DNA of 64,000 bases from contig JAFXBF010000002.1 of assembly GCA_017516745.1 (NCBI GenBank), positions 1 to 64,000 on the forward strand, given 5' to 3'. The position numbers and the translations under genes are program-made. Within the stretch, counting starts at the first letter, position 1, and every line of letters starts with the position of its first letter. The notes under the pieces were generated by a model, which saw only the letters and a program-made list of their open reading frames with translations, was not told where the DNA came from and did not search any database. Positions 1 through 64,000 of the stretch are shown here, in pieces. The stretch is from Clostridia bacterium. GTDB taxonomy: Bacteria; Bacillota; Clostridia; Oscillospirales; Acutalibacteraceae.

Positions 1-150
1 AAGTTCAAAATGCAAAATTGTGGGAGGGCTTCGCCCTCACCCATTTGTATAAATCGCTCTAAATTAACATTTTATAAAATCGGAGCGAAGCGACCCTTAA
101 CTTTGCACTTTGCGTTTTGCACTTTGCACTAATTACAGTTTGTAGCTCTG
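1..150. repeat. dispersed intergenic repeat, copy 1
   Basis: Gene-free stretch made of short motifs alternating around gcaaaatgcaaa and tttgcactttgc, with a central ggagcgaagcgaccc block. On the minus strand it matches a second copy upstream of the surface locus (near 24813-24880) and a partial copy near 59651-59712. It looks like a non-coding dispersed repeat of the kind common in Clostridia genomes. No gene is seen here. Confidence 0.6.
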
Positions 151-152
151 TC

Positions 153-182
153 AAAAATCAGCCCAACCTTACGGTCGGGCTG
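153..182 (-). terminator. terminator of the 199-1755 gene
   Basis: Ten-base-pair stem (cagcccaacc paired with ggtcgggctg, one G-U pair) with a four-base loop. On the minus strand it is followed by a run of T residues, so it terminates the gene that ends at 199. Confidence 0.75.
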
Positions 183-198
183 AAAAATATGTCGTTGT

Positions 199-1755
199 TT
201 AGTTCGCAGGTGTGTCCTTAACGGAGATAAGACCGTTGAAAACGCCTACATAAAGAGTATCGTTGGGGCCGATTGTAATCGGGCCGTAGCTGTTGTTCCA
301 GTTTCTGCCGCAGCCTGTGAATACCTTGAATACGGTTTCACCTGTTTCAAAGTCAACAGCGGTCAGGTACCATGCAACTGCGTTCTTGGGAATGCCGTTG
401 CCGTACTCTCTTGTGTAGAGGTAAACAAGACCGTTTTCTGTGGAGAGCTTGGGAACAACCGTGCAGGAGGCCTCTTTACTTTCCCATGCAATAGAGGCGC
501 CTGTGCAATCCTCATTAAGGTCTATTCTTACAACGCCGGGCTCACTTGTCGGGTCTGTTACGAGGAAGCCGGAACCAGATTCGGAATAGTTGTTTTCAAC
601 AATGAAGGAACGGCCGTGAGCAATAAGGCTGTTTTCGCTTACGCTCTTGCCCTTGGTGAATACGGGAACTTCTGCAATGATGCTGCCGTTTTCACGGTCG
701 TAAATACATACGTGAACCTGCTCGTCAGCATTGTCTGTGATAGCGACAACTTTCTTAATGCTTCCGTCTGCACAGGGAACGTCGAGAAGTGTGGGTGTTG
801 TGCCGCTGCCCTGGTTGATAGCGCCGGGCTTGAGTGTTGTACCACGGTCATAAGCTGTTCTCCAGGTGTAGTAGGGGTCACCGTTTTCCTGAATATCGAA
901 ACGGTACATAGCGTGGTCGGAAACGATGTAAACGCCGTCAAGAGCCATTGCAAAGGTATTCTGAATTTCTTCGCCCTTGCCTTCAAATGTAAGCTTTGTG
1001 AGGTGAACTTCATCGGTACCGTTCTTGATGTAACCAACCTCACCGGGACGTGTTACAAACCAGATGTTGCCTTCGTAATCGGGAACAGCATCGGTAAGGT
1101 AAGAGCCTTCGGGAAGGTAGCTGCTGACATTGTATTCCTTCTCAATCTTCCATTCGGGAGTGCCTGTGGACTCGTCTATGTAGTAAATCTGAATGATGTT
1201 TTCGGAGTTGCCGATAATCGGTCTGTCACCTGCAAGAAGGTGGCAGTAAGCACCGCCCGAGGTATCGCTTGAAATAGAGCCGAAGTCAAGCTTCTTGATA
1301 GCTTCAATCGTTGAGGGACGCTGGGGAAGACGTGTTTCAGCAAGAATTTCAAGTGTATCGGGGTCGATAAGAAGAAGGCGGAAGCCGACAACGTTACCGC
1401 TTATGCACATAATTCTGCCCTTGCTGTCGAACATACAGGTAGCAACAAGACCGCCGAACACGTTCATTGAACGGCTCTTGACAACGGGGTTAACGCCAAG
1501 CGGACCCATGTGGTTGTAACAGCCTGTGTTGTAGGAGTTGCCGTGCATACCGTTTGTGCCCTCTTTTGCAAGGTAAGGGTTCTGCGGAACGACAATGTCG
1601 GCCATAGGCTTTGAGGTTGCAACCTCGCCCATAAAGGTGGGGCACTTGTCAGCGGCAGCAGGCTGTCTGATTGCACCGCCGGGGCTGAGAAAGAGCATCA
1701 GAAACGCAGAAACGAAGCTGAGCACCTTCATAAAAACTGTCTTGAAAAATGCCAT
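199..1755 (-). CDS. secreted beta-propeller-like protein of unknown function
   Basis: 518 residues. The N-terminus has a hydrophobic stretch (about residues 8-28) typical of a signal peptide, so the protein is probably exported. The rest is rich in short strand-like segments with repeated patterns such as DGxIW, DxETG and NGLVYLYT. These resemble PQQ-like or YVTN-type beta-propeller blades, but I could not delimit individual blades and no catalytic motif stands out. The start is supported by an AAAGGA ribosome site nine bases upstream. It lies 17 bases after a smaller secreted protein on the same strand, so the two are probably co-transcribed and end at the hairpin at 153-182. A ligand- or polysaccharide-binding role is possible but unproven. 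Confidence 0.6.
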   Translation of the reverse strand: MAFFKTVFMKVLSFVSAFLMLFLSPGGAIRQPAAADKCPTFMGEVATSKPMADIVVPQNPYLAKEGTNGMHGNSYNTGCYNHMGPLGVNPVVKSRSMNVFGGLVATCMFDSKGRIMCISGNVVGFRLLLIDPDTLEILAETRLPQRPSTIEAIKKLDFGSISSDTSGGAYCHLLAGDRPIIGNSENIIQIYYIDESTGTPEWKIEKEYNVSSYLPEGSYLTDAVPDYEGNIWFVTRPGEVGYIKNGTDEVHLTKLTFEGKGEEIQNTFAMALDGVYIVSDHAMYRFDIQENGDPYYTWRTAYDRGTTLKPGAINQGSGTTPTLLDVPCADGSIKKVVAITDNADEQVHVCIYDRENGSIIAEVPVFTKGKSVSENSLIAHGRSFIVENNYSESGSGFLVTDPTSEPGVVRIDLNEDCTGASIAWESKEASCTVVPKLSTENGLVYLYTREYGNGIPKNAVAWYLTAVDFETGETVFKVFTGCGRNWNNSYGPITIGPNDTLYVGVFNGLISVKDTPAN

Positions 1756-1772
1756 AATAACAAATCCTTTCT

Positions 1773-2318
1773 TTACGGGAATATACCCATTATTATAACG
1801 CCGGTAAGGGTCATTATCATCTGTGGAATTCTGTCCTCGTCAATATTCATATCCGCACGGTCGAGCATTTCGTAAATCACATCGTATTCGGGTGTTTTCG
1901 CAAATTTGAAGGCGTCGAGTATAAGCACGCCCAAAATATGCATAGCAAGCTCGCCGCCGAAGCGATGGTAACCCATTAATTTGGTGTTTTCGCTCGGATT
2001 TTCGAGCACGGTTTGAGTGCGGTCAACCATCTTTACAACGGTTTTTCTGAAAACCTTGGGGTTGGCAAGCTCGGGGTTGTCGCTGATTCTGACTCCGGCA
2101 CCAACTGACTCGTAGCCGTCTAAGGTTATGAACATCCAGTATTCGGCGTTGTCGGCAATTCTGTCGGAAATTCTTTCAGCCTGTGCACCGGTATAGAGGC
2201 TGAAAAGACAGTCGTGAGGGCTTTTCTTTGCGGTCGCTTGGCTGTCCGCCGCAAACGCAGGCACGGTAAGCGAAAAACAAATTATAACCGTAAGCAGCAA
2301 TGATATAATTCTTTTCAT
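1773..2318 (-). CDS. small secreted protein of unknown function
   Basis: 181 residues beginning with a clear signal peptide: a KR n-region, a hydrophobic core, and likely cleavage after AFA near residue 23. The mature part is about 158 residues with mixed helices, one cysteine shortly after the cleavage site, and a hydrophobic C-terminus (MTLTGVIIMGIF) that could be a short membrane-associated or buried helix. I recognise no family. A GGGGTGAG ribosome site precedes the ATG, and a good promoter lies upstream at 2354-2382. It is the first gene of a probable two-gene operon with the beta-propeller-like protein downstream. Confidence 0.6.
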   Translation of the reverse strand: MKRIISLLLTVIICFSLTVPAFAADSQATAKKSPHDCLFSLYTGAQAERISDRIADNAEYWMFITLDGYESVGAGVRISDNPELANPKVFRKTVVKMVDRTQTVLENPSENTKLMGYHRFGGELAMHILGVLILDAFKFAKTPEYDVIYEMLDRADMNIDEDRIPQMIMTLTGVIIMGIFP

Positions 2319-2353
2319 AAATTCTCACCCCGAAAAATAATAGTATAAAATAA

Positions 2354-2382
2354 ACTTTACTATAAAAAAAATATACTGTCAA
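2354..2382 (-). promoter_or_regulatory. sigma-A-type promoter for the 1773-2318 operon
   Basis: On the minus strand, TTGACA (2377-2382) and TAAAGT (2354-2359) are separated by 17 bases. It is back-to-back with the plus-strand promoter at 2413-2441. Confidence 0.6.
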
Positions 2383-2412
2383 TAAACGACATAAAAAATT
2401 AACATTATCCGG

Positions 2413-2441
2413 TTGACAAACAGTTTTAAGGGTGATAATGT
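2413..2441 (+). promoter_or_regulatory. sigma-A-type promoter for the Gfo/Idh/MocA gene
   Basis: TTGACA (2413-2418), a 17-base spacer and TAATGT (2436-2441). A strong GGAGG ribosome site follows, just before the ATG at 2476. Confidence 0.6.
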
Positions 2442-2475
2442 TGAATAAAAACAACAACACAGGAGGATAAATAAA

Positions 2476-3537
2476 ATGGCAAAATGGCGTGTAGGTATTA
2501 TCGGTAACGGCGGTATCTGTAAGGGTGCCCACCTTGAGGAATATCTTAACGATGACAGAGTAGAGGTTGTTGCCCTTTGTGATATTATCGAGGAAAGAGC
2601 ACAGTATCTCAAGGATAACTATTTCCCCGAGGCAGATGTTTATACTGATTATAAAGAGCTTCTCAAGGATGAAACAATTGACTCTGTTGATATCTGTACT
2701 CCCAACTATCTCCATTCAATCATAGCTGTTGCCGCTTTTGAGGCAGGCAAGCACGTCTTCTGCGAAAAGCCCGATGCAGTCAGCGTTGAAGAGGCAGTCA
2801 GAATGAACGAGGCTGCTGAAAAAGCAGGCAAAACTCTTATGATTATGCGTAACAACCGTTTTGTTGACGCTTCCAGATACGCTAAAAAGTACATAGAAAA
2901 AGGCGAAATGGGCGAAATTTACTGCGGCCGTTGCGGCTGGCAGAGAAGAAGAGGCATCCCCGGCAAGGGTGGCTGGTTTACTACCAAAGAGCAGTCCGGC
3001 GGCGGTCCGCTTATCGACCTTGGCGTTCACCTTATAGACCTTTCTATCTGGCTTATGGGTAATCCCACACCCGTTGCTGTTTCGGGCAATACTTACTGCA
3101 AGTTTGCCGATAACGATTCAAGCGACTCTGTCAATTCCGATTTCGGCGACAAGAAGGCAGACGGTACGTTCGACGTTGAGGACCTTGCAATGGGTATGAT
3201 TCGTTTTGATAACGGCGCAGTCCTCCAGATTGAGTTCAGCTGGGCTTCCAACATCAAGCGTGAAAACCGCTTTGTCGAACTCAGAGGTACTAAGTCAGGT
3301 CTTGAATGGCGCAACGGTGCTCTTGAAATCTTTACCGAGCAGGACGGTCAGCTTCTTGATATCGCTCCTGCGAACATGAACGAAAAGCACGGTCATATGT
3401 ATAACCTGCGCCACTTCTATGATGTTGTTATCGAAGGCGCAAAGCCCATCTTCGAGCCTCAGCAGGGTATTGATATGATTAAAATTCTCTGCGCTATCTA
3501 CGAATCCGCAAAAACGGGCAAAGAGGTTATTCTTTAA
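2476..3537 (+). CDS. Gfo/Idh/MocA family NAD(P)-dependent oxidoreductase
   Basis: 353 residues, a usual length for the family. An N-terminal Rossmann fold is visible: GIIGNGGICKGAH near residues 7-19 and the acidic ALCD near 33-36. The family signature EKP lies at residues 97-99, where the lysine contacts the nicotinamide and substrate. A GGGPLIDLGVHLID block (about 175-188) holds the conserved Asp and His of the C-terminal alpha/beta domain. Family members oxidise or epimerise sugars, inositols or related polyols. The substrate cannot be told from sequence, and no sugar transporter or kinase lies alongside. It has its own promoter, an excellent ribosome site and a downstream hairpin, so it is probably a single-gene unit. 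Confidence 0.85.
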   Translation: MAKWRVGIIGNGGICKGAHLEEYLNDDRVEVVALCDIIEERAQYLKDNYFPEADVYTDYKELLKDETIDSVDICTPNYLHSIIAVAAFEAGKHVFCEKPDAVSVEEAVRMNEAAEKAGKTLMIMRNNRFVDASRYAKKYIEKGEMGEIYCGRCGWQRRRGIPGKGGWFTTKEQSGGGPLIDLGVHLIDLSIWLMGNPTPVAVSGNTYCKFADNDSSDSVNSDFGDKKADGTFDVEDLAMGMIRFDNGAVLQIEFSWASNIKRENRFVELRGTKSGLEWRNGALEIFTEQDGQLLDIAPANMNEKHGHMYNLRHFYDVVIEGAKPIFEPQQGIDMIKILCAIYESAKTGKEVIL

Positions 3538-3556
3538 TTCATAATCTTAAAAAATT

Positions 3557-3592
3557 ACACCGCTGTATCGAACTGAATCGGTACAGCGGTGT
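3557..3592 (+). terminator. terminator after the oxidoreductase gene
   Basis: Stem acaccgctgta / tacagcggtgt with a 14-base loop, followed by a T-rich stretch. The stem sequence is nearly the same as in the hairpin at 4829-4862 beyond the next gene. Confidence 0.65.
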
Positions 3593-3644
3593 TGTTGATT
3601 TAAAATTTCACCATATTGTTGAAAAAAACTCTCTTACCGTGATA

Positions 3645-3673
3645 TTGAAACTTTTGGCGCAATATGTCACAAT
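3645..3673 (+). promoter_or_regulatory. candidate promoter for the XRE regulator
   Basis: TTGAAA and CACAAT hexamers spaced by 17 bases, 49 bases upstream of the ATG. The -10 box is imperfect, so this is only a candidate. Confidence 0.35.
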
Positions 3674-3721
3674 GTATTCAGAAAGAGCGCACTTTCAATT
3701 TCAGATGAAAGGTTAATATTT

Positions 3722-4813
3722 ATGAAACTTAATATAGGCGAAACCATAAAAAGATTGAGAAAAGAAAGAGAGATTACGCAGGAAGAATTTGCGGAAGTGC
3801 TCGGTGTATCGTGCCAGTCCGTGTCCCGTTGGGAAAACTGCTCGTGCTATCCCGATATTGAGCTTATTCCGACAATCGCAGCCTTTTTCGGCATATCAAC
3901 CGATAAACTAATGGGCATTGACGAGATTACGGAGAAGGAAAATATTGAAAAATATCTTGAACGCTTTCAGCAGGCAATCAGCAAAGGCGAGATTAACGAG
4001 TGCATAGAAATTGCCCGTGAAGGTGTAAAAGAGTATCCCAATAATTATGTGCTTCTTGATAAACTTATGTATGCTCTTTTTGTTTCGGGTGATGATGACG
4101 GAAACATCCCCGAATGGAAAGAGAATATGGAGAAGTACGATTCGGAAATAATTGCTTTGGGCGAAAGAATAATGAAATACTGTCCCGATATTAGTCTTCG
4201 CCTTGAAGCGGCATCACGGCTTGCGTTTCATCACATTCTGCACGGCAGAAAGGAGCTCGGCAAAAAGATTTATGAAACCTTTCCGCCAATGGAGCTTAGC
4301 AAAGAAAGACAGATGTGGTGGGCATTGGAAAAGGAAGAAAAGCTTCCTTTTTTAAGAGATGCGATAAAGCAGAGCTATGAATTTTTGAAGTCATTCATAT
4401 GGAGTTTAGCTGATGCGGATGTTGTTGATATCGAAACCGAGTACATTGCCATAGCCAAAATTTTTGATTTGGAAAAGCTGATTCTTGACGGTAACCGTCC
4501 GAAAAACGCTTGGGGTGATGTATGGCTTGATTTTGACATTGCAAAAAGATATGCCCTCATGGGTGATTACGATAATACGTTTAAGCATTTGCGTTTGGCA
4601 GTTGATGAGGCAAAGGCATTTGACAGCAGACCTGATGAGCAGAAATACACTTCGGTTTTGGTCGGTGAGATTACTGAAAGAAAACTTGACTTTGAAACCT
4701 CCGATACCCGTCCTCTTTGCGAAATACTCCGTGACAAGTGGTTGATTCACGATGAACTTGACCCTGTGCGTGAAACAAAGGAGTTTAAGGATATCATAAA
4801 GAGCCTGTCTTGA
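3722..4813 (+). CDS. XRE-family transcriptional regulator with helical C-terminal domain
   Basis: 363 residues. Residues about 5-62 form a canonical Cro/C1 helix-turn-helix (ITQEEFAEVLGVSCQSVSRWE) followed by the FFGISTDKLMG tail usual for XRE repressors. The remaining 300 residues are helical and rich in paired aromatic and leucine positions, resembling the TPR-like sensor domains of many Firmicutes XRE proteins. The ligand is unknown. It stands alone on the plus strand between two hairpins with almost identical stems. The second of these also serves the convergent gpmI gene. The DNA-binding role is secure; the targets are not known. Confidence 0.8.
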   Translation: MKLNIGETIKRLRKEREITQEEFAEVLGVSCQSVSRWENCSCYPDIELIPTIAAFFGISTDKLMGIDEITEKENIEKYLERFQQAISKGEINECIEIAREGVKEYPNNYVLLDKLMYALFVSGDDDGNIPEWKENMEKYDSEIIALGERIMKYCPDISLRLEAASRLAFHHILHGRKELGKKIYETFPPMELSKERQMWWALEKEEKLPFLRDAIKQSYEFLKSFIWSLADADVVDIETEYIAIAKIFDLEKLILDGNRPKNAWGDVWLDFDIAKRYALMGDYDNTFKHLRLAVDEAKAFDSRPDEQKYTSVLVGEITERKLDFETSDTRPLCEILRDKWLIHDELDPVRETKEFKDIIKSLS

Positions 4814-4828
4814 TATATAAGTAAACAA

Positions 4829-4862
4829 AACACCGCTGTATCGATTGCGATACAGCGGTGTT
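4829..4862. terminator. bidirectional terminator between the XRE regulator and gpmI
   Basis: Perfect 15-bp stem (aacaccgctgtatcg / cgatacagcggtgtt) with a four-base loop. It is flanked by A residues on the left and T/A residues on the right, so it can work in both directions for the convergent genes. Confidence 0.8.
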
Positions 4863-4879
4863 AATTATATTGATGAATT

Positions 4880-6391
4880 TTACTTGATAAGGCTTGAGCC
4901 TGTCATCTGCTTGGGCTGTTCGAGACCCATAATCTGGAGCATTGTGGGTGCGATATCGCAGAGCTTGCCGCCTTCTTTAAGCTCACAGTCGTAGCCGACT
5001 ACGCAGAAGGGAACGGGGAATGTGGTGTGAGCGGTGAACGGTGAGCCGTCCTCCTCACACATCTTGTCTGCGTTACCGTGGTCAGCGGTGATAAGCACAA
5101 CGCCGCCCTTAGCCATAACTGCGTCAACAACCTTGCCTACGCACTCGTCAACAGCTTCAACTGCGGCAACTGCTGCGTCGAAAATGCCTGTGTGACCAAC
5201 CATATCGCAGTTTGCAAAGTTGAGCATAATAGCGTCGTACTTGTCCTCTTCAACTGCCTTAACAACCTTGTCAGCAACGATGTATGCACTCATTTCGGGC
5301 TGCATATCGTAGGTTGCAACGTTGGGAGAATCTGTAAGGCTTCTGTCCTCACCCTCGTAAACGGTTTCTTCACCGCCGTTGAGGAAGAAGGTAACGTGAG
5401 CGTACTTTGTGTATTCGGCAATTCTGAGCTGCTTCATACCTGCGTTGCTGATAACTTCACCAAGAGGCATTGTAATTCTCTCGGGCTTGTATGCAACATC
5501 AACGTTGGGCATGGTCTCGTCGTACTGTGTCATGCAGACATAGTAAAGGTCGAGCATTTCCTCACGGTTGAAGCCGTCAAACTCGCTGTCAACAAAAGCA
5601 CGGGTGATTTCTCTTGCTCTGTCGGGGCGGAAGTTGAAGAAAATAACGCTGTCGCCGCTCTTTACTGCTTGAGCCTTCTCGTTTACGCAGGGCACGATGA
5701 ATTCGTCCGTTACGCCGTCAGCGTAGGACTGCTCCATCATTTCCTTTGCGCAGGTGAACTTGGGAGCATCAAGAGCTGTCATTGCACGGTATGCCTTTTC
5801 AACTCTGTCCCACTTCTTTTCACGGTCCATAACGTAGTATCTGCCCATTACGGAAGCAATTGTGCCGACACCGATTTCGCCGCACTTTCTGTAAAGCTCA
5901 ACAAGGAAGTCCTTGCCGCTTGTGGGGGGCACGTCACGGCCGTCCATAAAGCAGTGAACGAAAACCTTTTCAAGGCCGTTGCGCTTTGCAAGCTCAAGAA
6001 GAGCATAGAGGTGGGTGTTGTGGCTGTGAACGCCGCCGTCGGATACAAGACCCATAAGGTGGAGCGCAGAGCCGTTCTTTTTGCAGTTTTCAACTGCCTT
6101 TACGAATGCTTCGTTCTCAAAGAAATCGCCGTCGGAAATGGACTTTGAAATTCGGGTCAGCTCCTGGTAAACAACACGGCCTGCGCCGATGTTTGTGTGG
6201 CCGACTTCGCTGTTGCCCATCTGACCGTCGGGGAGACCGACATCAAGACCCGAAGCACCGATGTATGTGAGAGGATAATTTGCAAAAAGGCTGTCAAGGT
6301 TGGGAGTCTTTGCGGCAACAATTGCATTGCCGTAATCGCTCGGGTTCTTGCCGAAGCCGTCCATAATGCAAAGAAGAATAGGTTTTTTCAT
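4880..6391 (-). CDS. gpmI: 2,3-bisphosphoglycerate-independent phosphoglycerate mutase
   Basis: 503 residues, the normal length for the Mn-dependent alkaline-phosphatase-superfamily enzyme that interconverts 3- and 2-phosphoglycerate in glycolysis. The metal-binding DGFG lies at residues 11-14 and the phosphorylated serine at Ser61 within GNSEVGHTNIG. The C-terminal TADHGNADKM metal motif and the AHTTFPVPF block are both present. A GAGG ribosome site lies eight bases before the ATG. It is the last gene of the minus-strand pgk-tpiA-gpmI cluster, 26 bases after tpiA, and ends at the strong hairpin at 4829-4862. gap and eno, often found in this cluster in Firmicutes, are not in the window. Confidence 0.96.
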   Translation of the reverse strand: MKKPILLCIMDGFGKNPSDYGNAIVAAKTPNLDSLFANYPLTYIGASGLDVGLPDGQMGNSEVGHTNIGAGRVVYQELTRISKSISDGDFFENEAFVKAVENCKKNGSALHLMGLVSDGGVHSHNTHLYALLELAKRNGLEKVFVHCFMDGRDVPPTSGKDFLVELYRKCGEIGVGTIASVMGRYYVMDREKKWDRVEKAYRAMTALDAPKFTCAKEMMEQSYADGVTDEFIVPCVNEKAQAVKSGDSVIFFNFRPDRAREITRAFVDSEFDGFNREEMLDLYYVCMTQYDETMPNVDVAYKPERITMPLGEVISNAGMKQLRIAEYTKYAHVTFFLNGGEETVYEGEDRSLTDSPNVATYDMQPEMSAYIVADKVVKAVEEDKYDAIMLNFANCDMVGHTGIFDAAVAAVEAVDECVGKVVDAVMAKGGVVLITADHGNADKMCEEDGSPFTAHTTFPVPFCVVGYDCELKEGGKLCDIAPTMLQIMGLEQPKQMTGSSLIK

Positions 6392-6417
6392 TTTGTCAAC
6401 CTCGTAAAAAATCGAAA

Positions 6418-7185
6418 TTATTTGCTTGCTGCCTTTACAATAGCTGCAAAGTCGGGAGCCTTGAGAGAAGCACCGCCGATAAGACCGCCGTCAACATCGT
6501 ACTGAGCAAGAAGCTCGTCTGCATTGCCTGCGTTCATGCTGCCGCCGTACTGAACAACAATCTTGTCTGCTGCTGCCTTGCCGTAGAGCTCGCCGATAAG
6601 AGCACGGATAGCGCAGTTAACTTCGTTTGCCTGCTCAGCTGTAGCTGTCTTGCCTGTACCGATAGCCCATACAGGCTCGTAAGCGATGATGATGTTTTCA
6701 AGCTCTGCTTCGGAAACACCGAGAAGAGCAATCTTTGTCTGCATACGAACGATTTCCATTGTAACGTTCTGCTCACGTTCTTCAAGAAGCTCACCGACGC
6801 AAAGGATAACCTTAAGGCCGTTGTCAAGAGCAGCTCTGACACGCTTCTGAACTGTTACGTCTGTCTCGCCGAAGAACTGTCTGCGTTCGCTGTGGCCGAT
6901 AACAACATATTCTACGCCGATTGTCTTGAGCATCTTTGCGGAAACCTCGCCTGTGAAAGCGCCGCTTTCTGCCCAGTGGCAGTTTTCTGCACCGATTTTA
7001 ATGTTGGAGCCCTTTGCAGCTTCCATAGCGGCAAAAAGGTCGATGTAGGGAACACAAGCAACAACATCGCAGTCAGCATCTGCTACGAGGGGCTTGATTT
7101 CGTTGATGAGAGCAACAGCCTCATCGGGAGTCTTGTTCATTTTCCAGTTACCTGCGATAACTACTTTGCGGAGAGTCTTATCCAT
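6418..7185 (-). CDS. tpiA: triosephosphate isomerase
   Basis: 255 residues, typical of the TIM-barrel enzyme that interconverts dihydroxyacetone phosphate and glyceraldehyde 3-phosphate. The active-site residues are all visible: Asn13 and Lys15 in AGNWKMN, His98 in VVIGHSERR, and Glu170 in [11 protein letters not shown]. The C-terminal phosphate-binding loops ([10 protein letters not shown] and GGLIGGASL) are intact. The translation start has the same GAAAGGATG...AAAATG layout as pgk upstream. It sits in the middle of the pgk-tpiA-gpmI cluster. Confidence 0.97.
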
Positions 7186-7230
7186 TTTATAAACATCCTT
7201 TCGGTTTATTTACACTTTTTTACTATAATC

Positions 7231-7260
7231 TTGCCCGTGTACGTTTAAATACACGGGCAA
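7231..7260 (-). terminator. hairpin between pgk and tpiA
   Basis: Eleven-base-pair perfect stem (ttgcccgtgta / tacacgggcaa) with an eight-base loop. The minus-strand transcript has no uninterrupted U run directly after it, so it may attenuate or stabilise the message rather than fully separate pgk from tpiA-gpmI. Confidence 0.5.
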
Positions 7261-7275
7261 TGTTTTATCAGTTAA

Positions 7276-8469
7276 TTATTTCTCGTTGAGAGCTGCGATA
7301 CCGGGAAGCTCCTTGCCTTCCATATACTCGAGGGAAGCACCGCCGCCTGTGGAGATGTGGCTCATCTTGTCAGCAAAGCCGAGCTTCTGAACAGCTGCTG
7401 CGCTGTCGCCGCCGCCGATGATGGAGATTGCACCGCTTTCTGCTACTGCGTTGGCAACTGCAACTGTACCTGCTGCGAAGTTCTCCCACTCGGAAACACC
7501 CATCGGGCCGTTCCAGATAACTGTGCCTGCGCCCTTGATAGCGTTTGCGAACATTTCCTGTGACTTGGGACCGATGTCAAGACCCATCCAGCCCTCGGGA
7601 ATATCGTCGGAATCAACAACCATAGCCTCTGTGTTGGGGTCGTATTCCTTACCGACCTTGTTATCAACGGGAATAAGGAAGTTAACGCCCTTTTCCTTTG
7701 CCTTTGCCATCATTTCGCCTGCAAGCTCAACCTTGTCAGCCTCGAGGAGAGATGTGCCGATGTTGTGGCCGAGGTACTTCATAAATGTGTAAGCCATACC
7801 GCCGCCGACGATAAGAGTGTCAACCTTGTCAAGAAGGTTTGTGATAACGCCGATCTTGTCGGAAACCTTTGCACCGCCGAGGATTGCAACGAAGGGACGC
7901 TGGGGATTTTCAAGAGCGCCGCCGATGAAGGAGATTTCCTTCTGGATGAGGTAGCCGCATACTGCGGGGATATAGTCTGCTACACCTGTTGTGGAGGAGT
8001 GAGCTCTGTGTGCGGAGCCGAAAGCATCGTTTACGAAGATGTCGGCAAGGTCAGCAAAAGCCTTGCTGAGTTCGGGGTCGTTCTTGGTTTCGCCCTTTTC
8101 GTAACGAACGTTTTCAAGGAGCATAACATCGCCGTCGTTGAGGGAAGCTGCAAGAGCCTTTGCGCTTTCGCCGACAACGTCTGCTGCCATCTTAACTTCC
8201 TTGCCGAGGAGCTCGGAAAGGCGTGCTGCTACGGGAGCAAGGGAGAACTCGGGAACAACTTCACCCTTCGGTCTGCCAAGGTGAGAGCAAAGGATAACCT
8301 TTGCGTTGTTGTCAAGAAGGTATTTGATTGTGGGGAGAGAGGATACGATTCTCTTGTCGCTTGTGATAACGCCGTCCTTGAGCGGAACGTTGAAATCGCA
8401 GCGTACAAGTACTCGCTTACCGCTGACCTGAATATCTTCAACGGTCTTTTTGTTAAGTGCACTGCTCAT
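7276..8469 (-). CDS. pgk: phosphoglycerate kinase
   Basis: 397 residues with the chosen start, matching the usual bacterial length. It transfers the acyl phosphate of 1,3-bisphosphoglycerate to ADP. Signatures include [18 protein letters not shown], the nucleotide-side [10 protein letters not shown] and the C-terminal GGGDSAAAV loop. An in-frame ATG four codons further upstream overlaps the ribosome site. The ATG of MSSALNKK is preferred because it leaves the same GAAAGGATG-to-ATG spacing seen at tpiA. It is the first gene of the glycolytic cluster and has its own promoter at 8543-8571, divergent from serC. Confidence 0.95.
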
Positions 8470-8542
8470 TTTACTGTACATCCTTTCGTGATATATGGTT
8501 AATTTGTTTTTGCCAATTTAAGGCCATAAGCCTTTCTGATAT

Positions 8543-8571
8543 ATTTTATACTAATTGGATAATATTTTCAA
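8543..8571 (-). promoter_or_regulatory. promoter of the pgk-tpiA-gpmI cluster
   Basis: On the minus strand, TTGAAA (8566-8571) and TAAAAT (8543-8548) are separated by 17 bases, about 75 bases upstream of the pgk start. Confidence 0.6.
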
Positions 8572-8644
8572 CATTAAATTGTTTGCACTTTTTGCAGCTC
8601 TCAGCCGTGATTTTTGTGAAATATGCTATTTCTCAAATTATTCC

Positions 8645-8674
8645 TTGACATTGCGAAAATTGCGTGCATATAAT
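8645..8674 (+). promoter_or_regulatory. promoter of the serC-serA operon
   Basis: TTGACA (8645-8650) and a consensus TATAAT (8669-8674) with an 18-base spacer, about 43 bases upstream of the serC start. Confidence 0.7.
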
Positions 8675-8716
8675 AGTTTCATATATATTCTTATCCCTAA
8701 TCTGGAGGTCTATACA

Positions 8717-9799
8717 ATGGCAAGAGTTTATAATTTCAGCGCAGGTCCGTCCATGCTGCCTGAGTCCGTTCTCAACAGAGCGGCAGCAGAAATGCTCGAT
8801 TACAAGGGTAGCGGTCAGTCGGTAATGGAAATGTCACACCGTTCAAAGGTGTTTATGGAAATTGCTTCAGAAACGGAGGCACTTTTCCGTGAGGTGCTCG
8901 GTGTACCCGAAAACTACAAGGTTCTCTTCCTTCAGGGCGGTGCTTCAACACAGTTTGCGGCTATTCCGCTCAACTTTATGAACAAGAATAAAAAGGCAGA
9001 CTATGTCCTCACAGGTCAGTTCTCAACAAAGGCATACAAGGAAGCAACCAAGTACGGTGATTGCCGTGTCGTTGCAAGCTCAAAGGAGGATACCTTCTCA
9101 TACATTCCCAAGCTTGAGAAGAAGGATTTCGATCCCGAGGCTGACTATGTCTATGTCTGCTTCAACAACACAATCTACGGCACAACCTACAAGTACATTC
9201 CCGATACGGGTGATGTTCCGCTGTTTGCCGACGTTTCTTCCTGCTTCCTTTCCGAGCCTATGGATGTTACAAAGTTCGGTCTTATCTACGGCGGTGCACA
9301 GAAGAATATCGGCCCCGCAGGTCTTACAGTCGTAATTGTTCGTGAAGACCTTCTCGGCAATGCAAGAGATTATACTCCCGCAATGCTCAACTATAAAGAG
9401 ATGGCTGACAACGACTCAATGTACAACACTCCTCCCTGCTACTCAATCTATATATGCAAGCTCGTTCTTGAGTGGATTAAGAGCATCGGCGGTCTTGAGG
9501 CAATGAAGGAGCGCAACGAGGTAAAGGCAAAGCTTCTTTACGATTTCCTTGACAACAGCAAGCTCTTCAAGAACGGCGTAAAAAAGGAAGACCGTTCAAT
9601 GATGAACGTTACCTTCGTTACAGGCAACGAGGAGCTTGATGCAAAGTTTGTCAAGGAAGCAACAGCAGCAGGTCTTGTAAACCTCAAGGGTCACCGTTCC
9701 GTAGGCGGTATGCGTGCCTCAATTTACAATGCAATGCCTTACGAGGGCGTTGAAAAGCTGGTTGAGTTCATGGCCGAGTTCGAAAAGGCCAATTCCTGA
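8717..9799 (+). CDS. serC: phosphoserine aminotransferase
   Basis: 360 residues with the start at MARVYNFSAGPS, which is the usual N-terminus of this class V aminotransferase. The open frame extends 54 codons upstream, but that part runs through the promoter, and a GGAGG site at 8704-8708 fixes the start. The enzyme converts 3-phosphohydroxypyruvate plus glutamate to phosphoserine. The PLP lysine lies in GGAQKNIGPAG. The early FSAGPSMLP and the QGGAST phosphate-binding loop are present. It is followed 28 bases later by the dehydrogenase of the preceding pathway step, forming a serine-biosynthesis pair. Confidence 0.95.
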   Translation: MARVYNFSAGPSMLPESVLNRAAAEMLDYKGSGQSVMEMSHRSKVFMEIASETEALFREVLGVPENYKVLFLQGGASTQFAAIPLNFMNKNKKADYVLTGQFSTKAYKEATKYGDCRVVASSKEDTFSYIPKLEKKDFDPEADYVYVCFNNTIYGTTYKYIPDTGDVPLFADVSSCFLSEPMDVTKFGLIYGGAQKNIGPAGLTVVIVREDLLGNARDYTPAMLNYKEMADNDSMYNTPPCYSIYICKLVLEWIKSIGGLEAMKERNEVKAKLLYDFLDNSKLFKNGVKKEDRSMMNVTFVTGNEELDAKFVKEATAAGLVNLKGHRSVGGMRASIYNAMPYEGVEKLVEFMAEFEKANS

Positions 9800-9827
9800 T
9801 TATTCTTTAGATTTTAGGTGATTAACA

Positions 9828-10967
9828 ATGTTTAATATTCTTACTCTCAACAAAATTGCCGCTTGCGGTACAGACAGACTCGGCGCAAACTACGTTGTTG
9901 CTGACGATGTTCAGTCACCCGACGCCATAATGGTTCGTTCCGCCGCAATGCACGATATGGAATTTGATGCCGCTACACTTGCCGTTGCACGTGCAGGCGC
10001 AGGTGTCAACAACATTCCGCTTGATAAGTGCACCGAAAAGGGTATCGTTGTTTTCAACACACCCGGTGCAAACGCAAACGCTGTTAAAGAGCTTGTTCTC
10101 TGCGGTCTTTTCCTCTCTTCCAGAAGAATTCCTGCCGCACTTGACTGGTGCAAGACTCTTAAGGGCGAGGGTGCAAACGTTTCCAAGCTTGTTGAAAAAG
10201 GCAAATCACAGTTTGTAGGTCCCGAAATTATGGGCAAAACTCTCGGCGTTATCGGCCTTGGTGCTATTGGTGCAAAGGTTGCAAATGCCGCTGTTGCACT
10301 CGGTATGGATGTTGTCGGCTTTGATGCATTTCTTTCCGATGCCGCTGCTGCAGCACTCCTTCCCGAGGTTAAGGTTGTAAACAGCCTTGATGAGGTTTAT
10401 GCCGCGTCCGATTACGTTTCTCTCCACCTTCCCTGTAACGACAGCACAAAGGGTATGATTAACGCTGACACATTTGCAAAAATGAAGGATAGTGTACGTA
10501 TTCTCAACTTTGCAAGAGGCGAGCTTGTTGATAACGCTTCTGTTATCGGGGCATTGGCAAGCGGCAAGTGTGCAGCTTATGTTACAGATTTCCCGACAGA
10601 TGAGCAGATTGGTGTTGACGGCGTTGTTGCTCTGCCTCACCTGGGTGCTTCCACTCCCGAATCAGAAGACAACTGTGCGGTTATGGCTGCCGATGAAATC
10701 AAGGCTTACCTTGAAAAGGGTGAGATTGTAAATTCCGTCAACGTTCCTGCAATGCGTCTTGCAGCCCCCGAGGGCAAGCGTGTATGTGTTATCCATACAG
10801 AGGGCTCTCTCAACGCTGTTGTTGCCGCAATGGAAGGACATACAGCCAATGTAAACACCGCTTCACGCAAGGGCGTTTCCTACACGGTAGCAGATATGGA
10901 CTGCGACTGCGTTGCCGAAAAGCTTAGTGCTGTTGAAGGCGTTTACAGAGTAAGAGTTATCGGCTGA
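9828..10967 (+). CDS. serA: D-3-phosphoglycerate dehydrogenase
   Basis: 379 residues. It oxidises 3-phosphoglycerate to 3-phosphohydroxypyruvate, the first step of serine synthesis. The NAD-binding GLGAIGAKVA motif, the catalytic-arginine region NFARGELVD and the catalytic histidine in ALPHLGAST are visible. This is the compact form. After the two-domain dehydrogenase core comes a short ACT-like C-terminal domain (about the last 70 residues, from KRVCVIHTEGS), which in relatives can bind serine. It sits directly behind serC and ends at the terminator at 10987-11027. The substrate assignment is strengthened by the serC neighbour. Confidence 0.9.
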   Translation: MFNILTLNKIAACGTDRLGANYVVADDVQSPDAIMVRSAAMHDMEFDAATLAVARAGAGVNNIPLDKCTEKGIVVFNTPGANANAVKELVLCGLFLSSRRIPAALDWCKTLKGEGANVSKLVEKGKSQFVGPEIMGKTLGVIGLGAIGAKVANAAVALGMDVVGFDAFLSDAAAAALLPEVKVVNSLDEVYAASDYVSLHLPCNDSTKGMINADTFAKMKDSVRILNFARGELVDNASVIGALASGKCAAYVTDFPTDEQIGVDGVVALPHLGASTPESEDNCAVMAADEIKAYLEKGEIVNSVNVPAMRLAAPEGKRVCVIHTEGSLNAVVAAMEGHTANVNTASRKGVSYTVADMDCDCVAEKLSAVEGVYRVRVIG

Positions 10968-10986
10968 TAAACTTTGTTTTTACTGT

Positions 10987-11027
10987 CCGTCGGGAGTTGA
11001 GAAAACTTCCGGCGGATTTTTATTTTT
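10987..11027 (+). terminator. terminator of serC-serA
   Basis: Twelve-base-pair stem with two G-U pairs (ccgtcgggagtt / aacttccggcgg) and a five-base loop, followed by a T-rich tract. Confidence 0.85.
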
Positions 11028-11055
11028 CAGTAAAACATTGCTTGCAACAAGGCAG

Positions 11056-11084
11056 TTGACTTCAAAATTCGTTTATGTTAAAAT
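11056..11084 (+). promoter_or_regulatory. promoter of lon
   Basis: TTGACT (11056-11061), a 17-base spacer and TAAAAT (11079-11084). No CIRCE or CtsR-like operator is evident nearby. Confidence 0.6.
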
Positions 11085-11168
11085 ACTGAACTATAATTGG
11101 CTTTATATATACATACGGATGGGATTATAAAAATGTCCGTGTGAAAGCGAAAGGAAACTTAAACACTT

Positions 11169-13574
11169 ATGGCAAGAGAAATCATTATCCGTTCAATGCC
11201 TACGGTTGCAATCCGTGGTATGGCGGTATTCCCGAATATGCAGCTGCACTTTGAGGTCAGCCGCAAGCAGTCAATAGCCGCACTCAAAGCAGCAATGGCA
11301 GGCAGCAGAGAAATCTTCCTCGTAATGCAAAAAGACCTGCGTCAGGAAGAGCCCACACAGCCGAACGAATTTTATCCTATGGGTGTTATCTGCACCGTTC
11401 AGCAGATTTTATCTTCACCCAACAGTGATAATCTGCGTGTTGCGGTTGAGGGTGTGAGCAGAGGCAGCGTTGTCGAAATCCAGCGTACCTCTCCTTATCT
11501 AATAACACTTGTTCAGCAGCGTACAACCACCCGTATCAAGTCCGAGGACAAGGACTATGCAAAAGCACTTGTCAGGGTTTGTAAGGACGATTTTCAGGAG
11601 TATGCCTGCTTTGTTCCGAATATGCCTACAGAGTTTATTCTCGATGTTCTTTCAAGGGAAGAACCGGGTGAGCTTGCAGATTTTATAGCATCCAATACGG
11701 CTATATCTGCCGATAAAAAGCAGGTTATCCTCGCCGAATTAAATCCGCTTTCCCGTATGGAAAAGCTCTGTGCTCTTTTAAGAAGCGAAACACAGCTTCT
11801 CGAGCTTGAAGAGGGTATTCAGAATAAGGTTCAGGATCAGATGGATCAGAATCAGCGTGAATACTATCTTCGTGAGCAGATGCGTGCAATTTCCGTCGAG
11901 CTTGACGGCGAAGAGGCTGATGAGGCGGCAATTTTCCGTGAAAAAATTGAGGCTCTCGACATAGATGAAGCAGGCAGAAAGAAGCTGCTTCAGGAGTGCT
12001 CACGCCTTGATAAAACAAGCAAATCCTCGCCCGAGGCTATGGTTATCCGCACCTATCTTGAAACCTGCCTTGCGTTGCCTTGGAACGTTTATACAACAGA
12101 CGACCTTGACCTTAAAAAGGCACAAAGGAAGCTTGACGATGACCATTACGGAATGGAAAAGGTCAAAAAAAGAATGATAGAAATGCTTGCCGTGCGCAAG
12201 CTTGCACCCGATATCAAGGGTCAGATTATCTGTCTTGTCGGCCCTCCCGGTGTGGGTAAAACCTCAATTGCAAAGAGCGTTGCCGCCGCAATGGGCAGAA
12301 AGTACGCCCGTGTTTCACTCGGCGGTGTCAAGGATGAGGCTGAAATCAGAGGCCACAGAAAGACCTATATCGGCTCAATGCCCGGCAGAATTATCAACGC
12401 AATTCAGCAGGCAGGCAGCTGTAATCCGCTTATACTTCTTGACGAGGTGGACAAGCTCAGCTCCGATTATAAGGGTGACCCGTCTTCTGCGCTTCTTGAA
12501 GTGCTTGACGGCGAGCAGAACGACACCTTCCGTGACCACTATATAGAGCTCCCGTTTGATTTGAGCCGTGTTCTCTTTATTACAACGGCAAACAACCGTG
12601 ACCGGATTCCCCAGCCTCTGCTTGACAGAATGGAGCTTATTGAGCTTGGCAGCTATACTGCGGAAGAAAAGTTCAATATTGCAAAGAAGCATCTTCTTCC
12701 AAAGCAGGCAAAGCGCCACGGTCTCAACGGCAGAACTCTGCGTGTCAGCGATGCGGCACTTCGTGAAATTATTGAAGGCTACACCCGTGAAGCAGGTGTG
12801 CGCCAGCTTGAAAGGGAGATAGCTTCTGTCTGCCGTAAGGGCGCTGTTGCCGTTGCGGACGGTGCAAAGAGCTTCGGCGTGAAGTCTGAAACACTCAAAG
12901 ATATTCTCGGCACACGCAAATTTGAGCGTGAAGATTTTCTTTTAAAGGACGAAATCGGCGTTGCACGTGGTCTTGCGTGGACTGCCGTCGGCGGTGAAAT
13001 GCTCGACGTTGAAGCGGCAGTGCTTGACGGAACGGGCAAGCTCGAGCTTACAGGCTCACTCGGCGATGTTATGAAGGAGTCTGCACACGCTGCAATCAGC
13101 TTTATCCGCAGTAAGGCGGACGAGCTCGGTATAGCACCCGATTTCTATAAAACAAAAGATATCCACCTGCATTTCCCCGAAGGTGCCGTACCCAAGGATG
13201 GCCCCTCCGCAGGTATAACAATAACAACCGCCCTTGTTTCCGCCCTTACGGGTATCCCCGTAAAATCAAGCGTTGCAATGACGGGTGAGGTTACTCTGCG
13301 TGGCAGAGTGCTTCCCATAGGCGGTCTTAAGGAAAAAACAATGGCGGCATATCTTGCAGGCGTCAAAACGGTTATAATTCCCCAGCGCAATGTTTCTTCT
13401 CTCGACGAGGTTGAGGCTATTGTCAAGGAAAACGTTGAGTTTGTGCCTGTTTCCGATGTTTCACAGGTGCTCGATATTGCGCTTTGCTCCGCACCTAAAG
13501 CAGAAAAAAAGCAGAAGAAAGCAAAAGCACCCGTTGAAGATAAAAATGTTTCGGTGCGTGATTACGCTCAATAA
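11169..13574 (+). CDS. lon: ATP-dependent protease La
   Basis: 801 residues, a full-length LonA. It degrades misfolded and regulatory proteins in the cytosol. The N-terminal substrate-binding domain (about 1-205) is followed by a helical region and the AAA+ module, with Walker A GPPGVGKT at 358-365 and Walker B LLDEVDK. The C-terminal serine protease domain has catalytic Ser680 in PKDGPSAG and Lys723 in GGLKEK. The tail after about residue 770 is Lys/Ala-rich and slightly longer than usual. It has its own promoter, and engB and lysA follow with gaps of 25 and 5 bases, so they probably form one operon. Confidence 0.96.
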   Translation: MAREIIIRSMPTVAIRGMAVFPNMQLHFEVSRKQSIAALKAAMAGSREIFLVMQKDLRQEEPTQPNEFYPMGVICTVQQILSSPNSDNLRVAVEGVSRGSVVEIQRTSPYLITLVQQRTTTRIKSEDKDYAKALVRVCKDDFQEYACFVPNMPTEFILDVLSREEPGELADFIASNTAISADKKQVILAELNPLSRMEKLCALLRSETQLLELEEGIQNKVQDQMDQNQREYYLREQMRAISVELDGEEADEAAIFREKIEALDIDEAGRKKLLQECSRLDKTSKSSPEAMVIRTYLETCLALPWNVYTTDDLDLKKAQRKLDDDHYGMEKVKKRMIEMLAVRKLAPDIKGQIICLVGPPGVGKTSIAKSVAAAMGRKYARVSLGGVKDEAEIRGHRKTYIGSMPGRIINAIQQAGSCNPLILLDEVDKLSSDYKGDPSSALLEVLDGEQNDTFRDHYIELPFDLSRVLFITTANNRDRIPQPLLDRMELIELGSYTAEEKFNIAKKHLLPKQAKRHGLNGRTLRVSDAALREIIEGYTREAGVRQLEREIASVCRKGAVAVADGAKSFGVKSETLKDILGTRKFEREDFLLKDEIGVARGLAWTAVGGEMLDVEAAVLDGTGKLELTGSLGDVMKESAHAAISFIRSKADELGIAPDFYKTKDIHLHFPEGAVPKDGPSAGITITTALVSALTGIPVKSSVAMTGEVTLRGRVLPIGGLKEKTMAAYLAGVKTVIIPQRNVSSLDEVEAIVKENVEFVPVSDVSQVLDIALCSAPKAEKKQKKAKAPVEDKNVSVRDYAQ

Positions 13575-13599
13575 TGCGCACAGTAAGAAGGAATTTTAA

Positions 13600-14184
13600 A
13601 TGAACTATCAGAATGTTAAATTTGAAGCGGCGTTCGGCACGTTGAAGCAGCTTCCGAAGTCCGACAGGGCAGAGGTAGCCTTTGCAGGCCGCTCAAATGT
13701 CGGCAAAAGCTCGCTTCTCAATAAAATTTTCAACCGCAAATCCCTTGCCCGTGTCAGCTCCGTGCCGGGTAAGACTATTACGGTCAATTTCTACTCGGTA
13801 GATAAAGTCCGCCTTGTTGATTTGCCGGGCTACGGCTACGCAAAGGCAGCACCCGGTGAAAAGCGCCGTTGGGCAGAGCTTATGGAAGGTTACTTTAAAA
13901 CCGAGCGTGATATCCGCCTTGTTGTTCAGCTTATTGATATGCGCCACAAGCCCACCGCAGACGATATGACTATGCTCTCCTTCCTGCGTGAAATGGGCTA
14001 CCCGTTTGTAATTGCGCTCACCAAGTGCGACAAGCTGAATAAAACGGAGTATAACGCAAGACTTTCCGCATTGGAAACAGAGCTTTCTGATTATGCGGAT
14101 ATAACGAAAATTCCCGTTTCCTCGGTAAAGGGTGACGGTGTTGAAGCAGTAAAAGCCGAAATTGAAAGGTATGTCAAGGAGTAA
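13600..14184 (+). CDS. engB: ribosome biogenesis GTP-binding protein YsxC/EngB
   Basis: 194 residues, the normal length of this TRAFAC GTPase needed for large-subunit ribosome assembly. The G1 motif GRSNVGKS is at residues 30-37, followed by the switch I region SVPGKT, the G3 DLPGYGYAKA and the G4 TKCDK. Placement directly downstream of lon is a well-known arrangement in Firmicutes and supports the call. Confidence 0.95.
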   Translation: MNYQNVKFEAAFGTLKQLPKSDRAEVAFAGRSNVGKSSLLNKIFNRKSLARVSSVPGKTITVNFYSVDKVRLVDLPGYGYAKAAPGEKRRWAELMEGYFKTERDIRLVVQLIDMRHKPTADDMTMLSFLREMGYPFVIALTKCDKLNKTEYNARLSALETELSDYADITKIPVSSVKGDGVEAVKAEIERYVKE

Positions 14185-14189
14185 TAAAA

Positions 14190-15488
14190 ATGTTTGTTTC
14201 GGATTGTTTATCGGTAAATGAAAAGGGTCATCTCGCCATAGGCGGTGTCGATACCGTTGATATAGCAAAGGAATACGGCACACCGTGCTACGTTATGGAC
14301 GAGGAAAGAATAAGAAAAAACTGCCGTGCCTACGTAAAATCAATTGAAGATAACTACGGCGGCAACGGTCTTGCAATCTATGCCTCAAAAGCATTCAACT
14401 GCAAGTATATGTGTAGGCTCATCAACGAAGAGGGGATGGGTCTTGACGTTGTTTCGGGCGGTGAGCTTTATACCGCTATTCAGGCAGGCTTCCCGACGGA
14501 AAAAGTTTATTTCCACGGCAACAACAAAACTCTTGACGAGCTTAAATTTGCCGTTGAAAACGGTGTCGGCAGAATAGTTGTCGATAATATTTATGAGCTT
14601 GAAAACTTGAGCAGAATAGCAGGAGAGTGCGGCAAAACAGCAAGCGTTCTGCTTCGCATCAAGCCGGGTATAGATGCTCATACCCATTCGTTTATTATGA
14701 CGGGTCAGATTGACAGTAAGTTCGGCTTTGCCCTTGAAACGGGCGAAGCTATGGACGGCGTAAGGAAAGCAATTGCGGCTGAAAACATTGATTTCAAAGG
14801 TGTTCATTGCCACATCGGCTCGCAGATTTTCGAGGTAATGCCTTTCGAAAAAGCGGCAGAGGTTATGATAGGCTTTATGGCGCAAATCAAGGCCGAAACG
14901 GGCGTTGAATGTGCTGAGCTGGACCTTGGCGGCGGCTTCGGCATAAAGTATTCGTTTGAGGATAAGCCGCTGGAATATTCCGCCTATATGGAAAAGGTTG
15001 CAACCGTTATCAAAGCGGAGTGTGAAAAGCAGGGCATAAAGCTGCCCTTTATCGTAATTGAGCCGGGCCGTTCAATTGCAGGCTCCGCAGGCATTACCCT
15101 CTACACAGTCGGCGCAGTTAAGACCATTCCCGATATCCGCACCTACGTTTCAATCGACGGCGGCATGGGCGATAACCCCCGTTATATCCTCTACCAGTCA
15201 ACCTATGAGCTGGTTTGCGCAAACAAGGCCGATAAGCCCAGGGATTTCACAATAACTCTTGCAGGCCGTTGCTGTGAAAGCGGCGACCTTATCCAGGAGG
15301 ATGCTCCCGTGCAAAGGGTAGAGCCGGGCGATATTATGGCCGTGCTTTCAACGGGCGCATATAACTACTCAATGTCCTCCAACTATAACCGCATTCCCAA
15401 GCCACCCGTTGTAATGGTCAGCAGCGGCGAAACAAAGGTAGTCGTCAAAAGAGAAACCTACGACGACGTAATCAGAAACGATATGTAA
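14190..15488 (+). CDS. lysA: diaminopimelate decarboxylase
   Basis: 432 residues. A fold-type III PLP enzyme that decarboxylates meso-diaminopimelate to lysine, the last step of lysine synthesis. The PLP lysine is Lys67 in YASKAFN. The glycine-rich phosphate site GGGFG follows ELDL, and the GRCCESGD segment contributes the catalytic cysteine across the dimer. It starts five bases after engB, so it is probably translated from the lon-engB message, and a strong terminator follows. Confidence 0.94.
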   Translation: MFVSDCLSVNEKGHLAIGGVDTVDIAKEYGTPCYVMDEERIRKNCRAYVKSIEDNYGGNGLAIYASKAFNCKYMCRLINEEGMGLDVVSGGELYTAIQAGFPTEKVYFHGNNKTLDELKFAVENGVGRIVVDNIYELENLSRIAGECGKTASVLLRIKPGIDAHTHSFIMTGQIDSKFGFALETGEAMDGVRKAIAAENIDFKGVHCHIGSQIFEVMPFEKAAEVMIGFMAQIKAETGVECAELDLGGGFGIKYSFEDKPLEYSAYMEKVATVIKAECEKQGIKLPFIVIEPGRSIAGSAGITLYTVGAVKTIPDIRTYVSIDGGMGDNPRYILYQSTYELVCANKADKPRDFTITLAGRCCESGDLIQEDAPVQRVEPGDIMAVLSTGAYNYSMSSNYNRIPKPPVVMVSSGETKVVVKRETYDDVIRNDM

Positions 15489-15494
15489 AAAATT

Positions 15495-15534
15495 AAGGGT
15501 CTGTTCTGTGGAAAACAGAGCAGACCCTTAAAAA
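15495..15534 (+). terminator. terminator of lon-engB-lysA
   Basis: Fifteen-base-pair stem (aagggtctgttctgt / acagagcagaccctt, one internal mismatch) with a five-base loop, 6 bases after the lysA stop codon. Confidence 0.8.
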
Positions 15535-15629
15535 TACCGCTTTTGTTCAAGAAAACATTTTCGTTTGCAGATAAAATTTACTTGTAAAAGTCGATTTTTA
15601 CTTAATTTCTGCACAAAGGAGATGTTACA

Positions 15630-16811
15630 ATGGAAAACATTCAGCTTATTTTAAATGCCGTAAATTTTGCAAAAGAAAACGCAACAGACAGCGGAATTTC
15701 CGTTGAAGCTGTTGCGAAAAATGCAGGCTTTTCAATTGACTATTTTAACCGCATTTTTCTCAGCTATACGGGCTTTACCGTTACGGGTTACATCAATTAT
15801 ATCCGCCTGAAACAGGCGGCTTTTCTGCTTCGCACAACGGATAAATCGGTGCTGGATATTGCGCTCGAAATCGGCTACGATTCGCACGAGGGCTTCACAA
15901 AAGCGTTCAAGAAAAAATACGGTGCAGCCCCGAGTGAATACCGCACAGCCAACAAAGAAAAAATGATGTCTATGGCTGAAATAACCGACAAAACAGTTGC
16001 CGCCCGTTTTGTTCACACCAACCCCGATTTCAGGTTGGTTGACGAAAATGAAGTTATTGATTTTCTGCTTGAAAAGGATGCTAAAAGATACGGTTATTTC
16101 TGCACGACAACCAAGTGCTGCGGCCTTGAAATTGCCGCACCGAATGGGGATTACGAAAACGGATTTATCGGTATAGGTGACGATCTGAACGGTGGCTGTT
16201 ACCTTGAAATGCTCACCGATGATTATGAAATTCTAGCCTCATGGATAAAGCGTTTTCCTCAAAGAAAAGCATTTTATTCAAACAAAGATGCTGAAAATGT
16301 AAAAGAAATTTTGTCATCTTACGGTATTGAAAAAAATCTGAAAGTCACTCCGCAAGCGTTGTATTTCGGCGAGCCTTTTGAATGTTCACTTCCCGAAGAC
16401 ATCACAGTCAGACTGCTTACACCAAAGGACAAAAAGGCAATTCAAAAATGGGCCGGCGGCAGGAAAGACGGGTATATAAAACACCTGCTCAACGAGCAGG
16501 ATTATTTGGACAAAAATAACCTTGAATACGGCGCTTTTGAAAAGGATAGTCTTATTGCCGTTGCAGGCTGCGGAATTGACGAGGTTCACGGCTTGAGGCT
16601 CAATAACTGCTGTGTAATCCGCTTTAAAAACGGCAGAGAAAACGATGCTCTGTACAAGCTGATTTTTAAATTTGTCACAAACGATATTCTGTCAAAGGGT
16701 GTCTTGCCGTTTGATGATATTCAGCACGGCGAATACGCCGAAACCCACGGCAATTTCACATCTGAAGAATTAGGGTACACAGTTGTAAACAGGAGATATG
16801 ATGTGATATAA
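15630..16811 (+). CDS. AraC-family regulator with large C-terminal sensor or GNAT-like domain
   Basis: 393 residues. Residues about 5-105 carry two helix-turn-helix units of the AraC/XylS type. The second is recognisable as LDIALEIGYDSHEGFTKAFK followed by YGAAPSEYR. Unlike classical AraC proteins, the DNA-binding part is at the N-terminus. The C-terminal 280 residues contain an area with mixed strands and cysteines (around TKCCGLEIA). A final section beginning DITVRLLTPKDK looks like a GNAT acetyltransferase fold, although the acetyl-CoA loop is not clear. A GGAG ribosome site precedes the ATG. It is a single gene that converges on trmL at a shared hairpin. The ligand and targets are unknown. 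Confidence 0.75.
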   Translation: MENIQLILNAVNFAKENATDSGISVEAVAKNAGFSIDYFNRIFLSYTGFTVTGYINYIRLKQAAFLLRTTDKSVLDIALEIGYDSHEGFTKAFKKKYGAAPSEYRTANKEKMMSMAEITDKTVAARFVHTNPDFRLVDENEVIDFLLEKDAKRYGYFCTTTKCCGLEIAAPNGDYENGFIGIGDDLNGGCYLEMLTDDYEILASWIKRFPQRKAFYSNKDAENVKEILSSYGIEKNLKVTPQALYFGEPFECSLPEDITVRLLTPKDKKAIQKWAGGRKDGYIKHLLNEQDYLDKNNLEYGAFEKDSLIAVAGCGIDEVHGLRLNNCCVIRFKNGRENDALYKLIFKFVTNDILSKGVLPFDDIQHGEYAETHGNFTSEELGYTVVNRRYDVI

Positions 16812-16814
16812 ATT

Positions 16815-16845
16815 AAAGGCTGTCTCACTTGGCGAGGCAGCCTTT
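16815..16845. terminator. bidirectional terminator between the AraC-type gene and trmL
   Basis: Stem aaaggctgtctc / gaggcagccttt (one G-U pair) with a seven-base loop, lying between two convergent genes. Confidence 0.7.
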
Positions 16846-16853
16846 GTGTTTGT

Positions 16854-17360
16854 TTACCATTCGTATTTTGTCAATTTACCCTCACACAGTAACTCGGGGT
16901 AATCCCATTGCCTTAAAACTTCGTAAACGCCTATTGCGGCGGAGTTTGAGAGGTTGAGGCTTCTTGCGGCGGAATCGTTTATCATCGGTATTCTTACGCA
17001 TCTTTCGGGGTTTGCCTTTAATAATTCTTCGGGCAGACCCTTTGTTTCCTTGCCGAAAACAAGGTAGGTGTTGTCGGGGTATTCAACGTCCGTGTGGCGG
17101 TGTGTTGCCTTGGTTGAAAAATAGAAAAAGTTGCCGTCTTTATTCTTTTCAAAGAAATCCTCTGTGTCCTTATAATATGTAATGTCAAGCAGGTGCCAGT
17201 AATCAAGCCCTGCTCTTTTCAGCTTCTTGTCGTCTACCTTGAAGCCCATAGGCTCAACAAGGTGAAGTCTTGCCCCCGTTGCCGCACAGGTACGGGCTAT
17301 ATTGCCCGTGTTCTGCGGAATTTCGGGCTCTATAAGCACTATGTTAAGCGTTTTACTCAT
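16854..17360 (-). CDS. trmL: tRNA (cytidine(34)-2'-O)-methyltransferase
   Basis: 168 residues from the MSKTLNIVL start. A longer frame exists upstream but lies inside pdxK and is not needed. This SPOUT-family (knotted) methyltransferase modifies the wobble base of tRNA-Leu isoacceptors using S-adenosylmethionine. The hallmarks are EPEIPQNTGNIARTC near the N-terminus, the SAM-binding knot LVFGKETKGLP, and the C-terminal SLNLSNSAAIGVYEVLRQ. Its start overlaps the end of pdxK by eight bases, so the two genes are translationally coupled. Confidence 0.92.
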   Translation of the reverse strand: MSKTLNIVLIEPEIPQNTGNIARTCAATGARLHLVEPMGFKVDDKKLKRAGLDYWHLLDITYYKDTEDFFEKNKDGNFFYFSTKATHRHTDVEYPDNTYLVFGKETKGLPEELLKANPERCVRIPMINDSAARSLNLSNSAAIGVYEVLRQWDYPELLCEGKLTKYEW

Positions 17361-18207
17361 CTTTTGTAAGCTCCTTGATAAGTCTGGGCAATTCGCCCTC
17401 AAAAGCCACTCCGTAGCGCACATCGGGCGTGATTTTCAGCGTTCTTTCAATACAGCCGCAGGTGAATTTTGCCGCAGTTTCGGTGGCTTCCTTCAGGCTC
17501 ATATCATTGAGCAATGCACCGCAAAGCGCACTTGCAAAAACGTCGCCCGTGCCGTGGTAAACACCCGTTAAGCGCTCACGCAGGCAGTATTCGATTTCAC
17601 CCGTTGCCGTGTCACAGCAGGCACAGCCGAGCTGATTTTCGTCAAAATATACACCCGTAAGAACAATTTTTTTCGGGCCGAGGTCGCTTAATTTTTTTAT
17701 GATTTTTTCAACATATTCCTTCGTATAAGGACCTTCCTTATATTCTTCGCCCGTCATAAATGCCGCTTCCGTAAAATTGGGCACAATAATATCGGCAAGC
17801 GAGCAAAGCTCAGCCATTTTCTTGGCAAATTCCATATCGAAAAGTGCATACATTCTGCCGTGGTCAGCCATCGCAGGGTCGCAAAGGAAAAAGTTGTCAT
17901 CATTTTTGAAATCTTTTACTATGCTCTTTACAATTTCAATCTGCTCAAACGAGCCGAGGTAGCCCGAATAAATCGCATCAAATTTTAAATCAAGGTTTTT
18001 CCAGTGGTCTGCCATCGGGCGCATATCGCTTGTCAGGTCACGGTGCGTGTAGCCCGTAAAGCCGCCCGTGTGGGTGGAAAGCACAGCGGTCGGCATAACG
18101 GTTGTTTCAACACCGCAGGCGGAAATAATCGGCAATGCAACGGTAAGCGAGCATTTGCCGAAGCCCGAAATATCGTGAATTGCAAGAGCACGTTTTGCTG
18201 TTTTCAT
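17353..18207 (-). CDS. pdxK: pyridoxamine/pyridoxal kinase
   Basis: 284 residues of the PfkB/ribokinase superfamily, PdxK/PdxY type. It phosphorylates B6 vitamers for pyridoxal phosphate salvage. The N-terminal HDISGFGKCSLTVALPI block is typical of pyridoxal kinases. The anion-hole and catalytic-aspartate motif appears as HGTGDVFASAL near residue 225. Its 3' end overlaps trmL by eight bases. Upstream lies a MITE-like element, whose position may affect expression. Which vitamer is preferred cannot be told. Confidence 0.88.
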   Translation of the reverse strand: MKTAKRALAIHDISGFGKCSLTVALPIISACGVETTVMPTAVLSTHTGGFTGYTHRDLTSDMRPMADHWKNLDLKFDAIYSGYLGSFEQIEIVKSIVKDFKNDDNFFLCDPAMADHGRMYALFDMEFAKKMAELCSLADIIVPNFTEAAFMTGEEYKEGPYTKEYVEKIIKKLSDLGPKKIVLTGVYFDENQLGCACCDTATGEIEYCLRERLTGVYHGTGDVFASALCGALLNDMSLKEATETAAKFTCGCIERTLKITPDVRYGVAFEGELPRLIKELTKDE

Positions 18208-18644
18208 AATTTTTTCACCGTCATTTTTATTATCAACTTAACTTTAGGGTGACGAGTATAATCCGAACCCGCCCAAAAGCGTGACTTTTTGCGGCTTTTC
18301 GGCGTTTCGGATTTGAAAGGCGACAGCCTGTCGGCATCCTCAACATCCAAAAATCCATCAAAAATTCGCACTTTTGGGTCGCAGATTTTTTGCGAAGCGG
18401 ATTTTTGACATATCAAGGCACAAAACGCAGTAAATCCTGACGGATTTACGAGTATTTTAACGATGAGATGGCGGAAATCCGCTCGCCAAAAACGGGTTCG
18501 GATTATTCTCGCCACCTTATTATCATAACTTAATTCAGCGATAATTTCAAGAAAAAATTACATCACGTTGGTGAAATATTCTGCTGTGTTTTATGTTGCA
18601 CTCGGTTAAAAATAATATTAACTTGAATTTTGTGAGGTGATACT
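18208..18644. other. 437-base gene-free region holding a MITE-like element
   Basis: Between the divergent pdxK and small-protein genes. Most of it is the inverted-repeat element at 18248-18516. A minus-strand open frame of about 100 codons spans the element, but its sequence has no recognisable protein character. The remaining AT-rich flanks should hold the promoters of both genes. Confidence 0.6.
18248..18516. mobile_element. MITE-like element with 24-bp terminal inverted repeats
   Basis: The left end (18248-18271) and the right end (18493-18516) are inverted copies matching at 22 of 24 positions, sharing the core cgggttcggatta. The flanks carry similar stretches beginning ttattatca (18227 and 18517), which may be imperfect target-site duplications or chance. 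An internal hairpin (gtaaatcc / ggatttac at 18430-18449) is present. No transposase is encoded, so it would need one in trans. The class is inferred from structure only. Confidence 0.55.
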
Positions 18645-18830
18645 GTGAAAACGACAACAACAAAAATGGTAACAGGTCTCGGTCTCGGCCTTGTTGCAGG
18701 CGGTGCGGCAGCGGCACTCGGTGCGGCTATGATGAGTCCGTCACTTAAAAAGCAGACCCGTAAAAACGCCATGAAGGCAATGAAAACCGTCGGTACAATG
18801 ATGGACAGCGTAAATTCAATGATGAAATAA
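18645..18830 (+). CDS. small glycine-rich, probably membrane-associated protein
   Basis: 61 residues starting at GTG, with a GAGGTGA ribosome site four bases upstream that fixes the start. Residues about 8-30 form a Gly/Ala-rich hydrophobic segment (GLGLGLVAGGAAAALG) of glycine-zipper type, followed by a basic Lys/Met-rich amphipathic tail. It resembles the small YtxH-like proteins of Firmicutes but is shorter. A strong terminator follows, so it is a stand-alone small gene. Its function is unknown. Confidence 0.65.
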   Translation: MKTTTTKMVTGLGLGLVAGGAAAALGAAMMSPSLKKQTRKNAMKAMKTVGTMMDSVNSMMK

Positions 18831-18836
18831 CTTTTT

Positions 18837-18888
18837 GGGCAGCTCTTAAAATTCGTTGCACCCTGAGTTTTTAGAGCTGCCCCCTTTT
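18837..18888 (+). terminator. terminator of the small glycine-rich gene
   Basis: Fifteen-base stem arms (gggcagctcttaaaa at 18837-18851 and tttttagagctgccc at 18868-18882; one mismatch) followed by CCTTTT. Confidence 0.75.
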
Positions 18889-18958
18889 AATCTGTCAGAT
18901 TATGTTGTATAATAAAATAAAACCGCTTAACATAAACGGTAAAAGGGAGATAAGAGAA

Positions 18959-20029
18959 ATGAAAAAATCTGCTTTAATCTGCGTCTGTGTCGGCTTGCTT
19001 GTGCTCGCCGCAGGGCTTTTTGTTGCAAATAAAGACTTGCTTCTGGGGGACGGTGAAACCACCACGGGGCAGACGGTTGAAAACGCAGGCAAAGAGGAAA
19101 CGGCAACAGTCGTGCCCACAACTTTGCCGACCACCCAAACCACAACCGAAACTACTACTGAATTTACAACCGCAAAGCCAACTACGACACGCCCGAAGTT
19201 TACAAACCCTGCCTTCGTTGCGGAAAATATCACGGGCGCACCGTCTGCAAATGCAGGCACTTTCACGGGTTATATGCCTTTGAATTCCGTCAAATTTTCT
19301 GTAAATGACCCCGACAATTCAAGGGGACTGCCGACAAGCGTTATCAACCACAGCTTCGGCGTTGCCAAAGAAGGCAAGCCCCATCAGATTAGCGTTGATT
19401 CGCAGAAATTTTTTGAAACAAAGGGCTATAACGCCATAACCTATGACACAAAGTCAACCGATAAGGTGCTTTACCTTACCTTCGACTGCGGCTACGAAAA
19501 CGGCTATACGTTTAACGTTCTTGATACGCTTAAAGAAAAGAAGGTCAGCGCCGCATTTTTCTGCACGCTTGACCATATCGAGGCTGAGCCCGAGCTTATT
19601 TCACGAATGATTAAAGAAGGACACATTGTCGGCAATCACTCGGCAAATCACCCGAATTTCAGCAAAATCAGCCGCACAAAAATGGCGGAAGAAATAGCGG
19701 AATGCGACAACTTCCTTCGCAAGAATTTCGGCTATACATCGCCGTATTTCCGCTTCCCCGAGGGTGCATACACCGAAAGTGCACTTGACCTTGTTGAGTC
19801 ACTCGGCTACAAGAGTGTTTTCTGGTCGCTTGCATATTCCGACTGGGATACTTCAAAGCAAAAGGGCGCTCAGTATGCCTTCGATACCGTAACGGCACGT
19901 CTGCACCCGGGCGCAATAATTCTGCTCCATTCTGTATCAAAAGACAATGCAGAAGCGTTGGGAGATATCATAGATTACGCACTTTCACAGGGCTATGTTT
20001 TCAAGCCTCTTACAGCCCTGCCAAAATAA
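18959..20029 (+). CDS. membrane-anchored polysaccharide deacetylase, PdaA-like
   Basis: 356 residues. A single N-terminal hydrophobic helix (about 4-24) anchors or exports the protein. A Thr-rich linker follows to about residue 85, then a NodB-type deacetylase domain. The metal motif is TFDCGYENG, as in PdaA-type enzymes that have an extra segment after the usual TFDDGP. The second motif is GNHSANHP, the third is FRFPEGAYTE, and the last is LHPGAIILLHS. PdaA homologues make muramic-delta-lactam in spore cortex by acting on N-acetylmuramic acid, so a cell-wall role is likely. The ATG is preceded by a GGGAG site; a longer frame upstream is not supported. Confidence 0.88.
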   Translation: MKKSALICVCVGLLVLAAGLFVANKDLLLGDGETTTGQTVENAGKEETATVVPTTLPTTQTTTETTTEFTTAKPTTTRPKFTNPAFVAENITGAPSANAGTFTGYMPLNSVKFSVNDPDNSRGLPTSVINHSFGVAKEGKPHQISVDSQKFFETKGYNAITYDTKSTDKVLYLTFDCGYENGYTFNVLDTLKEKKVSAAFFCTLDHIEAEPELISRMIKEGHIVGNHSANHPNFSKISRTKMAEEIAECDNFLRKNFGYTSPYFRFPEGAYTESALDLVESLGYKSVFWSLAYSDWDTSKQKGAQYAFDTVTARLHPGAIILLHSVSKDNAEALGDIIDYALSQGYVFKPLTALPK

Positions 20030-20055
20030 TAAATTTGCTAAAAATAAAAATATGG

Positions 20056-20084
20056 TTGACGAGCACATCATTTTAAAGTAAAAT
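20056..20084 (+). promoter_or_regulatory. promoter of the ThuA-like gene
   Basis: TTGACG (20056-20061), 17 bases, TAAAAT (20079-20084). Confidence 0.6.
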
Positions 20085-20117
20085 AAATGTATCTAACTTG
20101 AAAAGGAAGTGCCGTCA

Positions 20118-20834
20118 ATGATTAAGGTCACGGTTTATAACGAGTATATTCATGAGGTTGAAAGCGAAGAAATAGCAGCGGTTTACCCCAAGGGTATCCA
20201 CGGCTGCATTGCAGATTTTCTCGGTACAAACGAGGATATCACCGTTAAAACGGTAACGCTTGAAACGGTTGAAGAAATTACCGATGAGCTTCTTTTTGAT
20301 ACCGATGTACTCATCTGGTGGGGTCATATGGCTCACCACCGTGTGCCCGACGAAATTTCCGAAAGAGTGTATAATCACGTTATGCGTGGCATGGGCTTTA
20401 TTGCTCTTCACTCTGCCCATTTCTCAAAGCCCTTCACACGCCTTATGGGCACAACCTGTTCGCTTTGCTGGCGTGAGGGTGACAGAGAGCGTGTATGGAC
20501 GGTTATGCCTTCTCACCCCATTGCACAGGGTATAGGCAATTACTTTGAAATTCCCGAAGAGGAAATGTACGGCGAGCGTTTTGATATTCCCACACCCGAT
20601 GAGTTGATTTTCCTCGGCTGGTTCAAGGGCGGAGAGGTTTTCCGTTCGGGCTGCTGCTGGAGCAAGGGTCTTGGCAGAATATTCTATTTCCAGCCCGGTC
20701 ACGAAAGCAACCCGACCTTCTTTATTCCTGAGGTTCAGCGCATAATCACTAACGCTGTCCGTTGGGCAAAGCCTCTTTACAGACTGCCCGAAATAGAGTG
20801 TCCGCATACTCCTTCTCCGGAAGATAATCTTTGA
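20118..20834 (+). CDS. ThuA-like family protein
   Basis: 238 residues. The alpha/beta fold resembles class I glutamine amidotransferases, as in ThuA (trehalose utilisation) proteins. The [10 protein letters not shown] stretch and [20 protein letters not shown] are characteristic, as is the late [17 protein letters not shown] three codons upstream is possible, but the ATG is better spaced from AAGGAA. Many ThuA proteins act on sugar derivatives such as 3-keto sugars, but no partner gene is next to this one. It has its own promoter. Confidence 0.82.
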
Positions 20835-20845
20835 TAAAATAAAAA

Positions 20846-20878
20846 ATCCTGCATCTTTAGTTTGTGGAGATGCAGGAT
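20846..20878. terminator. strong hairpin between the ThuA-like and lipoprotein genes
   Basis: Perfect 11-bp stem (atcctgcatct / agatgcaggat) with an 11-base loop. The A-run is on the left, so a U-tract would only follow on a minus-strand transcript. For the plus-strand genes it is a weak terminator or an attenuating hairpin. Confidence 0.45.
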
Positions 20879-20917
20879 ATTCAGCGATATAAAGCATTTA
20901 CTTTGAGGTGTCAATCT

Positions 20918-21688
20918 ATGAAAAAACCAATTTTTGCCGTGTGTGCTCTCGCTTTGGCGGTATCGTGCACGTTTGCCGGCTGCGGCGGTAATAATAATCA
21001 GCGGCAGGAGCCCGTAAGCACAACCAGCTTTGAGGAGCTGCGCTCATATTATGATGAACTTGCCAAGGGAGAAATCAAGCAGGAGATAGCGACGACCGAG
21101 GCAAGGAGCAAGTATTATTCCTTTGAGGGTGACGAAAACCTGCTTCCTCCCGGCGTTTACGACAAGCTTGAAGATATCGTATACAAAACCTACAGCAGAA
21201 TTTACGGCAAATACGGTACGGAGTATACCACGCCTAAAATAACAATCTACATAGATGCCGCATATTCGGGTAAGGGTGCAAACTACACCTCGGGCAAAAA
21301 AATATACATTAACCCCAACTGGTTTGTCGATAACCCCGACGATTACGACAGCATAATATCTGCGCTTATGGGTACTGTTCAGTCCTATAATGCATCAGCG
21401 CCCGACTGGCTCAAAAGCTCAATCAAGGCCTATGTCCGTGACCAGTTCCGCAGTTCGTATGCGGACAAGAACTGGTTTGTCACGACCTCTTACGAAGGTG
21501 TTTCCTACGAAGAGGGCGATGTTCACGGTGCAGCCTTCCTCAAGTGGATAAACTCCACAACCGATACGGATTTTGTATACCGCCTCAACAGAGCTTTGCA
21601 GGACGGCTCATATAAAGAAGAATTCTGGAAGGATGAAACAGGGCTTACCCTCGGTCAGCTCTGGGCGAGCTTTCAGAAAAACAGCTGA
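20918..21688 (+). CDS. BSP-like lipoprotein lacking the HEXXH zinc motif
   Basis: 256 residues from MKKPIFAV, with a lipoprotein signal (lipobox TFAG before Cys near residue 20). The C-terminal 150 residues follow the plan of plant/bacterial basic secretory proteins (BSP, a metallopeptidase-like family): a strand followed by YTSGKKIYINPNWF, a helix, PDWLKSSIKAYVRDQ, GAAFLKWI, FVYRLNRALQDG, FWKDETGLTLGQLW. In active members the helix carries HEXXH. Here the same position reads SALMGTVQSY, so the zinc ligands are gone and peptidase activity is unlikely. It is the first gene of a three-gene operon. A binding role in the envelope is inference. Confidence 0.65.
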   Translation: MKKPIFAVCALALAVSCTFAGCGGNNNQRQEPVSTTSFEELRSYYDELAKGEIKQEIATTEARSKYYSFEGDENLLPPGVYDKLEDIVYKTYSRIYGKYGTEYTTPKITIYIDAAYSGKGANYTSGKKIYINPNWFVDNPDDYDSIISALMGTVQSYNASAPDWLKSSIKAYVRDQFRSSYADKNWFVTTSYEGVSYEEGDVHGAAFLKWINSTTDTDFVYRLNRALQDGSYKEEFWKDETGLTLGQLWASFQKNS

Positions 21689-21716
21689 TAATTAAGATTT
21701 TGAAAGGAAAATTACT

Positions 21717-22835
21717 ATGGTTTCCAATCTTTTTGATATCGAGGAAATTAAGTCACAGTATAATTTCAAAGGCGAATACTACGATTTTGATATTCTCAAC
21801 AACGGTCATATCAACAACACCTATGTCCTTAATTTCGATTACAAGGGCTGTGAGAAATCCTATGTTCTCCAGCAGATAAATACTGCTGTTTTCAAAAATC
21901 CCGAAGAGCTTATGCGCAACTATGTCGGCGTTACGGATTTTGTGCGCAATAAGGTCATTGAGGCAGGCGGAAATCCGCTTCGAGAGTCGGTCAAGGTCTA
22001 CTATACCAAGGATGGTAAGCCCTATTATCTCGACAAATCGGGCAGATACTGGCGTGTTATAAACTATGTCATAAATACTGTCAGCTACAATTTTCCCGAC
22101 AATACCGAAATCTGCCGTAAGGCAGGTAAAACCTTCGGCAATTTCCAGAAGCTGCTTGCGGATTATCCTGCCGAGGAGCTTTGTGAAACTATACCCAATT
22201 TCCACAATACCGTGTCCCGTTACAACGACTTTATAAAGGCTGTTGAAGAGGATAAGGCAGGCAGAGTTGCCGAAGTGACAAAGGAAATCGAGTTTGTTAA
22301 AGCACGCAAAAAGGATTGTTCCGTGCTTCTCGACCTGCTCGAAAAAGGTGAACTTCCGCTTCGTGTAACACATAATGATACAAAGCTGAACAATGTCCTG
22401 TTTGACAAAAAAACGGGTGAAGGAATCTGCGTTATCGACCTCGATACCGTTATGCCGGGTCTTTCTCTCTACGATTTTGGCGACAGTCTGCGTTTTGCAG
22501 GTAACACGGCGGATGAGGACGAAAAGGATCTCTCAAAGGTCAGATTTAATGCCGAAATTTACCGCAGCTATACCGAGGGCTATCTTTCGGCAGCAGGTGA
22601 CAGTCTCACACCTGCGGAGATTTATTATCTTCCCTTCTCTGTAAAGCTTATGACGCTTGAATGCGGCATACGCTTCCTTACCGACTATCTCAACGGCGAT
22701 GTTTATTTCAGAATCAGCCGTCCGGAGCATAACCTTGACCGTTGCAGGACACAGTTCAAGCTGGTCGAGGAGATCGAGGAAAAATATATGGAGCTTATGG
22801 GTATAACCCAGCTTATCTGTGAGCATCTCAAGTAA
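21717..22835 (+). CDS. N-acetylhexosamine 1-kinase-like phosphotransferase
   Basis: 372 residues of the APH/choline-kinase fold. The catalytic loop THNDTKLNNVLFD and the metal-binding IDLDTVMPGLSLYDFGDSLRF closely follow the pattern of NahK (N-acetylhexosamine 1-kinase of the lacto-N-biose/galacto-N-biose pathway). NahK-like proteins are also annotated as homoserine-kinase-II-like phosphotransferases. It would phosphorylate GlcNAc or GalNAc at C1, fitting a gut organism using mucin or milk glycans. The phosphorylase and uridylyltransferase partners of that pathway are not here. It starts 28 bases after the BSP-like lipoprotein. Confidence 0.75.
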   Translation: MVSNLFDIEEIKSQYNFKGEYYDFDILNNGHINNTYVLNFDYKGCEKSYVLQQINTAVFKNPEELMRNYVGVTDFVRNKVIEAGGNPLRESVKVYYTKDGKPYYLDKSGRYWRVINYVINTVSYNFPDNTEICRKAGKTFGNFQKLLADYPAEELCETIPNFHNTVSRYNDFIKAVEEDKAGRVAEVTKEIEFVKARKKDCSVLLDLLEKGELPLRVTHNDTKLNNVLFDKKTGEGICVIDLDTVMPGLSLYDFGDSLRFAGNTADEDEKDLSKVRFNAEIYRSYTEGYLSAAGDSLTPAEIYYLPFSVKLMTLECGIRFLTDYLNGDVYFRISRPEHNLDRCRTQFKLVEEIEEKYMELMGITQLICEHLK

Positions 22836-22860
22836 AACCGATAATACGGAGGCAATAGTC

Positions 22861-23697
22861 TTGCTTAAAAAAGCGTTGATTTGTTTTGGCAGTGCCGTGG
22901 GTCTGCTTGTGCTTTGCCTGCTTCTTTTTGTGTTTAAGGGCAGTGACGAGGTGACCTTTTTTCAGCGGCAGAATATAAATCAGTTTCTGGCGTCTGTGCC
23001 TTTTGAGCAGGATGCGGGCGGCAACAATATAATTATGCCCGTTGCCGTTGCTTCGGGTACGGATGACTATCCCTGCGATACCTTTCTCGGTGCACGAAAT
23101 CAGATTGACTACGCTACCGGCTATGTTGAGGTAAAGGTTGCCGTAACACCCGAAAACGAGGTTGTTCTTGCTGAAGGTCTCACTTCCTACGACGAGGAAA
23201 AATCCGTGCGTCTGAGCCGTGTGATAGCACAGCTCAGCGAGGAATATGAGGACTGCGGCATCGTTATTGAACTGAGTGAATACAGCCGACTGAGTTATCT
23301 CAACGCCGTGCTTGTAAGCCGTGAAATGGTAATAAAATCGGTTATAACGGGTGTCCACGAAAACGCCGTTTCCTATATCAAGGGCTTCTTTCCGCAGACG
23401 AGAGTGCTCTGCGATTATGACGGCAAAAACCGCCTGAGCCTTGCCGAAATCCGTGCCGCAGGTGCAGACGGAATACTCTGCACGGGCGAAGCGTTTAACA
23501 GCTCTCTTGCCGAAAAGGCGAAAGAGGAAGGCTTGCTTGTCTGGGTGGATTGCGGCAGCGATGTTTATGCAACCGTATGCGCAATGAAATTCGGTGCAGA
23601 CGGCATAATTTCAGACAGACCCGAGTTCATTTCCGCCATGCGTATGTGGTGGAGCAAGGACGCCTTTGAAGAAGCGGTGAAGATCTCAAAAGAATAA
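22861..23697 (+). CDS. membrane-anchored GDPD-like protein, probably inactive
   Basis: 278 residues from a TTG start chosen because GGAGG lies eight bases upstream; a GTG 14 codons earlier lacks such a site. One N-terminal membrane helix is followed by a TIM-barrel-like domain. Its C-terminal strands (GADGILCTGE, LLVWVDC, MKFGADGIISDRPEF) fit glycerophosphodiester phosphodiesterases. The catalytic N-terminal motifs are degraded: the HRG region reads GARNQIDYATG, the ExD pair is EVK, and the HD is replaced around LAEG. Loss of the general acid/base histidines suggests a non-catalytic role. Last gene of its operon, ending at a good terminator. Confidence 0.65.
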   Translation: MLKKALICFGSAVGLLVLCLLLFVFKGSDEVTFFQRQNINQFLASVPFEQDAGGNNIIMPVAVASGTDDYPCDTFLGARNQIDYATGYVEVKVAVTPENEVVLAEGLTSYDEEKSVRLSRVIAQLSEEYEDCGIVIELSEYSRLSYLNAVLVSREMVIKSVITGVHENAVSYIKGFFPQTRVLCDYDGKNRLSLAEIRAAGADGILCTGEAFNSSLAEKAKEEGLLVWVDCGSDVYATVCAMKFGADGIISDRPEFISAMRMWWSKDAFEEAVKISKE

Positions 23698-23713
23698 AAA
23701 AATCAGTGTTTTG

Positions 23714-23749
23714 CTGTGTCCGGCTGCGGTCGGACGCAGTATTTTTTTT
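23714..23749 (+). terminator. terminator after the GDPD-like gene
   Basis: Nine-base-pair stem (ctgtgtccg / cggacgcag, one G-U pair), an eight-base loop and a run of eight T residues (23742-23749). Confidence 0.85.
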
Positions 23750-23881
23750 GTCCGAACGTAAAGATTGTATATTATGACGGAGTCTGAAATACCGCTTTGT
23801 GCAAGTTTAACAGACTAAAGTGATTAATTTCTGCCTATTGCATAAAGTTACAAAAAAGTAAAAAAATACACTGTTTTCCCG

Positions 23882-23910
23882 TTGACAAAAATATTGCATA
23901 GTGATACAAT
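23882..23910 (+). promoter_or_regulatory. promoter of the EAL-like gene
   Basis: TTGACA (23882-23887), a 17-base spacer and TACAAT (23905-23910), leaving an AT-rich leader of about 70 bases before the ATG. I see no c-di-GMP riboswitch-like conserved bases in the leader. Confidence 0.7.
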
Positions 23911-23987
23911 CTGTAGTGTGTATTATTATTTCTTTATATATAATAATTATATATAGATAATTTCTTTATTAAGGGGTCGGGCTACAA

Positions 23988-24785
23988 ATGGAAGAAAACA
24001 AAACTCTTTCCGCTCAGCAGGGCGAAACTCAGGCTAAAAAGTCCACGGGCGGCAGACGCATACGCCCCATGGTGCTTATGTTTGAGCCTGTGTTTGACAA
24101 CAACCTCAATATGGCTCTCGATTATGCCGCTACGGTAGTAATCAACGACAGCAAGATGGGCGTTATGCTTCCCGAGTATTACAGCCCCGTTGCAGAAAAG
24201 AGCAACCGCATCTGCGAGATTAACCGCTGGGCTGTCGAAGAGTGCTGCGATGTTCTCAAAAGAGCCGATGCAAGAGACGCAAGCATCAACAGCTTTATTC
24301 TCGACCTTTCGGTCAAGTACCTTGCAAAGCCCTACTTCTGCACACAGATTTTGAAAATCCTCGAAAAGAAGGAAGTTGAGGCCGATAAGTTCTGCTTCAG
24401 CATTTCGGAAAACATCTACGCTACCGAAAGCGAGCAGGTCAAAAAGAACATCGCCGAAATGCGTGAGCACGGTGCCTTCTTTACGATTGATGACCTCGGC
24501 GTTGAATACACCTCAATGTCCAATCTCTCACAGTACGAGGTCGATTACATAGGAATCAACCGCAAGATGATAGAACCCATTAATCCCGAGCTTTATGAGG
24601 ATGAGGACAGACCGAGAATAGTCGTCCAGGGTCTTGTGGATTTCGCCAAGAAGCTCGGCGTCAAAACAATTGCCGACGGTGTAGACACTCCCGAGCTTGC
24701 TGCCCTTCTCACAAAAATGGGTGTGCGCAGGCTCAAGGGCAAAAACTACTGCACAGACCTCTGGGACGAAAAGAAAATCAAATAA
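23988..24785 (+). CDS. degenerate EAL-domain protein, likely no phosphodiesterase activity
   Basis: 265 residues. The whole protein is an EAL domain without sensor or membrane segment. Landmarks are FEPVF at 32-36, the LPEYYSPVAE helix start, FSISENIYATE (about 137-147), IDDLGVEYTSMSNL (about 167-180) and TIADGVDT. Several residues needed to hydrolyse c-di-GMP are replaced. The EALLR position reads DYAAT (44-48), the metal Asn of NLS is Asp, the KID lysine is missing (YIGIN), and AEGVET is ADGVDT. Such proteins usually bind c-di-GMP or a partner rather than cut it. It lies just before the SipW/TasA-type surface locus and may regulate it; that link is inference. Confidence 0.75.
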   Translation: MEENKTLSAQQGETQAKKSTGGRRIRPMVLMFEPVFDNNLNMALDYAATVVINDSKMGVMLPEYYSPVAEKSNRICEINRWAVEECCDVLKRADARDASINSFILDLSVKYLAKPYFCTQILKILEKKEVEADKFCFSISENIYATESEQVKKNIAEMREHGAFFTIDDLGVEYTSMSNLSQYEVDYIGINRKMIEPINPELYEDEDRPRIVVQGLVDFAKKLGVKTIADGVDTPELAALLTKMGVRRLKGKNYCTDLWDEKKIK

Positions 24786-24885
24786 CCATTAGTAGGGGAC
24801 GGCGTCCTCGTGAAAATGCAAAATGCAAAGTGCAAAATGCAGAATTGAGGGTCGCTTCGCTCCGATTATAATTACGAATTTCTCG
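24786..24885. repeat. dispersed intergenic repeat, copy 2
   Basis: Contains gcaaaatgcaaagtgcaaaa followed by gagggtcgcttcgctccg, which is the reverse complement of the repeat at 1-150. It separates the EAL-like gene from the first surface-locus gene. Confidence 0.6.
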
Positions 24886-24902
24886 ATTGGGAGATGAAAG
24901 CA

Positions 24903-25775
24903 TTGGCAAGAAAGAAAAAAGAAACGGCTCAGCCCGAACAGCCCGTTAACAACGGCTTTGTTGAAGGCGCAAGCGGTCCGTATATCCCGGCTCTTACTCC
25001 GGATGATATGGATAAGTACGATGTAAATACAACCGCCGAAACAGTCTATAAACGAAACTGGTTAATCAGAATTCTGGCTATCATCGTCGGCGTGCTCATA
25101 CTTCTTCTCGGTATCGGATATGCCTGTACCTCGGTTATCAACAGCGCAGGCCGCTTCACCGTCAGTATGACGGGTAACCTCTACGGTATCCAGCTTGTAG
25201 ATAACGAGAAGTTTGAAAACCCCACGCTGACTCTCTACGGCTCAGCGGTTGAAAATATGGACAATATCACAAAGCACTGGCTGCTCAACAAAAACGGCGA
25301 GCTCGGCGACGACCCCGTTTATAACAGCTACGCAGATATTGACAAGGTCTACGGTGACCACAACGGTACAAACTACCTCGCCTATACCTTCTCGGTGCGC
25401 AACGGCGGCGAAGCCGTTCCGGGCGGTGAGGATGCAACGGTTGATTACCTGGCAAGTCTTGAAGTAGTCACAGCCTACAAGGGCGCAGACGAAGCAATAC
25501 GAGTCATGGTTTTCATAAACGGTAAACCCACTACATACGCAAAGCCCCGGGTTACCGACGGCAAAAAGGAAACATTCGAAGCGGACAAAAACTTCATATC
25601 CGACACAATGGTTATGCAGTACACCCGCAAGAACTTCAAGGTAGACCAAAGTGACAGATATACTGTCGTCGTCTGGCTTGAGGGCGAAGATCCTGAATGT
25701 GTCAACGACATTATGGGAGGTGAAGTCAAACTCAAGATGACCCTTGAGGTTCTTGACAGAGAAAAGGCCGATTAA
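24903..25775 (+). CDS. membrane-anchored surface protein of the SipW/TasA-type locus
   Basis: 290 residues. I prefer the TTG start (protein beginning ARKKKETAQ) because GGGAG lies about nine bases upstream; an ATG three codons earlier abuts that site. A Pro/Glu-rich cytoplasmic segment of about 50 residues precedes one membrane helix (about 53-77: WLIRILAIIVGVLILLLGIG). The external domain is about 210 residues of predicted beta strands. It ends in a VVVWLEGEDPEC block that recurs in the next two TasA-like proteins. There is no AWF-type cleavage site, so it probably stays in the membrane and could act as an assembly base, by analogy with TapA. The function is inferred from neighbours. Confidence 0.6.
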   Translation: MARKKKETAQPEQPVNNGFVEGASGPYIPALTPDDMDKYDVNTTAETVYKRNWLIRILAIIVGVLILLLGIGYACTSVINSAGRFTVSMTGNLYGIQLVDNEKFENPTLTLYGSAVENMDNITKHWLLNKNGELGDDPVYNSYADIDKVYGDHNGTNYLAYTFSVRNGGEAVPGGEDATVDYLASLEVVTAYKGADEAIRVMVFINGKPTTYAKPRVTDGKKETFEADKNFISDTMVMQYTRKNFKVDQSDRYTVVVWLEGEDPECVNDIMGGEVKLKMTLEVLDREKAD

Positions 25776-25909
25776 GTTGGGGGAGACTTATTAAAGCCGA
25801 TTTTCAGTCACAGGGTTTGATTTTATCAACCGCAATAGTCGAAAACACTTTGGATAAAATGTGTTTCTAATCCCTAAAAAAACACTACTCTTAAATGGAG
25901 GAAAAAACT

Positions 25910-26716
25910 ATGAAAAAACGTTCACTCGTGGCAGCACTTGCGATGCTCATGGTATCCGCAATTGTTCTCACATCATCCACCTACGCATGGTTCGCAACCG
26001 GTACAACAGCTAAGGTTTCCGGTATCAGCGCACAGGTAAGCAACACATCCGGTAACATCACAATCTCTGCTGATGGTACAAACTACTCAACAACTCTTGA
26101 GTATGCTGCTTTCCAGGGTCAGGCAGGTAACTTTACTCCTGCTGATTTCTCACCCGTATCATTCGACCCCATCAACCAGGCTTTCATCGCAGGTAGCATT
26201 GCTCAGGGCGAGGATGCAGGCGACACAGCTACATTCGGCAAGCTCGTCTTCAATCCCGCAACAGCTACAAACGATAACGGAAAGTTCATCAAGATGAAGG
26301 TTTATGTTAAGGCTTCTGTTGATTGCACAGTTAACGTTGCTGCTGATATGTCAGGTTCTACATATCAGTTTATCTACGGTGCAATCTTTGAGGATGACAA
26401 CACAACAAACTACAAGGTTTACAACACAGCTTCCAGAACTTATGTTCCTGTTCTCCAGGCAACAGCAGGTATTGACGTTGACACAGACGGTATCATGGAA
26501 TCCACAGATACCCTTACTGACGGCGCAACACCTTACAACGCTCTTGCAGCTGAGGCTGTCACAACCTCAACAAGCGATGTAGTTTCTCTCAGCCTCTCAG
26601 CTGACCAGCCCAAGACAATCACACTCTACGTATGGGCAGAAGGTAACGATGCTCTTTGCGTAGGTAACATTGCTTCTCAGGCTTGTGCAGTTGCTCTCAA
26701 CTTCACAAAGGTCTAA
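25910..26716 (+). CDS. TasA/camelysin-like secreted protein with SipW-type signal peptide
   Basis: 268 residues from MKKRSLV; GGAGG eight bases upstream excludes the slightly longer frame. The N-terminus is a SipW-cognate signal peptide: basic start, hydrophobic core, then SSTYAWFATG near residues 22-31. The mature protein is rich in Thr, Ser, Ala and Gly, poor in Lys/Arg, and strand-rich, as expected for a filament or matrix subunit. It ends with LYVWAEGNDALC, matching the C-terminal motif of its two neighbours. A very GC-rich hairpin follows the gene. The signal class is clear; the filament role is by analogy with TasA. Confidence 0.75.
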   Translation: MKKRSLVAALAMLMVSAIVLTSSTYAWFATGTTAKVSGISAQVSNTSGNITISADGTNYSTTLEYAAFQGQAGNFTPADFSPVSFDPINQAFIAGSIAQGEDAGDTATFGKLVFNPATATNDNGKFIKMKVYVKASVDCTVNVAADMSGSTYQFIYGAIFEDDNTTNYKVYNTASRTYVPVLQATAGIDVDTDGIMESTDTLTDGATPYNALAAEAVTTSTSDVVSLSLSADQPKTITLYVWAEGNDALCVGNIASQACAVALNFTKV

Positions 26717-26760
26717 TTTTAACCTATATTACTTAGTTTCAGTTAATTAAACTGATTTTG

Positions 26761-26785
26761 CCGGGTCGGGCGTGACCCGACCCGG
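26761..26785 (+). terminator. GC-rich hairpin after the first TasA-like gene
   Basis: Perfect ten-base-pair stem (ccgggtcggg / cccgacccgg) with a five-base loop but no T-tract behind it. It may stabilise the abundant subunit message or partly terminate it, letting the downstream peptidase be made at a lower level. Confidence 0.5.
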
Positions 26786-27012
26786 TGTTCCCCCTATTTA
26801 TTTTCTCCCCCAAGGCAGGGGCGGTAAGTAATCCGCTTCTTGCAAAACAAAAATTTGTGATTTAGCTAAAACACAACTTTCTTCGGGGCTGTCGCTGGCA
26901 GCTCCCGAGCCTATTCCTTGCGGTGCTTCACCGCACCGCAAGGGGTAAGTGAAAGAACAGTTTTTAATGCGTAATTCGTAATTAAAATTAAAGCACACCA
27001 CCAAAAGGTTGA

Positions 27013-27156
27013 GTCATCCTGAGCGCAAGCGAAGGATCTTAAAATGCAGAAAACAGTTGATTCATATATTTAATAAAAAATAAATATATGAATGAGATGT
27101 TTTCCGTAGGGGCGATTCATAATTTGCCTGTCATCCTGAGCGAAAGCGAAGGAGCT
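27013..27156 (+). repeat. two direct copies of a dispersed repeat
   Basis: Copies at 27013-27040 and 27130-27156 share gtcatcctgagcg, then aagcgaagga. This motif is common between genes in Clostridia; here both copies lie just before a SipW-type peptidase gene. Confidence 0.6.
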
Positions 27157-27211
27157 AAAATAAATAAAAAATCTCAAATTCCCATAAACTAAAAAATGCG
27201 AGGTATTTTTA

Positions 27212-28276
27212 ATGAAAAAGATTGGTAAAATCGTGGGCAATGTCCTTGTAACCGTTATTCTCGTTTTTTCGATTTTAATGACGGTTATGGTTTTATCCTC
27301 AACAAAGCATGAATCGGGTTTGCCTAACCTTTTCGGCAAGGCTATCTTCAACGTCCTCACCGACTCAATGATGAGCGAGGAGGGCTTCCCTGAGGGCTCG
27401 TTGATTATTGTTGAGCTTACCGATACCACCCGGAAAGAGCCCTACAAGGTTGGCGACGTCGTAACCTTCTGGCGTTACTATGAAGACCAGGCATACCTCG
27501 AAACCCATAGAATTGTTGCCGATACATATACACAGAATCAGAATGAAGTCGTTGACGGTATTTGGGTACACGGTGGTGAGTATTATTATGTTACACGAGG
27601 CGATAACACTCCCGATATCGATATGAATCAGGATCTGAGTATTGACTATCTTTCAAATCAGCGTATCGTTGCAAAGTGGACGGGTACCGCAATTCCTCAC
27701 CTCGGCTCAATCCTTTCCTTCCTCCAGTCACAGCTCGGCTTTATGCTCTGCGTAGTTATCCCGACAGCTATTTTCTTCTTCTTTGAACTGTTCAAGTTCA
27801 TCTCAACACTTATGGATGCAAAGAAGGAAAAGGCTGTTGCTGCCGTTAAGGAGGCAGAGGAGGAAATCAAGCAGCGTGTTATGGCGGAAATGCTCGCCGC
27901 ACAGGGCGCTGCCGCTCCTGCCGAAGCCGTAAAGGCGGCAGAGGAAAAGCCGAAGCCTGTTGAGGAAACAAAGAAACCCGAAGAAATAAAGAAATCCGCA
28001 GAATCCGAAGATGATATAAAGAAAAAGGCGGTTGAAGAATATATCGCCAAGCAGGAAGCGGAAAAAGCCGCCGCTGCCAAGGCAGCCGAGGAAGAGGAAA
28101 TCAAACGCAAGGCTGTCGAAGAATACATCAAGCAGCAGGAAGCCGAAAAGGCCGCTGCTGAACAGGCCGCAAAAGAGGAAGAACTCAAAAAGCAGGCTAT
28201 AGCAGAATATCTCGCACAGCAGGAAGCCGAAAAAAACGCTTCCGAAGAAACCGCAGAAGAAACAACGGAAGAATAA
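27212..28276 (+). CDS. SipW-type signal peptidase I with long cytoplasmic coiled-coil tail
   Basis: 354 residues, much longer than a normal SipW (about 190). An N-terminal membrane helix (about 7-29) leads to the catalytic domain. The nucleophile is Ser52 in TDSMM, and His99 in THRI takes the place of the bacterial lysine, which defines the S26B (ER-type) class. An acidic TRGDN box follows. A second helix (about 172-195) brings the chain back to the cytoplasm. The remaining 155 residues are Ala/Glu/Lys-rich coiled coil with three units around KAVEEYIxxQEAEK (277, 304 and 333 for the Tyr). The catalytic part should cleave the AWF-type signals of adjacent proteins; the tail may bind another coiled-coil protein of the locus. 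Confidence 0.82.
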   Translation: MKKIGKIVGNVLVTVILVFSILMTVMVLSSTKHESGLPNLFGKAIFNVLTDSMMSEEGFPEGSLIIVELTDTTRKEPYKVGDVVTFWRYYEDQAYLETHRIVADTYTQNQNEVVDGIWVHGGEYYYVTRGDNTPDIDMNQDLSIDYLSNQRIVAKWTGTAIPHLGSILSFLQSQLGFMLCVVIPTAIFFFFELFKFISTLMDAKKEKAVAAVKEAEEEIKQRVMAEMLAAQGAAAPAEAVKAAEEKPKPVEETKKPEEIKKSAESEDDIKKKAVEEYIAKQEAEKAAAAKAAEEEEIKRKAVEEYIKQQEAEKAAAEQAAKEEELKKQAIAEYLAQQEAEKNASEETAEETTEE

Positions 28277-28330
28277 GCCTTCCCCTTGAGGGGAAGGGGG
28301 ACCGCCGAAACGGCGGTGGATGAGGTGTTA
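28277..28330 (+). repeat. palindromic dispersed repeat (GAGGGGAAG type), copy A
   Basis: Contains cttccccttgaggggaag, then an inner hairpin ccgccgaaacggcgg, then tggatgaggtg. The same outer framework recurs at 57249-57294, 59519-59573 and 59599-59646 with different inner hairpins. Confidence 0.65.
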
Positions 28331-28443
28331 AATCTCAACGCCCTTAAATATTTATATTATTATTATATACATTATTTATCTTTCCGGTATTCAATGAGCA
28401 CGGTGCTCTAAAATAAAAATCTTAAGTAAAGAGGGTAAACAAA

Positions 28444-29310
28444 ATGGCAAAACGCAAAATAGGACTTTCAATCATCGTTCTTATCGTTGCCGCAACAACA
28501 ATGGTATCAGGTACATACGCCTGGTTCCTCGTAGGTGGCTTCGCAGAGCTGTTCGACCTCGGCTTCGATGTAATTGAAGCAGGCGGCGGCATCGAAATTC
28601 AGGGCTCCGCAGGTACGGCTTATGTTGTTGAGGGCGGCGAGTCGGCTGCTTGGGGTGCTTACCTCGACAGAGATAATTTCGCCGAAGGCGAGCTCATTGC
28701 CGCAGACGGCAAGTACGCTCCCGTTTCCAGTGCAGACGGCGCAGCTTTCACAAAGGTCGGTCTTCAGGGCGGCTACTTCGCATCCCTTACACCCGAAAAG
28801 GGTAAGGACTACAACGAAATGACTATCAAAATTCGTTCCACAACAGCAGAAGCTGTTACGGGTACAATGCACGTTGCTCTTACCGGTAACGATTCAGGCC
28901 ATGAGGCTGTCAGCGCAGCACGTATCTCCGTAACATACGCAGGTAATACAACAATTTTCGCAATGGCAGGCGACAGCACACAGGCTGTTACTTCAAATGA
29001 CATTCCTGTCGAAACCGTTGTTGATGCCAACAATAACAGCATCATCGACTCTGCAGAAGCTAACGGCGTTGTTTCACTCGCAACACAGACAATTACCGAG
29101 CTTACACAGTCTGCCGCAGACCAGAACAAGTACGAAGGCTCACTTGAGCTTGCCAACATTCCCGGTAACACGGGCTCCGAAACAATTGTTGTCCGTATCT
29201 GGATTGAAGGTAACGACACAGACTGTACAGGTGAAAAGCTTTCCGCTAAGCACCTTGCAGCTTCTATCTCCTTCGGCTCAGTAAGTGAAGACGAAACTCC
29301 CGCTGCATAA
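28444..29310 (+). CDS. TasA/camelysin-like secreted protein with SipW-type signal peptide
   Basis: 288 residues. The SipW-cognate signal shows a KRK start, a hydrophobic core and VSGTYAWFLVG near residues 20-30. The mature chain is Ala/Gly/Thr-rich and predicted beta-rich. It carries near its end VVRIWIEGNDTDC, the same Trp-Glu-Gly-Asp-Cys pattern as the two preceding surface proteins; that cysteine is the only one in the protein. It is followed 55 bases later by its own SipW-type peptidase. This substrate-then-peptidase order repeats four times in the locus. Confidence 0.75.
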   Translation: MAKRKIGLSIIVLIVAATTMVSGTYAWFLVGGFAELFDLGFDVIEAGGGIEIQGSAGTAYVVEGGESAAWGAYLDRDNFAEGELIAADGKYAPVSSADGAAFTKVGLQGGYFASLTPEKGKDYNEMTIKIRSTTAEAVTGTMHVALTGNDSGHEAVSAARISVTYAGNTTIFAMAGDSTQAVTSNDIPVETVVDANNNSIIDSAEANGVVSLATQTITELTQSAADQNKYEGSLELANIPGNTGSETIVVRIWIEGNDTDCTGEKLSAKHLAASISFGSVSEDETPAA

Positions 29311-29365
29311 ATTAAGCAGCTTGAATACATAACTTGACCAACACAACGCAAAAGGGAAAACCGAA

Positions 29366-30232
29366 ATGAAGAAAAAGAACATTTTAGACAACAGAATATT
29401 TCATATTGCAATGAATGTTCTCTCTTCAATCATTCTCATTTTCTCTATTGTTGTCTGTGCGATGGTTATTATCTCGACAAAATCCTCAACGGGTGTTGCA
29501 AACCTCGGCGGTTATTCGTTCCTCTCCGTTCAGAGTGATTCAATGGAGGATATCTTTTTCCCCGGCGATTTGATTATTGTCAAGCGCTATAACAAAACGC
29601 ACCAATACAAGGAGAATGACATTATTTCCTTCATTGCCTACGATAACACAGGCTCTATGTATATCAATACTCACAGAGTTATCAAGGTTAAAAACACCAA
29701 CGGCTACATAAGCTATGTCACAAAAGGTGACAATGCTGACGAGCCGGACAGAAAAGAGGTTCCGTCCTCACGCATACTCGGCACATACACCGGTAAGCGT
29801 GTCAGCAATCTCGGCAAGTTCTTCGATTTTGCCGAAACCTCACAGGGTGTATTGCTGTTGATTGTTCTGCCGGCTGCCCTTATTGTAATCTGGCAGCTCT
29901 TCGGCTATCTTCGTTCTCTTGCAATCGACAAAAAAACTCAGCCTCAGCCTGTTTACCAAAACGCTCAGCCTCGGTCTTACCCTCCTGCGGCTCAGAGCGA
30001 CAAGGATGCTATCATAAGGGAATACCTCAGACAGCAACAGGAAGAGGAAGCAAGAAAGCAACAGATTATCGAAGAATATCTGCAAAAGCAAAAAGAGCTT
30101 GAGCAGGCAGAAAAAGAAAAGGCGGAAGAAGCAAAAATCAAGGCAATCATTGCAGAATTTCTCGCCCAGCAAAAGGCTGCTGAAGAAAAAAATGAGCAGC
30201 AGCAGGGCAATGACAATAACGACCAAGTTTAA
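29366..30232 (+). CDS. SipW-type signal peptidase I with cytoplasmic coiled-coil tail
   Basis: 288 residues. An N-terminal helix (about 13-36) is followed by catalytic Ser59 in QSDSM and His103 in NTHRV. An acidic TKGDN box and a second membrane helix (about 161-180) come next. The tail of about 100 residues begins with a Pro/Gln-rich linker and continues as a charged coiled coil with REYLRQQ (218-224), EEYLQKQ (236-242) and AEFLAQQ (263-269). These units match those in the tail of the other long peptidase of the locus. Ser/His chemistry marks the S26B class; the tail is unusual for it. Confidence 0.82.
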   Translation: MKKKNILDNRIFHIAMNVLSSIILIFSIVVCAMVIISTKSSTGVANLGGYSFLSVQSDSMEDIFFPGDLIIVKRYNKTHQYKENDIISFIAYDNTGSMYINTHRVIKVKNTNGYISYVTKGDNADEPDRKEVPSSRILGTYTGKRVSNLGKFFDFAETSQGVLLLIVLPAALIVIWQLFGYLRSLAIDKKTQPQPVYQNAQPRSYPPAAQSDKDAIIREYLRQQQEEEARKQQIIEEYLQKQKELEQAEKEKAEEAKIKAIIAEFLAQQKAAEEKNEQQQGNDNNDQV

Positions 30233-30259
30233 AAAATACAGCATAAAGGTGGCTATAAA

Positions 30260-31849
30260 ATGAGCGGTATTTTCCAGTTTTTAGGTGACTTTCTCGACCA
30301 GCTTTTCGTTAAAGGCTTCTGGGGAATAATCAAGGGCTTCGGCCTTGGCGTTGCAAACATTTTCAACGTTCCCAAGTATGTAAATATTTTCAGAGAGTAT
30401 GCAGGCACTCTCGGTGTCGGCGGTATCATCCTCGGCGCACTGTGCTGTTTGCTTGTGCTGGCTCTGCTTGCAGGTATTATTCTTCTGATTGTTCTTCTCG
30501 TTCGAAAATATGTCCGTTTCCGTAAGACGGTTGTCAACCAGGAGGAACTTCTCAACGAGGTTGCCACCCTCAACCGTGAGGTTATGAAGCTCTCCATTGA
30601 AAAGGATAAAATTCTTGCAATGAAGGTTTCTCAGCTCGGCCTTCGTCCCGGCGAAAATCCCTACCTTGAATCTGCTGTTGACGGCTCATCGGGTGCCGCC
30701 GCTGTTGCTGCCGAAGGTGCAGAAGGCGAGGTATCACCCGAAGGTACAGACGACAGAACAGCCGATGACTACAGCCGTTTCTACAAGCTCACCCAGGTTG
30801 ATATTGAAATGGAAGGCTATGAGCCCCCCGTTTACAATAATGAAATCACTCTTCCCGAAATCATTGATATGTACCGTAACTTTGCTGCTTCAAGAATGGG
30901 CCTTTATTATGAGCACAGAACGCTCCGCCTCTTCCTTGCTGCATTTGCTTCAACCCGTCTGATTATCTTACAGGGTATTTCCGGTACAGGTAAAACATCA
31001 CTTCCTTACTCCTTTGGTAAGTTCCTTCAGAATGACGCCACAATTGCTTCCGTTCAGCCCTCATGGCGTGACCGTACCGAGCTTTTCGGCTACTTTAACG
31101 AATTTACCAAGCGCTTCAACGAAACAGAAGTTCTCAAGAAGATGTACGAGGCTACATACAAAGAAGATATCTATCTCACCATCCTCGACGAAATGAACAT
31201 CGCCCGTGTTGAGTACTATTTCGCAGAAATGCTTTCAATTCTCGAAATGCCCAGCCGTGACGAATGGATTGTTTCCCTTGTTCCGTCGGTTTGGCCCACT
31301 GACCCCAAGCACCTCTTCGATGGTAAGCTCAAGCTCCCCGATAATATGTGGTACATCGGCACAATCAATAACGACGACTCGACCTTCGCCGTTACCGATA
31401 AGGTTTATGACCGTGCTATCCCGATTGACATTAACACAAAGGGAAAGTTCTTTGAAGCACCCTGGACGGATAACCTCACCCTCAGCTACAAGCACCTTGA
31501 ATCAATGTTCAACGAATGTAAAGAAAAGTATAAGGTTTCAGAAGAAAGCCTTCGTAAACTTGCAGAGCTTGACGACTATGTTATTGAACACTTCCGTCTT
31601 GCTTTCGGTAACCGTATTGTTAAGCAGCTTCAGGAATTCGTTCCCGCTTATGTCGGCTGCGGCGGCACGGAAATCGACGGCCTTGACTTTGTTCTTTGTC
31701 ACAAGATTCTCCGTAAGTTTGAATCCTTGAACCTTTCCTTCATCCGTGATGAAATCTCCGGTCTTATCACTTACCTCAACAAGCATTTCGGTAAGTCCAA
31801 TATGAACGAGTCTAAGGAATACCTTGAAAGACTCCAGAAGATGATGTAA
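30260..31849 (+). CDS. membrane-anchored McrB-like AAA+ ATPase
   Basis: 529 residues. An amphipathic N-terminus is followed by a membrane segment (about 53-82), then a coiled coil (about 92-122) and an Ala/Glu-rich linker. The AAA+ domain, of the McrB/MoxR-related AAA_5 type, begins near residue 195. Walker A is GISGTGKTS (239-247), and Walker B is LTILDEMN with Asp310/Glu311. Sensor 1 is GTINNDDS, and an Asp384-Arg385 pair sits where arginine fingers of the family lie. McrB proteins usually drive a nuclease partner. Here the next gene encodes a DUF2357-like protein without a visible nuclease. The membrane anchor and the setting between signal peptidases suggest a different job, perhaps remodelling or clustering of the export machinery (inference). 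Confidence 0.75.
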   Translation: MSGIFQFLGDFLDQLFVKGFWGIIKGFGLGVANIFNVPKYVNIFREYAGTLGVGGIILGALCCLLVLALLAGIILLIVLLVRKYVRFRKTVVNQEELLNEVATLNREVMKLSIEKDKILAMKVSQLGLRPGENPYLESAVDGSSGAAAVAAEGAEGEVSPEGTDDRTADDYSRFYKLTQVDIEMEGYEPPVYNNEITLPEIIDMYRNFAASRMGLYYEHRTLRLFLAAFASTRLIILQGISGTGKTSLPYSFGKFLQNDATIASVQPSWRDRTELFGYFNEFTKRFNETEVLKKMYEATYKEDIYLTILDEMNIARVEYYFAEMLSILEMPSRDEWIVSLVPSVWPTDPKHLFDGKLKLPDNMWYIGTINNDDSTFAVTDKVYDRAIPIDINTKGKFFEAPWTDNLTLSYKHLESMFNECKEKYKVSEESLRKLAELDDYVIEHFRLAFGNRIVKQLQEFVPAYVGCGGTEIDGLDFVLCHKILRKFESLNLSFIRDEISGLITYLNKHFGKSNMNESKEYLERLQKMM

Positions 31850-31865
31850 TTATATTAACATTTCG

Positions 31866-31896
31866 GCTTTCCGCCTCGGTTTCGGGGCGGAAGCCT
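31866..31896 (+). other. hairpin between the AAA+ and DUF2357-like genes
   Basis: Imperfect GC-rich stem: ggctttccgcc pairs with ggcggaagcc around a ten-base loop, with one unpaired T. There is no T-tract, so read-through is expected; it may adjust the ratio of the two products. Confidence 0.45.
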
Positions 31897-31942
31897 AACA
31901 GCGTAAAACGCAAAGTCTATTTTAAGGAGCGATTGATAAGTT

Positions 31943-34063
31943 ATGGGAACTTCATACGAAGACCTCTATAATGAATACAAAGCAGGTACATTGTCACTCT
32001 TCGATAGTGATGATTACTACAGCAATATGCTTGAGGCTATGGAAACCGGCAAGCATGAAATATCTATGTTCAATCGTTTCTTTGAAAAGAAGATTGATTT
32101 AAAATGGGTTGAGGCTATCGAGGCCTGTACTGTTGCACTCGATACCATTGTCCGTAACCCCCGTAAGTTCATCGTTCAGGAAGAAGAAATCGTTCCCATC
32201 GAGCGTGCAAGAAAGATTACCGCCGAATCGGTACGCCACCTTGCACAGCACACCAATATGATTGCCCGTGTTGACGGCGATAAGGTTACTCCCAGCCAGA
32301 TTCTTAACGTTTTCCGTGAAGAAAGCTTTGAAATTTACGAAAACCGTTTCATTTTTACATTACTTCGAAATCTCCAGCACTTTATCGACACACGATATAA
32401 CGTGCTTTTCAATATGGAGCAGGATGAACAGCGTTCCTCGCTCACAATGAACAGCGAAATCAAGAAGGGTCACGAGACCATTACATATAAACTTGAGGTT
32501 GCAACACAGACAACAGCTACTATGAGTGCCGAGGATATGAAGCCCGGCGATGAAAATGTCAGCGCCCTTGCAAGAATTGAGCGTATCAAGCGTGTTGTTA
32601 ACGGCTTCTGCTCATCCTCATTTATGCGTGACCTTGTTCACTGTACTCCCGTGCGTCCTCCGATTATGCGTACAAACGTTATTCAGAAGGACCCCAACTT
32701 CCGTGCCTGCCTTAATCTCTGGCAGTTCATCTCGTCTTACGATGAGGTCGGCTACGAAATTACAGCAAAAGAAACCAACGAAATGGTGCCCGACGATTAT
32801 AAGAACGATTTGTTCAAGCTGGCATCTGTTAACTATATGTTGCTCAAGAAGAATATCGGTGAGCAGGAATACGAAGAAGGTAAGTTCAAGAAGCGTAAGG
32901 TCAAGCCGAAGCTTCTCAAGCGTCTTGCCGAAGAACTTGTTCTCAACTACGATATGGAAGAGGTTGAGATACGCAAAGTATTTATTGAAGAACTCAAACG
33001 TGCCAACAAAAAGAAGACTGCGGGCGAGACCAAGATTAATGAGGCTATCGACCGTGCATTGAAGTCCGAAAACGAGCGTAAGGCTGACATCGAAGCCAGA
33101 ATTCAGGCAGAAATTCAGCGCAAGAAGGAAATCGAAAAACGCCGCAAGGAAAGAGAAAAGGCAAAGCTTGCCAGAGAACTTGCTCTCGAAAAGGAGAGGA
33201 AGGCAAAAGAAAAGGCAAGACTCAAAGCCAAGAAGGAAAAAGAGCTTGCTCTCGAAAAAGAACGCAAAGCAAAAGAAAAAGAGCGTGTCAGAAAAGCAAA
33301 GCTGCGTGAGCAGGAGCTTGAACGACAGGCTAAGGAAAAAGAAAAAGCCAGACTTGCAAAAGAAAAGGCAAGAGAAGAAAAACTCAGAGCTTTGGAAGAG
33401 GAAAAAGCAAGAAAAGCAGCACTCCTCGCTGAACAGAAAAAGCAAAAAGAGCTTGCCGCTAAGCAGGCCGAAAAAGAAAAGCAACTTGCAGCTAAACAAA
33501 AGGCAAGAGAAAAGCTGGCAAGGGAAAAGGCTTTACAAGCTGAAAAAGAGCGTAAAGCAAAACTCAAGTCAAAGGAAAAAGAGCGCTTAGCAAAGCAGAA
33601 GGCTCTTGAAGAGCAAAAGGCTAAAGATGCGGCCGCAAAACAGAAGGCAAAAGATAAAGCCGCAAAGGAAAAAGCTGCTCAGCTCGAAAAAGAAAAGGCT
33701 GCAAAGGCTAAAATGAAGGAAAAAGAGAAGTCAGCCAAGGCAAAAGCACTTGAACAGCAGAAAGCCAAGGATGCAGCCGCTAAAATAAAGGAAAAAGAAA
33801 GGGCTGCAAAGGAAAAGGCTTTACAGGCTGAAAAAGAAAAAGCCGCTGCCAAGAAAGCCAAGGAAAAAGAAAAACTGGCTAAACAGCGTGCTTTAGAAGC
33901 AGAAAAAGAAAAGGCGGCTAAAGCAAAACAGAAGGCAAAAGAAAAGGCCGCAAGGGAAAAGGCTTTACAAGCCGAAAAAGCAAAGGCAGCCGCTCAAAAA
34001 GCTAAAGAAAAAGAAAAGTTAGCCAAGCAGAAGGCTGCTGAAAAGGCAAAAACAGCAAAGTAA
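31943..34063 (+). CDS. DUF2357-like protein with a 350-residue coiled-coil tail
   Basis: 706 residues. The first 345 form a helical domain with SFEIYENRFIFTLLRNL near 128-144, a pattern typical of DUF2357 proteins, which pair with McrB-like ATPases. In such pairs the C-terminus usually carries a PD-(D/E)XK nuclease. Here the C-terminal half (from about 350) is an uninterrupted Lys/Ala/Glu-rich repeat region (units such as KEKEKLAKQKALEAEKEKAAK), predicted to be one long coiled coil or single alpha-helix. No nuclease motif is visible, nor any signal peptide, so it should be cytoplasmic. The pairing with the upstream membrane-bound ATPase is strong by context. The tail could engage the coiled-coil tails of the nearby peptidases (inference). 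Confidence 0.65.
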   Translation: MGTSYEDLYNEYKAGTLSLFDSDDYYSNMLEAMETGKHEISMFNRFFEKKIDLKWVEAIEACTVALDTIVRNPRKFIVQEEEIVPIERARKITAESVRHLAQHTNMIARVDGDKVTPSQILNVFREESFEIYENRFIFTLLRNLQHFIDTRYNVLFNMEQDEQRSSLTMNSEIKKGHETITYKLEVATQTTATMSAEDMKPGDENVSALARIERIKRVVNGFCSSSFMRDLVHCTPVRPPIMRTNVIQKDPNFRACLNLWQFISSYDEVGYEITAKETNEMVPDDYKNDLFKLASVNYMLLKKNIGEQEYEEGKFKKRKVKPKLLKRLAEELVLNYDMEEVEIRKVFIEELKRANKKKTAGETKINEAIDRALKSENERKADIEARIQAEIQRKKEIEKRRKEREKAKLARELALEKERKAKEKARLKAKKEKELALEKERKAKEKERVRKAKLREQELERQAKEKEKARLAKEKAREEKLRALEEEKARKAALLAEQKKQKELAAKQAEKEKQLAAKQKAREKLAREKALQAEKERKAKLKSKEKERLAKQKALEEQKAKDAAAKQKAKDKAAKEKAAQLEKEKAAKAKMKEKEKSAKAKALEQQKAKDAAAKIKEKERAAKEKALQAEKEKAAAKKAKEKEKLAKQRALEAEKEKAAKAKQKAKEKAAREKALQAEKAKAAAQKAKEKEKLAKQKAAEKAKTAK

Positions 34064-34091
34064 GTTCAACACAGCACAAAATTAACTTAAA

Positions 34092-34156
34092 TCAGCCTGA
34101 ATACAGACGGTGTAACGGCAGAAAGACACCGAAAAATACTGTTTCAGCCTGAATAC
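34092..34156 (+). repeat. 13-bp direct repeat flanking a small hairpin upstream of the giant gene
   Basis: tcagcctgaatac occurs at 34092-34104 and again at 34144-34156, with a six-base-pair hairpin (cggtgt / acaccg) between them. It lies in the leader of the giant surface gene and might bind a regulator. This is only an observation. Confidence 0.45.
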
Positions 34157-34183
34157 CTAAATTACTTCGGAGGTTACTCAATA

Positions 34184-37100
34184 ATGAAAAAACGAGTTGC
34201 ATTTCGCTCATTTGTAATACTGTTGGCGGCAGTAATGTTACTGTCGTCTACAAGTGCATACAATATCCTGGTTTACGCAAATCAGGATAGCGTTGCCAAC
34301 TCTCTTTCTGCCATTGGTTCTCTCTCCGAAGATGCTGTAACCGAACCCAATATTGCTGTACAGGGCGGAAACCTTGAGCTCAACGCTGACGAGGGCTCCG
34401 CAGATCCCTCAACCGTTGTCTGGTTAGGTGAGGGTTCATTAGAAGATCCCTACCAGATTTCCTCTGCTGCTCACCTTATGCAGGTCAACAAAATGGTAAA
34501 CGCAACAGAGGTCAATGCCGAAACAGGTATTCATATTGTTACAGATAAGCACTTTATACTTACTGCGGATATTGACCTTACGCCTCTGTTTGCCAACGGC
34601 GGAGTTCCTTATATCTCTTCTGCCGGTAGTGCTTACCTTGTTTCCGCAGACCCGTCCGATCCTTCTTCTTCAATGAAATATATCAATCTTGACGGTTCGT
34701 ATGAGGTTGACGGTGTAACATATAAGCATAAAATTTATGTTGATGAATCAGTAACTGTTGATGTCAAAAACTACGAAAACTTTGCTCTTTTCGGATATCT
34801 GAGCAATAAGTCCGTTATTTCCAATGTTATATTTGAAAACATTGATGTAAATGTTACTGCTCTCCAGCCTCAACGTATATCAGTTATTGCTTACAGAAAC
34901 GACGGTACAATCACAGATTGTGAAATTATCAACTCTTCCGTAACACTTCCTTCCAAATCCGAAACTGACGGTGCAGGTACAAGTGATGCTTATTACGGTA
35001 TTGCAGGTGCTGTTGCGGATAACCGAGCAGCAGTACGCAATGTAAATGTAAAGAACTTTACACTCTCACTTTCGTCAACATCATCAAACGACTACATCGG
35101 CGGCCTTGTCGGTCAGAACAGAGGTACGGTTGAAACATCTTCCGTATCCGGTCTCAAAATAACCGTAAGCGGCATTAACCACTATGTCGGCGGTCTTGTC
35201 GGCTACAACACCGAAACCGTAACCGGTTGTGCTGTTGATATGGCAGGCGACAACAATACAACAAATAATATGTATGGCGGCGGTTATGTCGGCGGTCTTG
35301 TCGGTTATAACGAGTCCGGTGCCGTAATCTCAAACAGCTCAGTAACAGGTTCTGTTACCTCCGCCCAGACTGCCACAACGGGCAGATACAATATGTACGG
35401 CACAGCAGAGAATGCAAACAGCTCCGTTGCTTATTTCGGCGGTATCACAGGTGTCAACAAAGGTACTGTTGAAAAAACAACTGTTTCCGATCTCGGCTTC
35501 TTTATGGGCTTCAACTCCGTTTCCTACATCGGTTGCTTCGGCGGTATCGCTGCTGTATCTACAGGCGGTGTAATTAATACCAGCGTTGCCTCCGGTTCGT
35601 TTGTCGCACAGAACAGTACTGTCTGCCGTGCAGGCGGTATCATCGGTTTTGCACAGACAGATGATACTAAGATTGTTAATGACTGTTATGCTCTGTTCAG
35701 TCTCAATGTACCTGCAGTTGACCTTGTCGGTGCAATCGTCGGCTACGGCGGTAATGCCCAGACAGCATATAACAGCTATTGGTCAGATGCAATCAGCGGC
35801 TGTATTACTTCTTATGTTATTCCGGATCAGACCGACGCAAACAGACCTTATGCTATTGAGGCATCTCTCGGTAAACTGATTTCTTATAACCGTGCACTGG
35901 TTATTGAGCGTGGCCTTACCGTGGATATCCCGGCTTCCCAACTTAACCACTCTTTTGTCAGAATCAGCGGTGCAAGTCTTGATGTTGCAAGCATATCGGT
36001 TGGTTCTGCTTTGTCGGTAACAGGCAGCGGTACAAATAACAGTGTATTCACCAAAGCATATTCGGCAACCATCAGCTTCCCCTCAAATGCAGGTAGCGTT
36101 CCTCTCGTAGGTTCTGATGACAAGCAGGGTATGTCCATTGAGTTTAATCTTGATGTTGCTGTTACTTCTGCAGCAGGTGACCCCGACAGTCAGAACAATC
36201 CGATGGTTATCAGTTCTTCTGCGATGGCTAAGTTTATTTACCGTATGCCATACGGCCATTTCGCCATTGGTGCGGACACCGTTACTGTTATGTCCGATGC
36301 CTGGAATGCCGTTCATTTTACAGGTACAATCGACGGTAATGACAATATGCTTTCTACAGAAGTGCCGCTGTTCCTCAGCGTTGCAGGTTCGAGAGACAAG
36401 TCGCCGCTTGTAACTGATTTTGTCAGTTATCCCGAGCAGGACGGTGCAGACAGAAGCCGAGGCTGTATCACCAATCTTCAAGTCGATCTTTCTGCAAATA
36501 TACAGTCTGCAGTATTCGGTACGGTTTACAACGCTACATTTATTGATGTAAGCCTTACCGACGGTGATCTTATGCCCGATGACGGTAATGCTTCATCCTA
36601 TGAGGGCTATATTGCTCAGCTTGATAAAGAATATACAGCAGCTTTCATCAATTGTGCCATTGGTTACACTTATATCTACGGTTGTTCAACGGATGTTTCC
36701 GTTACAATGGCTGATGTCAAGAATGTTGCAGGCTTCATCGCCTATGTCGGCAATTATGTTGTTATAGACAACTGTGAAGTTTCCTCTGTCGGTGCTTATA
36801 TTCAGCAAAGCTCAAAGAACAGAGCTGTTTTCCTCGGTCATGTTTCGGACAATGGTGATGGTTATATACTCAACAGTATCGTTGCGGCAAGAGTTATCGG
36901 CAGCGGTGTCTGTTATATAGTAATGGGTGAGAATAAAGGTGAATTTTTCCGCAACTATTACAACCTCACCTGGTCCAAGATGGAGTACGGTTCAAATAAC
37001 ACGGATTCCAATATGAGTTCTTCTGCCATAAAACTCTGGGGCAGCAACGAAAAATCATATTCCGACAATGTAAAGAATGTTACGGCAAGCAGTAAGTCTG

Positions 37101-40100
37101 TTTACAGCATTGCTTTGCCGCAATATGTTGATGCTTTTAAAGATGCAACGATTGATAATTTCTCGGTTTCTTTTGTAAATATTGATTCAAACAACGCAGA
37201 GTCTGCGGCAGATACAGAAAAATTTTCAATTGAGAATTATGAAATTGCTGATAATGAACTTAAAATCAGTGTTTCTGTTTCTGCCTCCGCAAACGAGGGC
37301 GATAATATCTGGATAAAGGTTTATCATTTTGAAACCGGTTTCCTTACTTATGTAAAGTACAATGTAATTGTTGAGAAATTTGAATGCGGCGAAGACGGAT
37401 ATTATCACATATCATCTGCGCAGGACTTGATAACATTTTCTGAACTGTGTGCGGAAGAGCCGGTTTACCGTTCTTATGCGTATAAGCTGGATAATGATAT
37501 CTATATGTCTGATCTGACCGAGTATACTTTTACACCTATCGGAACAAGCGCTCAGCCGTTTACCGGTTATTTTGATGGTATGGGTGATGACGGAACGGTT
37601 CATACAATCAAGGATCTTAAGATTTCCGGCAGCGGCAATGTAGCAATGTTTGCTTTTGTTTCTATGGATTCAAAAGCCATTGTTGATCCCAACAAAACCC
37701 ATCAATTGATTGACAGCGGTATACATAACTTAAGAATCGAATATGCGAATGTGACTGCCACAGGCGAGAGTGCAAATGCGGCGGTTCTGGTTGGTGTTGC
37801 CAAGACGAGCTCCGGTTCATACGGAAAGGTAACAATCAAAAACATAGAAATAGTTGATTCTTCTGTTAATTCACAGGGCAAGAATACAGCAGCTGTCCTT
37901 GCTGATTCGATAAATACCGATATTGATATCAGCGGTATTGTTCTTACGAGAGTAAAGGTTGAAACGAGTTATTCTACAGGCTCGCAGTTTTTCAATAATT
38001 CAGAAGTTTCCGCAATCGGCGGTCTGGGCGGAATAGTCGGTACAATTGATGACACGGTTGAGAAGCAGTCAGTTTCTCATCAGGTAAGTATTACGGATGT
38101 TACCGTTGACGGTCTGTCTCTGACAGGTGATGTTGAAGGAGAAGATACTTACGCACCCGTAAATGCCGGTGCTGTTGTCGGTACATACCAGAAATATTTT
38201 ACATGGAAGGGTTACAGTGTACCCAGGCTTACTGTCGGTGATGCTTCATCAACGGATGAGTACGATATAGTTATTAATAACCTTAAGATTATGTCTGCAG
38301 GTATGGCCGGCGGCCTTATCGGCTCAACCAATGCACAGACAACTGTCAATAAGGCTAAGATTTCTGCAACAGAAGGCAATAAATCGCAGATTCTCAGTAC
38401 AACCCAGTATTTCATCGGCGGTATTGCAGGTTATATCGGCTCATATAATGCAGATAACGAAACAAATGAGTTTGCAGTTGCCAATGTATTCGGTACAGTA
38501 AAGGATTGTCTTGTAGAAAATACCGAAATCAAGGCTGAAGATAAGGCTATCGAAGATCCGAATACTACACTCACACGAAATGTTGCTGTTGGTGGTATTG
38601 TCGGTGCCATCAACGGCCCCGCATCAGGCGAAACCGTTAAAAACTGTATTGTCAAGAACAGCCTTGTCGAAGGTGTTGTTGTCGGCGGTATTGTCGGTTC
38701 CAATATTGAAAGAACGGTAGATGCCGGCAACACTCTACACATAACTAAGTGTGATGTTATTGCTACGACTGTGAAAACATTAGATTCGTGTTATCCTGCG
38801 GCATATTCTAATTCCAATGTTTTAGTAAGCAATCGTTATGCCGGTGTTGGTGGTATTCTTGGCACAAATGTTACAAGCACGAAAAGCTATGTTATTGACC
38901 TTGTGATCGATTTTTGTAATGTTGATGAAGCATCAAAAATATTGAATACCATTCCTGCTAAAAATAATACTACAAATTTCCAAGCTGCAACAGGCGGTAT
39001 ATTAGGTTATGGCTTCCAGCTTAAAGGTACAGCTATACAATTATCGTTAGCTAACAACACGGTTTACGCATCTATTGAGTCAAAAAAGGCAGATATGGCT
39101 ATTACTGCACTTTCAAGTACTCAGAGCGGTCAGCAACAAGTACGAGTCGGTACCGGCGGATTCATAGGTATGCTTTCCGGTTTCGGAGCGGCGCTTACTA
39201 CTGCAACTTATTTAATGACTACTTCTGTAAAGGAAAGTGTTTTTGGCGGAAGCATAGTCGGTACAGATTGTATCGGAGGTGCTATCGGCAGCATAGTACT
39301 TGCTTGCGGTTGGGAAAGTACGAATGCTACGGCAACGAATAACCGCCCGACTGATTTACTGAAGGACATTGTTATTTCGGGTCAGTTGAGGTCCGAATTA
39401 AACAATACATTTTATCGCGGCGGCGTGGCGATAGGAAATATACTGGTAGCGTATGCGACACCTGCAATCGGAACGACATCAATAGGTTGTTATAACGGAA
39501 AAGATATGACCCAAACTTTTAGCGGAATATATTTTTCCTCTTTAACAATAGATACTTCGGTATTTCCGGTGTTTTCCTGTGTTGGTGCAAAATCAACAAC
39601 AGCAGCAGCCAATACACCTTTCTTAGCTAATACCAAGAAAAAATTGATTGAATGCTATATTGATGTTAATACCCAATCTGACAATGCTACATATCAGATA
39701 GCGGCTCCCGACAATACTTTTGAGAGCACTTCAACAGAATTTACTGTCGGCTCAAGTGCAGACTCTACATATGCCGCTCCCGTTGTTAGCAGAGGTGACT
39801 TGTTCAGCTTTGAAAATACAGCTATGCCTTCTTATTGGAAGAGCAGCAATTCAAGTATAGTCGCTGTTTCAGATACTGCTCCCTATAACAATGTTCTTGT
39901 TACTCCCAAGAGGGAAAACCCTAATCCTATTACAATAAGCATAGATTATCAGGGTACACTTACAAGTTCTTCGGATTCCTCGTGGTCTGTTCCGGTAAGA
40001 CTTCCCGTTGGCTTTAAGATATATTCCACTGCCAGCAAAGGATTGGATTTTGTAGATACAGACTCCGGAAGATATTATCTTATTACCGAACCTTTGGATT

Positions 40101-43100
40101 TTTATGAGATTAAATCGGGTGAGAGTTATTGGCTGAAAAATGATATAGTCTTTGATGCCGAGTCGTTTGAAGCAAACCATGACTTTGACGGTGGATATTC
40201 AAATTCAAATGTATTTACCGGTGAGTTTGCTTCTCCGCCCAAGGGTACATACAAGATTAACGGAAATTCAGACAATACCTTCTATGCTGACGGTAACCCC
40301 AAGACGATTACCGGTATAAAGTTTAAACCTGTAACAGTCGGCTCATATACTGCTTCGGCTTTGTTTGCTCAGGCCGACGGTGCAACGTTCAAAAACTTTA
40401 ATCTTGTTGATGTTTCTTCAACAGGCTCTGCCGATTATGCGGCATCAGTAGCTGCTGTTATAAATGGTTCTCTTACAGCAGAAAATGTTACAGTTGAAAA
40501 CGTCAATATTAGTGGAGCAAAGTATTCAGGTGGCCTTTTCGGCGGTATGTTTAACGCTGCTGATGTTGCTGTTCCGTGGAGCATCAAAAATTGTAAGGTC
40601 TTGGGTACTCGCACAGGTGATGCTTCCGGATACACTTATTCTTCAAATATCAGCGGTCTGAACGGTGCGGCAGGTATTGCTGTTCATACTGATCAGAATG
40701 CAGCATCCTTCACAGATCTTCTGGTTTCCGGTTGTTCTGTTTCTCAGCGTGCGGAAAATATGGATTCAACTTATTTTGATAACGGTGCTGCAGGTATTTC
40801 TCTTGCGTTCTCGGGCGAGATTTCTTCGACCTCTGCTCAAAACCGCAACACTGTTGAAAATAGTTATATTGTTGGCGAAATTGCTGCCGGTGCAGTAATG
40901 CGAACATATACATCTTCTGCCGGCGGTACTTTTACTTCGGCAGGAATACATGCGCAGGTGTATTCAACTGTTCCGTTAAGTATATCCGGTGTTGACATTA
41001 AGTCGACAACAATTGAAGGAAACCATACTTTTGTGCCGGAAACCGTGTCAAATCAATTAATTGCTTCCGGCGGCATACTTGCCAGAGTTGACTCATCATA
41101 TGTTAAGCATAATATCAGTGATTGTACACTTGATGAAAATACAACAGTTATGGCTCCTTACGGAGTAGGCGGTATTCTTGGTTGCTTTGAAGAAACAGTT
41201 CAAGGTGAGTATGATAACCGAGTTTTTGGTATAACAATAACCAATTGTGGTATTGAAGCAACAATCAAGATGACAATTGGTAAGACTATTAAAGGTACAA
41301 GCAATACCTATCAATATTACAATATGGGCGCCGGTGGCGTTATTGGTGCATTTTCATCATTCTCTAACCTGACAGAAACTAATGTTGTCAACTGTGAGGT
41401 CACGGGTGTTATTTCCGGTCCTTCGGCAGTCGGTGGAATAATCGGTGCTATCTGGACTAACTATGCAAACAATGCTCCCTCAACCTTCCGTCTTGACAAT
41501 ATGGATTCTCACTTTGTTGAAAACTGTATTGTTTCTGCAGAATTCAAAAATGCTGAAGGCGAGGATTCATTTGTTGCTTCGACTCCTGCTACCGGAATAA
41601 TAGTTGGCCATATTCTCAATGCTTCTTTAAGCGATAGCACACTGTTCAGAGCGGCAGCAGATAGCGGCTTCGAATCCGATTTCAGCAATCAACCGTTCTA
41701 TAATATTTATTATTCGGGTCATAAGTATCCGCAGCATGGCACATATCTCTTCGGTATAGCCAATATGTCAGCGGCTACAAAGACTTCGTTGAACTATTGT
41801 GCAAACGGTACTGATAATGTTTATTCTTGCTACACAGATTATGCATATGATATGGATTATGTATACTCCAGAAGGGTTTCAGCTGATAAGAGCGTTGTTA
41901 TCAGCACAGGAATAGACCCGACATATCATAATGTTATATTCTCTGACATTTACCGTGTACAGCAGACTGAGTCAGAGGAAGACGGTATATGGGTCGTTGA
42001 TTCCCGTACACTCGGTTCGGGTCTGAACTTCAGTCTCAGCGACTTTACCTTCAACACTGCTCCCGTGGTTGGTGCAGAGGCTGAGGTAACATACCGTTTC
42101 AACGACGGTGCTTCGCTGTCGGCATTTACTCTCAGCGCATCCGTAGGTTCGTCACAGAAATCCGTGGCAAATCTTGAAAAGGTTACAGCTACTTCATCTG
42201 CTGTAAAGGTTGAAGAAGGCAGTGCAAACGGTGAATACATTCTCTCTGCCGTTAATGCTCTTACCAAGACTCTGGTCTTTGATCTGGTCTTTGTTTATTC
42301 AAACGGTCTCGAGTTGGTAGCACCGTTCAGAATTGAAGTTTCCGACGGTGATTACTATTACGCCGATAACGGTGACGGCAGCAAAAACTATTACATTTTC
42401 AATGCTGCAAACCTTAATTCAACAATGCAGCTTACACTCGGTGAACATGATAATGTTGTTCAGTGTTTCGATGTATTTTGGACATTGGATAACGCAGATA
42501 TCAAGAATGCAGTAAATACTTACACCAATGATACAACGCTTGCGCAGGCTTTTGCAGGTGTTACATTTGGCGGTACAGATATTATCACACTTCTTGACAG
42601 TGTTAAGCATCCCAATCCCGAGTACGATTCATCACTTCCCACAAGTGCAAGCAACCCTGTTGATCTTACCATCCGTCAGTATCTCGGTCTTGCAAATGAT
42701 GCTTCTCTCGGTGAAGTAACTCTTCGCCGTCTTGTTAAGGAAATCAACCTTGTTTCCTACGGTACATACGGAGATGAGGGCGACTCAACACTTTATGAGA
42801 AGGATTTTGCAGGTAATTATACCGTTCTCAAGTCTGTAACCGCAGACAAGACCACCGGTCTTACCAATGTAGGGGAGTATTATTCGGTTTACGGTCTTGA
42901 ACTTCATGCCGTAAATGTCAATGCACAAAAGGCAGACTCTACTCACACCGGTTTGTTCAAGTCGCTTGTTTCAGGCGCAAGCGTTACGGGTCTTACCTTC
43001 GTCAACCCCAGAATTGAGGTTGTTGGTGCAAAGGCAGACGAAAACTACGCAGGTGTCCTTGCAGGTACTGCAAGCGGCGCAACGATTACCGATGTCAGCG

Positions 43101-46100
43101 TCGAAAGATATGCCGATGGTGATTCTGCGTACATTTCAAGCATCCGTTGGATGACTGCTGCTTCTACCAATGTCGGCGGTATTGTCGGTAAGGCAGATGC
43201 TGCTACAACGATTACAAACGCAACTGTAAACGGTCTTGATGTTGTCGGTGCAAGCCTTGCAGGCAGCAATACAAAAGACCTCACAACCGTTATGGCAGGC
43301 GGTATTGCAGGTGCAAGCGATGCAACTATTTCCAATTCTTCTGTTTCAAACAGCAGAATTCTCATAGAGAGAAATGACAGATACCGTAATTACTACCTGT
43401 CTTATGCCGGCGGTATCGCAGCACGTGCAACAGGTACCATCAGCGGTGCAATTGTAAGCGATACGGTAATGCGTGACTGTACCTGCGAGGTAATTGTGCA
43501 GGATGAAGAACATTCAAAGCCCTACAGCACATATTCCTGCGAGGATAACGCACTTGTTGCAGACCGTATCGGCGGTATTGCCGCATTTACGGAAGGTTTA
43601 CTTACTGTTACCGATGCAGTTGTAAAAGGCATTACGGTAAGAGCCTTTGATATTGCAGGCGGTATTCTTGCTGAAGTAGCAGACAATGCAAATGCTGAAG
43701 TTTCGGTAACTGACAGCTCTGTTGTTGAAAACAGCGATATCAGAGTTTACAGCTCGGCAAATGTTGCTTCCGTTTCTTCGCTTCGTCAGTATTTCAACGC
43801 TGCGGGCGGTGCAATCGGTAAGATTGACAACCTCAAGTCGTTGAACATCGATTCGTTCAACTTCGATGGTTATGTCGGTACATATTCTTACGATAACCTC
43901 AATAAGGATTGTACGGCAGGCGGTATCGTAGGCTTTGTAACCGATAGGCTCATTTCGCTTGATACAATTAAGATTTATAACTCCACCGTCAGCGGTGAGG
44001 TTGTCGGTTACCGCACAACCAAGACGGGCAATATGATTCCGTATCTTGGTGCAGCAGGCGGTATCATCGGTAAAATCAATACTACCGAAGTAAAGAACAC
44101 AACCGACAGCATGGTTTCCGATTGCGTTATGGGTGCAGAGGTTACCCTTTATAACAATGTCAGCGGTACTGCTGTCAACGCTAACCTTGCTGACCCTGCA
44201 AACTCTGCAAGCACAAATGTCGGTAAAGTTCTCGGTACACTCGTAAGTAAAGTTACAAATGAAGAAACCAATGAGGATGTTTCCTCCAACTTTGCTCTTG
44301 ACGCAGAGAACATCTCGGTTTACTTCGATAATATCTATATTTCATCTTATCCGCAGGATATCGTTGCCTACGGTTCACAGGATTTCTATGTTTCACAGAA
44401 GTTCTCACCGTTTACAACATATACGGATATCAATAAGATTATAGATGCTCAAACAGGCGAGAGCACAGGTGCTCTTGCTATCGGCGGTCTGGATTTAAGC
44501 GGTGTAACTAACCCGTCTTATACCGATGACGAGTATTCAGAGCTTGCAATAATCCCGATTGACACTACCAACCCGAGTGTTGTCGGTAAAGCAACAAGAG
44601 GCTTCAGAGTCAAGCACAAGTCAATTACCTTTGGCAATAACAACCGGATTGACTTTGAAGGTAATGCAAGCATTACTGCTGAAACAGATATCGGCGGTGC
44701 AACAATTGAGGTTACTACAAAGAACGTTCTTGCTGATAAGAACGACGGCTACTATTACGGTACACTTCATATTGACCAGGTAACAAAGGATATCATCGGC
44801 GAAATCGTAATGGATTACTCCTACGGTCTGCAGGTGAATGTCCAGTTCATCGGTATGGATATCAGAGGTGACGGTTCTTCAACCAGTCCCTTTGAGGTTA
44901 GAGAACCTAAGCACTTTGCAGTAGTCCGTGTGCTCCGTGATAAGAACTATATCCAGACTGCGGATATCGATTTTGCTTCGCAGTACAGCTACAGCGAAGA
45001 GGTTCTCAGTCCGTTGTGGGCTACCGCAGAAGGCTTCGAGCCCATCGGTACGGCAAATGCTCCTTTCATCGGCAGCTACGACGGTCAGGGTAAACTTATT
45101 ACCAACCTTTATATCTCCAGAGCAAACACAGATAATGTCGGTCTGTTCGGATATGTCAAGGGTACGGCTGAAAAGCAGGCAAGCATCAGCAATGTTCACA
45201 TTGAGCTTGCGGGTGAGATGTCACTCAGCCTCAACGATAAGAACCTCGGTGATGTTACAGTTGTTCAGGGTAATGTAACAGGTAAGAACAATGTCGGCGG
45301 TCTTGTCGGCAGTGCAGTAAATGCAGATATTACCAACTGCTCGGTTGTCAAGGGTAACGTAATCGGCAGCAGCGCTGTCGGCGGTCTGGTCGGTAACGCT
45401 TCAGCAAGCAAGCTTGTTTCAGACTTTACCTCAACAACAGCTTTTGCTTACTGCGACCTTGGCACCAACACACCCGGTTCAAAAACAGCAGGCGGTCTTG
45501 TCGGTTCGGCAAGCGGCTCGCTGGAAATAAAGAATTGCTTTACTCTCGGATATGCGGCACTTGATCCGTATAATAACTACAACTACGGTGCAGTCGGCGG
45601 CTTTGTCGGCTATGCACAAGAAGGCACAAGCCTTGTAATAGACAATGCCTTTGTCGGTTCGGGTATTTCGGACAGCTACGGCAACGGCTCAAATGTAGTT
45701 TATTACGGTCTTACGGTCGGTGCTGCTTCGGGTAATGTTCAGGTCAGGGCAAGCAACGTTTTCGTTTCCGCTACAAGTGCGGCAGGTGAGAGTGTGCTCA
45801 ACGGTGCTGTCAATAGTGTTGTAAACCCGATTCTCGGTACAACTTCCGGTGCAGCAACTGTTGAAAATGTCAGGTTTGACAGCGGTATAAACGGCACGCT
45901 TCCCAACAGGAAGGAAACTGCTGCACAGTCTGCAGACTTTGACCTTTCGGGTATAGAAATCGGTGTCGGTGCTGATAAGGATCCCTATACGGCAGCCTAT
46001 GTTGATTTCGCTTCTGTTGAAATCAAGGTTTCTGACGTCGAGAAAACCGACAGACTCGTTGCATATACCACGGCTGACGGTGCACCTTCTCAGTATCAGC

Positions 46101-49100
46101 TCGGCGGTCTGTTCTATCCCGTAACTGTAATCGGCAGCGATCTTACAGTTACTTCTTCCGAGATTGACGATGCGGATGAATTGGATTATCCGGCAGAAAT
46201 GGATACCGACCTTTATGGCAACGGTGACAGAAAGAATACGGACTTCCTTTTCAAGGACACGGAAAACGGAACAACCGTTTATACCAACATATTCGTATTC
46301 AGTCCTTTGAACGGTACTTATAATAAGGGCACACCGCACGATAACGGTGAATTGTTCTACAGCAACTCTCTGCCTTACTTTACTGTTGAAAAGACTGTCG
46401 GTAATCACAGCCTTTACAGAAAGGTAACCTATCCCATCCAGTCAAAGTATGAGGATGGCGGCAGACTTTACCCGATTGCAACGGAAAGACAGCTCAACGC
46501 TCTTGCCGACTATGAGACCTCCGGTACGTTTGCTGATTTCTCAAAGAACGTTAACTATGCACTTATCGAAAACATCACACTCGGTGATTATGAATTTAAG
46601 CCCATCACAGGCTTTACGGGTGTGCTCAACGGTAAGGGTCATACAGTTTCCAACGTCACTATCAACCGTCCTGAAAGTACAGCGCCTGTCGGCTTCTTCT
46701 CTGAGCTTACCAAAGGCACGGTCAAGAACCTTAATCTTGAGGTGAATTCCGTTGTCGGTAACAACTATGTCGGCGGTCTTGTCGGCTATGTCGGCGCTGA
46801 CGGTAACTCTCCCTCAAAGGTTGTTATCAGCAACTGCTCCGTTTCCTCCTACACCGAAAACAGCGGTGTTACAGGTAACGAATATGTCGGCGGTCTTGTC
46901 GGCTACGCTGTTGCAGGTGAAACGGCAGACGTAAATCCCGCAACCGGACTTGAGGAAGGTAAGGCAGGTTTCTTCAATTCCTTCACCGACGTTAAGGTTT
47001 CGGGTCTGAATGTTGTCGGCGGTCTTGTCGGCGGCAGCGAAATGTATATCACAAACTGTTACTCAACGGGCGATGTCAACGGCGCAATCAATGCAACAGG
47101 CGACACTCCCAGAGGTATAGGCGGTCTTGTCGGTCTGCTTGCGGCTAAATCAAATGCTGCTGCTTACCCGACACAGACTGACAGAAGTAAATACCAGGCA
47201 TTGCTCAACAGCTCCTTCAGCAGCAGTGCGGTCGATGTCAGCAGCGTAACAGGTTACAACACCAAGGGTAACGGTGTCGGCGGTCTTGCCGGTAATGTTA
47301 CACAGGGTACATCCATTGCTACTGTTTTCTCCAGCGGCAGTGTACGCTTCTGCTATGATGACAACGTAGCACATCCCGATTGTGAGAACTCACCTGCAAT
47401 TGGTGTCGGCGGTCTCGTCGGTGTTCTCAACAGTGAAACAAAGGAAGTTTATTCGGCTGCATCGGTTGCCGCAAAGGTCGGTAACCTCACACCTGCTTCC
47501 GTTGTAGGTATCGGCGGTGTTATCGGTGTTTCAAACGCTCACCTCCAGTCGGCATACTCCTCAGGCTCAACACTTGGTGAAACAAGCACAACTGCTCAGG
47601 AGATAGCAGACAACAGCTATAATTACGGTGTCGGCGGTGTTATCGGTCTTGTAAGCGGTAACGGTCTTGAATCCTCAAACCTTTACTTTGACCACAACGC
47701 TTCTGCTGTTTCGGATGCTCCCGTAGGCAGAGTTACGGCAGGCGTGCTTAAAGCACCTGCTTCCATCGGTTCAAAGTCAACCAAGGAGTTTACTCAGGTT
47801 CCCGAGGCTGACCGTGTTGACGGCGGCTTCCTCGGCGGTAACTTCCAGTTCACAACCGGTGCTTACCCGTATCTGTCCAACTTCTTTGCAGATACCGTTT
47901 CGCTCGTTATCAGATTCAATGCTCTTCTGAGTATTGTTGCTGTCGAAATTGATGAGCGAGATAAATCTGCTGTTGACGGTGACGGTATTTCAATGGCTAT
48001 GACCGTTCCCACAGGTGTTCCTCACGACGGTGTGGTTTACACCTACGGCTTTGAGGCTGACAACAGTGTCGGTAAATCAGCAACATCCATTGTTGATACC
48101 GCTACCAACACACTTTCAGTCCAGAGAACAAGCAACACCAAGGAACAGGCAAACTTTATTATCACAATTTCAACGGTTGACGGCAAACCGGGCGACGGAA
48201 ATGTAGTTTACAGTGAGGTCGCAAGCCGTCCGTTCTCCAGAGTTACGGCTGAAATGCTCGGTACTCAGGATAAGCCCTATCTTGTCGCTTCGCAGACTGA
48301 CCTTGAACACGTAGCAATGTCAGCTGAAGAACTGGGTAATGCTACCGGCTTGTATGCCGAGTGGAATACCCCGATCGATTCAAACGGCGAACCGCTTTCA
48401 GGCAAGGTTCACTACCGTCTGATGGGTTATGTAAACCTTAACGAGTCTGACGACAATCTGTACAACAGAAGCTTCAGCACTCTTGACGGCGGATATTTGC
48501 TTGACGGTAACGGCTATTCAATCCGTAAACTCTCAACAACTCTTGCAAATACGCTTGATGCAAACAGCTCTGTCACAAATGTCACCTTTGAAAATGTTAC
48601 ATTTGAGAGCGGCGAAAGCCTTATCGGCACACTCAACGGCTCTGTAATCGGTGTTAATGTATTCGGCAAAGCCTCGGGCAGCAATGTCGCAGGTATAGCA
48701 AATACGGTAGGCGAGAGCGGTCTTGTCGAAGGCAGTATTTCAGCTGTTGATTACACCAACAACGGTGAAGATGCTGCAGCCCAGAGCAATATTGCAGGTC
48801 TTGCTCTTACCAATAAGGGCACAATCAATATGAGTGCAAGCGTCGGCAGTATTTCAGGCAAAAACCTTACCAATGTCAGCGGCCTTGTCGGTACCAACAG
48901 CGGTGAAATCAAGAACAGCTTCACAATGGGCGATATCATTCTTGATAATCCTGCAGGTGTTGTTGCAGGCTTTGTCGGTACGAATAACGGAACGGTAGAA
49001 GCCGGTTACACACGTTGCAACTTCAAGGTTAAGAATGTTGCAGATGCTCTTACAATCGGCAGTTTTGCCGGCAGCAATATTTCTCTTTCCGAAGAGAAGA

Positions 49101-51331
49101 TTGCTTCAATTGCCTCAAGTTTTGCAGCGGGTCTGTTTGATGTAAGAAAGGCTGATGCTTCTCCCATAGCACTCAACAGTATCTTTGTTGCTCAGAACAG
49201 CGGTACTCTTGAGGATGTAATGTTCGATAAGCAGCTCAGCGGTACCTGCTTTAAGGATATCTTTGCTTATGCAGAAAGCACAAGCGATATCATTACAATG
49301 TCCAACCATACCGCTCTCTGTTCGGCAGACGGTGTATACACACGTGCAAAAGAGTCGAACGGTGAAGCGTTCAAGAACGACGAGTATCCGCAGCTTTCTG
49401 TAATCCTCAATACCGCAAACAGTGAGGATGAGGTAACTGTCAGAATGTACAGAGCCCTGCGGTCTTACTCACAGCTCAGTGCTGTAACGGCACTTGTTGC
49501 AAACGATAACTATATCGACAATGTTGTTGCCGAAAGCACAACACCGCTTACCTACGGTATGATGTCATGGGCTGTTACGGGTGCGGCAACCACCTCCGGT
49601 GCGGCACTCAAAGCCAAGACATGGAACGAGATAAAGGATCTCGAAGATAAATCGGCAATCGCAACTGCAACTCTTGCTGTTGAAGATTTCTATAATGTCG
49701 GTGCTTCCGCAAAGCTTTCGGATACCCTCAACCTCTATTTCACAATAGACGATGACGGTGCTAACCCGAACTTTGCAGGCGGTAACGGCAGTGAGGGCAG
49801 CAAGTATCAGATTTCTGCTCCCGAGCATGTAATTGCTCTGTCCTACTACGGCAAGAACTCTTCCAGCTACTTCGAGGTAACCAAAGATATTGATATGAGC
49901 GGTGCAAACTGGAATAACTCATATATCAATATCTTCAAGGCAAACCTTGACGGTAACGGTAAGGTAATCGCAAATGTCGAAATTCCTGTAAACGGCAGTA
50001 ATGCCTTTATCGGCAGTCTTGAGGGCGGCTCAATCAGCAACCTCGGTCTTACAGGCATAAAGGTAACCACTTCAACAACCGGTGCTTCCGGTCTGCTTGC
50101 GGCAAAGGCACTCAACAACGCTTCTGTTACAAACTGCGTTGTTGTCGGTGAACTCAATGCTCCCACAGGCTCCAATGTCGGCGGTCTGTTCGGTGAAACG
50201 GACGGTCCGACCGTAATTGACGGATGTATTGTATCCGGTAAGATTGAGTCCGGTGCAACCTATGTCGGCGGTCTTGTAGGTAATGCTGCAGACGGCACAG
50301 CTATCACAAACTGTCTGTCAACTGCTGTTGTAAACGGCGGTGCTAACACAACCGCAACCGGCGGTATCCTTGGCAGCGGTACTGCAACAGTTACCAATTC
50401 CGTCTTTGCAGGCAATGTCAAGGGCAACACCGTTGGCAACATAGCAGGCGAGAGTGAGAATGTAACAGTTGAAAACAGCTATTACGACAAGCAGCTCTCA
50501 ACTGTTGACGGCGGTGCAAACGCTTCTACAACGCACTACCTCACAGCCGGTGCAGATGTTGCCGACTTCGGCGGTGATATGGTCTGGATTACAGGCTTTG
50601 TCGGTTATCCCGTACCTGCGGCACTCGCTTCTTCAGGCGGCGGAATGCTTAACGCAGTCAAGCTTGCAAGCGCCAAGATTACCTTTGCAAACGGTGTCGG
50701 CGCAGGTACCTCAACAACCTTTACAACAGCTACACCTACGCCGTTAGAAGGTGCTGACCTCGATGTAAGCGGTCTTGCGGCAAGTGAGAGCAACAGGTTC
50801 CTCAAGGTTGAAAACGGCACATGGGTCACAGATACGTCTTCAATGGCACTCGGTCAGGTTTATGACGGCGAGTTGACTTACAAGCTCGGCTCAATGACCA
50901 GATATGTTGATGTTACGGTAGGTAAGAAGGTTAATACTGTTAACTACAAGATTAACGGTCTTGCTTCGGGTAACTCAATTGTTTCGGCAATCACGGGTAA
51001 CGGCGGCGGTGCAACAGCCGCAACGGCCTTTGATACTGCTCGACAGGGTGTACTTTGTAACGATATGGTCTTCACCTACGATGTGGTTGACGGCAAGGCT
51101 CAGCTCTTCAGAGTTGAAACTCAGCTGCCTAACGGCTATGTTCAGGGTAAGGTCACAGCGAAATTCAACGATACGGCTGAAACAACCGTAAGCGTTGAAA
51201 CCGATGAAAACGGAATTGCGTATATCGCCGTTCCGACAAGTATCGGAGTATTCGATACAATTGATATTACCGTTGAGGCGGTAAGCGTTGACACCTGGGG
51301 TGTCAGAAACCTCTTTGGTTTATTCAGATGA
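34184..51331 (+). CDS. giant secreted GLUG-repeat surface protein
   Basis: 5,715 residues in one uninterrupted frame, with a GGAGG ribosome site. A signal peptide spans about residues 1-32. The body consists of modules that open with a GxxxxPYxI(S/A) start and a DIDL-type strand, as near 80, 1065, 1955, 2725, 3560, 4085, 4690 and 5200. These are followed by GLUG motifs, of which about forty GG(L/I)(V/I)G cores can be counted by eye. The pattern fits right-handed beta-helix adhesins. The last 220 residues are a different strand-rich domain ending VRNLFGLFR. There is no LPXTG, SLH, cell-wall-binding repeat or C-terminal membrane helix, so how it is held on the surface is unclear. Codon use around 38750-41750 is AT-richer than the rest. 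It is likely a major adhesin or matrix scaffold. Confidence 0.85.
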   Translation: MKKRVAFRSFVILLAAVMLLSSTSAYNILVYANQDSVANSLSAIGSLSEDAVTEPNIAVQGGNLELNADEGSADPSTVVWLGEGSLEDPYQISSAAHLMQVNKMVNATEVNAETGIHIVTDKHFILTADIDLTPLFANGGVPYISSAGSAYLVSADPSDPSSSMKYINLDGSYEVDGVTYKHKIYVDESVTVDVKNYENFALFGYLSNKSVISNVIFENIDVNVTALQPQRISVIAYRNDGTITDCEIINSSVTLPSKSETDGAGTSDAYYGIAGAVADNRAAVRNVNVKNFTLSLSSTSSNDYIGGLVGQNRGTVETSSVSGLKITVSGINHYVGGLVGYNTETVTGCAVDMAGDNNTTNNMYGGGYVGGLVGYNESGAVISNSSVTGSVTSAQTATTGRYNMYGTAENANSSVAYFGGITGVNKGTVEKTTVSDLGFFMGFNSVSYIGCFGGIAAVSTGGVINTSVASGSFVAQNSTVCRAGGIIGFAQTDDTKIVNDCYALFSLNVPAVDLVGAIVGYGGNAQTAYNSYWSDAISGCITSYVIPDQTDANRPYAIEASLGKLISYNRALVIERGLTVDIPASQLNHSFVRISGASLDVASISVGSALSVTGSGTNNSVFTKAYSATISFPSNAGSVPLVGSDDKQGMSIEFNLDVAVTSAAGDPDSQNNPMVISSSAMAKFIYRMPYGHFAIGADTVTVMSDAWNAVHFTGTIDGNDNMLSTEVPLFLSVAGSRDKSPLVTDFVSYPEQDGADRSRGCITNLQVDLSANIQSAVFGTVYNATFIDVSLTDGDLMPDDGNASSYEGYIAQLDKEYTAAFINCAIGYTYIYGCSTDVSVTMADVKNVAGFIAYVGNYVVIDNCEVSSVGAYIQQSSKNRAVFLGHVSDNGDGYILNSIVAARVIGSGVCYIVMGENKGEFFRNYYNLTWSKMEYGSNNTDSNMSSSAIKLWGSNEKSYSDNVKNVTASSKSVYSIALPQYVDAFKDATIDNFSVSFVNIDSNNAESAADTEKFSIENYEIADNELKISVSVSASANEGDNIWIKVYHFETGFLTYVKYNVIVEKFECGEDGYYHISSAQDLITFSELCAEEPVYRSYAYKLDNDIYMSDLTEYTFTPIGTSAQPFTGYFDGMGDDGTVHTIKDLKISGSGNVAMFAFVSMDSKAIVDPNKTHQLIDSGIHNLRIEYANVTATGESANAAVLVGVAKTSSGSYGKVTIKNIEIVDSSVNSQGKNTAAVLADSINTDIDISGIVLTRVKVETSYSTGSQFFNNSEVSAIGGLGGIVGTIDDTVEKQSVSHQVSITDVTVDGLSLTGDVEGEDTYAPVNAGAVVGTYQKYFTWKGYSVPRLTVGDASSTDEYDIVINNLKIMSAGMAGGLIGSTNAQTTVNKAKISATEGNKSQILSTTQYFIGGIAGYIGSYNADNETNEFAVANVFGTVKDCLVENTEIKAEDKAIEDPNTTLTRNVAVGGIVGAINGPASGETVKNCIVKNSLVEGVVVGGIVGSNIERTVDAGNTLHITKCDVIATTVKTLDSCYPAAYSNSNVLVSNRYAGVGGILGTNVTSTKSYVIDLVIDFCNVDEASKILNTIPAKNNTTNFQAATGGILGYGFQLKGTAIQLSLANNTVYASIESKKADMAITALSSTQSGQQQVRVGTGGFIGMLSGFGAALTTATYLMTTSVKESVFGGSIVGTDCIGGAIGSIVLACGWESTNATATNNRPTDLLKDIVISGQLRSELNNTFYRGGVAIGNILVAYATPAIGTTSIGCYNGKDMTQTFSGIYFSSLTIDTSVFPVFSCVGAKSTTAAANTPFLANTKKKLIECYIDVNTQSDNATYQIAAPDNTFESTSTEFTVGSSADSTYAAPVVSRGDLFSFENTAMPSYWKSSNSSIVAVSDTAPYNNVLVTPKRENPNPITISIDYQGTLTSSSDSSWSVPVRLPVGFKIYSTASKGLDFVDTDSGRYYLITEPLDFYEIKSGESYWLKNDIVFDAESFEANHDFDGGYSNSNVFTGEFASPPKGTYKINGNSDNTFYADGNPKTITGIKFKPVTVGSYTASALFAQADGATFKNFNLVDVSSTGSADYAASVAAVINGSLTAENVTVENVNISGAKYSGGLFGGMFNAADVAVPWSIKNCKVLGTRTGDASGYTYSSNISGLNGAAGIAVHTDQNAASFTDLLVSGCSVSQRAENMDSTYFDNGAAGISLAFSGEISSTSAQNRNTVENSYIVGEIAAGAVMRTYTSSAGGTFTSAGIHAQVYSTVPLSISGVDIKSTTIEGNHTFVPETVSNQLIASGGILARVDSSYVKHNISDCTLDENTTVMAPYGVGGILGCFEETVQGEYDNRVFGITITNCGIEATIKMTIGKTIKGTSNTYQYYNMGAGGVIGAFSSFSNLTETNVVNCEVTGVISGPSAVGGIIGAIWTNYANNAPSTFRLDNMDSHFVENCIVSAEFKNAEGEDSFVASTPATGIIVGHILNASLSDSTLFRAAADSGFESDFSNQPFYNIYYSGHKYPQHGTYLFGIANMSAATKTSLNYCANGTDNVYSCYTDYAYDMDYVYSRRVSADKSVVISTGIDPTYHNVIFSDIYRVQQTESEEDGIWVVDSRTLGSGLNFSLSDFTFNTAPVVGAEAEVTYRFNDGASLSAFTLSASVGSSQKSVANLEKVTATSSAVKVEEGSANGEYILSAVNALTKTLVFDLVFVYSNGLELVAPFRIEVSDGDYYYADNGDGSKNYYIFNAANLNSTMQLTLGEHDNVVQCFDVFWTLDNADIKNAVNTYTNDTTLAQAFAGVTFGGTDIITLLDSVKHPNPEYDSSLPTSASNPVDLTIRQYLGLANDASLGEVTLRRLVKEINLVSYGTYGDEGDSTLYEKDFAGNYTVLKSVTADKTTGLTNVGEYYSVYGLELHAVNVNAQKADSTHTGLFKSLVSGASVTGLTFVNPRIEVVGAKADENYAGVLAGTASGATITDVSVERYADGDSAYISSIRWMTAASTNVGGIVGKADAATTITNATVNGLDVVGASLAGSNTKDLTTVMAGGIAGASDATISNSSVSNSRILIERNDRYRNYYLSYAGGIAARATGTISGAIVSDTVMRDCTCEVIVQDEEHSKPYSTYSCEDNALVADRIGGIAAFTEGLLTVTDAVVKGITVRAFDIAGGILAEVADNANAEVSVTDSSVVENSDIRVYSSANVASVSSLRQYFNAAGGAIGKIDNLKSLNIDSFNFDGYVGTYSYDNLNKDCTAGGIVGFVTDRLISLDTIKIYNSTVSGEVVGYRTTKTGNMIPYLGAAGGIIGKINTTEVKNTTDSMVSDCVMGAEVTLYNNVSGTAVNANLADPANSASTNVGKVLGTLVSKVTNEETNEDVSSNFALDAENISVYFDNIYISSYPQDIVAYGSQDFYVSQKFSPFTTYTDINKIIDAQTGESTGALAIGGLDLSGVTNPSYTDDEYSELAIIPIDTTNPSVVGKATRGFRVKHKSITFGNNNRIDFEGNASITAETDIGGATIEVTTKNVLADKNDGYYYGTLHIDQVTKDIIGEIVMDYSYGLQVNVQFIGMDIRGDGSSTSPFEVREPKHFAVVRVLRDKNYIQTADIDFASQYSYSEEVLSPLWATAEGFEPIGTANAPFIGSYDGQGKLITNLYISRANTDNVGLFGYVKGTAEKQASISNVHIELAGEMSLSLNDKNLGDVTVVQGNVTGKNNVGGLVGSAVNADITNCSVVKGNVIGSSAVGGLVGNASASKLVSDFTSTTAFAYCDLGTNTPGSKTAGGLVGSASGSLEIKNCFTLGYAALDPYNNYNYGAVGGFVGYAQEGTSLVIDNAFVGSGISDSYGNGSNVVYYGLTVGAASGNVQVRASNVFVSATSAAGESVLNGAVNSVVNPILGTTSGAATVENVRFDSGINGTLPNRKETAAQSADFDLSGIEIGVGADKDPYTAAYVDFASVEIKVSDVEKTDRLVAYTTADGAPSQYQLGGLFYPVTVIGSDLTVTSSEIDDADELDYPAEMDTDLYGNGDRKNTDFLFKDTENGTTVYTNIFVFSPLNGTYNKGTPHDNGELFYSNSLPYFTVEKTVGNHSLYRKVTYPIQSKYEDGGRLYPIATERQLNALADYETSGTFADFSKNVNYALIENITLGDYEFKPITGFTGVLNGKGHTVSNVTINRPESTAPVGFFSELTKGTVKNLNLEVNSVVGNNYVGGLVGYVGADGNSPSKVVISNCSVSSYTENSGVTGNEYVGGLVGYAVAGETADVNPATGLEEGKAGFFNSFTDVKVSGLNVVGGLVGGSEMYITNCYSTGDVNGAINATGDTPRGIGGLVGLLAAKSNAAAYPTQTDRSKYQALLNSSFSSSAVDVSSVTGYNTKGNGVGGLAGNVTQGTSIATVFSSGSVRFCYDDNVAHPDCENSPAIGVGGLVGVLNSETKEVYSAASVAAKVGNLTPASVVGIGGVIGVSNAHLQSAYSSGSTLGETSTTAQEIADNSYNYGVGGVIGLVSGNGLESSNLYFDHNASAVSDAPVGRVTAGVLKAPASIGSKSTKEFTQVPEADRVDGGFLGGNFQFTTGAYPYLSNFFADTVSLVIRFNALLSIVAVEIDERDKSAVDGDGISMAMTVPTGVPHDGVVYTYGFEADNSVGKSATSIVDTATNTLSVQRTSNTKEQANFIITISTVDGKPGDGNVVYSEVASRPFSRVTAEMLGTQDKPYLVASQTDLEHVAMSAEELGNATGLYAEWNTPIDSNGEPLSGKVHYRLMGYVNLNESDDNLYNRSFSTLDGGYLLDGNGYSIRKLSTTLANTLDANSSVTNVTFENVTFESGESLIGTLNGSVIGVNVFGKASGSNVAGIANTVGESGLVEGSISAVDYTNNGEDAAAQSNIAGLALTNKGTINMSASVGSISGKNLTNVSGLVGTNSGEIKNSFTMGDIILDNPAGVVAGFVGTNNGTVEAGYTRCNFKVKNVADALTIGSFAGSNISLSEEKIASIASSFAAGLFDVRKADASPIALNSIFVAQNSGTLEDVMFDKQLSGTCFKDIFAYAESTSDIITMSNHTALCSADGVYTRAKESNGEAFKNDEYPQLSVILNTANSEDEVTVRMYRALRSYSQLSAVTALVANDNYIDNVVAESTTPLTYGMMSWAVTGAATTSGAALKAKTWNEIKDLEDKSAIATATLAVEDFYNVGASAKLSDTLNLYFTIDDDGANPNFAGGNGSEGSKYQISAPEHVIALSYYGKNSSSYFEVTKDIDMSGANWNNSYINIFKANLDGNGKVIANVEIPVNGSNAFIGSLEGGSISNLGLTGIKVTTSTTGASGLLAAKALNNASVTNCVVVGELNAPTGSNVGGLFGETDGPTVIDGCIVSGKIESGATYVGGLVGNAADGTAITNCLSTAVVNGGANTTATGGILGSGTATVTNSVFAGNVKGNTVGNIAGESENVTVENSYYDKQLSTVDGGANASTTHYLTAGADVADFGGDMVWITGFVGYPVPAALASSGGGMLNAVKLASAKITFANGVGAGTSTTFTTATPTPLEGADLDVSGLAASESNRFLKVENGTWVTDTSSMALGQVYDGELTYKLGSMTRYVDVTVGKKVNTVNYKINGLASGNSIVSAITGNGGGATAATAFDTARQGVLCNDMVFTYDVVDGKAQLFRVETQLPNGYVQGKVTAKFNDTAETTVSVETDENGIAYIAVPTSIGVFDTIDITVEAVSVDTWGVRNLFGLFR

Positions 51332-51354
51332 TTTGAAAGTGGGGACATCAGGAA

Positions 51355-52008
51355 ATGAAAAGTCAGAAAACAAATGCTTTTCAGCTTGCAATCGCAGGCG
51401 GCGTGCTTGTGCTTGTGCTTGTCTGTGCTACCTTTGCGTGGTTTGCTGTGGGCGACCACGCTTGGGTAAGCAAAATCACAGCATCACTCGCTTCTCCCGA
51501 TGTCCCCTCACAGCTCAATTCAATCGAATATCACGATGGCTCCGAATGGGTAGGCTACAACGGCGGCCATCTTGATATTCAGCCCGGTCAGGTTTATAGC
51601 TTCCGTGTCAAGTTTACGGCAAAGGAAGACGACAGACTGACAATGGCACTCAGCGATATTTCAGCTTCTCTGCGTGAGCCTGAATCCGCAGAGGATAACG
51701 GCGATGAAGTTATCGAAGAAACAACCAGATTTCAGGTTGTTACAGAGGAAAATATGCTTTCCGATGTTTTGCATATAAAGCTCAATAAAGGCGAGTATGT
51801 ACCGATACCGTCTGACGGCGTTATTGTTAACAATAAGGTAGTTGACCCGTCCTGCAAGGTTGAGAATTCACCGCAGTATGTGTATGAATATCAGATTAAA
51901 ATGCTTGAATCGGCCGACAATACCTATGCCGGCAAAAAGCTGTCTTTTGTAATGGCAGTCAGCCTTCCCGATGGGGCGGAAGGGGATAACGCTCAGGCGG
52001 AAGGATAA
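51355..52008 (+). CDS. TasA-like secreted protein with SipW-type signal peptide
   Basis: 217 residues. Its signal peptide ends in VCATFAWFAVGD near residues 22-33, a SipW-cognate pattern. The mature domain has alternating strands, with a YSFRVKFTAKEDDRLTMALSDISASL segment (read as two parts) resembling camelysin/TasA folds, and an acidic C-terminus. It begins 23 bases after the giant gene and is followed six bases later by a SipW-type peptidase, forming a substrate-peptidase pair. The ribosome site (CAGGAA) is modest, so translation may be weaker than for the other subunits. Confidence 0.72.
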   Translation: MKSQKTNAFQLAIAGGVLVLVLVCATFAWFAVGDHAWVSKITASLASPDVPSQLNSIEYHDGSEWVGYNGGHLDIQPGQVYSFRVKFTAKEDDRLTMALSDISASLREPESAEDNGDEVIEETTRFQVVTEENMLSDVLHIKLNKGEYVPIPSDGVIVNNKVVDPSCKVENSPQYVYEYQIKMLESADNTYAGKKLSFVMAVSLPDGAEGDNAQAEG

Positions 52009-52014
52009 GGTAAA

Positions 52015-52587
52015 ATGAAAAAGGTTCTCGGCAAAATTATAAATATTCTCCTTGTGGCGCTCATTATTTTTGCCGCAGGCATACTTGTCCTTGTAGGTGT
52101 TAACGCCAAAAGCGGCAAGGCAACAACAGTTTTGGGCTACGGCTTTATGGCTGTACAAACGGGCAGTATGACTCCCGAATATCCCATAGGCTCGGTTATT
52201 ATAATTAAAGAAACCGATGCGAGTGAGCTTGAAGTCAAGGATGTTATCACATTCTATTCAAGCAACCCCAACCTTAACAATATGATTGTCACCCACAGAA
52301 TTATGGAAATCACCGACGATGGCGACGGTACATATTCCTTCGTAACACAGGGTGACGCAAACGAAATTCCCGACGAATATCCTGCTCAGAGTGAAAAGCT
52401 AATCGGCAAGGTTGTCGCCAAAAGCAACCTTATGGAAAAGCTTATGAAGGTCAGAGAAAATCCTGCGATTTTCCTGCTGGTCGTTGTGCTTCCGATGTGC
52501 TTTATCATCACTCTTGAGTTTGTAAATATAAGCAAAAAAATGAACGAAAAGACTAATGAAGATGACGAAAAAAAGAAAAAGCAGTAA
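52015..52587 (+). CDS. SipW-type signal peptidase I
   Basis: 190 residues, the same length as the classical SipW. Membrane helices lie at about 10-30 and 150-170, with catalytic Ser51 in QTGSM and His94 in VTHRI. A TQGDANEIPD box resembles the conserved acidic motif of the class. A short Lys/Glu-rich end replaces the long tail seen in the two peptidases upstream. It should process the TasA-like protein encoded just before it. Its last 32 bases overlap the next peptidase gene in another frame. Confidence 0.85.
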   Translation: MKKVLGKIINILLVALIIFAAGILVLVGVNAKSGKATTVLGYGFMAVQTGSMTPEYPIGSVIIIKETDASELEVKDVITFYSSNPNLNNMIVTHRIMEITDDGDGTYSFVTQGDANEIPDEYPAQSEKLIGKVVAKSNLMEKLMKVRENPAIFLLVVVLPMCFIITLEFVNISKKMNEKTNEDDEKKKKQ

Positions 52588-53062
52588 AGTTTTTACTGTT
52601 CTTGCTTTGGTTATGGCCTTGCTTTGTGTGGCTGTGTGGCTGCCGAGGTTTTTCGGGCTGGAGGCTTATTATGTCAAAACAGGCAGTATGGAGCCCAATA
52701 TTCCCGAGGGCAGTATGGTTTATACTGAAGCTGTTGAATTTGAAGATATCGTTACCGGTGCGGATGTTTTGCTTTTCTCAAACGACGCAGAAAACAAATC
52801 CTTTACCCACCGTGTAATGTATATAGATTATAAAAACGAACTTTTATACACAAAAGGCGATGCGAACAACGGGCCTGACCCGTTGCCCACTCCTTTTGAA
52901 CAGTGCAGAGGAAAGGTCATCCTGTATATTCCTTATTGGGGCTATGTTGTTCAGGCTATGAACTCTGCAGTCGGCAAAGTTGTAATTGCGCTTATTTATG
53001 TCGTGTGGCTTGCTGTAGAAATTGAAGGCTGCAAATCAAGAAAGAAAGCGGTGAAAGAATGA
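52556..53062 (+). CDS. SipW-type signal peptidase I, second of a tandem pair
   Basis: 168 residues. A basic start (KMTKKRKSSK) leads to a helix (about 12-30). Catalytic Ser44 is in KTGSMEPNIPEG and His85 in FTHRV, followed by the box TKGDANNGPDPLP. A C-terminal membrane helix ends the protein. The GSMEPNIPEG form is closer to the canonical S26B motif than in its neighbour. The frame starts inside the upstream peptidase gene and ends overlapping the next TasA-like gene by four bases, so translation is coupled. An alternative ATG two codons later is possible. It probably serves the following substrate. Confidence 0.84.
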   Translation: MKMTKKRKSSKVFTVLALVMALLCVAVWLPRFFGLEAYYVKTGSMEPNIPEGSMVYTEAVEFEDIVTGADVLLFSNDAENKSFTHRVMYIDYKNELLYTKGDANNGPDPLPTPFEQCRGKVILYIPYWGYVVQAMNSAVGKVVIALIYVVWLAVEIEGCKSRKKAVKE

Positions 53063-53826
53063 AAACAAAAATAATCTGTCTTATACTTTCGTTGGTTTTT
53101 GTTGTTGGCGCTTTTGGTGTTAACGGCACCTATGCGTGGTTTGTAACCTATGGCGGCGGCTCGGGCAGAGGCGTTGTTCATAATTTTCTTTCAGGTAATA
53201 TAGGCTACACTCTTGTCGGCGGTTTTATCGACAGCCAAACAACACCGACAATTAAGCCCGAAATGAATCTGCTTACAGGTCTTGAAAATATTCCCGAAAA
53301 TCTGGCACAGAACACAAAGCTGTACCTTGTGCCGATTGCTCTTGAATCCGACCTTGCCGAGGATGAAGAAAAAACACAGAAGTACGTTGATGCCCAGCTT
53401 AGAATGAAGGTTTTTTATACCTATATTGACGATGCAGGCAATATGGCAGACGGCTACAGCGTAGTAGGTCAGACAACCGATAACAGACCCTTTGTTGCAC
53501 AGCTTGCAACAGACACCGAAGGCAAAGTTTACTGGCAGTACGATGTTGAAACGGGATATTTCAACTATGTAAATCCCGAAACAAACAGCGATATTATTGT
53601 CGGCGGTCTTGAAGCTGTTGACCCCATACCGATGTTTACGGCTATGTACTACAGCGGCGAAAATTCGGATATACCCACTTCGGTTTTCAAGGATAAAAAC
53701 AATTTCACCGTAAAAATCGCTTTCCAGGCAAAGCAGGCAGCTTATGCTACATGGGAAAATATAGGCGAAATTACTTTCAGTACTCAGCAGACGGAAGAAC
53801 CGTCATCAACACAGGCTCAGTCATAA
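53059..53826 (+). CDS. TasA-like secreted protein with SipW-type signal peptide
   Basis: 255 residues. The signal peptide runs to VNGTYAWFVTYGGG near residues 21-34, the SipW-cognate type with Gly-rich residues behind the site. The mature region has a long strand-rich body, acidic overall, with a Ser/Thr/Gln-rich C-terminus. It lacks the W-EG-D-C motif of the first three surface proteins, so it belongs to a different subgroup. The start overlaps the preceding peptidase gene by four bases (ATGA), and its own dedicated peptidase follows 20 bases downstream. Confidence 0.72.
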   Translation: MKTKIICLILSLVFVVGAFGVNGTYAWFVTYGGGSGRGVVHNFLSGNIGYTLVGGFIDSQTTPTIKPEMNLLTGLENIPENLAQNTKLYLVPIALESDLAEDEEKTQKYVDAQLRMKVFYTYIDDAGNMADGYSVVGQTTDNRPFVAQLATDTEGKVYWQYDVETGYFNYVNPETNSDIIVGGLEAVDPIPMFTAMYYSGENSDIPTSVFKDKNNFTVKIAFQAKQAAYATWENIGEITFSTQQTEEPSSTQAQS

Positions 53827-53846
53827 GTTGAGATTGGTTTGAATTT

Positions 53847-54329
53847 ATGAAAATATTTAACGTAATTTACAATACCGTTGCAATTATAATAGTTCTGGTT
53901 TTTGTGTTTACTCTCGGCCTTAAAATAACCGATACGAAAACCTATGCAGTAGCAACTCCGAGTATGGAGGATGAGCTGCACGAAGGCGATATGGTTTTTG
54001 TCCGTGAGGCAGGGGAGTATGCCGAGGGTGATATAATTACCGCAAAGCTTTCGTCAGGCGGTACATTTACTCACCGTATCGATTATATCGATTATGAAAA
54101 GAAGCTCGTTTACACCAAAGGTGACAGCAATCCTCAGCCCGACCCGTTACCCACCGGGTTTGACGATATTATCGGCAAGGTTGTTTTCAGTGTGCCTGCT
54201 TTGGGGCTGATTTCGCTGAAATTCAATTCTACCGCTGTGGTCACGGTGCTTGCGGCAGTTTTACTTGCAATAATGCTTGTACGCTTTGCAGTCTATAAAT
54301 TTAAGCAGAAGGGAGAAAAGTCTGTATGA
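53847..54329 (+). CDS. SipW-type signal peptidase I
   Basis: 160 residues, the smallest of the five. An N-terminal helix (about 5-25) is followed by catalytic Ser39 in ATPSMEDELHEG and His76 in FTHRI. A TKGDSNPQPDPLPTGF box and a C-terminal helix (about 128-150) follow, with a short basic end. The DPLPTGF extension is shared with the second peptidase of the tandem pair, so the two are close paralogues. Its stop overlaps the next substrate gene by four bases (ATGA), which supports a coupled peptidase-substrate cassette. Confidence 0.84.
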   Translation: MKIFNVIYNTVAIIIVLVFVFTLGLKITDTKTYAVATPSMEDELHEGDMVFVREAGEYAEGDIITAKLSSGGTFTHRIDYIDYEKKLVYTKGDSNPQPDPLPTGFDDIIGKVVFSVPALGLISLKFNSTAVVTVLAAVLLAIMLVRFAVYKFKQKGEKSV

Positions 54330-55138
54330 AAAATATAAATAAGCGCAGTGTTTTCAGTCTGGTGCTTTGCGCAATGCTTGTTTTTTGCATAGGCGTTTAC
54401 TCCTCTGCTGAACCCACAACCGCTTGGTTTTCAGATTCAGGTGAAGATTCCGAAACCTATAAAATGGAAGAAATCAACGTTGCCTTTTCGGGCGACAGAT
54501 TGGGCGAAAACGAAACGGCACTTGAACTGAAATTTGATGCAGCAACCAAGTTTGACGATGCTGATGAGCGTGCAAAAATGTTTGAGCATGCTGCCAAATA
54601 CTATGTTTTCACAGCAAAGAATAACAACCCCGTCGGCGGTCTTGATGCCGCAATTGCCGTTGATATCAGATATCCCAACGCACAGGGAGATATTATGACA
54701 TCAGCCGAAGTTGATAAGGGTCTGCGTTATTTTGTTTATGAAATCGACACAGCAAACGATGTCAGAACAAAAGATATCGAATTGGCACCCGGTGTCTGGG
54801 TAGATGCCGAGGATAAATGTCTTGTCAAGCCCTTTGAAAACAACGATGACCTTTTCTATGATTCAAAGCTTGCCGATAAAATTGAAGAAAAAATAGCTGC
54901 CCGGACGGGCTTTGAAAGCTTCACACCCGAACAAAAGCTCGAATTTTTAAGCGGCATTCAGGAAACAACTCAGCCTCTGGCCCCCGGCAGCGAAAAAACG
55001 TACTGTGTCTGCTTCTGGGTTGAATACGATGTGTTTGTCAGCCAGGCAGAAACCGTGGATTCTGTCCGCAACCTTACCTTTGATGTCGATGTCAGAATTA
55101 CCGCAGAACAGTACGATAAAACTGTGCTTGCCGAATAA
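54326..55138 (+). CDS. TasA-like secreted protein with SipW-type signal peptide
   Basis: 270 residues. The hydrophobic signal core is followed by SAEPTTAWFSDSGED near residues 27-41. The AWF followed by Ser/Asp is the classic SipW-cognate motif. The mature part contains a helix-rich middle (DDADERAKMFEHAAKYY) and a final strand section with CVCFWVEYDVFV, unlike the other subunits. TasA-like folds also place a helix between strands. It is translationally coupled to the peptidase before it and followed 24 bases later by another AWL-type protein. Confidence 0.7.
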   Translation: MKNINKRSVFSLVLCAMLVFCIGVYSSAEPTTAWFSDSGEDSETYKMEEINVAFSGDRLGENETALELKFDAATKFDDADERAKMFEHAAKYYVFTAKNNNPVGGLDAAIAVDIRYPNAQGDIMTSAEVDKGLRYFVYEIDTANDVRTKDIELAPGVWVDAEDKCLVKPFENNDDLFYDSKLADKIEEKIAARTGFESFTPEQKLEFLSGIQETTQPLAPGSEKTYCVCFWVEYDVFVSQAETVDSVRNLTFDVDVRITAEQYDKTVLAE

Positions 55139-55162
55139 ACTTAACCGAAAGGGCGCATTATA

Positions 55163-55777
55163 ATGAGCAAAACCAAATCCACAAAAAAATACAAGCTCAA
55201 TCCGTTGGCGGTTGTCGCTCTGGTGCTTTGCGCCTTGATTGCGGTTTACTGCGGTACTACAGCCTGGCTTACAAGCGGTGTGCCGCTCAATCCTCTCCGT
55301 CTTACAAGTTTGCAGGATTTTGTTTACAGCATTGAAGTTTCAACCAATGGCGGTGAAACATGGGCGCCCAAAAGTGAGGTGCTCACCTTTGCCAAGGAAG
55401 ATATAGGCGATCTTGCCAACGTCTGCTTCAAAGTAAAGCAGGCAGGTAACGGTGTTGCTTTTACAAGAGTCAGAATTTCGCAGGAGTGGGTAATGTCGGA
55501 CGGTAAACGCCTTCAGGGTGAATACAACCTGCCCTTTATCGTTGCCGAAAATGATAAGCTCTTTGATAACAGATTTACTGATGGTTTCGTTTATTATAAA
55601 GGTGCTTTCCCGATAAGTGATGAAGGCGTTGAGATTTTCAGCGGTTTTGATTTCGCTAATTTCGATACCTCGGCTATTCCGAGCGGTGTGACACTGCGCA
55701 TTGATGTAACTGTCGATGCCGTACAGTTCAACAGATATCAGCAGTTCTGGGGTATTGATGCTCTCCCGTGGAGATAA
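55163..55777 (+). CDS. secreted or anchored protein with SipW-like AWL signal
   Basis: 204 residues. The basic start and hydrophobic helix (about 12-34) end in CGTTAWLTSG, a SipW-cognate site with Leu in place of Phe. The mature domain carries strand patterns (IEVSTNGGETWAPKSEVL, VCFKVKQAGNGVAFTRVRI) and ends in FWGIDALPW. It is the last gene with this kind of leader, and no peptidase immediately follows it; one of the five upstream would have to act. Whether it is cleaved or remains anchored cannot be decided from sequence. Confidence 0.62.
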   Translation: MSKTKSTKKYKLNPLAVVALVLCALIAVYCGTTAWLTSGVPLNPLRLTSLQDFVYSIEVSTNGGETWAPKSEVLTFAKEDIGDLANVCFKVKQAGNGVAFTRVRISQEWVMSDGKRLQGEYNLPFIVAENDKLFDNRFTDGFVYYKGAFPISDEGVEIFSGFDFANFDTSAIPSGVTLRIDVTVDAVQFNRYQQFWGIDALPWR

Positions 55778-55802
55778 CTGTAAAACAGGAGAATAAACTC
55801 AA

Positions 55803-56702
55803 ATGGCAAACAGAAGACAAAAAAAGAAAAAAAATGCCGCAGCCGCTCGTCAGGCTGCGGCTCAATATAAGGGCAAAAATGCTCCCGTAAAGGTTGCTGC
55901 TCCCGTGAAAAAGGCGGAGCCCAAGCCTGACCCTGTTCCCGAGGTGAAGCCTGAGCCCAAGCCCGAAATAAAGCCTGAGGTAAAGCAGGAAATCAAAAGG
56001 GAAGTAAAGCAGGAGAATAAGCCTGCCGTACCCGTAAAGCCTAAAAAAGAAAAGGCAAAGCCTGCACCGAAGAAAAAGCCTGTCAGGTTCAAGAAACCGA
56101 AGAAGAATTACGGCAAAATCATTGCCAAAAAGATTTCCGATTTCGGTATCAATAAGGTTGCTGCCATAATTCTTGCCGTCAGCGTGGTTATTGCTGCCGT
56201 GTGTGTTATTGCGTGGGTTTCTTCTTCACGCTTTTCCGTGCCCGATGAAGCTGTTATCGAGTACAGAGGCCGTACAATTCCCGATACCTCAACCTATATC
56301 GTGACTGATGACCTTGTTACCCAGTACGGCTTTGCGGATAATATGAAGCGTAAGGGCGATGTGGACGATTTCCGCTACTATGCGGCAACCGAGCTTGTTT
56401 TCCCCGAAAAGTACTCAAGCGCTAATCTCAATCTTGTAAATGTCTTTGACAATAACTGTGTGTTTATCGCAAGCATTGTCAATTCGTCCGATACGGTAAT
56501 TTACCGTTCGCTCGGTCTTGAGCCGGGTAAGGCACTATCCGATATATTTATCAGCGACCTTAAATACGGCAGACATGATATGAAGCTTGTCATTGCCGCT
56601 TACGACCCTGAAAGCTATGAGCTTATCGGTGTTCAGTATTCCGACCTTACTGTTCAGGTCGGCTTGGAAGAGGAAACAAAGGATGCAGAAAAACAAAGCT
56701 GA
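55803..56702 (+). CDS. single-pass membrane protein with Pro/Lys/Glu-rich cytoplasmic region
   Basis: 299 residues. The first 110 are cytoplasmic and extremely Pro/Lys/Glu-rich, with KPEPKPEIKPEVKQEIK-type repeats. A membrane helix follows (about 120-143). The external part of about 150 residues ends in a compact strand-rich domain (VFIASIVNSSDTVIYRS, LEPGKALSDIFI, HDMKLVIAAYDPESYE). The next gene encodes a shorter protein with the same kind of external domain. The Pro-rich arm could reach through the cytoplasmic face or bind a partner of the locus. The family is not recognised. Confidence 0.6.
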   Translation: MANRRQKKKKNAAAARQAAAQYKGKNAPVKVAAPVKKAEPKPDPVPEVKPEPKPEIKPEVKQEIKREVKQENKPAVPVKPKKEKAKPAPKKKPVRFKKPKKNYGKIIAKKISDFGINKVAAIILAVSVVIAAVCVIAWVSSSRFSVPDEAVIEYRGRTIPDTSTYIVTDDLVTQYGFADNMKRKGDVDDFRYYAATELVFPEKYSSANLNLVNVFDNNCVFIASIVNSSDTVIYRSLGLEPGKALSDIFISDLKYGRHDMKLVIAAYDPESYELIGVQYSDLTVQVGLEEETKDAEKQS

Positions 56703-57240
56703 AAAACTCAATAAAAAAAGCTTTGCACAAATGCTTAAAGAGCCCAAGGTTATGCAGGCGGCAATTATGCTCGCCATCAGCAGCCTTGTGCTTGCTATTG
56801 CTGTTTTTTCGCTTAATTCTCTCGGCTTTTTTCATATGCTTGCCGGTTTTACAATTCCCCGTGGCGCAGTAAAAGAGGGCGTTATTTATGAAAAAAATCA
56901 GATTACCGAAATACCCGAAGGGGAAATCCGTTACCGACTGAATACGGATATTGTTTTCGATAATCTCTATTGCCGTGGCAGTATAATGCTCGAAAACCCG
57001 AAGGTATCTCAATACGATCTGGAGTTCAAGTTCTACCTGCCGAAAAATCAGTCCGACCCGATTTATGAGTCACCCCGACTTAAACCCGGCGAGTGTATTC
57101 TCAACGACAAGCTGACGGATAAACTCAGCCTCAGAAAGGGCGATTACGCCTGCATCTGCGTTGTAAGTGCTTATAACGAAAAAGGCGAGTACTGCGGCAA
57201 AAACACCTGTACGGTGTATATAGATATTCTGGATAATTAA
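56683..57240 (+). CDS. single-pass membrane protein, paralogue of the preceding external domain
   Basis: 185 residues from MQKNKAEKL; a longer frame upstream lies inside the previous gene and has no ribosome site. A short basic cytoplasmic end precedes a membrane helix (about 25-47). The external strand-rich domain matches the preceding protein in order of segments: LEFKFYLPKNQSDPIYES, LKPGECILNDKL, DYACICVVSAYNEKGE. It starts within the end of the previous gene (20-base overlap), suggesting coupled synthesis and perhaps a complex. It is the last gene of the surface locus. Confidence 0.6.
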   Translation: MQKNKAEKLNKKSFAQMLKEPKVMQAAIMLAISSLVLAIAVFSLNSLGFFHMLAGFTIPRGAVKEGVIYEKNQITEIPEGEIRYRLNTDIVFDNLYCRGSIMLENPKVSQYDLEFKFYLPKNQSDPIYESPRLKPGECILNDKLTDKLSLRKGDYACICVVSAYNEKGEYCGKNTCTVYIDILDN

Positions 57241-57248
57241 ATAAAAAA

Positions 57249-57294
57249 GGCTTCCCCTTGAGGGGAAGCTGTCACTAAGTGACTGATGAGGTGT
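57249..57294 (+). repeat. palindromic dispersed repeat (GAGGGGAAG type), copy B
   Basis: gcttccccttgaggggaagc followed by tgtcactaagtgac and tgatgaggtg; the inner gtcac/gtgac forms a second hairpin. It is the same family as copies A, C and D. Confidence 0.7.
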
Positions 57295-57295
57295 A

Positions 57296-57328
57296 AACGC
57301 AGTACAGATTTCTGTTCTGCGTTTTTTA
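57296..57328. terminator. terminator at the end of the surface locus
   Basis: Twelve-base-pair stem with one mismatch (aacgcagtacag / ctgttctgcgtt), a four-base loop and a run of T residues. It lies between convergent genes and probably works for both. Confidence 0.75.
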
Positions 57329-57865
57329 ATAATTTTGAGCTTTAAGCTGGAAGTAGCTCTGTTCGTGCTTGCAAACGGGGCACATATTCGGGGCACCCTT
57401 GCCGATTACAATGTGTCCGCAGTTGCGGCATTGCCATATCATATCGTTATCCCTGCTGAACACAAGACCGCCCTCAATGTTGGAAATGAGCTTTCTGTAG
57501 CGGTTTTCGTGTTCTTTTTCAATTTCTGCCACCTGCTCAAAGAGATAGGCGATGTGGTCAAATCCTTCTTCTTTGGCTGTCTTTGCAAAGCCGGCGTACA
57601 TATCCGTCCATTCGTAGTTTTCGCCTGAGGCGGCATCCGTCAGGTTCCTTGTCGTGTCGGGGATGGCGTTGTCGTTAATCAGCTTGAACCAAATTTCGGC
57701 GTGCTCTTTTTCGTTTTTCGCCGTTTCTTCAAATATAGCGCCAATCTGTTCGTATCCGTCCTGCTTTGCCTTTTCAGCGTAGTATAAATACTTCGTGTGT
57801 GCCTGACTTTCGCCTGCAAAAGCCGCAAAAAGATTGTTCAGTGTCTTGCTGTCTTTAAGTTCCAT
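57326..57865 (-). CDS. rbr: rubrerythrin
   Basis: 179 residues, a short full rubrerythrin. The N-terminal ferritin-like four-helix domain carries the di-iron ligands ([11 protein letters not shown] near 17-27, [12 protein letters not shown] near 46-57, and [14 protein letters not shown]). The C-terminal rubredoxin-like domain has two Cys pairs (CRNCG and CPVCK). It reduces hydrogen peroxide in anaerobes, taking electrons from a rubredoxin or NADH-linked donor. An AAAGGA ribosome site precedes the ATG. It is transcribed alone, divergent from the peptidase E-like gene. Confidence 0.94.
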
Positions 57866-57914
57866 AAATCACAATATCCTTTCTTTTATTTGAAAGGATT
57901 ATTGACAGCAATTA

Positions 57915-57943
57915 TTGCCGTTATTCTGAATTTGTGTTATAAT
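57915..57943 (+). promoter_or_regulatory. promoter of the peptidase E-like gene
   Basis: TTGCCG (57915-57920), a 17-base spacer and a consensus TATAAT (57938-57943), with GGAGG just before the ATG. Confidence 0.55.
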
Positions 57944-57972
57944 TTCAATATAAAGTCTGGAGGTAATTAACT

Positions 57973-58653
57973 ATGGGAAAAATTGTTGCGCTTGGCGGCG
58001 GCAGCTTTGAATACGGCGAAATGTGGCCGTTGCTTCGTCACATACGTTCATTGTGCGAAAAAGAAAATCCGAAGTGGCTCTTTTTGCCGACAGCTTCTTT
58101 TGATGATCCCGGCGATACGCCGATATTCCTTTCTGCTTTCAAAGAGGTAGGCGGTGAGGGGGATGTGCTCTATCTCACCGATGAAAGCCTCACTTATGAT
58201 GATATAAGAGCGGAAATTCTCGGCAGCGATATTGTCTATGTCGATGGAGGCAACCTCAAATTTCTTATGGATACATGGAACAAAACGGGCGCAACCGAAA
58301 TTTTTCGTGAGGCTTACGAAAATGGTATTATCCTTTCGGGCTTAAGCTCGGGCGCAATGTGCTGGTTTGACTGGGGCTGGGATGATTGTCTTGAGGGCGG
58401 CGTATTCACATTTGTCGAGTGCGTAGGTCTGCTGCCGTATTGCAACTGTCCGCATTACGAAAGCGCAAGCTGGCAGAATTTTAAGCACGAAATCAAAAAC
58501 CTTGGCTCTCACGACGGCCTTGCAATTGATAACGACGTCGCCGTAACCTTTATCGACGGCAAAATAGCAAACGTCCTCTCCGTAGAAGAGGGCAAAAAAG
58601 CTTGGCTTCTTAAAAAGGATAACGGCTTCAAAGAGGAATCGTTATCGGATTAA
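57973..58653 (+). CDS. peptidase E-like (S51 family) protein
   Basis: 226 residues of the class I glutamine amidotransferase-like fold used by dipeptidase E and cyanophycinase relatives. The nucleophile elbow is GLSSGAMCWF (the family pattern is GxSAGA), placing the catalytic serine near residue 126. The YVDGGNLKFLMDTW strand and the CNCPHYESASW histidine region are present. Family S51 enzymes remove N-terminal Asp from dipeptides; the substrate of this Clostridia subgroup is not known. It heads a small operon with two short genes. Confidence 0.8.
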   Translation: MGKIVALGGGSFEYGEMWPLLRHIRSLCEKENPKWLFLPTASFDDPGDTPIFLSAFKEVGGEGDVLYLTDESLTYDDIRAEILGSDIVYVDGGNLKFLMDTWNKTGATEIFREAYENGIILSGLSSGAMCWFDWGWDDCLEGGVFTFVECVGLLPYCNCPHYESASWQNFKHEIKNLGSHDGLAIDNDVAVTFIDGKIANVLSVEEGKKAWLLKKDNGFKEESLSD

Positions 58654-58666
58654 ACAGAGGGATGTT

Positions 58667-59284
58667 ATGGGTATTATCAGATTATTGCTTTCAATCGTGT
58701 GTTATATTCCGATTAATAAAGCATTAAAGAAATCGGCAAAATTAAAAATAAAAGCAAAACGCATAATTGCTGTTGCTTTATTGTTTGTATTATTTCTCGG
58801 TTTTGGTTTGCTTCCTGTTGAAGATTTGTTTGTTACGTTTTCAACGCCTCAATCCGCATACAGGTACCAGCGGTCTTATACTTACGATGTGGATTTGGTT
58901 GTTGAAGGCGAAAGTACGGTTTTGGTGGTAGGAAGCCACTGTTTCGGCCGTGCAGACAATGAGTTTGTTCTTTCGGCATTTGAAAAGAAGGAAGGCGGTT
59001 ATAAACTCGGCTTTACTTTTGAATTTAAGCCCGTTAACTTAGGTCAGTTGGATAATAAATACATATATCACGTTTACAAGCATACGGCCTCGGACGATTA
59101 TTATATCCACGTGATGTCTTCATTTGCTGTCAAAACGGATGTTGCAGACATAAGCGGTAAACCGTTTTCTTGTATACAAAAGGATGACCGATATTATTAT
59201 TACGGATATGCTCACCGTATGGAAGAGGGCTACAGCCTGATTATTGACGGCAAAGAATACAGTATTGACATTACAGAGGTATAA
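58667..59284 (+). CDS. membrane protein of unknown function
   Basis: 205 residues. It has a short N-terminal hydrophobic segment, then a basic stretch (KKSAKLKIKAKR), then a membrane helix (about 30-52), and a beta-rich external domain to the end. No known motif is recognised. It begins 13 bases after the peptidase E-like gene and is followed two bases later by a DUF6440-like gene, so it is probably part of one transcript. Confidence 0.55.
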   Translation: MGIIRLLLSIVCYIPINKALKKSAKLKIKAKRIIAVALLFVLFLGFGLLPVEDLFVTFSTPQSAYRYQRSYTYDVDLVVEGESTVLVVGSHCFGRADNEFVLSAFEKKEGGYKLGFTFEFKPVNLGQLDNKYIYHVYKHTASDDYYIHVMSSFAVKTDVADISGKPFSCIQKDDRYYYYGYAHRMEEGYSLIIDGKEYSIDITEV

Positions 59285-59286
59285 AA

Positions 59287-59469
59287 ATGTTTGACGATAA
59301 AAGATTTGAAAAAACCTATTCGCAGGGCACTTTGAACGTTACCGAAGTATGGGTTGACAGACAAACGGGCGTGAATTATGTATTCCACGCCTCGGGTAAC
59401 GCAGGCGGTATGACAGTCCTACTCGACCGTGACGGCAAACCCGTAATCACACCGATAGAAAACGGATAA
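59287..59469 (+). CDS. DUF6440-like small protein
   Basis: 60 residues. The pattern FEKTYSQGTLNVTEVWVDRQ (start), TGVNYVFHASGNAGG and LLDRDGKPVI matches small Firmicutes proteins of the DUF6440 type as I remember them. There is no signal peptide and it is strand-rich. It starts two bases after the preceding gene and is the last member of that operon. The function is unknown. Confidence 0.65.
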   Translation: MFDDKRFEKTYSQGTLNVTEVWVDRQTGVNYVFHASGNAGGMTVLLDRDGKPVITPIENG

Positions 59470-59518
59470 AAATTATAAATTTTATTTAACAATTTACAGT
59501 TTGTAGATATCTTTTGAT

Positions 59519-59573
59519 CACCTCATCCGTCATTTTCTTACGAAAATGCCACCTTCCCCTCGTAGGGGAAGGC
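59519..59573 (-). repeat. palindromic dispersed repeat, copy C
   Basis: Inverted orientation: cacctcatccgtca, inner hairpin ttttcttacgaaaa, then ccttcccctcgtaggggaagg. Confidence 0.65.
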
Positions 59574-59598
59574 AAGAAAAGTTACTGTTATGGATAAA

Positions 59599-59646
59599 GG
59601 CTTCCCTATTGAGGGGAAGCTGTCACCGTAGGTGACTGATGAGGTG
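59599..59646 (+). repeat. palindromic dispersed repeat, copy D
   Basis: ggcttccctattgaggggaag, then gtcaccgtaggtgac and tgatgaggtg, close in structure to copy B. Confidence 0.65.
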
Positions 59647-59744
59647 TATGCGGAGCATTTTATAAAACCGGAGCGTAGCGACCCTTATCTTTACGCTTTA
59701 CACATTACGAATTAGCTCGACAAACTGTATTTTTTAAAATTTTC

Positions 59745-59775
59745 TTGACATTTACCTTAGGTAAATAGTTATAAT
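59745..59775 (+). promoter_or_regulatory. MerR-type promoter/operator with 19-bp spacer
   Basis: TTGACA (59745-59750) and TATAAT (59770-59775) are separated by 19 bases, the over-long spacing that MerR-family activators correct by twisting DNA. A perfect palindrome with eight-base arms, attTACCTtAGGTAaat (59750-59766), fills the spacer. The downstream gene encodes a MerR-type protein, so autoregulation is very likely. Confidence 0.85.
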
Positions 59776-59801
59776 CGGCACGAAAGGGGGCTGAAAGCCT
59801 T

Positions 59802-61016
59802 ATGAAAATGAAAGAGGTTTTACAGCAAACAGGTCTTACCGACCGTGCCGTGCGTCTTTATGTGGACAACGGACTTGTCGCACCGAATATTGAAGAAAAT
59901 TACAGCGGAAGAAAAAATATCGAGTTTTCCGAAAACGATATTGACCGCCTTAAAAACATAGCCCTGCTTCGCAAAATAGGTTTTTCCATACCCGATATAA
60001 AGCAGATAGCCGAGGGCGGAGAAAATACAAAATCAATAATCGAAGCCTTTATTCAGCAAAAGCAGGAGAGCGTTGAAAACGATGCCCTTGTCCTCGAAAA
60101 ATTAAAAAGTCTTTCTTTTGATACTCAAATTACTATGGATAGCCTTTGCACTCAGCTTTCCTCTGCTGCCGAAAACAAGCAAGTCCCGCAGGAGGACTTA
60201 CAGCTTTCAAAAGCAGAAAAAATGCGTAGGGAAGATTATTTGGCATTTGCCGCTGTTGGCTTGATTTCTCCGATTATAATTGTCGGTGGCAGTATTATGA
60301 TTCATGAGCTGAGCCATAAGCATTTAATATATGATGTTGAGTGGCTTTCTATTATGCTTTATCTTTATGGCGGATGGCTTTTTATTATTGCTTTTTCGCT
60401 GATAATGCTGTTTATAAATAAGCCAAAATTTGTATCGGAAAAGAAACGGAAGGCACGAAAACATTTATCACGGCTGTTGCTGCTTCTCAATACTTTATTT
60501 GCATTCTGGGCGTTGGGCGGTAGTTTCTATGGACTTGTTTTTTCAACTTATAGTGATGAATATACTACTGACCCGAATGATTATCTGGTGCTTGACAGTT
60601 GTTATGACAGATATGAAGACGATATTATGAAAGTGTTTCCCGATGAAATTCCGGAATCAAGAGTGCTATACAATAAATTTTTCGAGAAGGTATACGACAC
60701 GACAACGGTATATTATTTCTATCAGCAATATGATTTTGATGATCGTTTTGACATATTTGCTCAGTGGGAGCTATATGGTGACGAATTTACGGAAGAAGTG
60801 TCGCTGAAAGAGAGCAATGCAATTGAAACCGTACAAAAAGGGGATTGGACTGTGTGCTTTTATGTGGGTGATGAAGAAGAATGGTATGAGAGAGAACACT
60901 ACATAGTAGCTTTTGCATATAACGATATAACAAATACTGTTCGGTATATAGCTACTTTTGACGCCGGATATGACGGCTCTTACAACGAGGCATATTATCG
61001 TTTGCTGGATTGGTGA
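59802..61016 (+). CDS. MerR-family regulator with membrane-spanning C-terminal region
   Basis: 404 residues. The N-terminal winged helix-turn-helix (about 1-72) reads MKEVLQQTGLTDRAVRLYVDNGL and LRKIGFSIPDIKQI, as in MerR proteins. It is followed by a dimerisation helix (about 73-115). Three membrane helices lie at about 147-168, 185-206 and 222-245, and an external domain of about 150 acidic residues follows. Membrane-bound MerR regulators are uncommon; the external part could sense a signal outside the cell. The promoter shows the expected 19-base spacer with a palindromic operator, and a strong AAAGGGGG ribosome site is present. The next gene overlaps or abuts it. Confidence 0.82.
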   Translation: MKMKEVLQQTGLTDRAVRLYVDNGLVAPNIEENYSGRKNIEFSENDIDRLKNIALLRKIGFSIPDIKQIAEGGENTKSIIEAFIQQKQESVENDALVLEKLKSLSFDTQITMDSLCTQLSSAAENKQVPQEDLQLSKAEKMRREDYLAFAAVGLISPIIIVGGSIMIHELSHKHLIYDVEWLSIMLYLYGGWLFIIAFSLIMLFINKPKFVSEKKRKARKHLSRLLLLLNTLFAFWALGGSFYGLVFSTYSDEYTTDPNDYLVLDSCYDRYEDDIMKVFPDEIPESRVLYNKFFEKVYDTTTVYYFYQQYDFDDRFDIFAQWELYGDEFTEEVSLKESNAIETVQKGDWTVCFYVGDEEEWYEREHYIVAFAYNDITNTVRYIATFDAGYDGSYNEAYYRLLDW

Positions 61017-61024
61017 AACCTAAA

Positions 61025-61510
61025 ATGAACAGAAAAAGAAAAATCATTATTACTGTTATCGCTTTACCGCTTGTAACAATTATTGGTTTTTTCGGTGTCT
61101 TTTTTGCCTTTTGTGTCCGAGATAGTGTTCGGCTCCAAAAGCCGTATGAATCAACAAGCGTTGAAGACCTCAGAAGTTGTTCAAGCTTTTTCGAAAATGT
61201 TGAAATGGAAAGCTGTAAATTTGTCTGGAATGGAACCGTGATTTTTATGGGCGGTGTTCTTGAAGCACAAGTCTGCGGCAGGGCAGACCTGACGGACGAA
61301 TATTATGAAAAAATAACCGAAGAGTACGAATGGAAAAAAGCTAAAAATTCCGACAAGGATTATTCCGATTATGAGAATGTGGAAATTCTTACGGAGTTTT
61401 TGCAAAATAATGAATACTACATATCCGACGGTTATGTCGGAAACTTGTCAATATGGGTGTACTTATCAAAGGAAGAAAAAGCCCTGTATTTTTATGACTT
61501 GATAGATTAA
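61025..61510 (+). CDS. membrane-anchored protein of unknown function
   Basis: 161 residues from the MNRKRK start, with GGTGA about eight bases upstream; a TTG five codons earlier would overlap the MerR gene. One N-terminal membrane helix (about 7-30) is followed by an external domain with a conserved-looking VEDLRSCSSFFENVEMESCK segment and three cysteines. No family is recognised. It follows the membrane-bound MerR-type gene by eight bases and is probably co-regulated with it. Confidence 0.55.
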   Translation: MNRKRKIIITVIALPLVTIIGFFGVFFAFCVRDSVRLQKPYESTSVEDLRSCSSFFENVEMESCKFVWNGTVIFMGGVLEAQVCGRADLTDEYYEKITEEYEWKKAKNSDKDYSDYENVEILTEFLQNNEYYISDGYVGNLSIWVYLSKEEKALYFYDLID

Positions 61511-61517
61511 AAAAACA

Positions 61518-61552
61518 AAGAGGTAATGCAATTCTAAACTGCATTACCTCTT
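61518..61552. terminator. bidirectional terminator after the MerR operon
   Basis: Perfect 13-bp stem (aagaggtaatgca / tgcattacctctt) with a nine-base loop between convergent genes. Confidence 0.8.
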
Positions 61553-61566
61553 AAACTTTTGAAAAA

Positions 61567-62214
61567 TTATTCTTCTGTAGGCTGTTCGTAATCCTGTAAA
61601 ACTGCTTCGTCGGGTTGGTATGTGTCAAGCGCTTGTTTTGCCTTGTAAATGTAAATGAGTTGTTTGATTTCTATAACAAGAAGCATTATAACAAACACGA
61701 CAGATATAACGGAAATCACAGCAGAAACGAGCGTAATAAGCTCTGTATCATACGAGTTGATTTTGTCGGGTGTCAGGTTAAGTATAGCGAATACCGAAGT
61801 TATTACAATAAAAACAGCATCCAATATCTCAACAAATTTACGCTTGTTCCAAAGTCCAAAAAGCTTTTGGTAATTCAGGTCAAGTCCCGTCTTTTCTTCA
61901 AGCTCACCAAAGCCTTTTATTATATAGTACAGGTAACACAAAGAGACTATAGCAGACGGAATTATCAGCGCTGCTGAAATCAAGGATAACGTGGTGTTGT
62001 CTTCCTTGAAAAATACTGCGAGTATTGTAAAAACGAGTGATTTTACAAGCATTGCAAGCATAAACGGAGTGGATTTACGAAATGAAACAACGTCGGGATA
62101 TTCGTTAATTCCGAGATAAATCAAAATAAATCCAATAAAATCCGACGCTATATCAAACCCGCCTATATCGAAGTCGATAAATATGAATAAATAACCAATA
62201 AATATTTTCAGCAT
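61567..62214 (-). CDS. multi-pass membrane protein of unknown function
   Basis: 215 residues with about five or six hydrophobic segments (for example IGYLFIFIDFDI, FIGFILIYLGI, LVKSLVFTILAVFF, AVFIVITSVFAILNL, VISVISVVFVIMLLVI) and a short acidic C-terminus. The FDIGG...DIASDFIGFILIYLG pattern near the start is shared with small uncharacterised Firmicutes membrane proteins. A GGAGG-like ribosome site precedes the ATG. It lies 45 bases downstream of manA on the same strand and may share its transcript. Confidence 0.6.
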   Translation of the reverse strand: MLKIFIGYLFIFIDFDIGGFDIASDFIGFILIYLGINEYPDVVSFRKSTPFMLAMLVKSLVFTILAVFFKEDNTTLSLISAALIIPSAIVSLCYLYYIIKGFGELEEKTGLDLNYQKLFGLWNKRKFVEILDAVFIVITSVFAILNLTPDKINSYDTELITLVSAVISVISVVFVIMLLVIEIKQLIYIYKAKQALDTYQPDEAVLQDYEQPTEE

Positions 62215-62259
62215 AACCTAACCTCCTTTATTTGCGAATTAATTCATAATTCCGAATTC

Positions 62260-63357
62260 TTAATTTATCTTCGGCGGCATACATTCGAGTATTTCGAGTG
62301 TATCGCCGTCGTTTGCTTTGACTAAATAGCTGTCGGTCTTTGCAGGCTCAAACAGGCAGTCACCGGCTTTGATTTCAATCGTCCTTTCACCGCATACGAA
62401 CTTACCGCTGCCTCTTGCAACCGCAAGACAGCAGGCTCTGCCGCTGGTTTTGCGCTCGTATTCGCTTTCAACAGTAATTCTGTTAAGCGCAAAGCAGGTT
62501 GTATCATCGTAGGTGATAAGGCTTTCTTTTTTTGCCTTTTCGCCGTCCTCAAGTGTGGTTGCCTTGAGGTAATAGCGGTTCATCAGTTCTTCAATAGAAA
62601 GAGCCTCATAAGTGAAGCACTCAAACATTTTCTCAAAGCCAAGACCCATGTGGCAAAGGTGGTCAGGCATCAGCGTGCCGCGCATATCACATTTTTCAAC
62701 GCTTATTGTGTAGTCTGTCGGCTCCTGCACCTCAAGCAGCATACAGCCCGAGCCTATAGCGTGGGGTGTACCGCCGGAGATAAGGAAAACGTCACCCGGC
62801 TTTACAACAATTTTGTGCATATACTCCTGCATTTCGGCAATGTCCTGCCTGTCAAAAAGCTCTTTCCACTTTTCACCGGTTACTTCTCTTTTGAAGCCGA
62901 GCAGAATATAAGGCTCTTCGCCGTCAATAACACGGCTGTTAAGGATGTACCAGGATTCTGTTTTGCCGTAGTCGGAGTTGAAAAGGCGCTTTGCCGCATC
63001 CTTGGTGGGGTGCACCTGAATGGGCAGACGCTCTGCGGAATCGAGGAACTTTGTCAGCACGCCGAAGTTGACACCGAACTTTTCAATATGTTCTTTGCCT
63101 AAATATGTTTCGGGGTCGGAGTCTATCAAATCCTTGAGGTAAAGCTCGCTGCCGTCCTCAGTTTCTATTTTGCTCAGGCCCTCTTTTTCGGGCTTGTCAG
63201 CTCTGTCGGGGTTATCGGCAACAACAACGCTTGCCAGCCAGTCCTCGGGGAAATTGGCGTCCTCGCCGTTGCCGCTTTTTCTCATTTCATCTATCAGCTT
63301 GCCGCCGTAGTAAAGCCGCCACACACGGTTTTCTTTCATCTTAAGGGGAGTTATCAT
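62260..63357 (-). CDS. manA: class I mannose-6-phosphate isomerase
   Basis: 365 residues of the cupin-fold type I phosphomannose isomerase. The zinc-binding region LPIQVHPTKDAAK lies in the N-terminal half. SGGTPHAIGSGCMLLEVQEP carries the second metal histidine and the conserved Glu, and ESWYIL is typical. The enzyme interconverts mannose 6-phosphate and fructose 6-phosphate. It could start six codons later at MKENRVW; the first ATG is kept because it overlaps the stop of the upstream PHP gene by four bases (ATGA), implying coupled translation. Sugar specificity within this family can vary. Confidence 0.85.
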   Translation of the reverse strand: MITPLKMKENRVWRLYYGGKLIDEMRKSGNGEDANFPEDWLASVVVADNPDRADKPEKEGLSKIETEDGSELYLKDLIDSDPETYLGKEHIEKFGVNFGVLTKFLDSAERLPIQVHPTKDAAKRLFNSDYGKTESWYILNSRVIDGEEPYILLGFKREVTGEKWKELFDRQDIAEMQEYMHKIVVKPGDVFLISGGTPHAIGSGCMLLEVQEPTDYTISVEKCDMRGTLMPDHLCHMGLGFEKMFECFTYEALSIEELMNRYYLKATTLEDGEKAKKESLITYDDTTCFALNRITVESEYERKTSGRACCLAVARGSGKFVCGERTIEIKAGDCLFEPAKTDSYLVKANDGDTLEILECMPPKIN

Positions 63358-64000
63358 TTTATTATACCTCCGGGCATTTTAAGTGTGTATTTCTGCGCTC
63401 TGAGCATTTCGACAAGCTGCTTTTCGTTCTTGGGTCTTTCCTCAAAGTAAACACCGCCGGGTGTTGAACGGAAGGGCTCGTGGTTGTCCGTGCCCGAAAG
63501 CATCAGCCTGCCTGAAAGCCTTGCCCATTCGTATGCAACCGAGTTTCTGGAGTTGTGGCTTGCGTTGCCGTTGTAAACTTCAATACCGTCAACAAGGTAG
63601 GGGTTAACAACCGTCATATTGTTGCGGAAGGGATGAGCGTGGAAAATCATAATGTCGCCGTATTCGTCTATAACCTTGCGGAAGTGTTCAAGGCTCGTTT
63701 CGGTGATTTCGGGGTGGTCAAGGTAAAACTGCTTGTCTGCGCCGAAAACAAGGTAATCGTTGTCAGCGTCCTTAAAGCGGATTTCAACGCCTTTGAGCAC
63801 GGTGAAATCTTCGGTTTCGCATTCCTTTGCTATTTCGTAGCCGAGCCACTGTCCGTTGACTCTGCCTTCCCAGTCAAGCTGTCCGTAGCGCTTGTCCTCG
63901 CCGAAGGGCTTGAAGTGGTCGGTTATGATTATTCCGTCATAGCCGTTCTGGCGGTAGTATTCCACCATTCCCTTTGCGGGTATTTCACCGCAGGTGCTCG
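63354..64000 (-). CDS. PHP-domain phosphoesterase, N-terminus cut by the window edge
   Basis: Partial gene: the frame stays open to the last base, and the first ATG in view is internal because the upstream codons read STCGEIPAKG without a stop. PHP features are GYDGIIITDHFKPF, KGVEIRFKD, MIFHAHPFRN and SGTDNHEP, which supply His and Asp metal ligands. The amino-terminal HxH motif must lie outside the window. Relatives are histidinol-phosphate phosphatases or other small-molecule phosphoesterases; the substrate is unknown. The stop overlaps the start of manA by four bases. Confidence 0.8.
   Translation of the reverse strand, partial: STCGEIPAKGMVEYYRQNGYDGIIITDHFKPFGEDKRYGQLDWEGRVNGQWLGYEIAKECETEDFTVLKGVEIRFKDADNDYLVFGADKQFYLDHPEITETSLEHFRKVIDEYGDIMIFHAHPFRNNMTVVNPYLVDGIEVYNGNASHNSRNSVAYEWARLSGRLMLSGTDNHEPFRSTPGGVYFEERPKNEKQLVEMLRAQKYTLKMPGGIIK

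Follow-up and report, generated by a model that had tools for sequence, protein, structure and literature searches.

The window, a stretch of 64,000 nucleotides from a Clostridia bacterium, harbors a locus which we believe, with somewhat better than even confidence, to encode a CoCoPALM-type machine for the assembly of surface filaments, operating with a McrBC-derived protein pair that apparently lacks a nuclease. The earlier note had read this DNA as a locus for a multi-component filament or matrix. That remains the best reading of it, and the AAA+/DUF2357 pair withstood the note's refuting condition on gene neighborhood in relatives, although the interpretation as a whole was only partly supported.

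Gene content of the locus

All locus genes from 23988 to 57240 are located on the + strand, which bears out the single gene direction reported earlier. The start of the locus (24903..57240 in the earlier note) probably lies further upstream, with the EAL gene at 23988-24785 as the likely first gene of the transcription unit. Between positions 22000 and 58000, no RNA family was found at the gathering threshold. The following features were assigned:

23712..23741, +, terminator-like hairpin followed by T8, upstream bound of the locus
23882..23910, +, promoter-like site TTGACA-17-TACAAT with TG before the second hexamer (strong match, by consensus only)
23988..24785, +, EAL-domain protein with degenerate active-site residues (Pfam EAL, E 4.4e-39; PDB alignments)
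24894..25775, +, anchor1: cytosolic tail, one transmembrane segment (TM), extracytoplasmic domain (hhalign)
25895..26716, +, AWF-signal substrate 1, pilin-like beta-sandwich
27212..28276, +, S26B signal peptidase 1, C-terminal coiled-coil-like tail (by composition)
28444..29310, +, AWF-signal substrate 2
29366..30232, +, S26B signal peptidase 2, coiled-coil-like tail (by composition)
30260..31849, +, membrane-anchored McrB-like AAA+ protein, predicted GTPase (TM 63-81; Walker A GISGTGKT; NNDD motif)
31943..34063, +, DUF2357/McrC-N-like protein, no recognisable nuclease, coiled-coil-like tail of ~330 aa
34184..51331, +, GLUG-repeat giant surface protein, 5,715 aa
51355..52008, +, AWF-signal substrate 3
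52015..52587, +, S26B peptidase 3
52556..53062, +, S26B peptidase 4 (position clade, SH-aLRT 95)
53059..53826, +, AWF-signal substrate 4 (ATGA overlap)
53847..54329, +, S26B peptidase 5 (position clade, SH-aLRT 99)
54326..55138, +, AWF-signal substrate 5 (ATGA overlap)
55163..55777, +, AWL-signal substrate 6
55803..56702, +, membrane-anchored protein 2 (TM 119-137)
56683..57240, +, membrane-anchored protein 3 (ORF listed as 56587-57240, with ATG 56683 as the likely start)
57298..57327, +, terminator-like hairpin with T6 behind it, downstream of the last gene (read by eye; absent from the scan listing)

Six proteins (starts 25895, 28444, 51355, 53059, 54326 and 55163) possess a hydrophobic signal ending in AWF or AWL, as described before. 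AWF signals are more frequent in such loci than expected by chance: in 81 loci including the window, the signal rule applied to 124 of 670 same-strand ORFs and to 2 of 649 on the opposite strand, ORFs matched by family profiles being left out of the counts, while 20 defence-type loci gave 1/297. No ORF fitted the rule in 17 loci of this set, a good number of which are incomplete. A comparison of the substrate model with structures yielded 50 listed matches, of which 31 by manual count were donor-strand pilins or related filament subunits; the substrate profile run against PDB sequences gave nothing useful. The substrates had formerly been called TasA-like. This is weakly supported at the level of the fold and not supported by the TasA Pfam family, PF12389 having no match at E 1e-3 in the bacterium's own genome (the B. 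subtilis control was positive).

Each of the five peptidases scored above the TIGR02228 cut-off and disclosed the Ser and His motifs, in line with what had been noticed from the sequence; in SipW-type enzymes, His takes the place of Lys. The genome, which is 97% complete, contains eight TIGR02228 matches, only these five exceeding the cut-off, and all five fell below that of the narrower SipW equivalog NF046067. As for the coupling of genes by ATGA, also claimed earlier, exact overlaps of this kind were found at 53059 and 54326; at 52556, the genes share 32 nt. In a tree of peptidases from the family loci, the upstream, second and third downstream positions formed one clade each (SH-aLRT 99, 95 and 99), which marks the peptidase lines as position-specific across these loci at the level of sequence. 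The tree and the family tallies were made without G110b, a defence-like second match. A coiled-coil-like tail as a general rule for AAA-proximal peptidases was discarded, because it was present in only 21/75 upstream and 6/54 downstream enzymes.

The extracytoplasmic domain of anchor1 shares homology with AWF-signal substrate 1 (25895; hhalign probability 98.2, E 4e-14). Membrane-anchored protein 3 is a distant relative of membrane-anchored protein 2; proteins similar to them reside at the same place in five and four long relative loci, respectively. The giant protein, called an adhesin in the earlier note, contains GLUG motifs above the cut-off, and its hydrophobic N-terminus resembles a Sec-type signal by eye, with no AWF. 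Among the EAL rows, the lysine position was kept in 4/35 and the first glutamate in 11/35, both of which we take to have active-site roles. The EAL protein is probably a c-di-GMP receptor or interaction module. Of the 56 relatives for which at least 5 kb of upstream sequence was available, 33 had an EAL-like gene there (among the best 80 of at least 573 loci).

The AAA+/DUF2357 pair and the fusion of DUF2357 to a peptidase in Ruminococcus

The two genes named in the earlier note were identified as such. At E 0.01 or better, the AAA+ protein matched only McrB chains in the PDB (best 5e-8), and its residues N370 N371 D372 D373 (NxD type) were invariant in 21/21 aligned proteins. Set A1 was made without G122 and G087, whose AAA+ proteins are partial or were not caught, and without G110b. 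The N-terminal 200 residues hold the TM and gave no Pfam match and no recognition domain. CoCoPALM GTPases are described as fused to an FtsB-like domain made of a TM and a coiled coil; in the window protein, FtsL_Actino on residues 60-135 (E 0.011) stayed below the cut-off. As to a phage origin, two unannotated fecal phage records match the AAA+ protein (36% over 55% and 30% over 32% of it).

The partner scored above the Pfam cut-off for DUF2357 (E 1.3e-11), and the DUF2357 model found McrC at ranks 1-4 when compared with structures. Searches of PDB sequences with the DUF2357-core profile gave nothing useful, and those with the full profile were set aside, coiled-coil chains being among the best 60 of 119 matches. 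Judging by these homologies, the pair is McrBC-derived. Pfam detected no nuclease family in the DUF2357 protein of the window, and no PD-(D/E)xK nuclease was among the 25 families listed, of 40 in all, for the 22 members of A2, made without G110a (incomplete) and G110b. By contrast, three partners from the 20 defence-type loci were scanned, and each of them had PDDEXK_7 at E 4e-43 or better. A narrow profile of the defence nuclease gave no match in the other 114 of 117 DUF2357 ORFs, though this profile is insensitive, since it also missed the tail of the defence-like G110b protein. In the pair, the coiled coil occupies the place of the nuclease of the defence relatives.

Six of the 76 DUF2357-bearing named loci (among the best 80 of at least 573), all from Ruminococcus, encode a fusion protein of DUF2357 and an entire S26B peptidase (E 1e-47 to 7e-53). 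The fused loci have no AWF neighbor on the same strand. Two isolates, R. albus KH2T6 and R. flavefaciens YRD2003, contain a compact version with the fusion. Gene identities, conservation, homology to McrB and McrC, the lack of a recognisable nuclease and the fusion in relatives can be read from the sequences themselves.

Conservation of the neighborhood

The 80 named loci, mostly MAG contigs, are a non-random sample because they are the best-scoring of at least 573 scan matches. Within this sample, the gene neighborhood check proposed earlier disclosed DUF2357 downstream of the AAA+ gene in all 76 loci with at least 1.5 kb downstream, and S26B genes in 78/80, both misses starting at or near the AAA+ gene. 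A peptidase was encoded upstream in 52/56 and anchor1 in 51/56 loci, while defence-type McrB control loci had neither (0/20 each). AAA+/DUF2357 genes without S26B were seen in outlying loci. The neighborhood is kept across Ruminococcus, Christensenellaceae and Bacilli MAGs, and the AAA+ proteins of these loci form one clade (SH-aLRT 97) in a tree that covers only some half of those from the named loci and has long branches and weakly rooted defence rows (47). One further tree of loci was made with a chosen part left out; set A3 omitted 4 of 77 DUF2357 loci (window included), and set A6 omitted L064 (masked letters) and six others.

In the family sample, S26B was present in 22/22 other pair-bearing and in 90/177 pair-less genomes (Fisher p 1.3e-6, uncorrected for kinship). 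Anchor1 occurred in 24/200 genomes (own included), 22 of which bear the pair; in the other two the loci reach the contig end, one inside the AAA+ gene. Anchor1 tracks the pair more closely than S26B does. In the order sample, 24/294 other genomes reached 661-984 bits and five more 298-474 bits. The phylum sample contained no close relative, the matches in 48/397 other genomes reaching at most 131 bits.

Proposed mechanism, alternatives and known systems

We propose that the AAA+ protein, a predicted GTPase with one TM, and the McrC-like activator DUF2357 would sit on the cytoplasmic side of the membrane and there serve a machine for surface-filament assembly as its energy-using or gating component. 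Coupling of the activator to SipW/archaeal-type S26B peptidases would be achieved in Ruminococcus through the gene fusion, and in the window perhaps through coiled coils. Dedicated peptidase lines would release the pilin-like AWF-signal subunits, which could then polymerise on the membrane-anchored pilin-like base anchor1, presumably by strand complementation. The giant GLUG-repeat protein and the two further anchors would be parts of the same structure, and c-di-GMP probably modulates it by way of the degenerate EAL protein. Filament formation, the GTP-driven coupling of processing to assembly and control by c-di-GMP are what we infer. More tentatively, and with slightly less than even confidence, we suggest that such loci make up a distinct class of secretion/assembly machine, in which a restriction-derived McrBC GTPase, after losing its nuclease, took on the role of cytoplasmic motor or gate for a pilus assembly coupled to signal peptidases. 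Such a machine would have a McrC-like subunit joined to the peptidase (fused in Ruminococcus), several non-interchangeable peptidases with their own pilin-like subunits, a dedicated membrane-anchored pilin base and a c-di-GMP input.

Alternatively, the pair could serve as a chaperone or remodelling factor of the MoxR type, needed for the maturation of a single membrane complex (anchor1, giant protein) and without any part in the processing of signal peptides. There is a precedent in AAA+ chaperone pairs like RavA-ViaA, and the close tracking by anchor1, the outlying loci without S26B and the fused loci without an AWF neighbor would fit. The fusion and the upstream peptidases nevertheless point to the peptidase, and we regard this alternative as unlikely. 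A defence system, in which the pair detects incoming nucleic acid or the harm done to the envelope by phages and the surface genes are effector or guarded target, appears less likely still. In its favor, besides McrB/McrC homology, PADLOC candidate PDC-M26A matched part of the AAA+ protein at E 1.1e-39, and the CoCoPALM clade was named in a survey of Type IV restriction (PMC11090510). The partner PDC-M26B had no match at E 0.05, so that the two were not found together, and the nuclease results, the steady pairing with peptidases and anchor1 and a signal peptidase as fusion partner argue against defence. That the locus is an ordinary SipW-type matrix operon with the pair as a linked passenger lacking a filament role is very improbable, for although S26B peptidases occur in 90/177 pair-less genomes, the conserved neighborhood, the single AAA+ clade and the fusion speak against it.

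Returning to the assembly machine, the conservation, the phylogenetic split from defence McrBC and the gene fusion make it very likely that bacteria of gut and rumen have converted a restriction-type GTPase to service in the envelope. This suggests that a defence motor was re-used for building surface filaments. We know of no cytoplasmic energy-using part in Gram-positive donor-strand filaments, and if the more tentative suggestion of a distinct class is true, we would be looking at a signal peptidase complex driven by GTP, of which we know no earlier example. The CoCoPALM clade gains a concrete function for testing, its placement among restriction systems becomes doubtful, and the compact fused version in the two isolates makes the idea testable.

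To our knowledge, the AAA+/DUF2357 pair is no part of the tapA-sipW-tasA system, so that this statement of the earlier note stands; the association of the pair with peptidases is not new, having been published under the name CoCoPALM (PMC11090510). The tapA-sipW-tasA system of Bacillus subtilis, to which PMC9674648 and PMC10151520 relate, shares the S26B peptidase, the signal end before an aromatic residue, filament-type substrates and a partner protein. The window differs by five peptidases, six substrates, the added pair and giant protein, and a genome without TasA-family match. Similarly, sipW-bsaABCRSD of Clostridium perfringens, as described in PMC7395162, combines a SipW-type peptidase with several secreted proteins, one a polymer-forming subunit, within one operon, but has one peptidase, a two-component system and no such pair. 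McrBC Type IV restriction shares the AAA+ domain and the McrC N-terminal fold; the window locus has no recognisable nuclease, no recognition domain was found, and a membrane anchor is present.

Among the papers found to contain the term, CoCoPALM is, judging by titles, the subject only of the CoCoNuT paper (eLife 2024, PMC11090510) and its preprint. That paper devotes about three sentences to this clade of McrBC-like pairs associated with signal peptidases, which are proposed as pilus assembly factors, and defers the analysis. In these passages (the supplement may list some of it) pilin-like AWF cargo or SipW, nuclease loss, fusion, dedicated anchor, EAL link and position-specific peptidase lines were not encountered, and 'SipW' has no occurrence in the main text. 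The window locus contains a NxD-type McrB-like predicted GTPase with a TM and perhaps a coiled coil in its N-terminal part, a McrC homologue (DUF2357) with a coiled coil and associated signal peptidase genes, and by these sequence features, as given in the brief published description, it is of the CoCoPALM type.

Gene content and extent of the locus

The ORFs and profile searches bore out what the earlier note had seen in the sequence. They show genes on one strand (all of 23988-57240), six proteins with signal sequences ending in AWF/AWL (putative pilin-like "substrates"), five S26B (SipW/archaeal-type) signal peptidases, the pair of a McrB-like AAA+ protein (gene at 30260) and a DUF2357 protein (31943) bearing a long coiled-coil-like tail, and a giant GLUG-repeat protein of 5,715 residues. 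All five peptidases exceeded the TIGR02228 cut-off, and the other three of the eight matches in this 97% complete genome stayed below it. The locus also harbors an EAL-domain gene, the membrane-anchored protein anchor1 (24894-25775) and two further single-TM proteins. The last two single-TM proteins (55803-57240) bear a distant resemblance to each other (25% over 154 columns, E 2e-5) and gave nothing above the cut-off in a Pfam search. Substrate 1 is homologous to anchor1 (hhalign 98.2%, E 4e-14), and both contain the motif W-x-E-G-x-D-x-x-C close to the end.

Of the extent proposed before (24903-57240) the end was retained, but the putative transcription unit is likely to be slightly longer and to begin at the EAL gene (from 23988), since a hairpin and a promoter match precede this gene. 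Another hairpin, followed by a run of T, stands at the 3′ end:

23712-23741, 5′ of the EAL gene, terminator-like hairpin
23882-23910, 5′ of the EAL gene, strong promoter match (sequence match)
about 57298-57327, 3′ of the locus, hairpin and T run, absent from the terminator scan's list for that part

Because the scan did not pick up the 3′ hairpin and intergenic gaps inside the locus reach 495 nt, a single transcript across the locus is a possibility. Within the gap of this length (26716-27212) lie a GC-rich hairpin and a repeat of the type GTCATCCTGAGCG..AGCGAAGGA or similar, which occurs twice and may be an interspersed one.

In the protein encoded here the EAL triad begins with alanine; glutamate was found at this place in 11 of 35 aligned rows, and the lysine position was retained in four of the 35. 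Judged by these residues, whose functional roles are presumed here, the EAL protein is degenerate.

Co-occurrence of the AAA+/DUF2357 pair with S26B peptidases

The DUF2357 gene was present in 23 of 200 genomes of the family sample, including the window genome. G018, which belongs to the same genus, is without it, and the distribution of the gene is therefore patchy. In all 22 other pair-bearing genomes the AAA+ gene is followed by DUF2357, and an S26B gene was detected at 21 of these loci, the sole exception being a contig that starts inside the AAA+ gene. Neither S26B nor anchor1 was found at G110b, a second, defence-like hit in one pair-bearing genome. Retention of the AAA+/DUF2357/S26B neighbourhood, for which the earlier note had proposed a check, was confirmed in the best 80 of at least 573 named loci: DUF2357 lies downstream of the AAA+ gene in 76/76 loci with enough sequence, S26B occurs at 78/80, and among the 56 whose upstream sequence spans 5 kb or more, S26B (52), anchor1 (51) and an EAL-like gene (33) precede the pair. 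Twenty defence-type McrB control loci of the phylum sample revealed S26B in none and anchor1 in none. A quick tree, which carried warnings of long branches, placed the AAA+ proteins of the pair loci in a single clade (SH-aLRT 97), with the defence type outside it.

Genome-wide, S26B was present in 22/22 other pair-bearing versus 90/177 pair-free genomes of the family sample (p 1.3e-6, kinship ignored). Thus, the pair accompanies SipW-type enzymes, while the converse does not hold. Anchor1 is nearly exclusive to pair-bearing genomes: it occurred in 24 of the 200 family genomes, 22 of them, the window genome included, with the pair. The loci of the other two reach a contig edge, one inside the AAA+ gene. 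In one pair-bearing genome (59% complete) anchor1 was not found.

Peptidase lines, fusions and outlying relatives

A tree built from 55 rows of the family loci united every one of the 26 upstream S26B copies in one clade (99) and gave the second (n=6; 95) and third (n=6; 99) downstream copies a clade each. Because each of these positions forms its own clade, the locus peptidases are old lines fixed by position; the first downstream copies were not monophyletic in this tree. A wider 57-row tree kept 26 of 27 upstream copies together (89).

In six of the 76 DUF2357-bearing loci among the best 80 of at least 573 named loci (L110, L113, L121, L124, L129 and L136), DUF2357 and an entire S26B peptidase make up one fused protein of 973-998 aa. 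All six are labelled Ruminococcus, among them R. albus KH2T6 and R. flavefaciens YRD2003. The fused peptidase domain has retained its Ser motif and its His motif and is flanked by two TMs. Since the fused domains make up one clade (94) nested in a group with separate downstream peptidases of their kin (99), the fusion probably arose once. No same-strand AWF protein was found within the stretch covered at the six loci, which counts against an easy reading of the fusion; at the R. albus locus one AWF protein adjoins the EAL gene on the opposite strand.

Five outlying loci (L209-L213) without S26B encode AAA+ relatives (298-475 bits), four of them beside DUF2357. The two that were scanned (L209, L211) neighbour transglutaminase-core, LRR/collagen or Ig-like surface proteins, which suggests that the AAA+ branch may have had a broader envelope role. 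Two AAA+ matches flank a single DUF2357 gene in L209, L210 and L212. In the relative loci L034, L035, L036 and L119, the DUF2357 proteins carry an extra stretch beyond the coiled coil with a C-terminus of the IYYF or IYYY type; by eye, it slightly resembles the DegV C-terminus. A relative of the AAA+ protein (36% over 55%) is also encoded in an unannotated human fecal phage record (MT835511.1:40037-41104).

Proposed mechanism and relation to published systems

While the parts of the locus are identified by their sequences, their interplay is proposed. AAA+ hexamers tethered at the membrane would be switched on by the McrC-like subunit. The complex, attached to S26B peptidases and anchor1, could link the release of pilin-like subunits to filament growth on anchor1, and the GLUG protein with the later substrate-peptidase pairs may constitute another layer or tip. 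We infer this release-assembly coupling, the formation of filaments and control by c-di-GMP; a physical DUF2357-peptidase link is apparent from the fused relatives only.

SipW operons with several secreted proteins have already been described (PMC7395162). In passages and abstracts from the CoCoPALM, SipW and McrB literature, we found no mention of SipW/pilin cargo, nuclease loss, a dedicated anchor, an EAL gene or fixed peptidase lines for such systems, nor of a DUF2357-S26B fusion. The nearest published counterpart is CoCoPALM, a McrBC clade with signal peptidases, introduced in about three sentences of the text with its analysis deferred (PMC11090510; preprint PMC10542128). Three of its four stated features were recovered in the window locus, whereas the fourth, likeness to FtsB, gave a weak match. 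As CoCoPALM is outlined in these texts, the window locus belongs to this system, already named in print yet unexplored.
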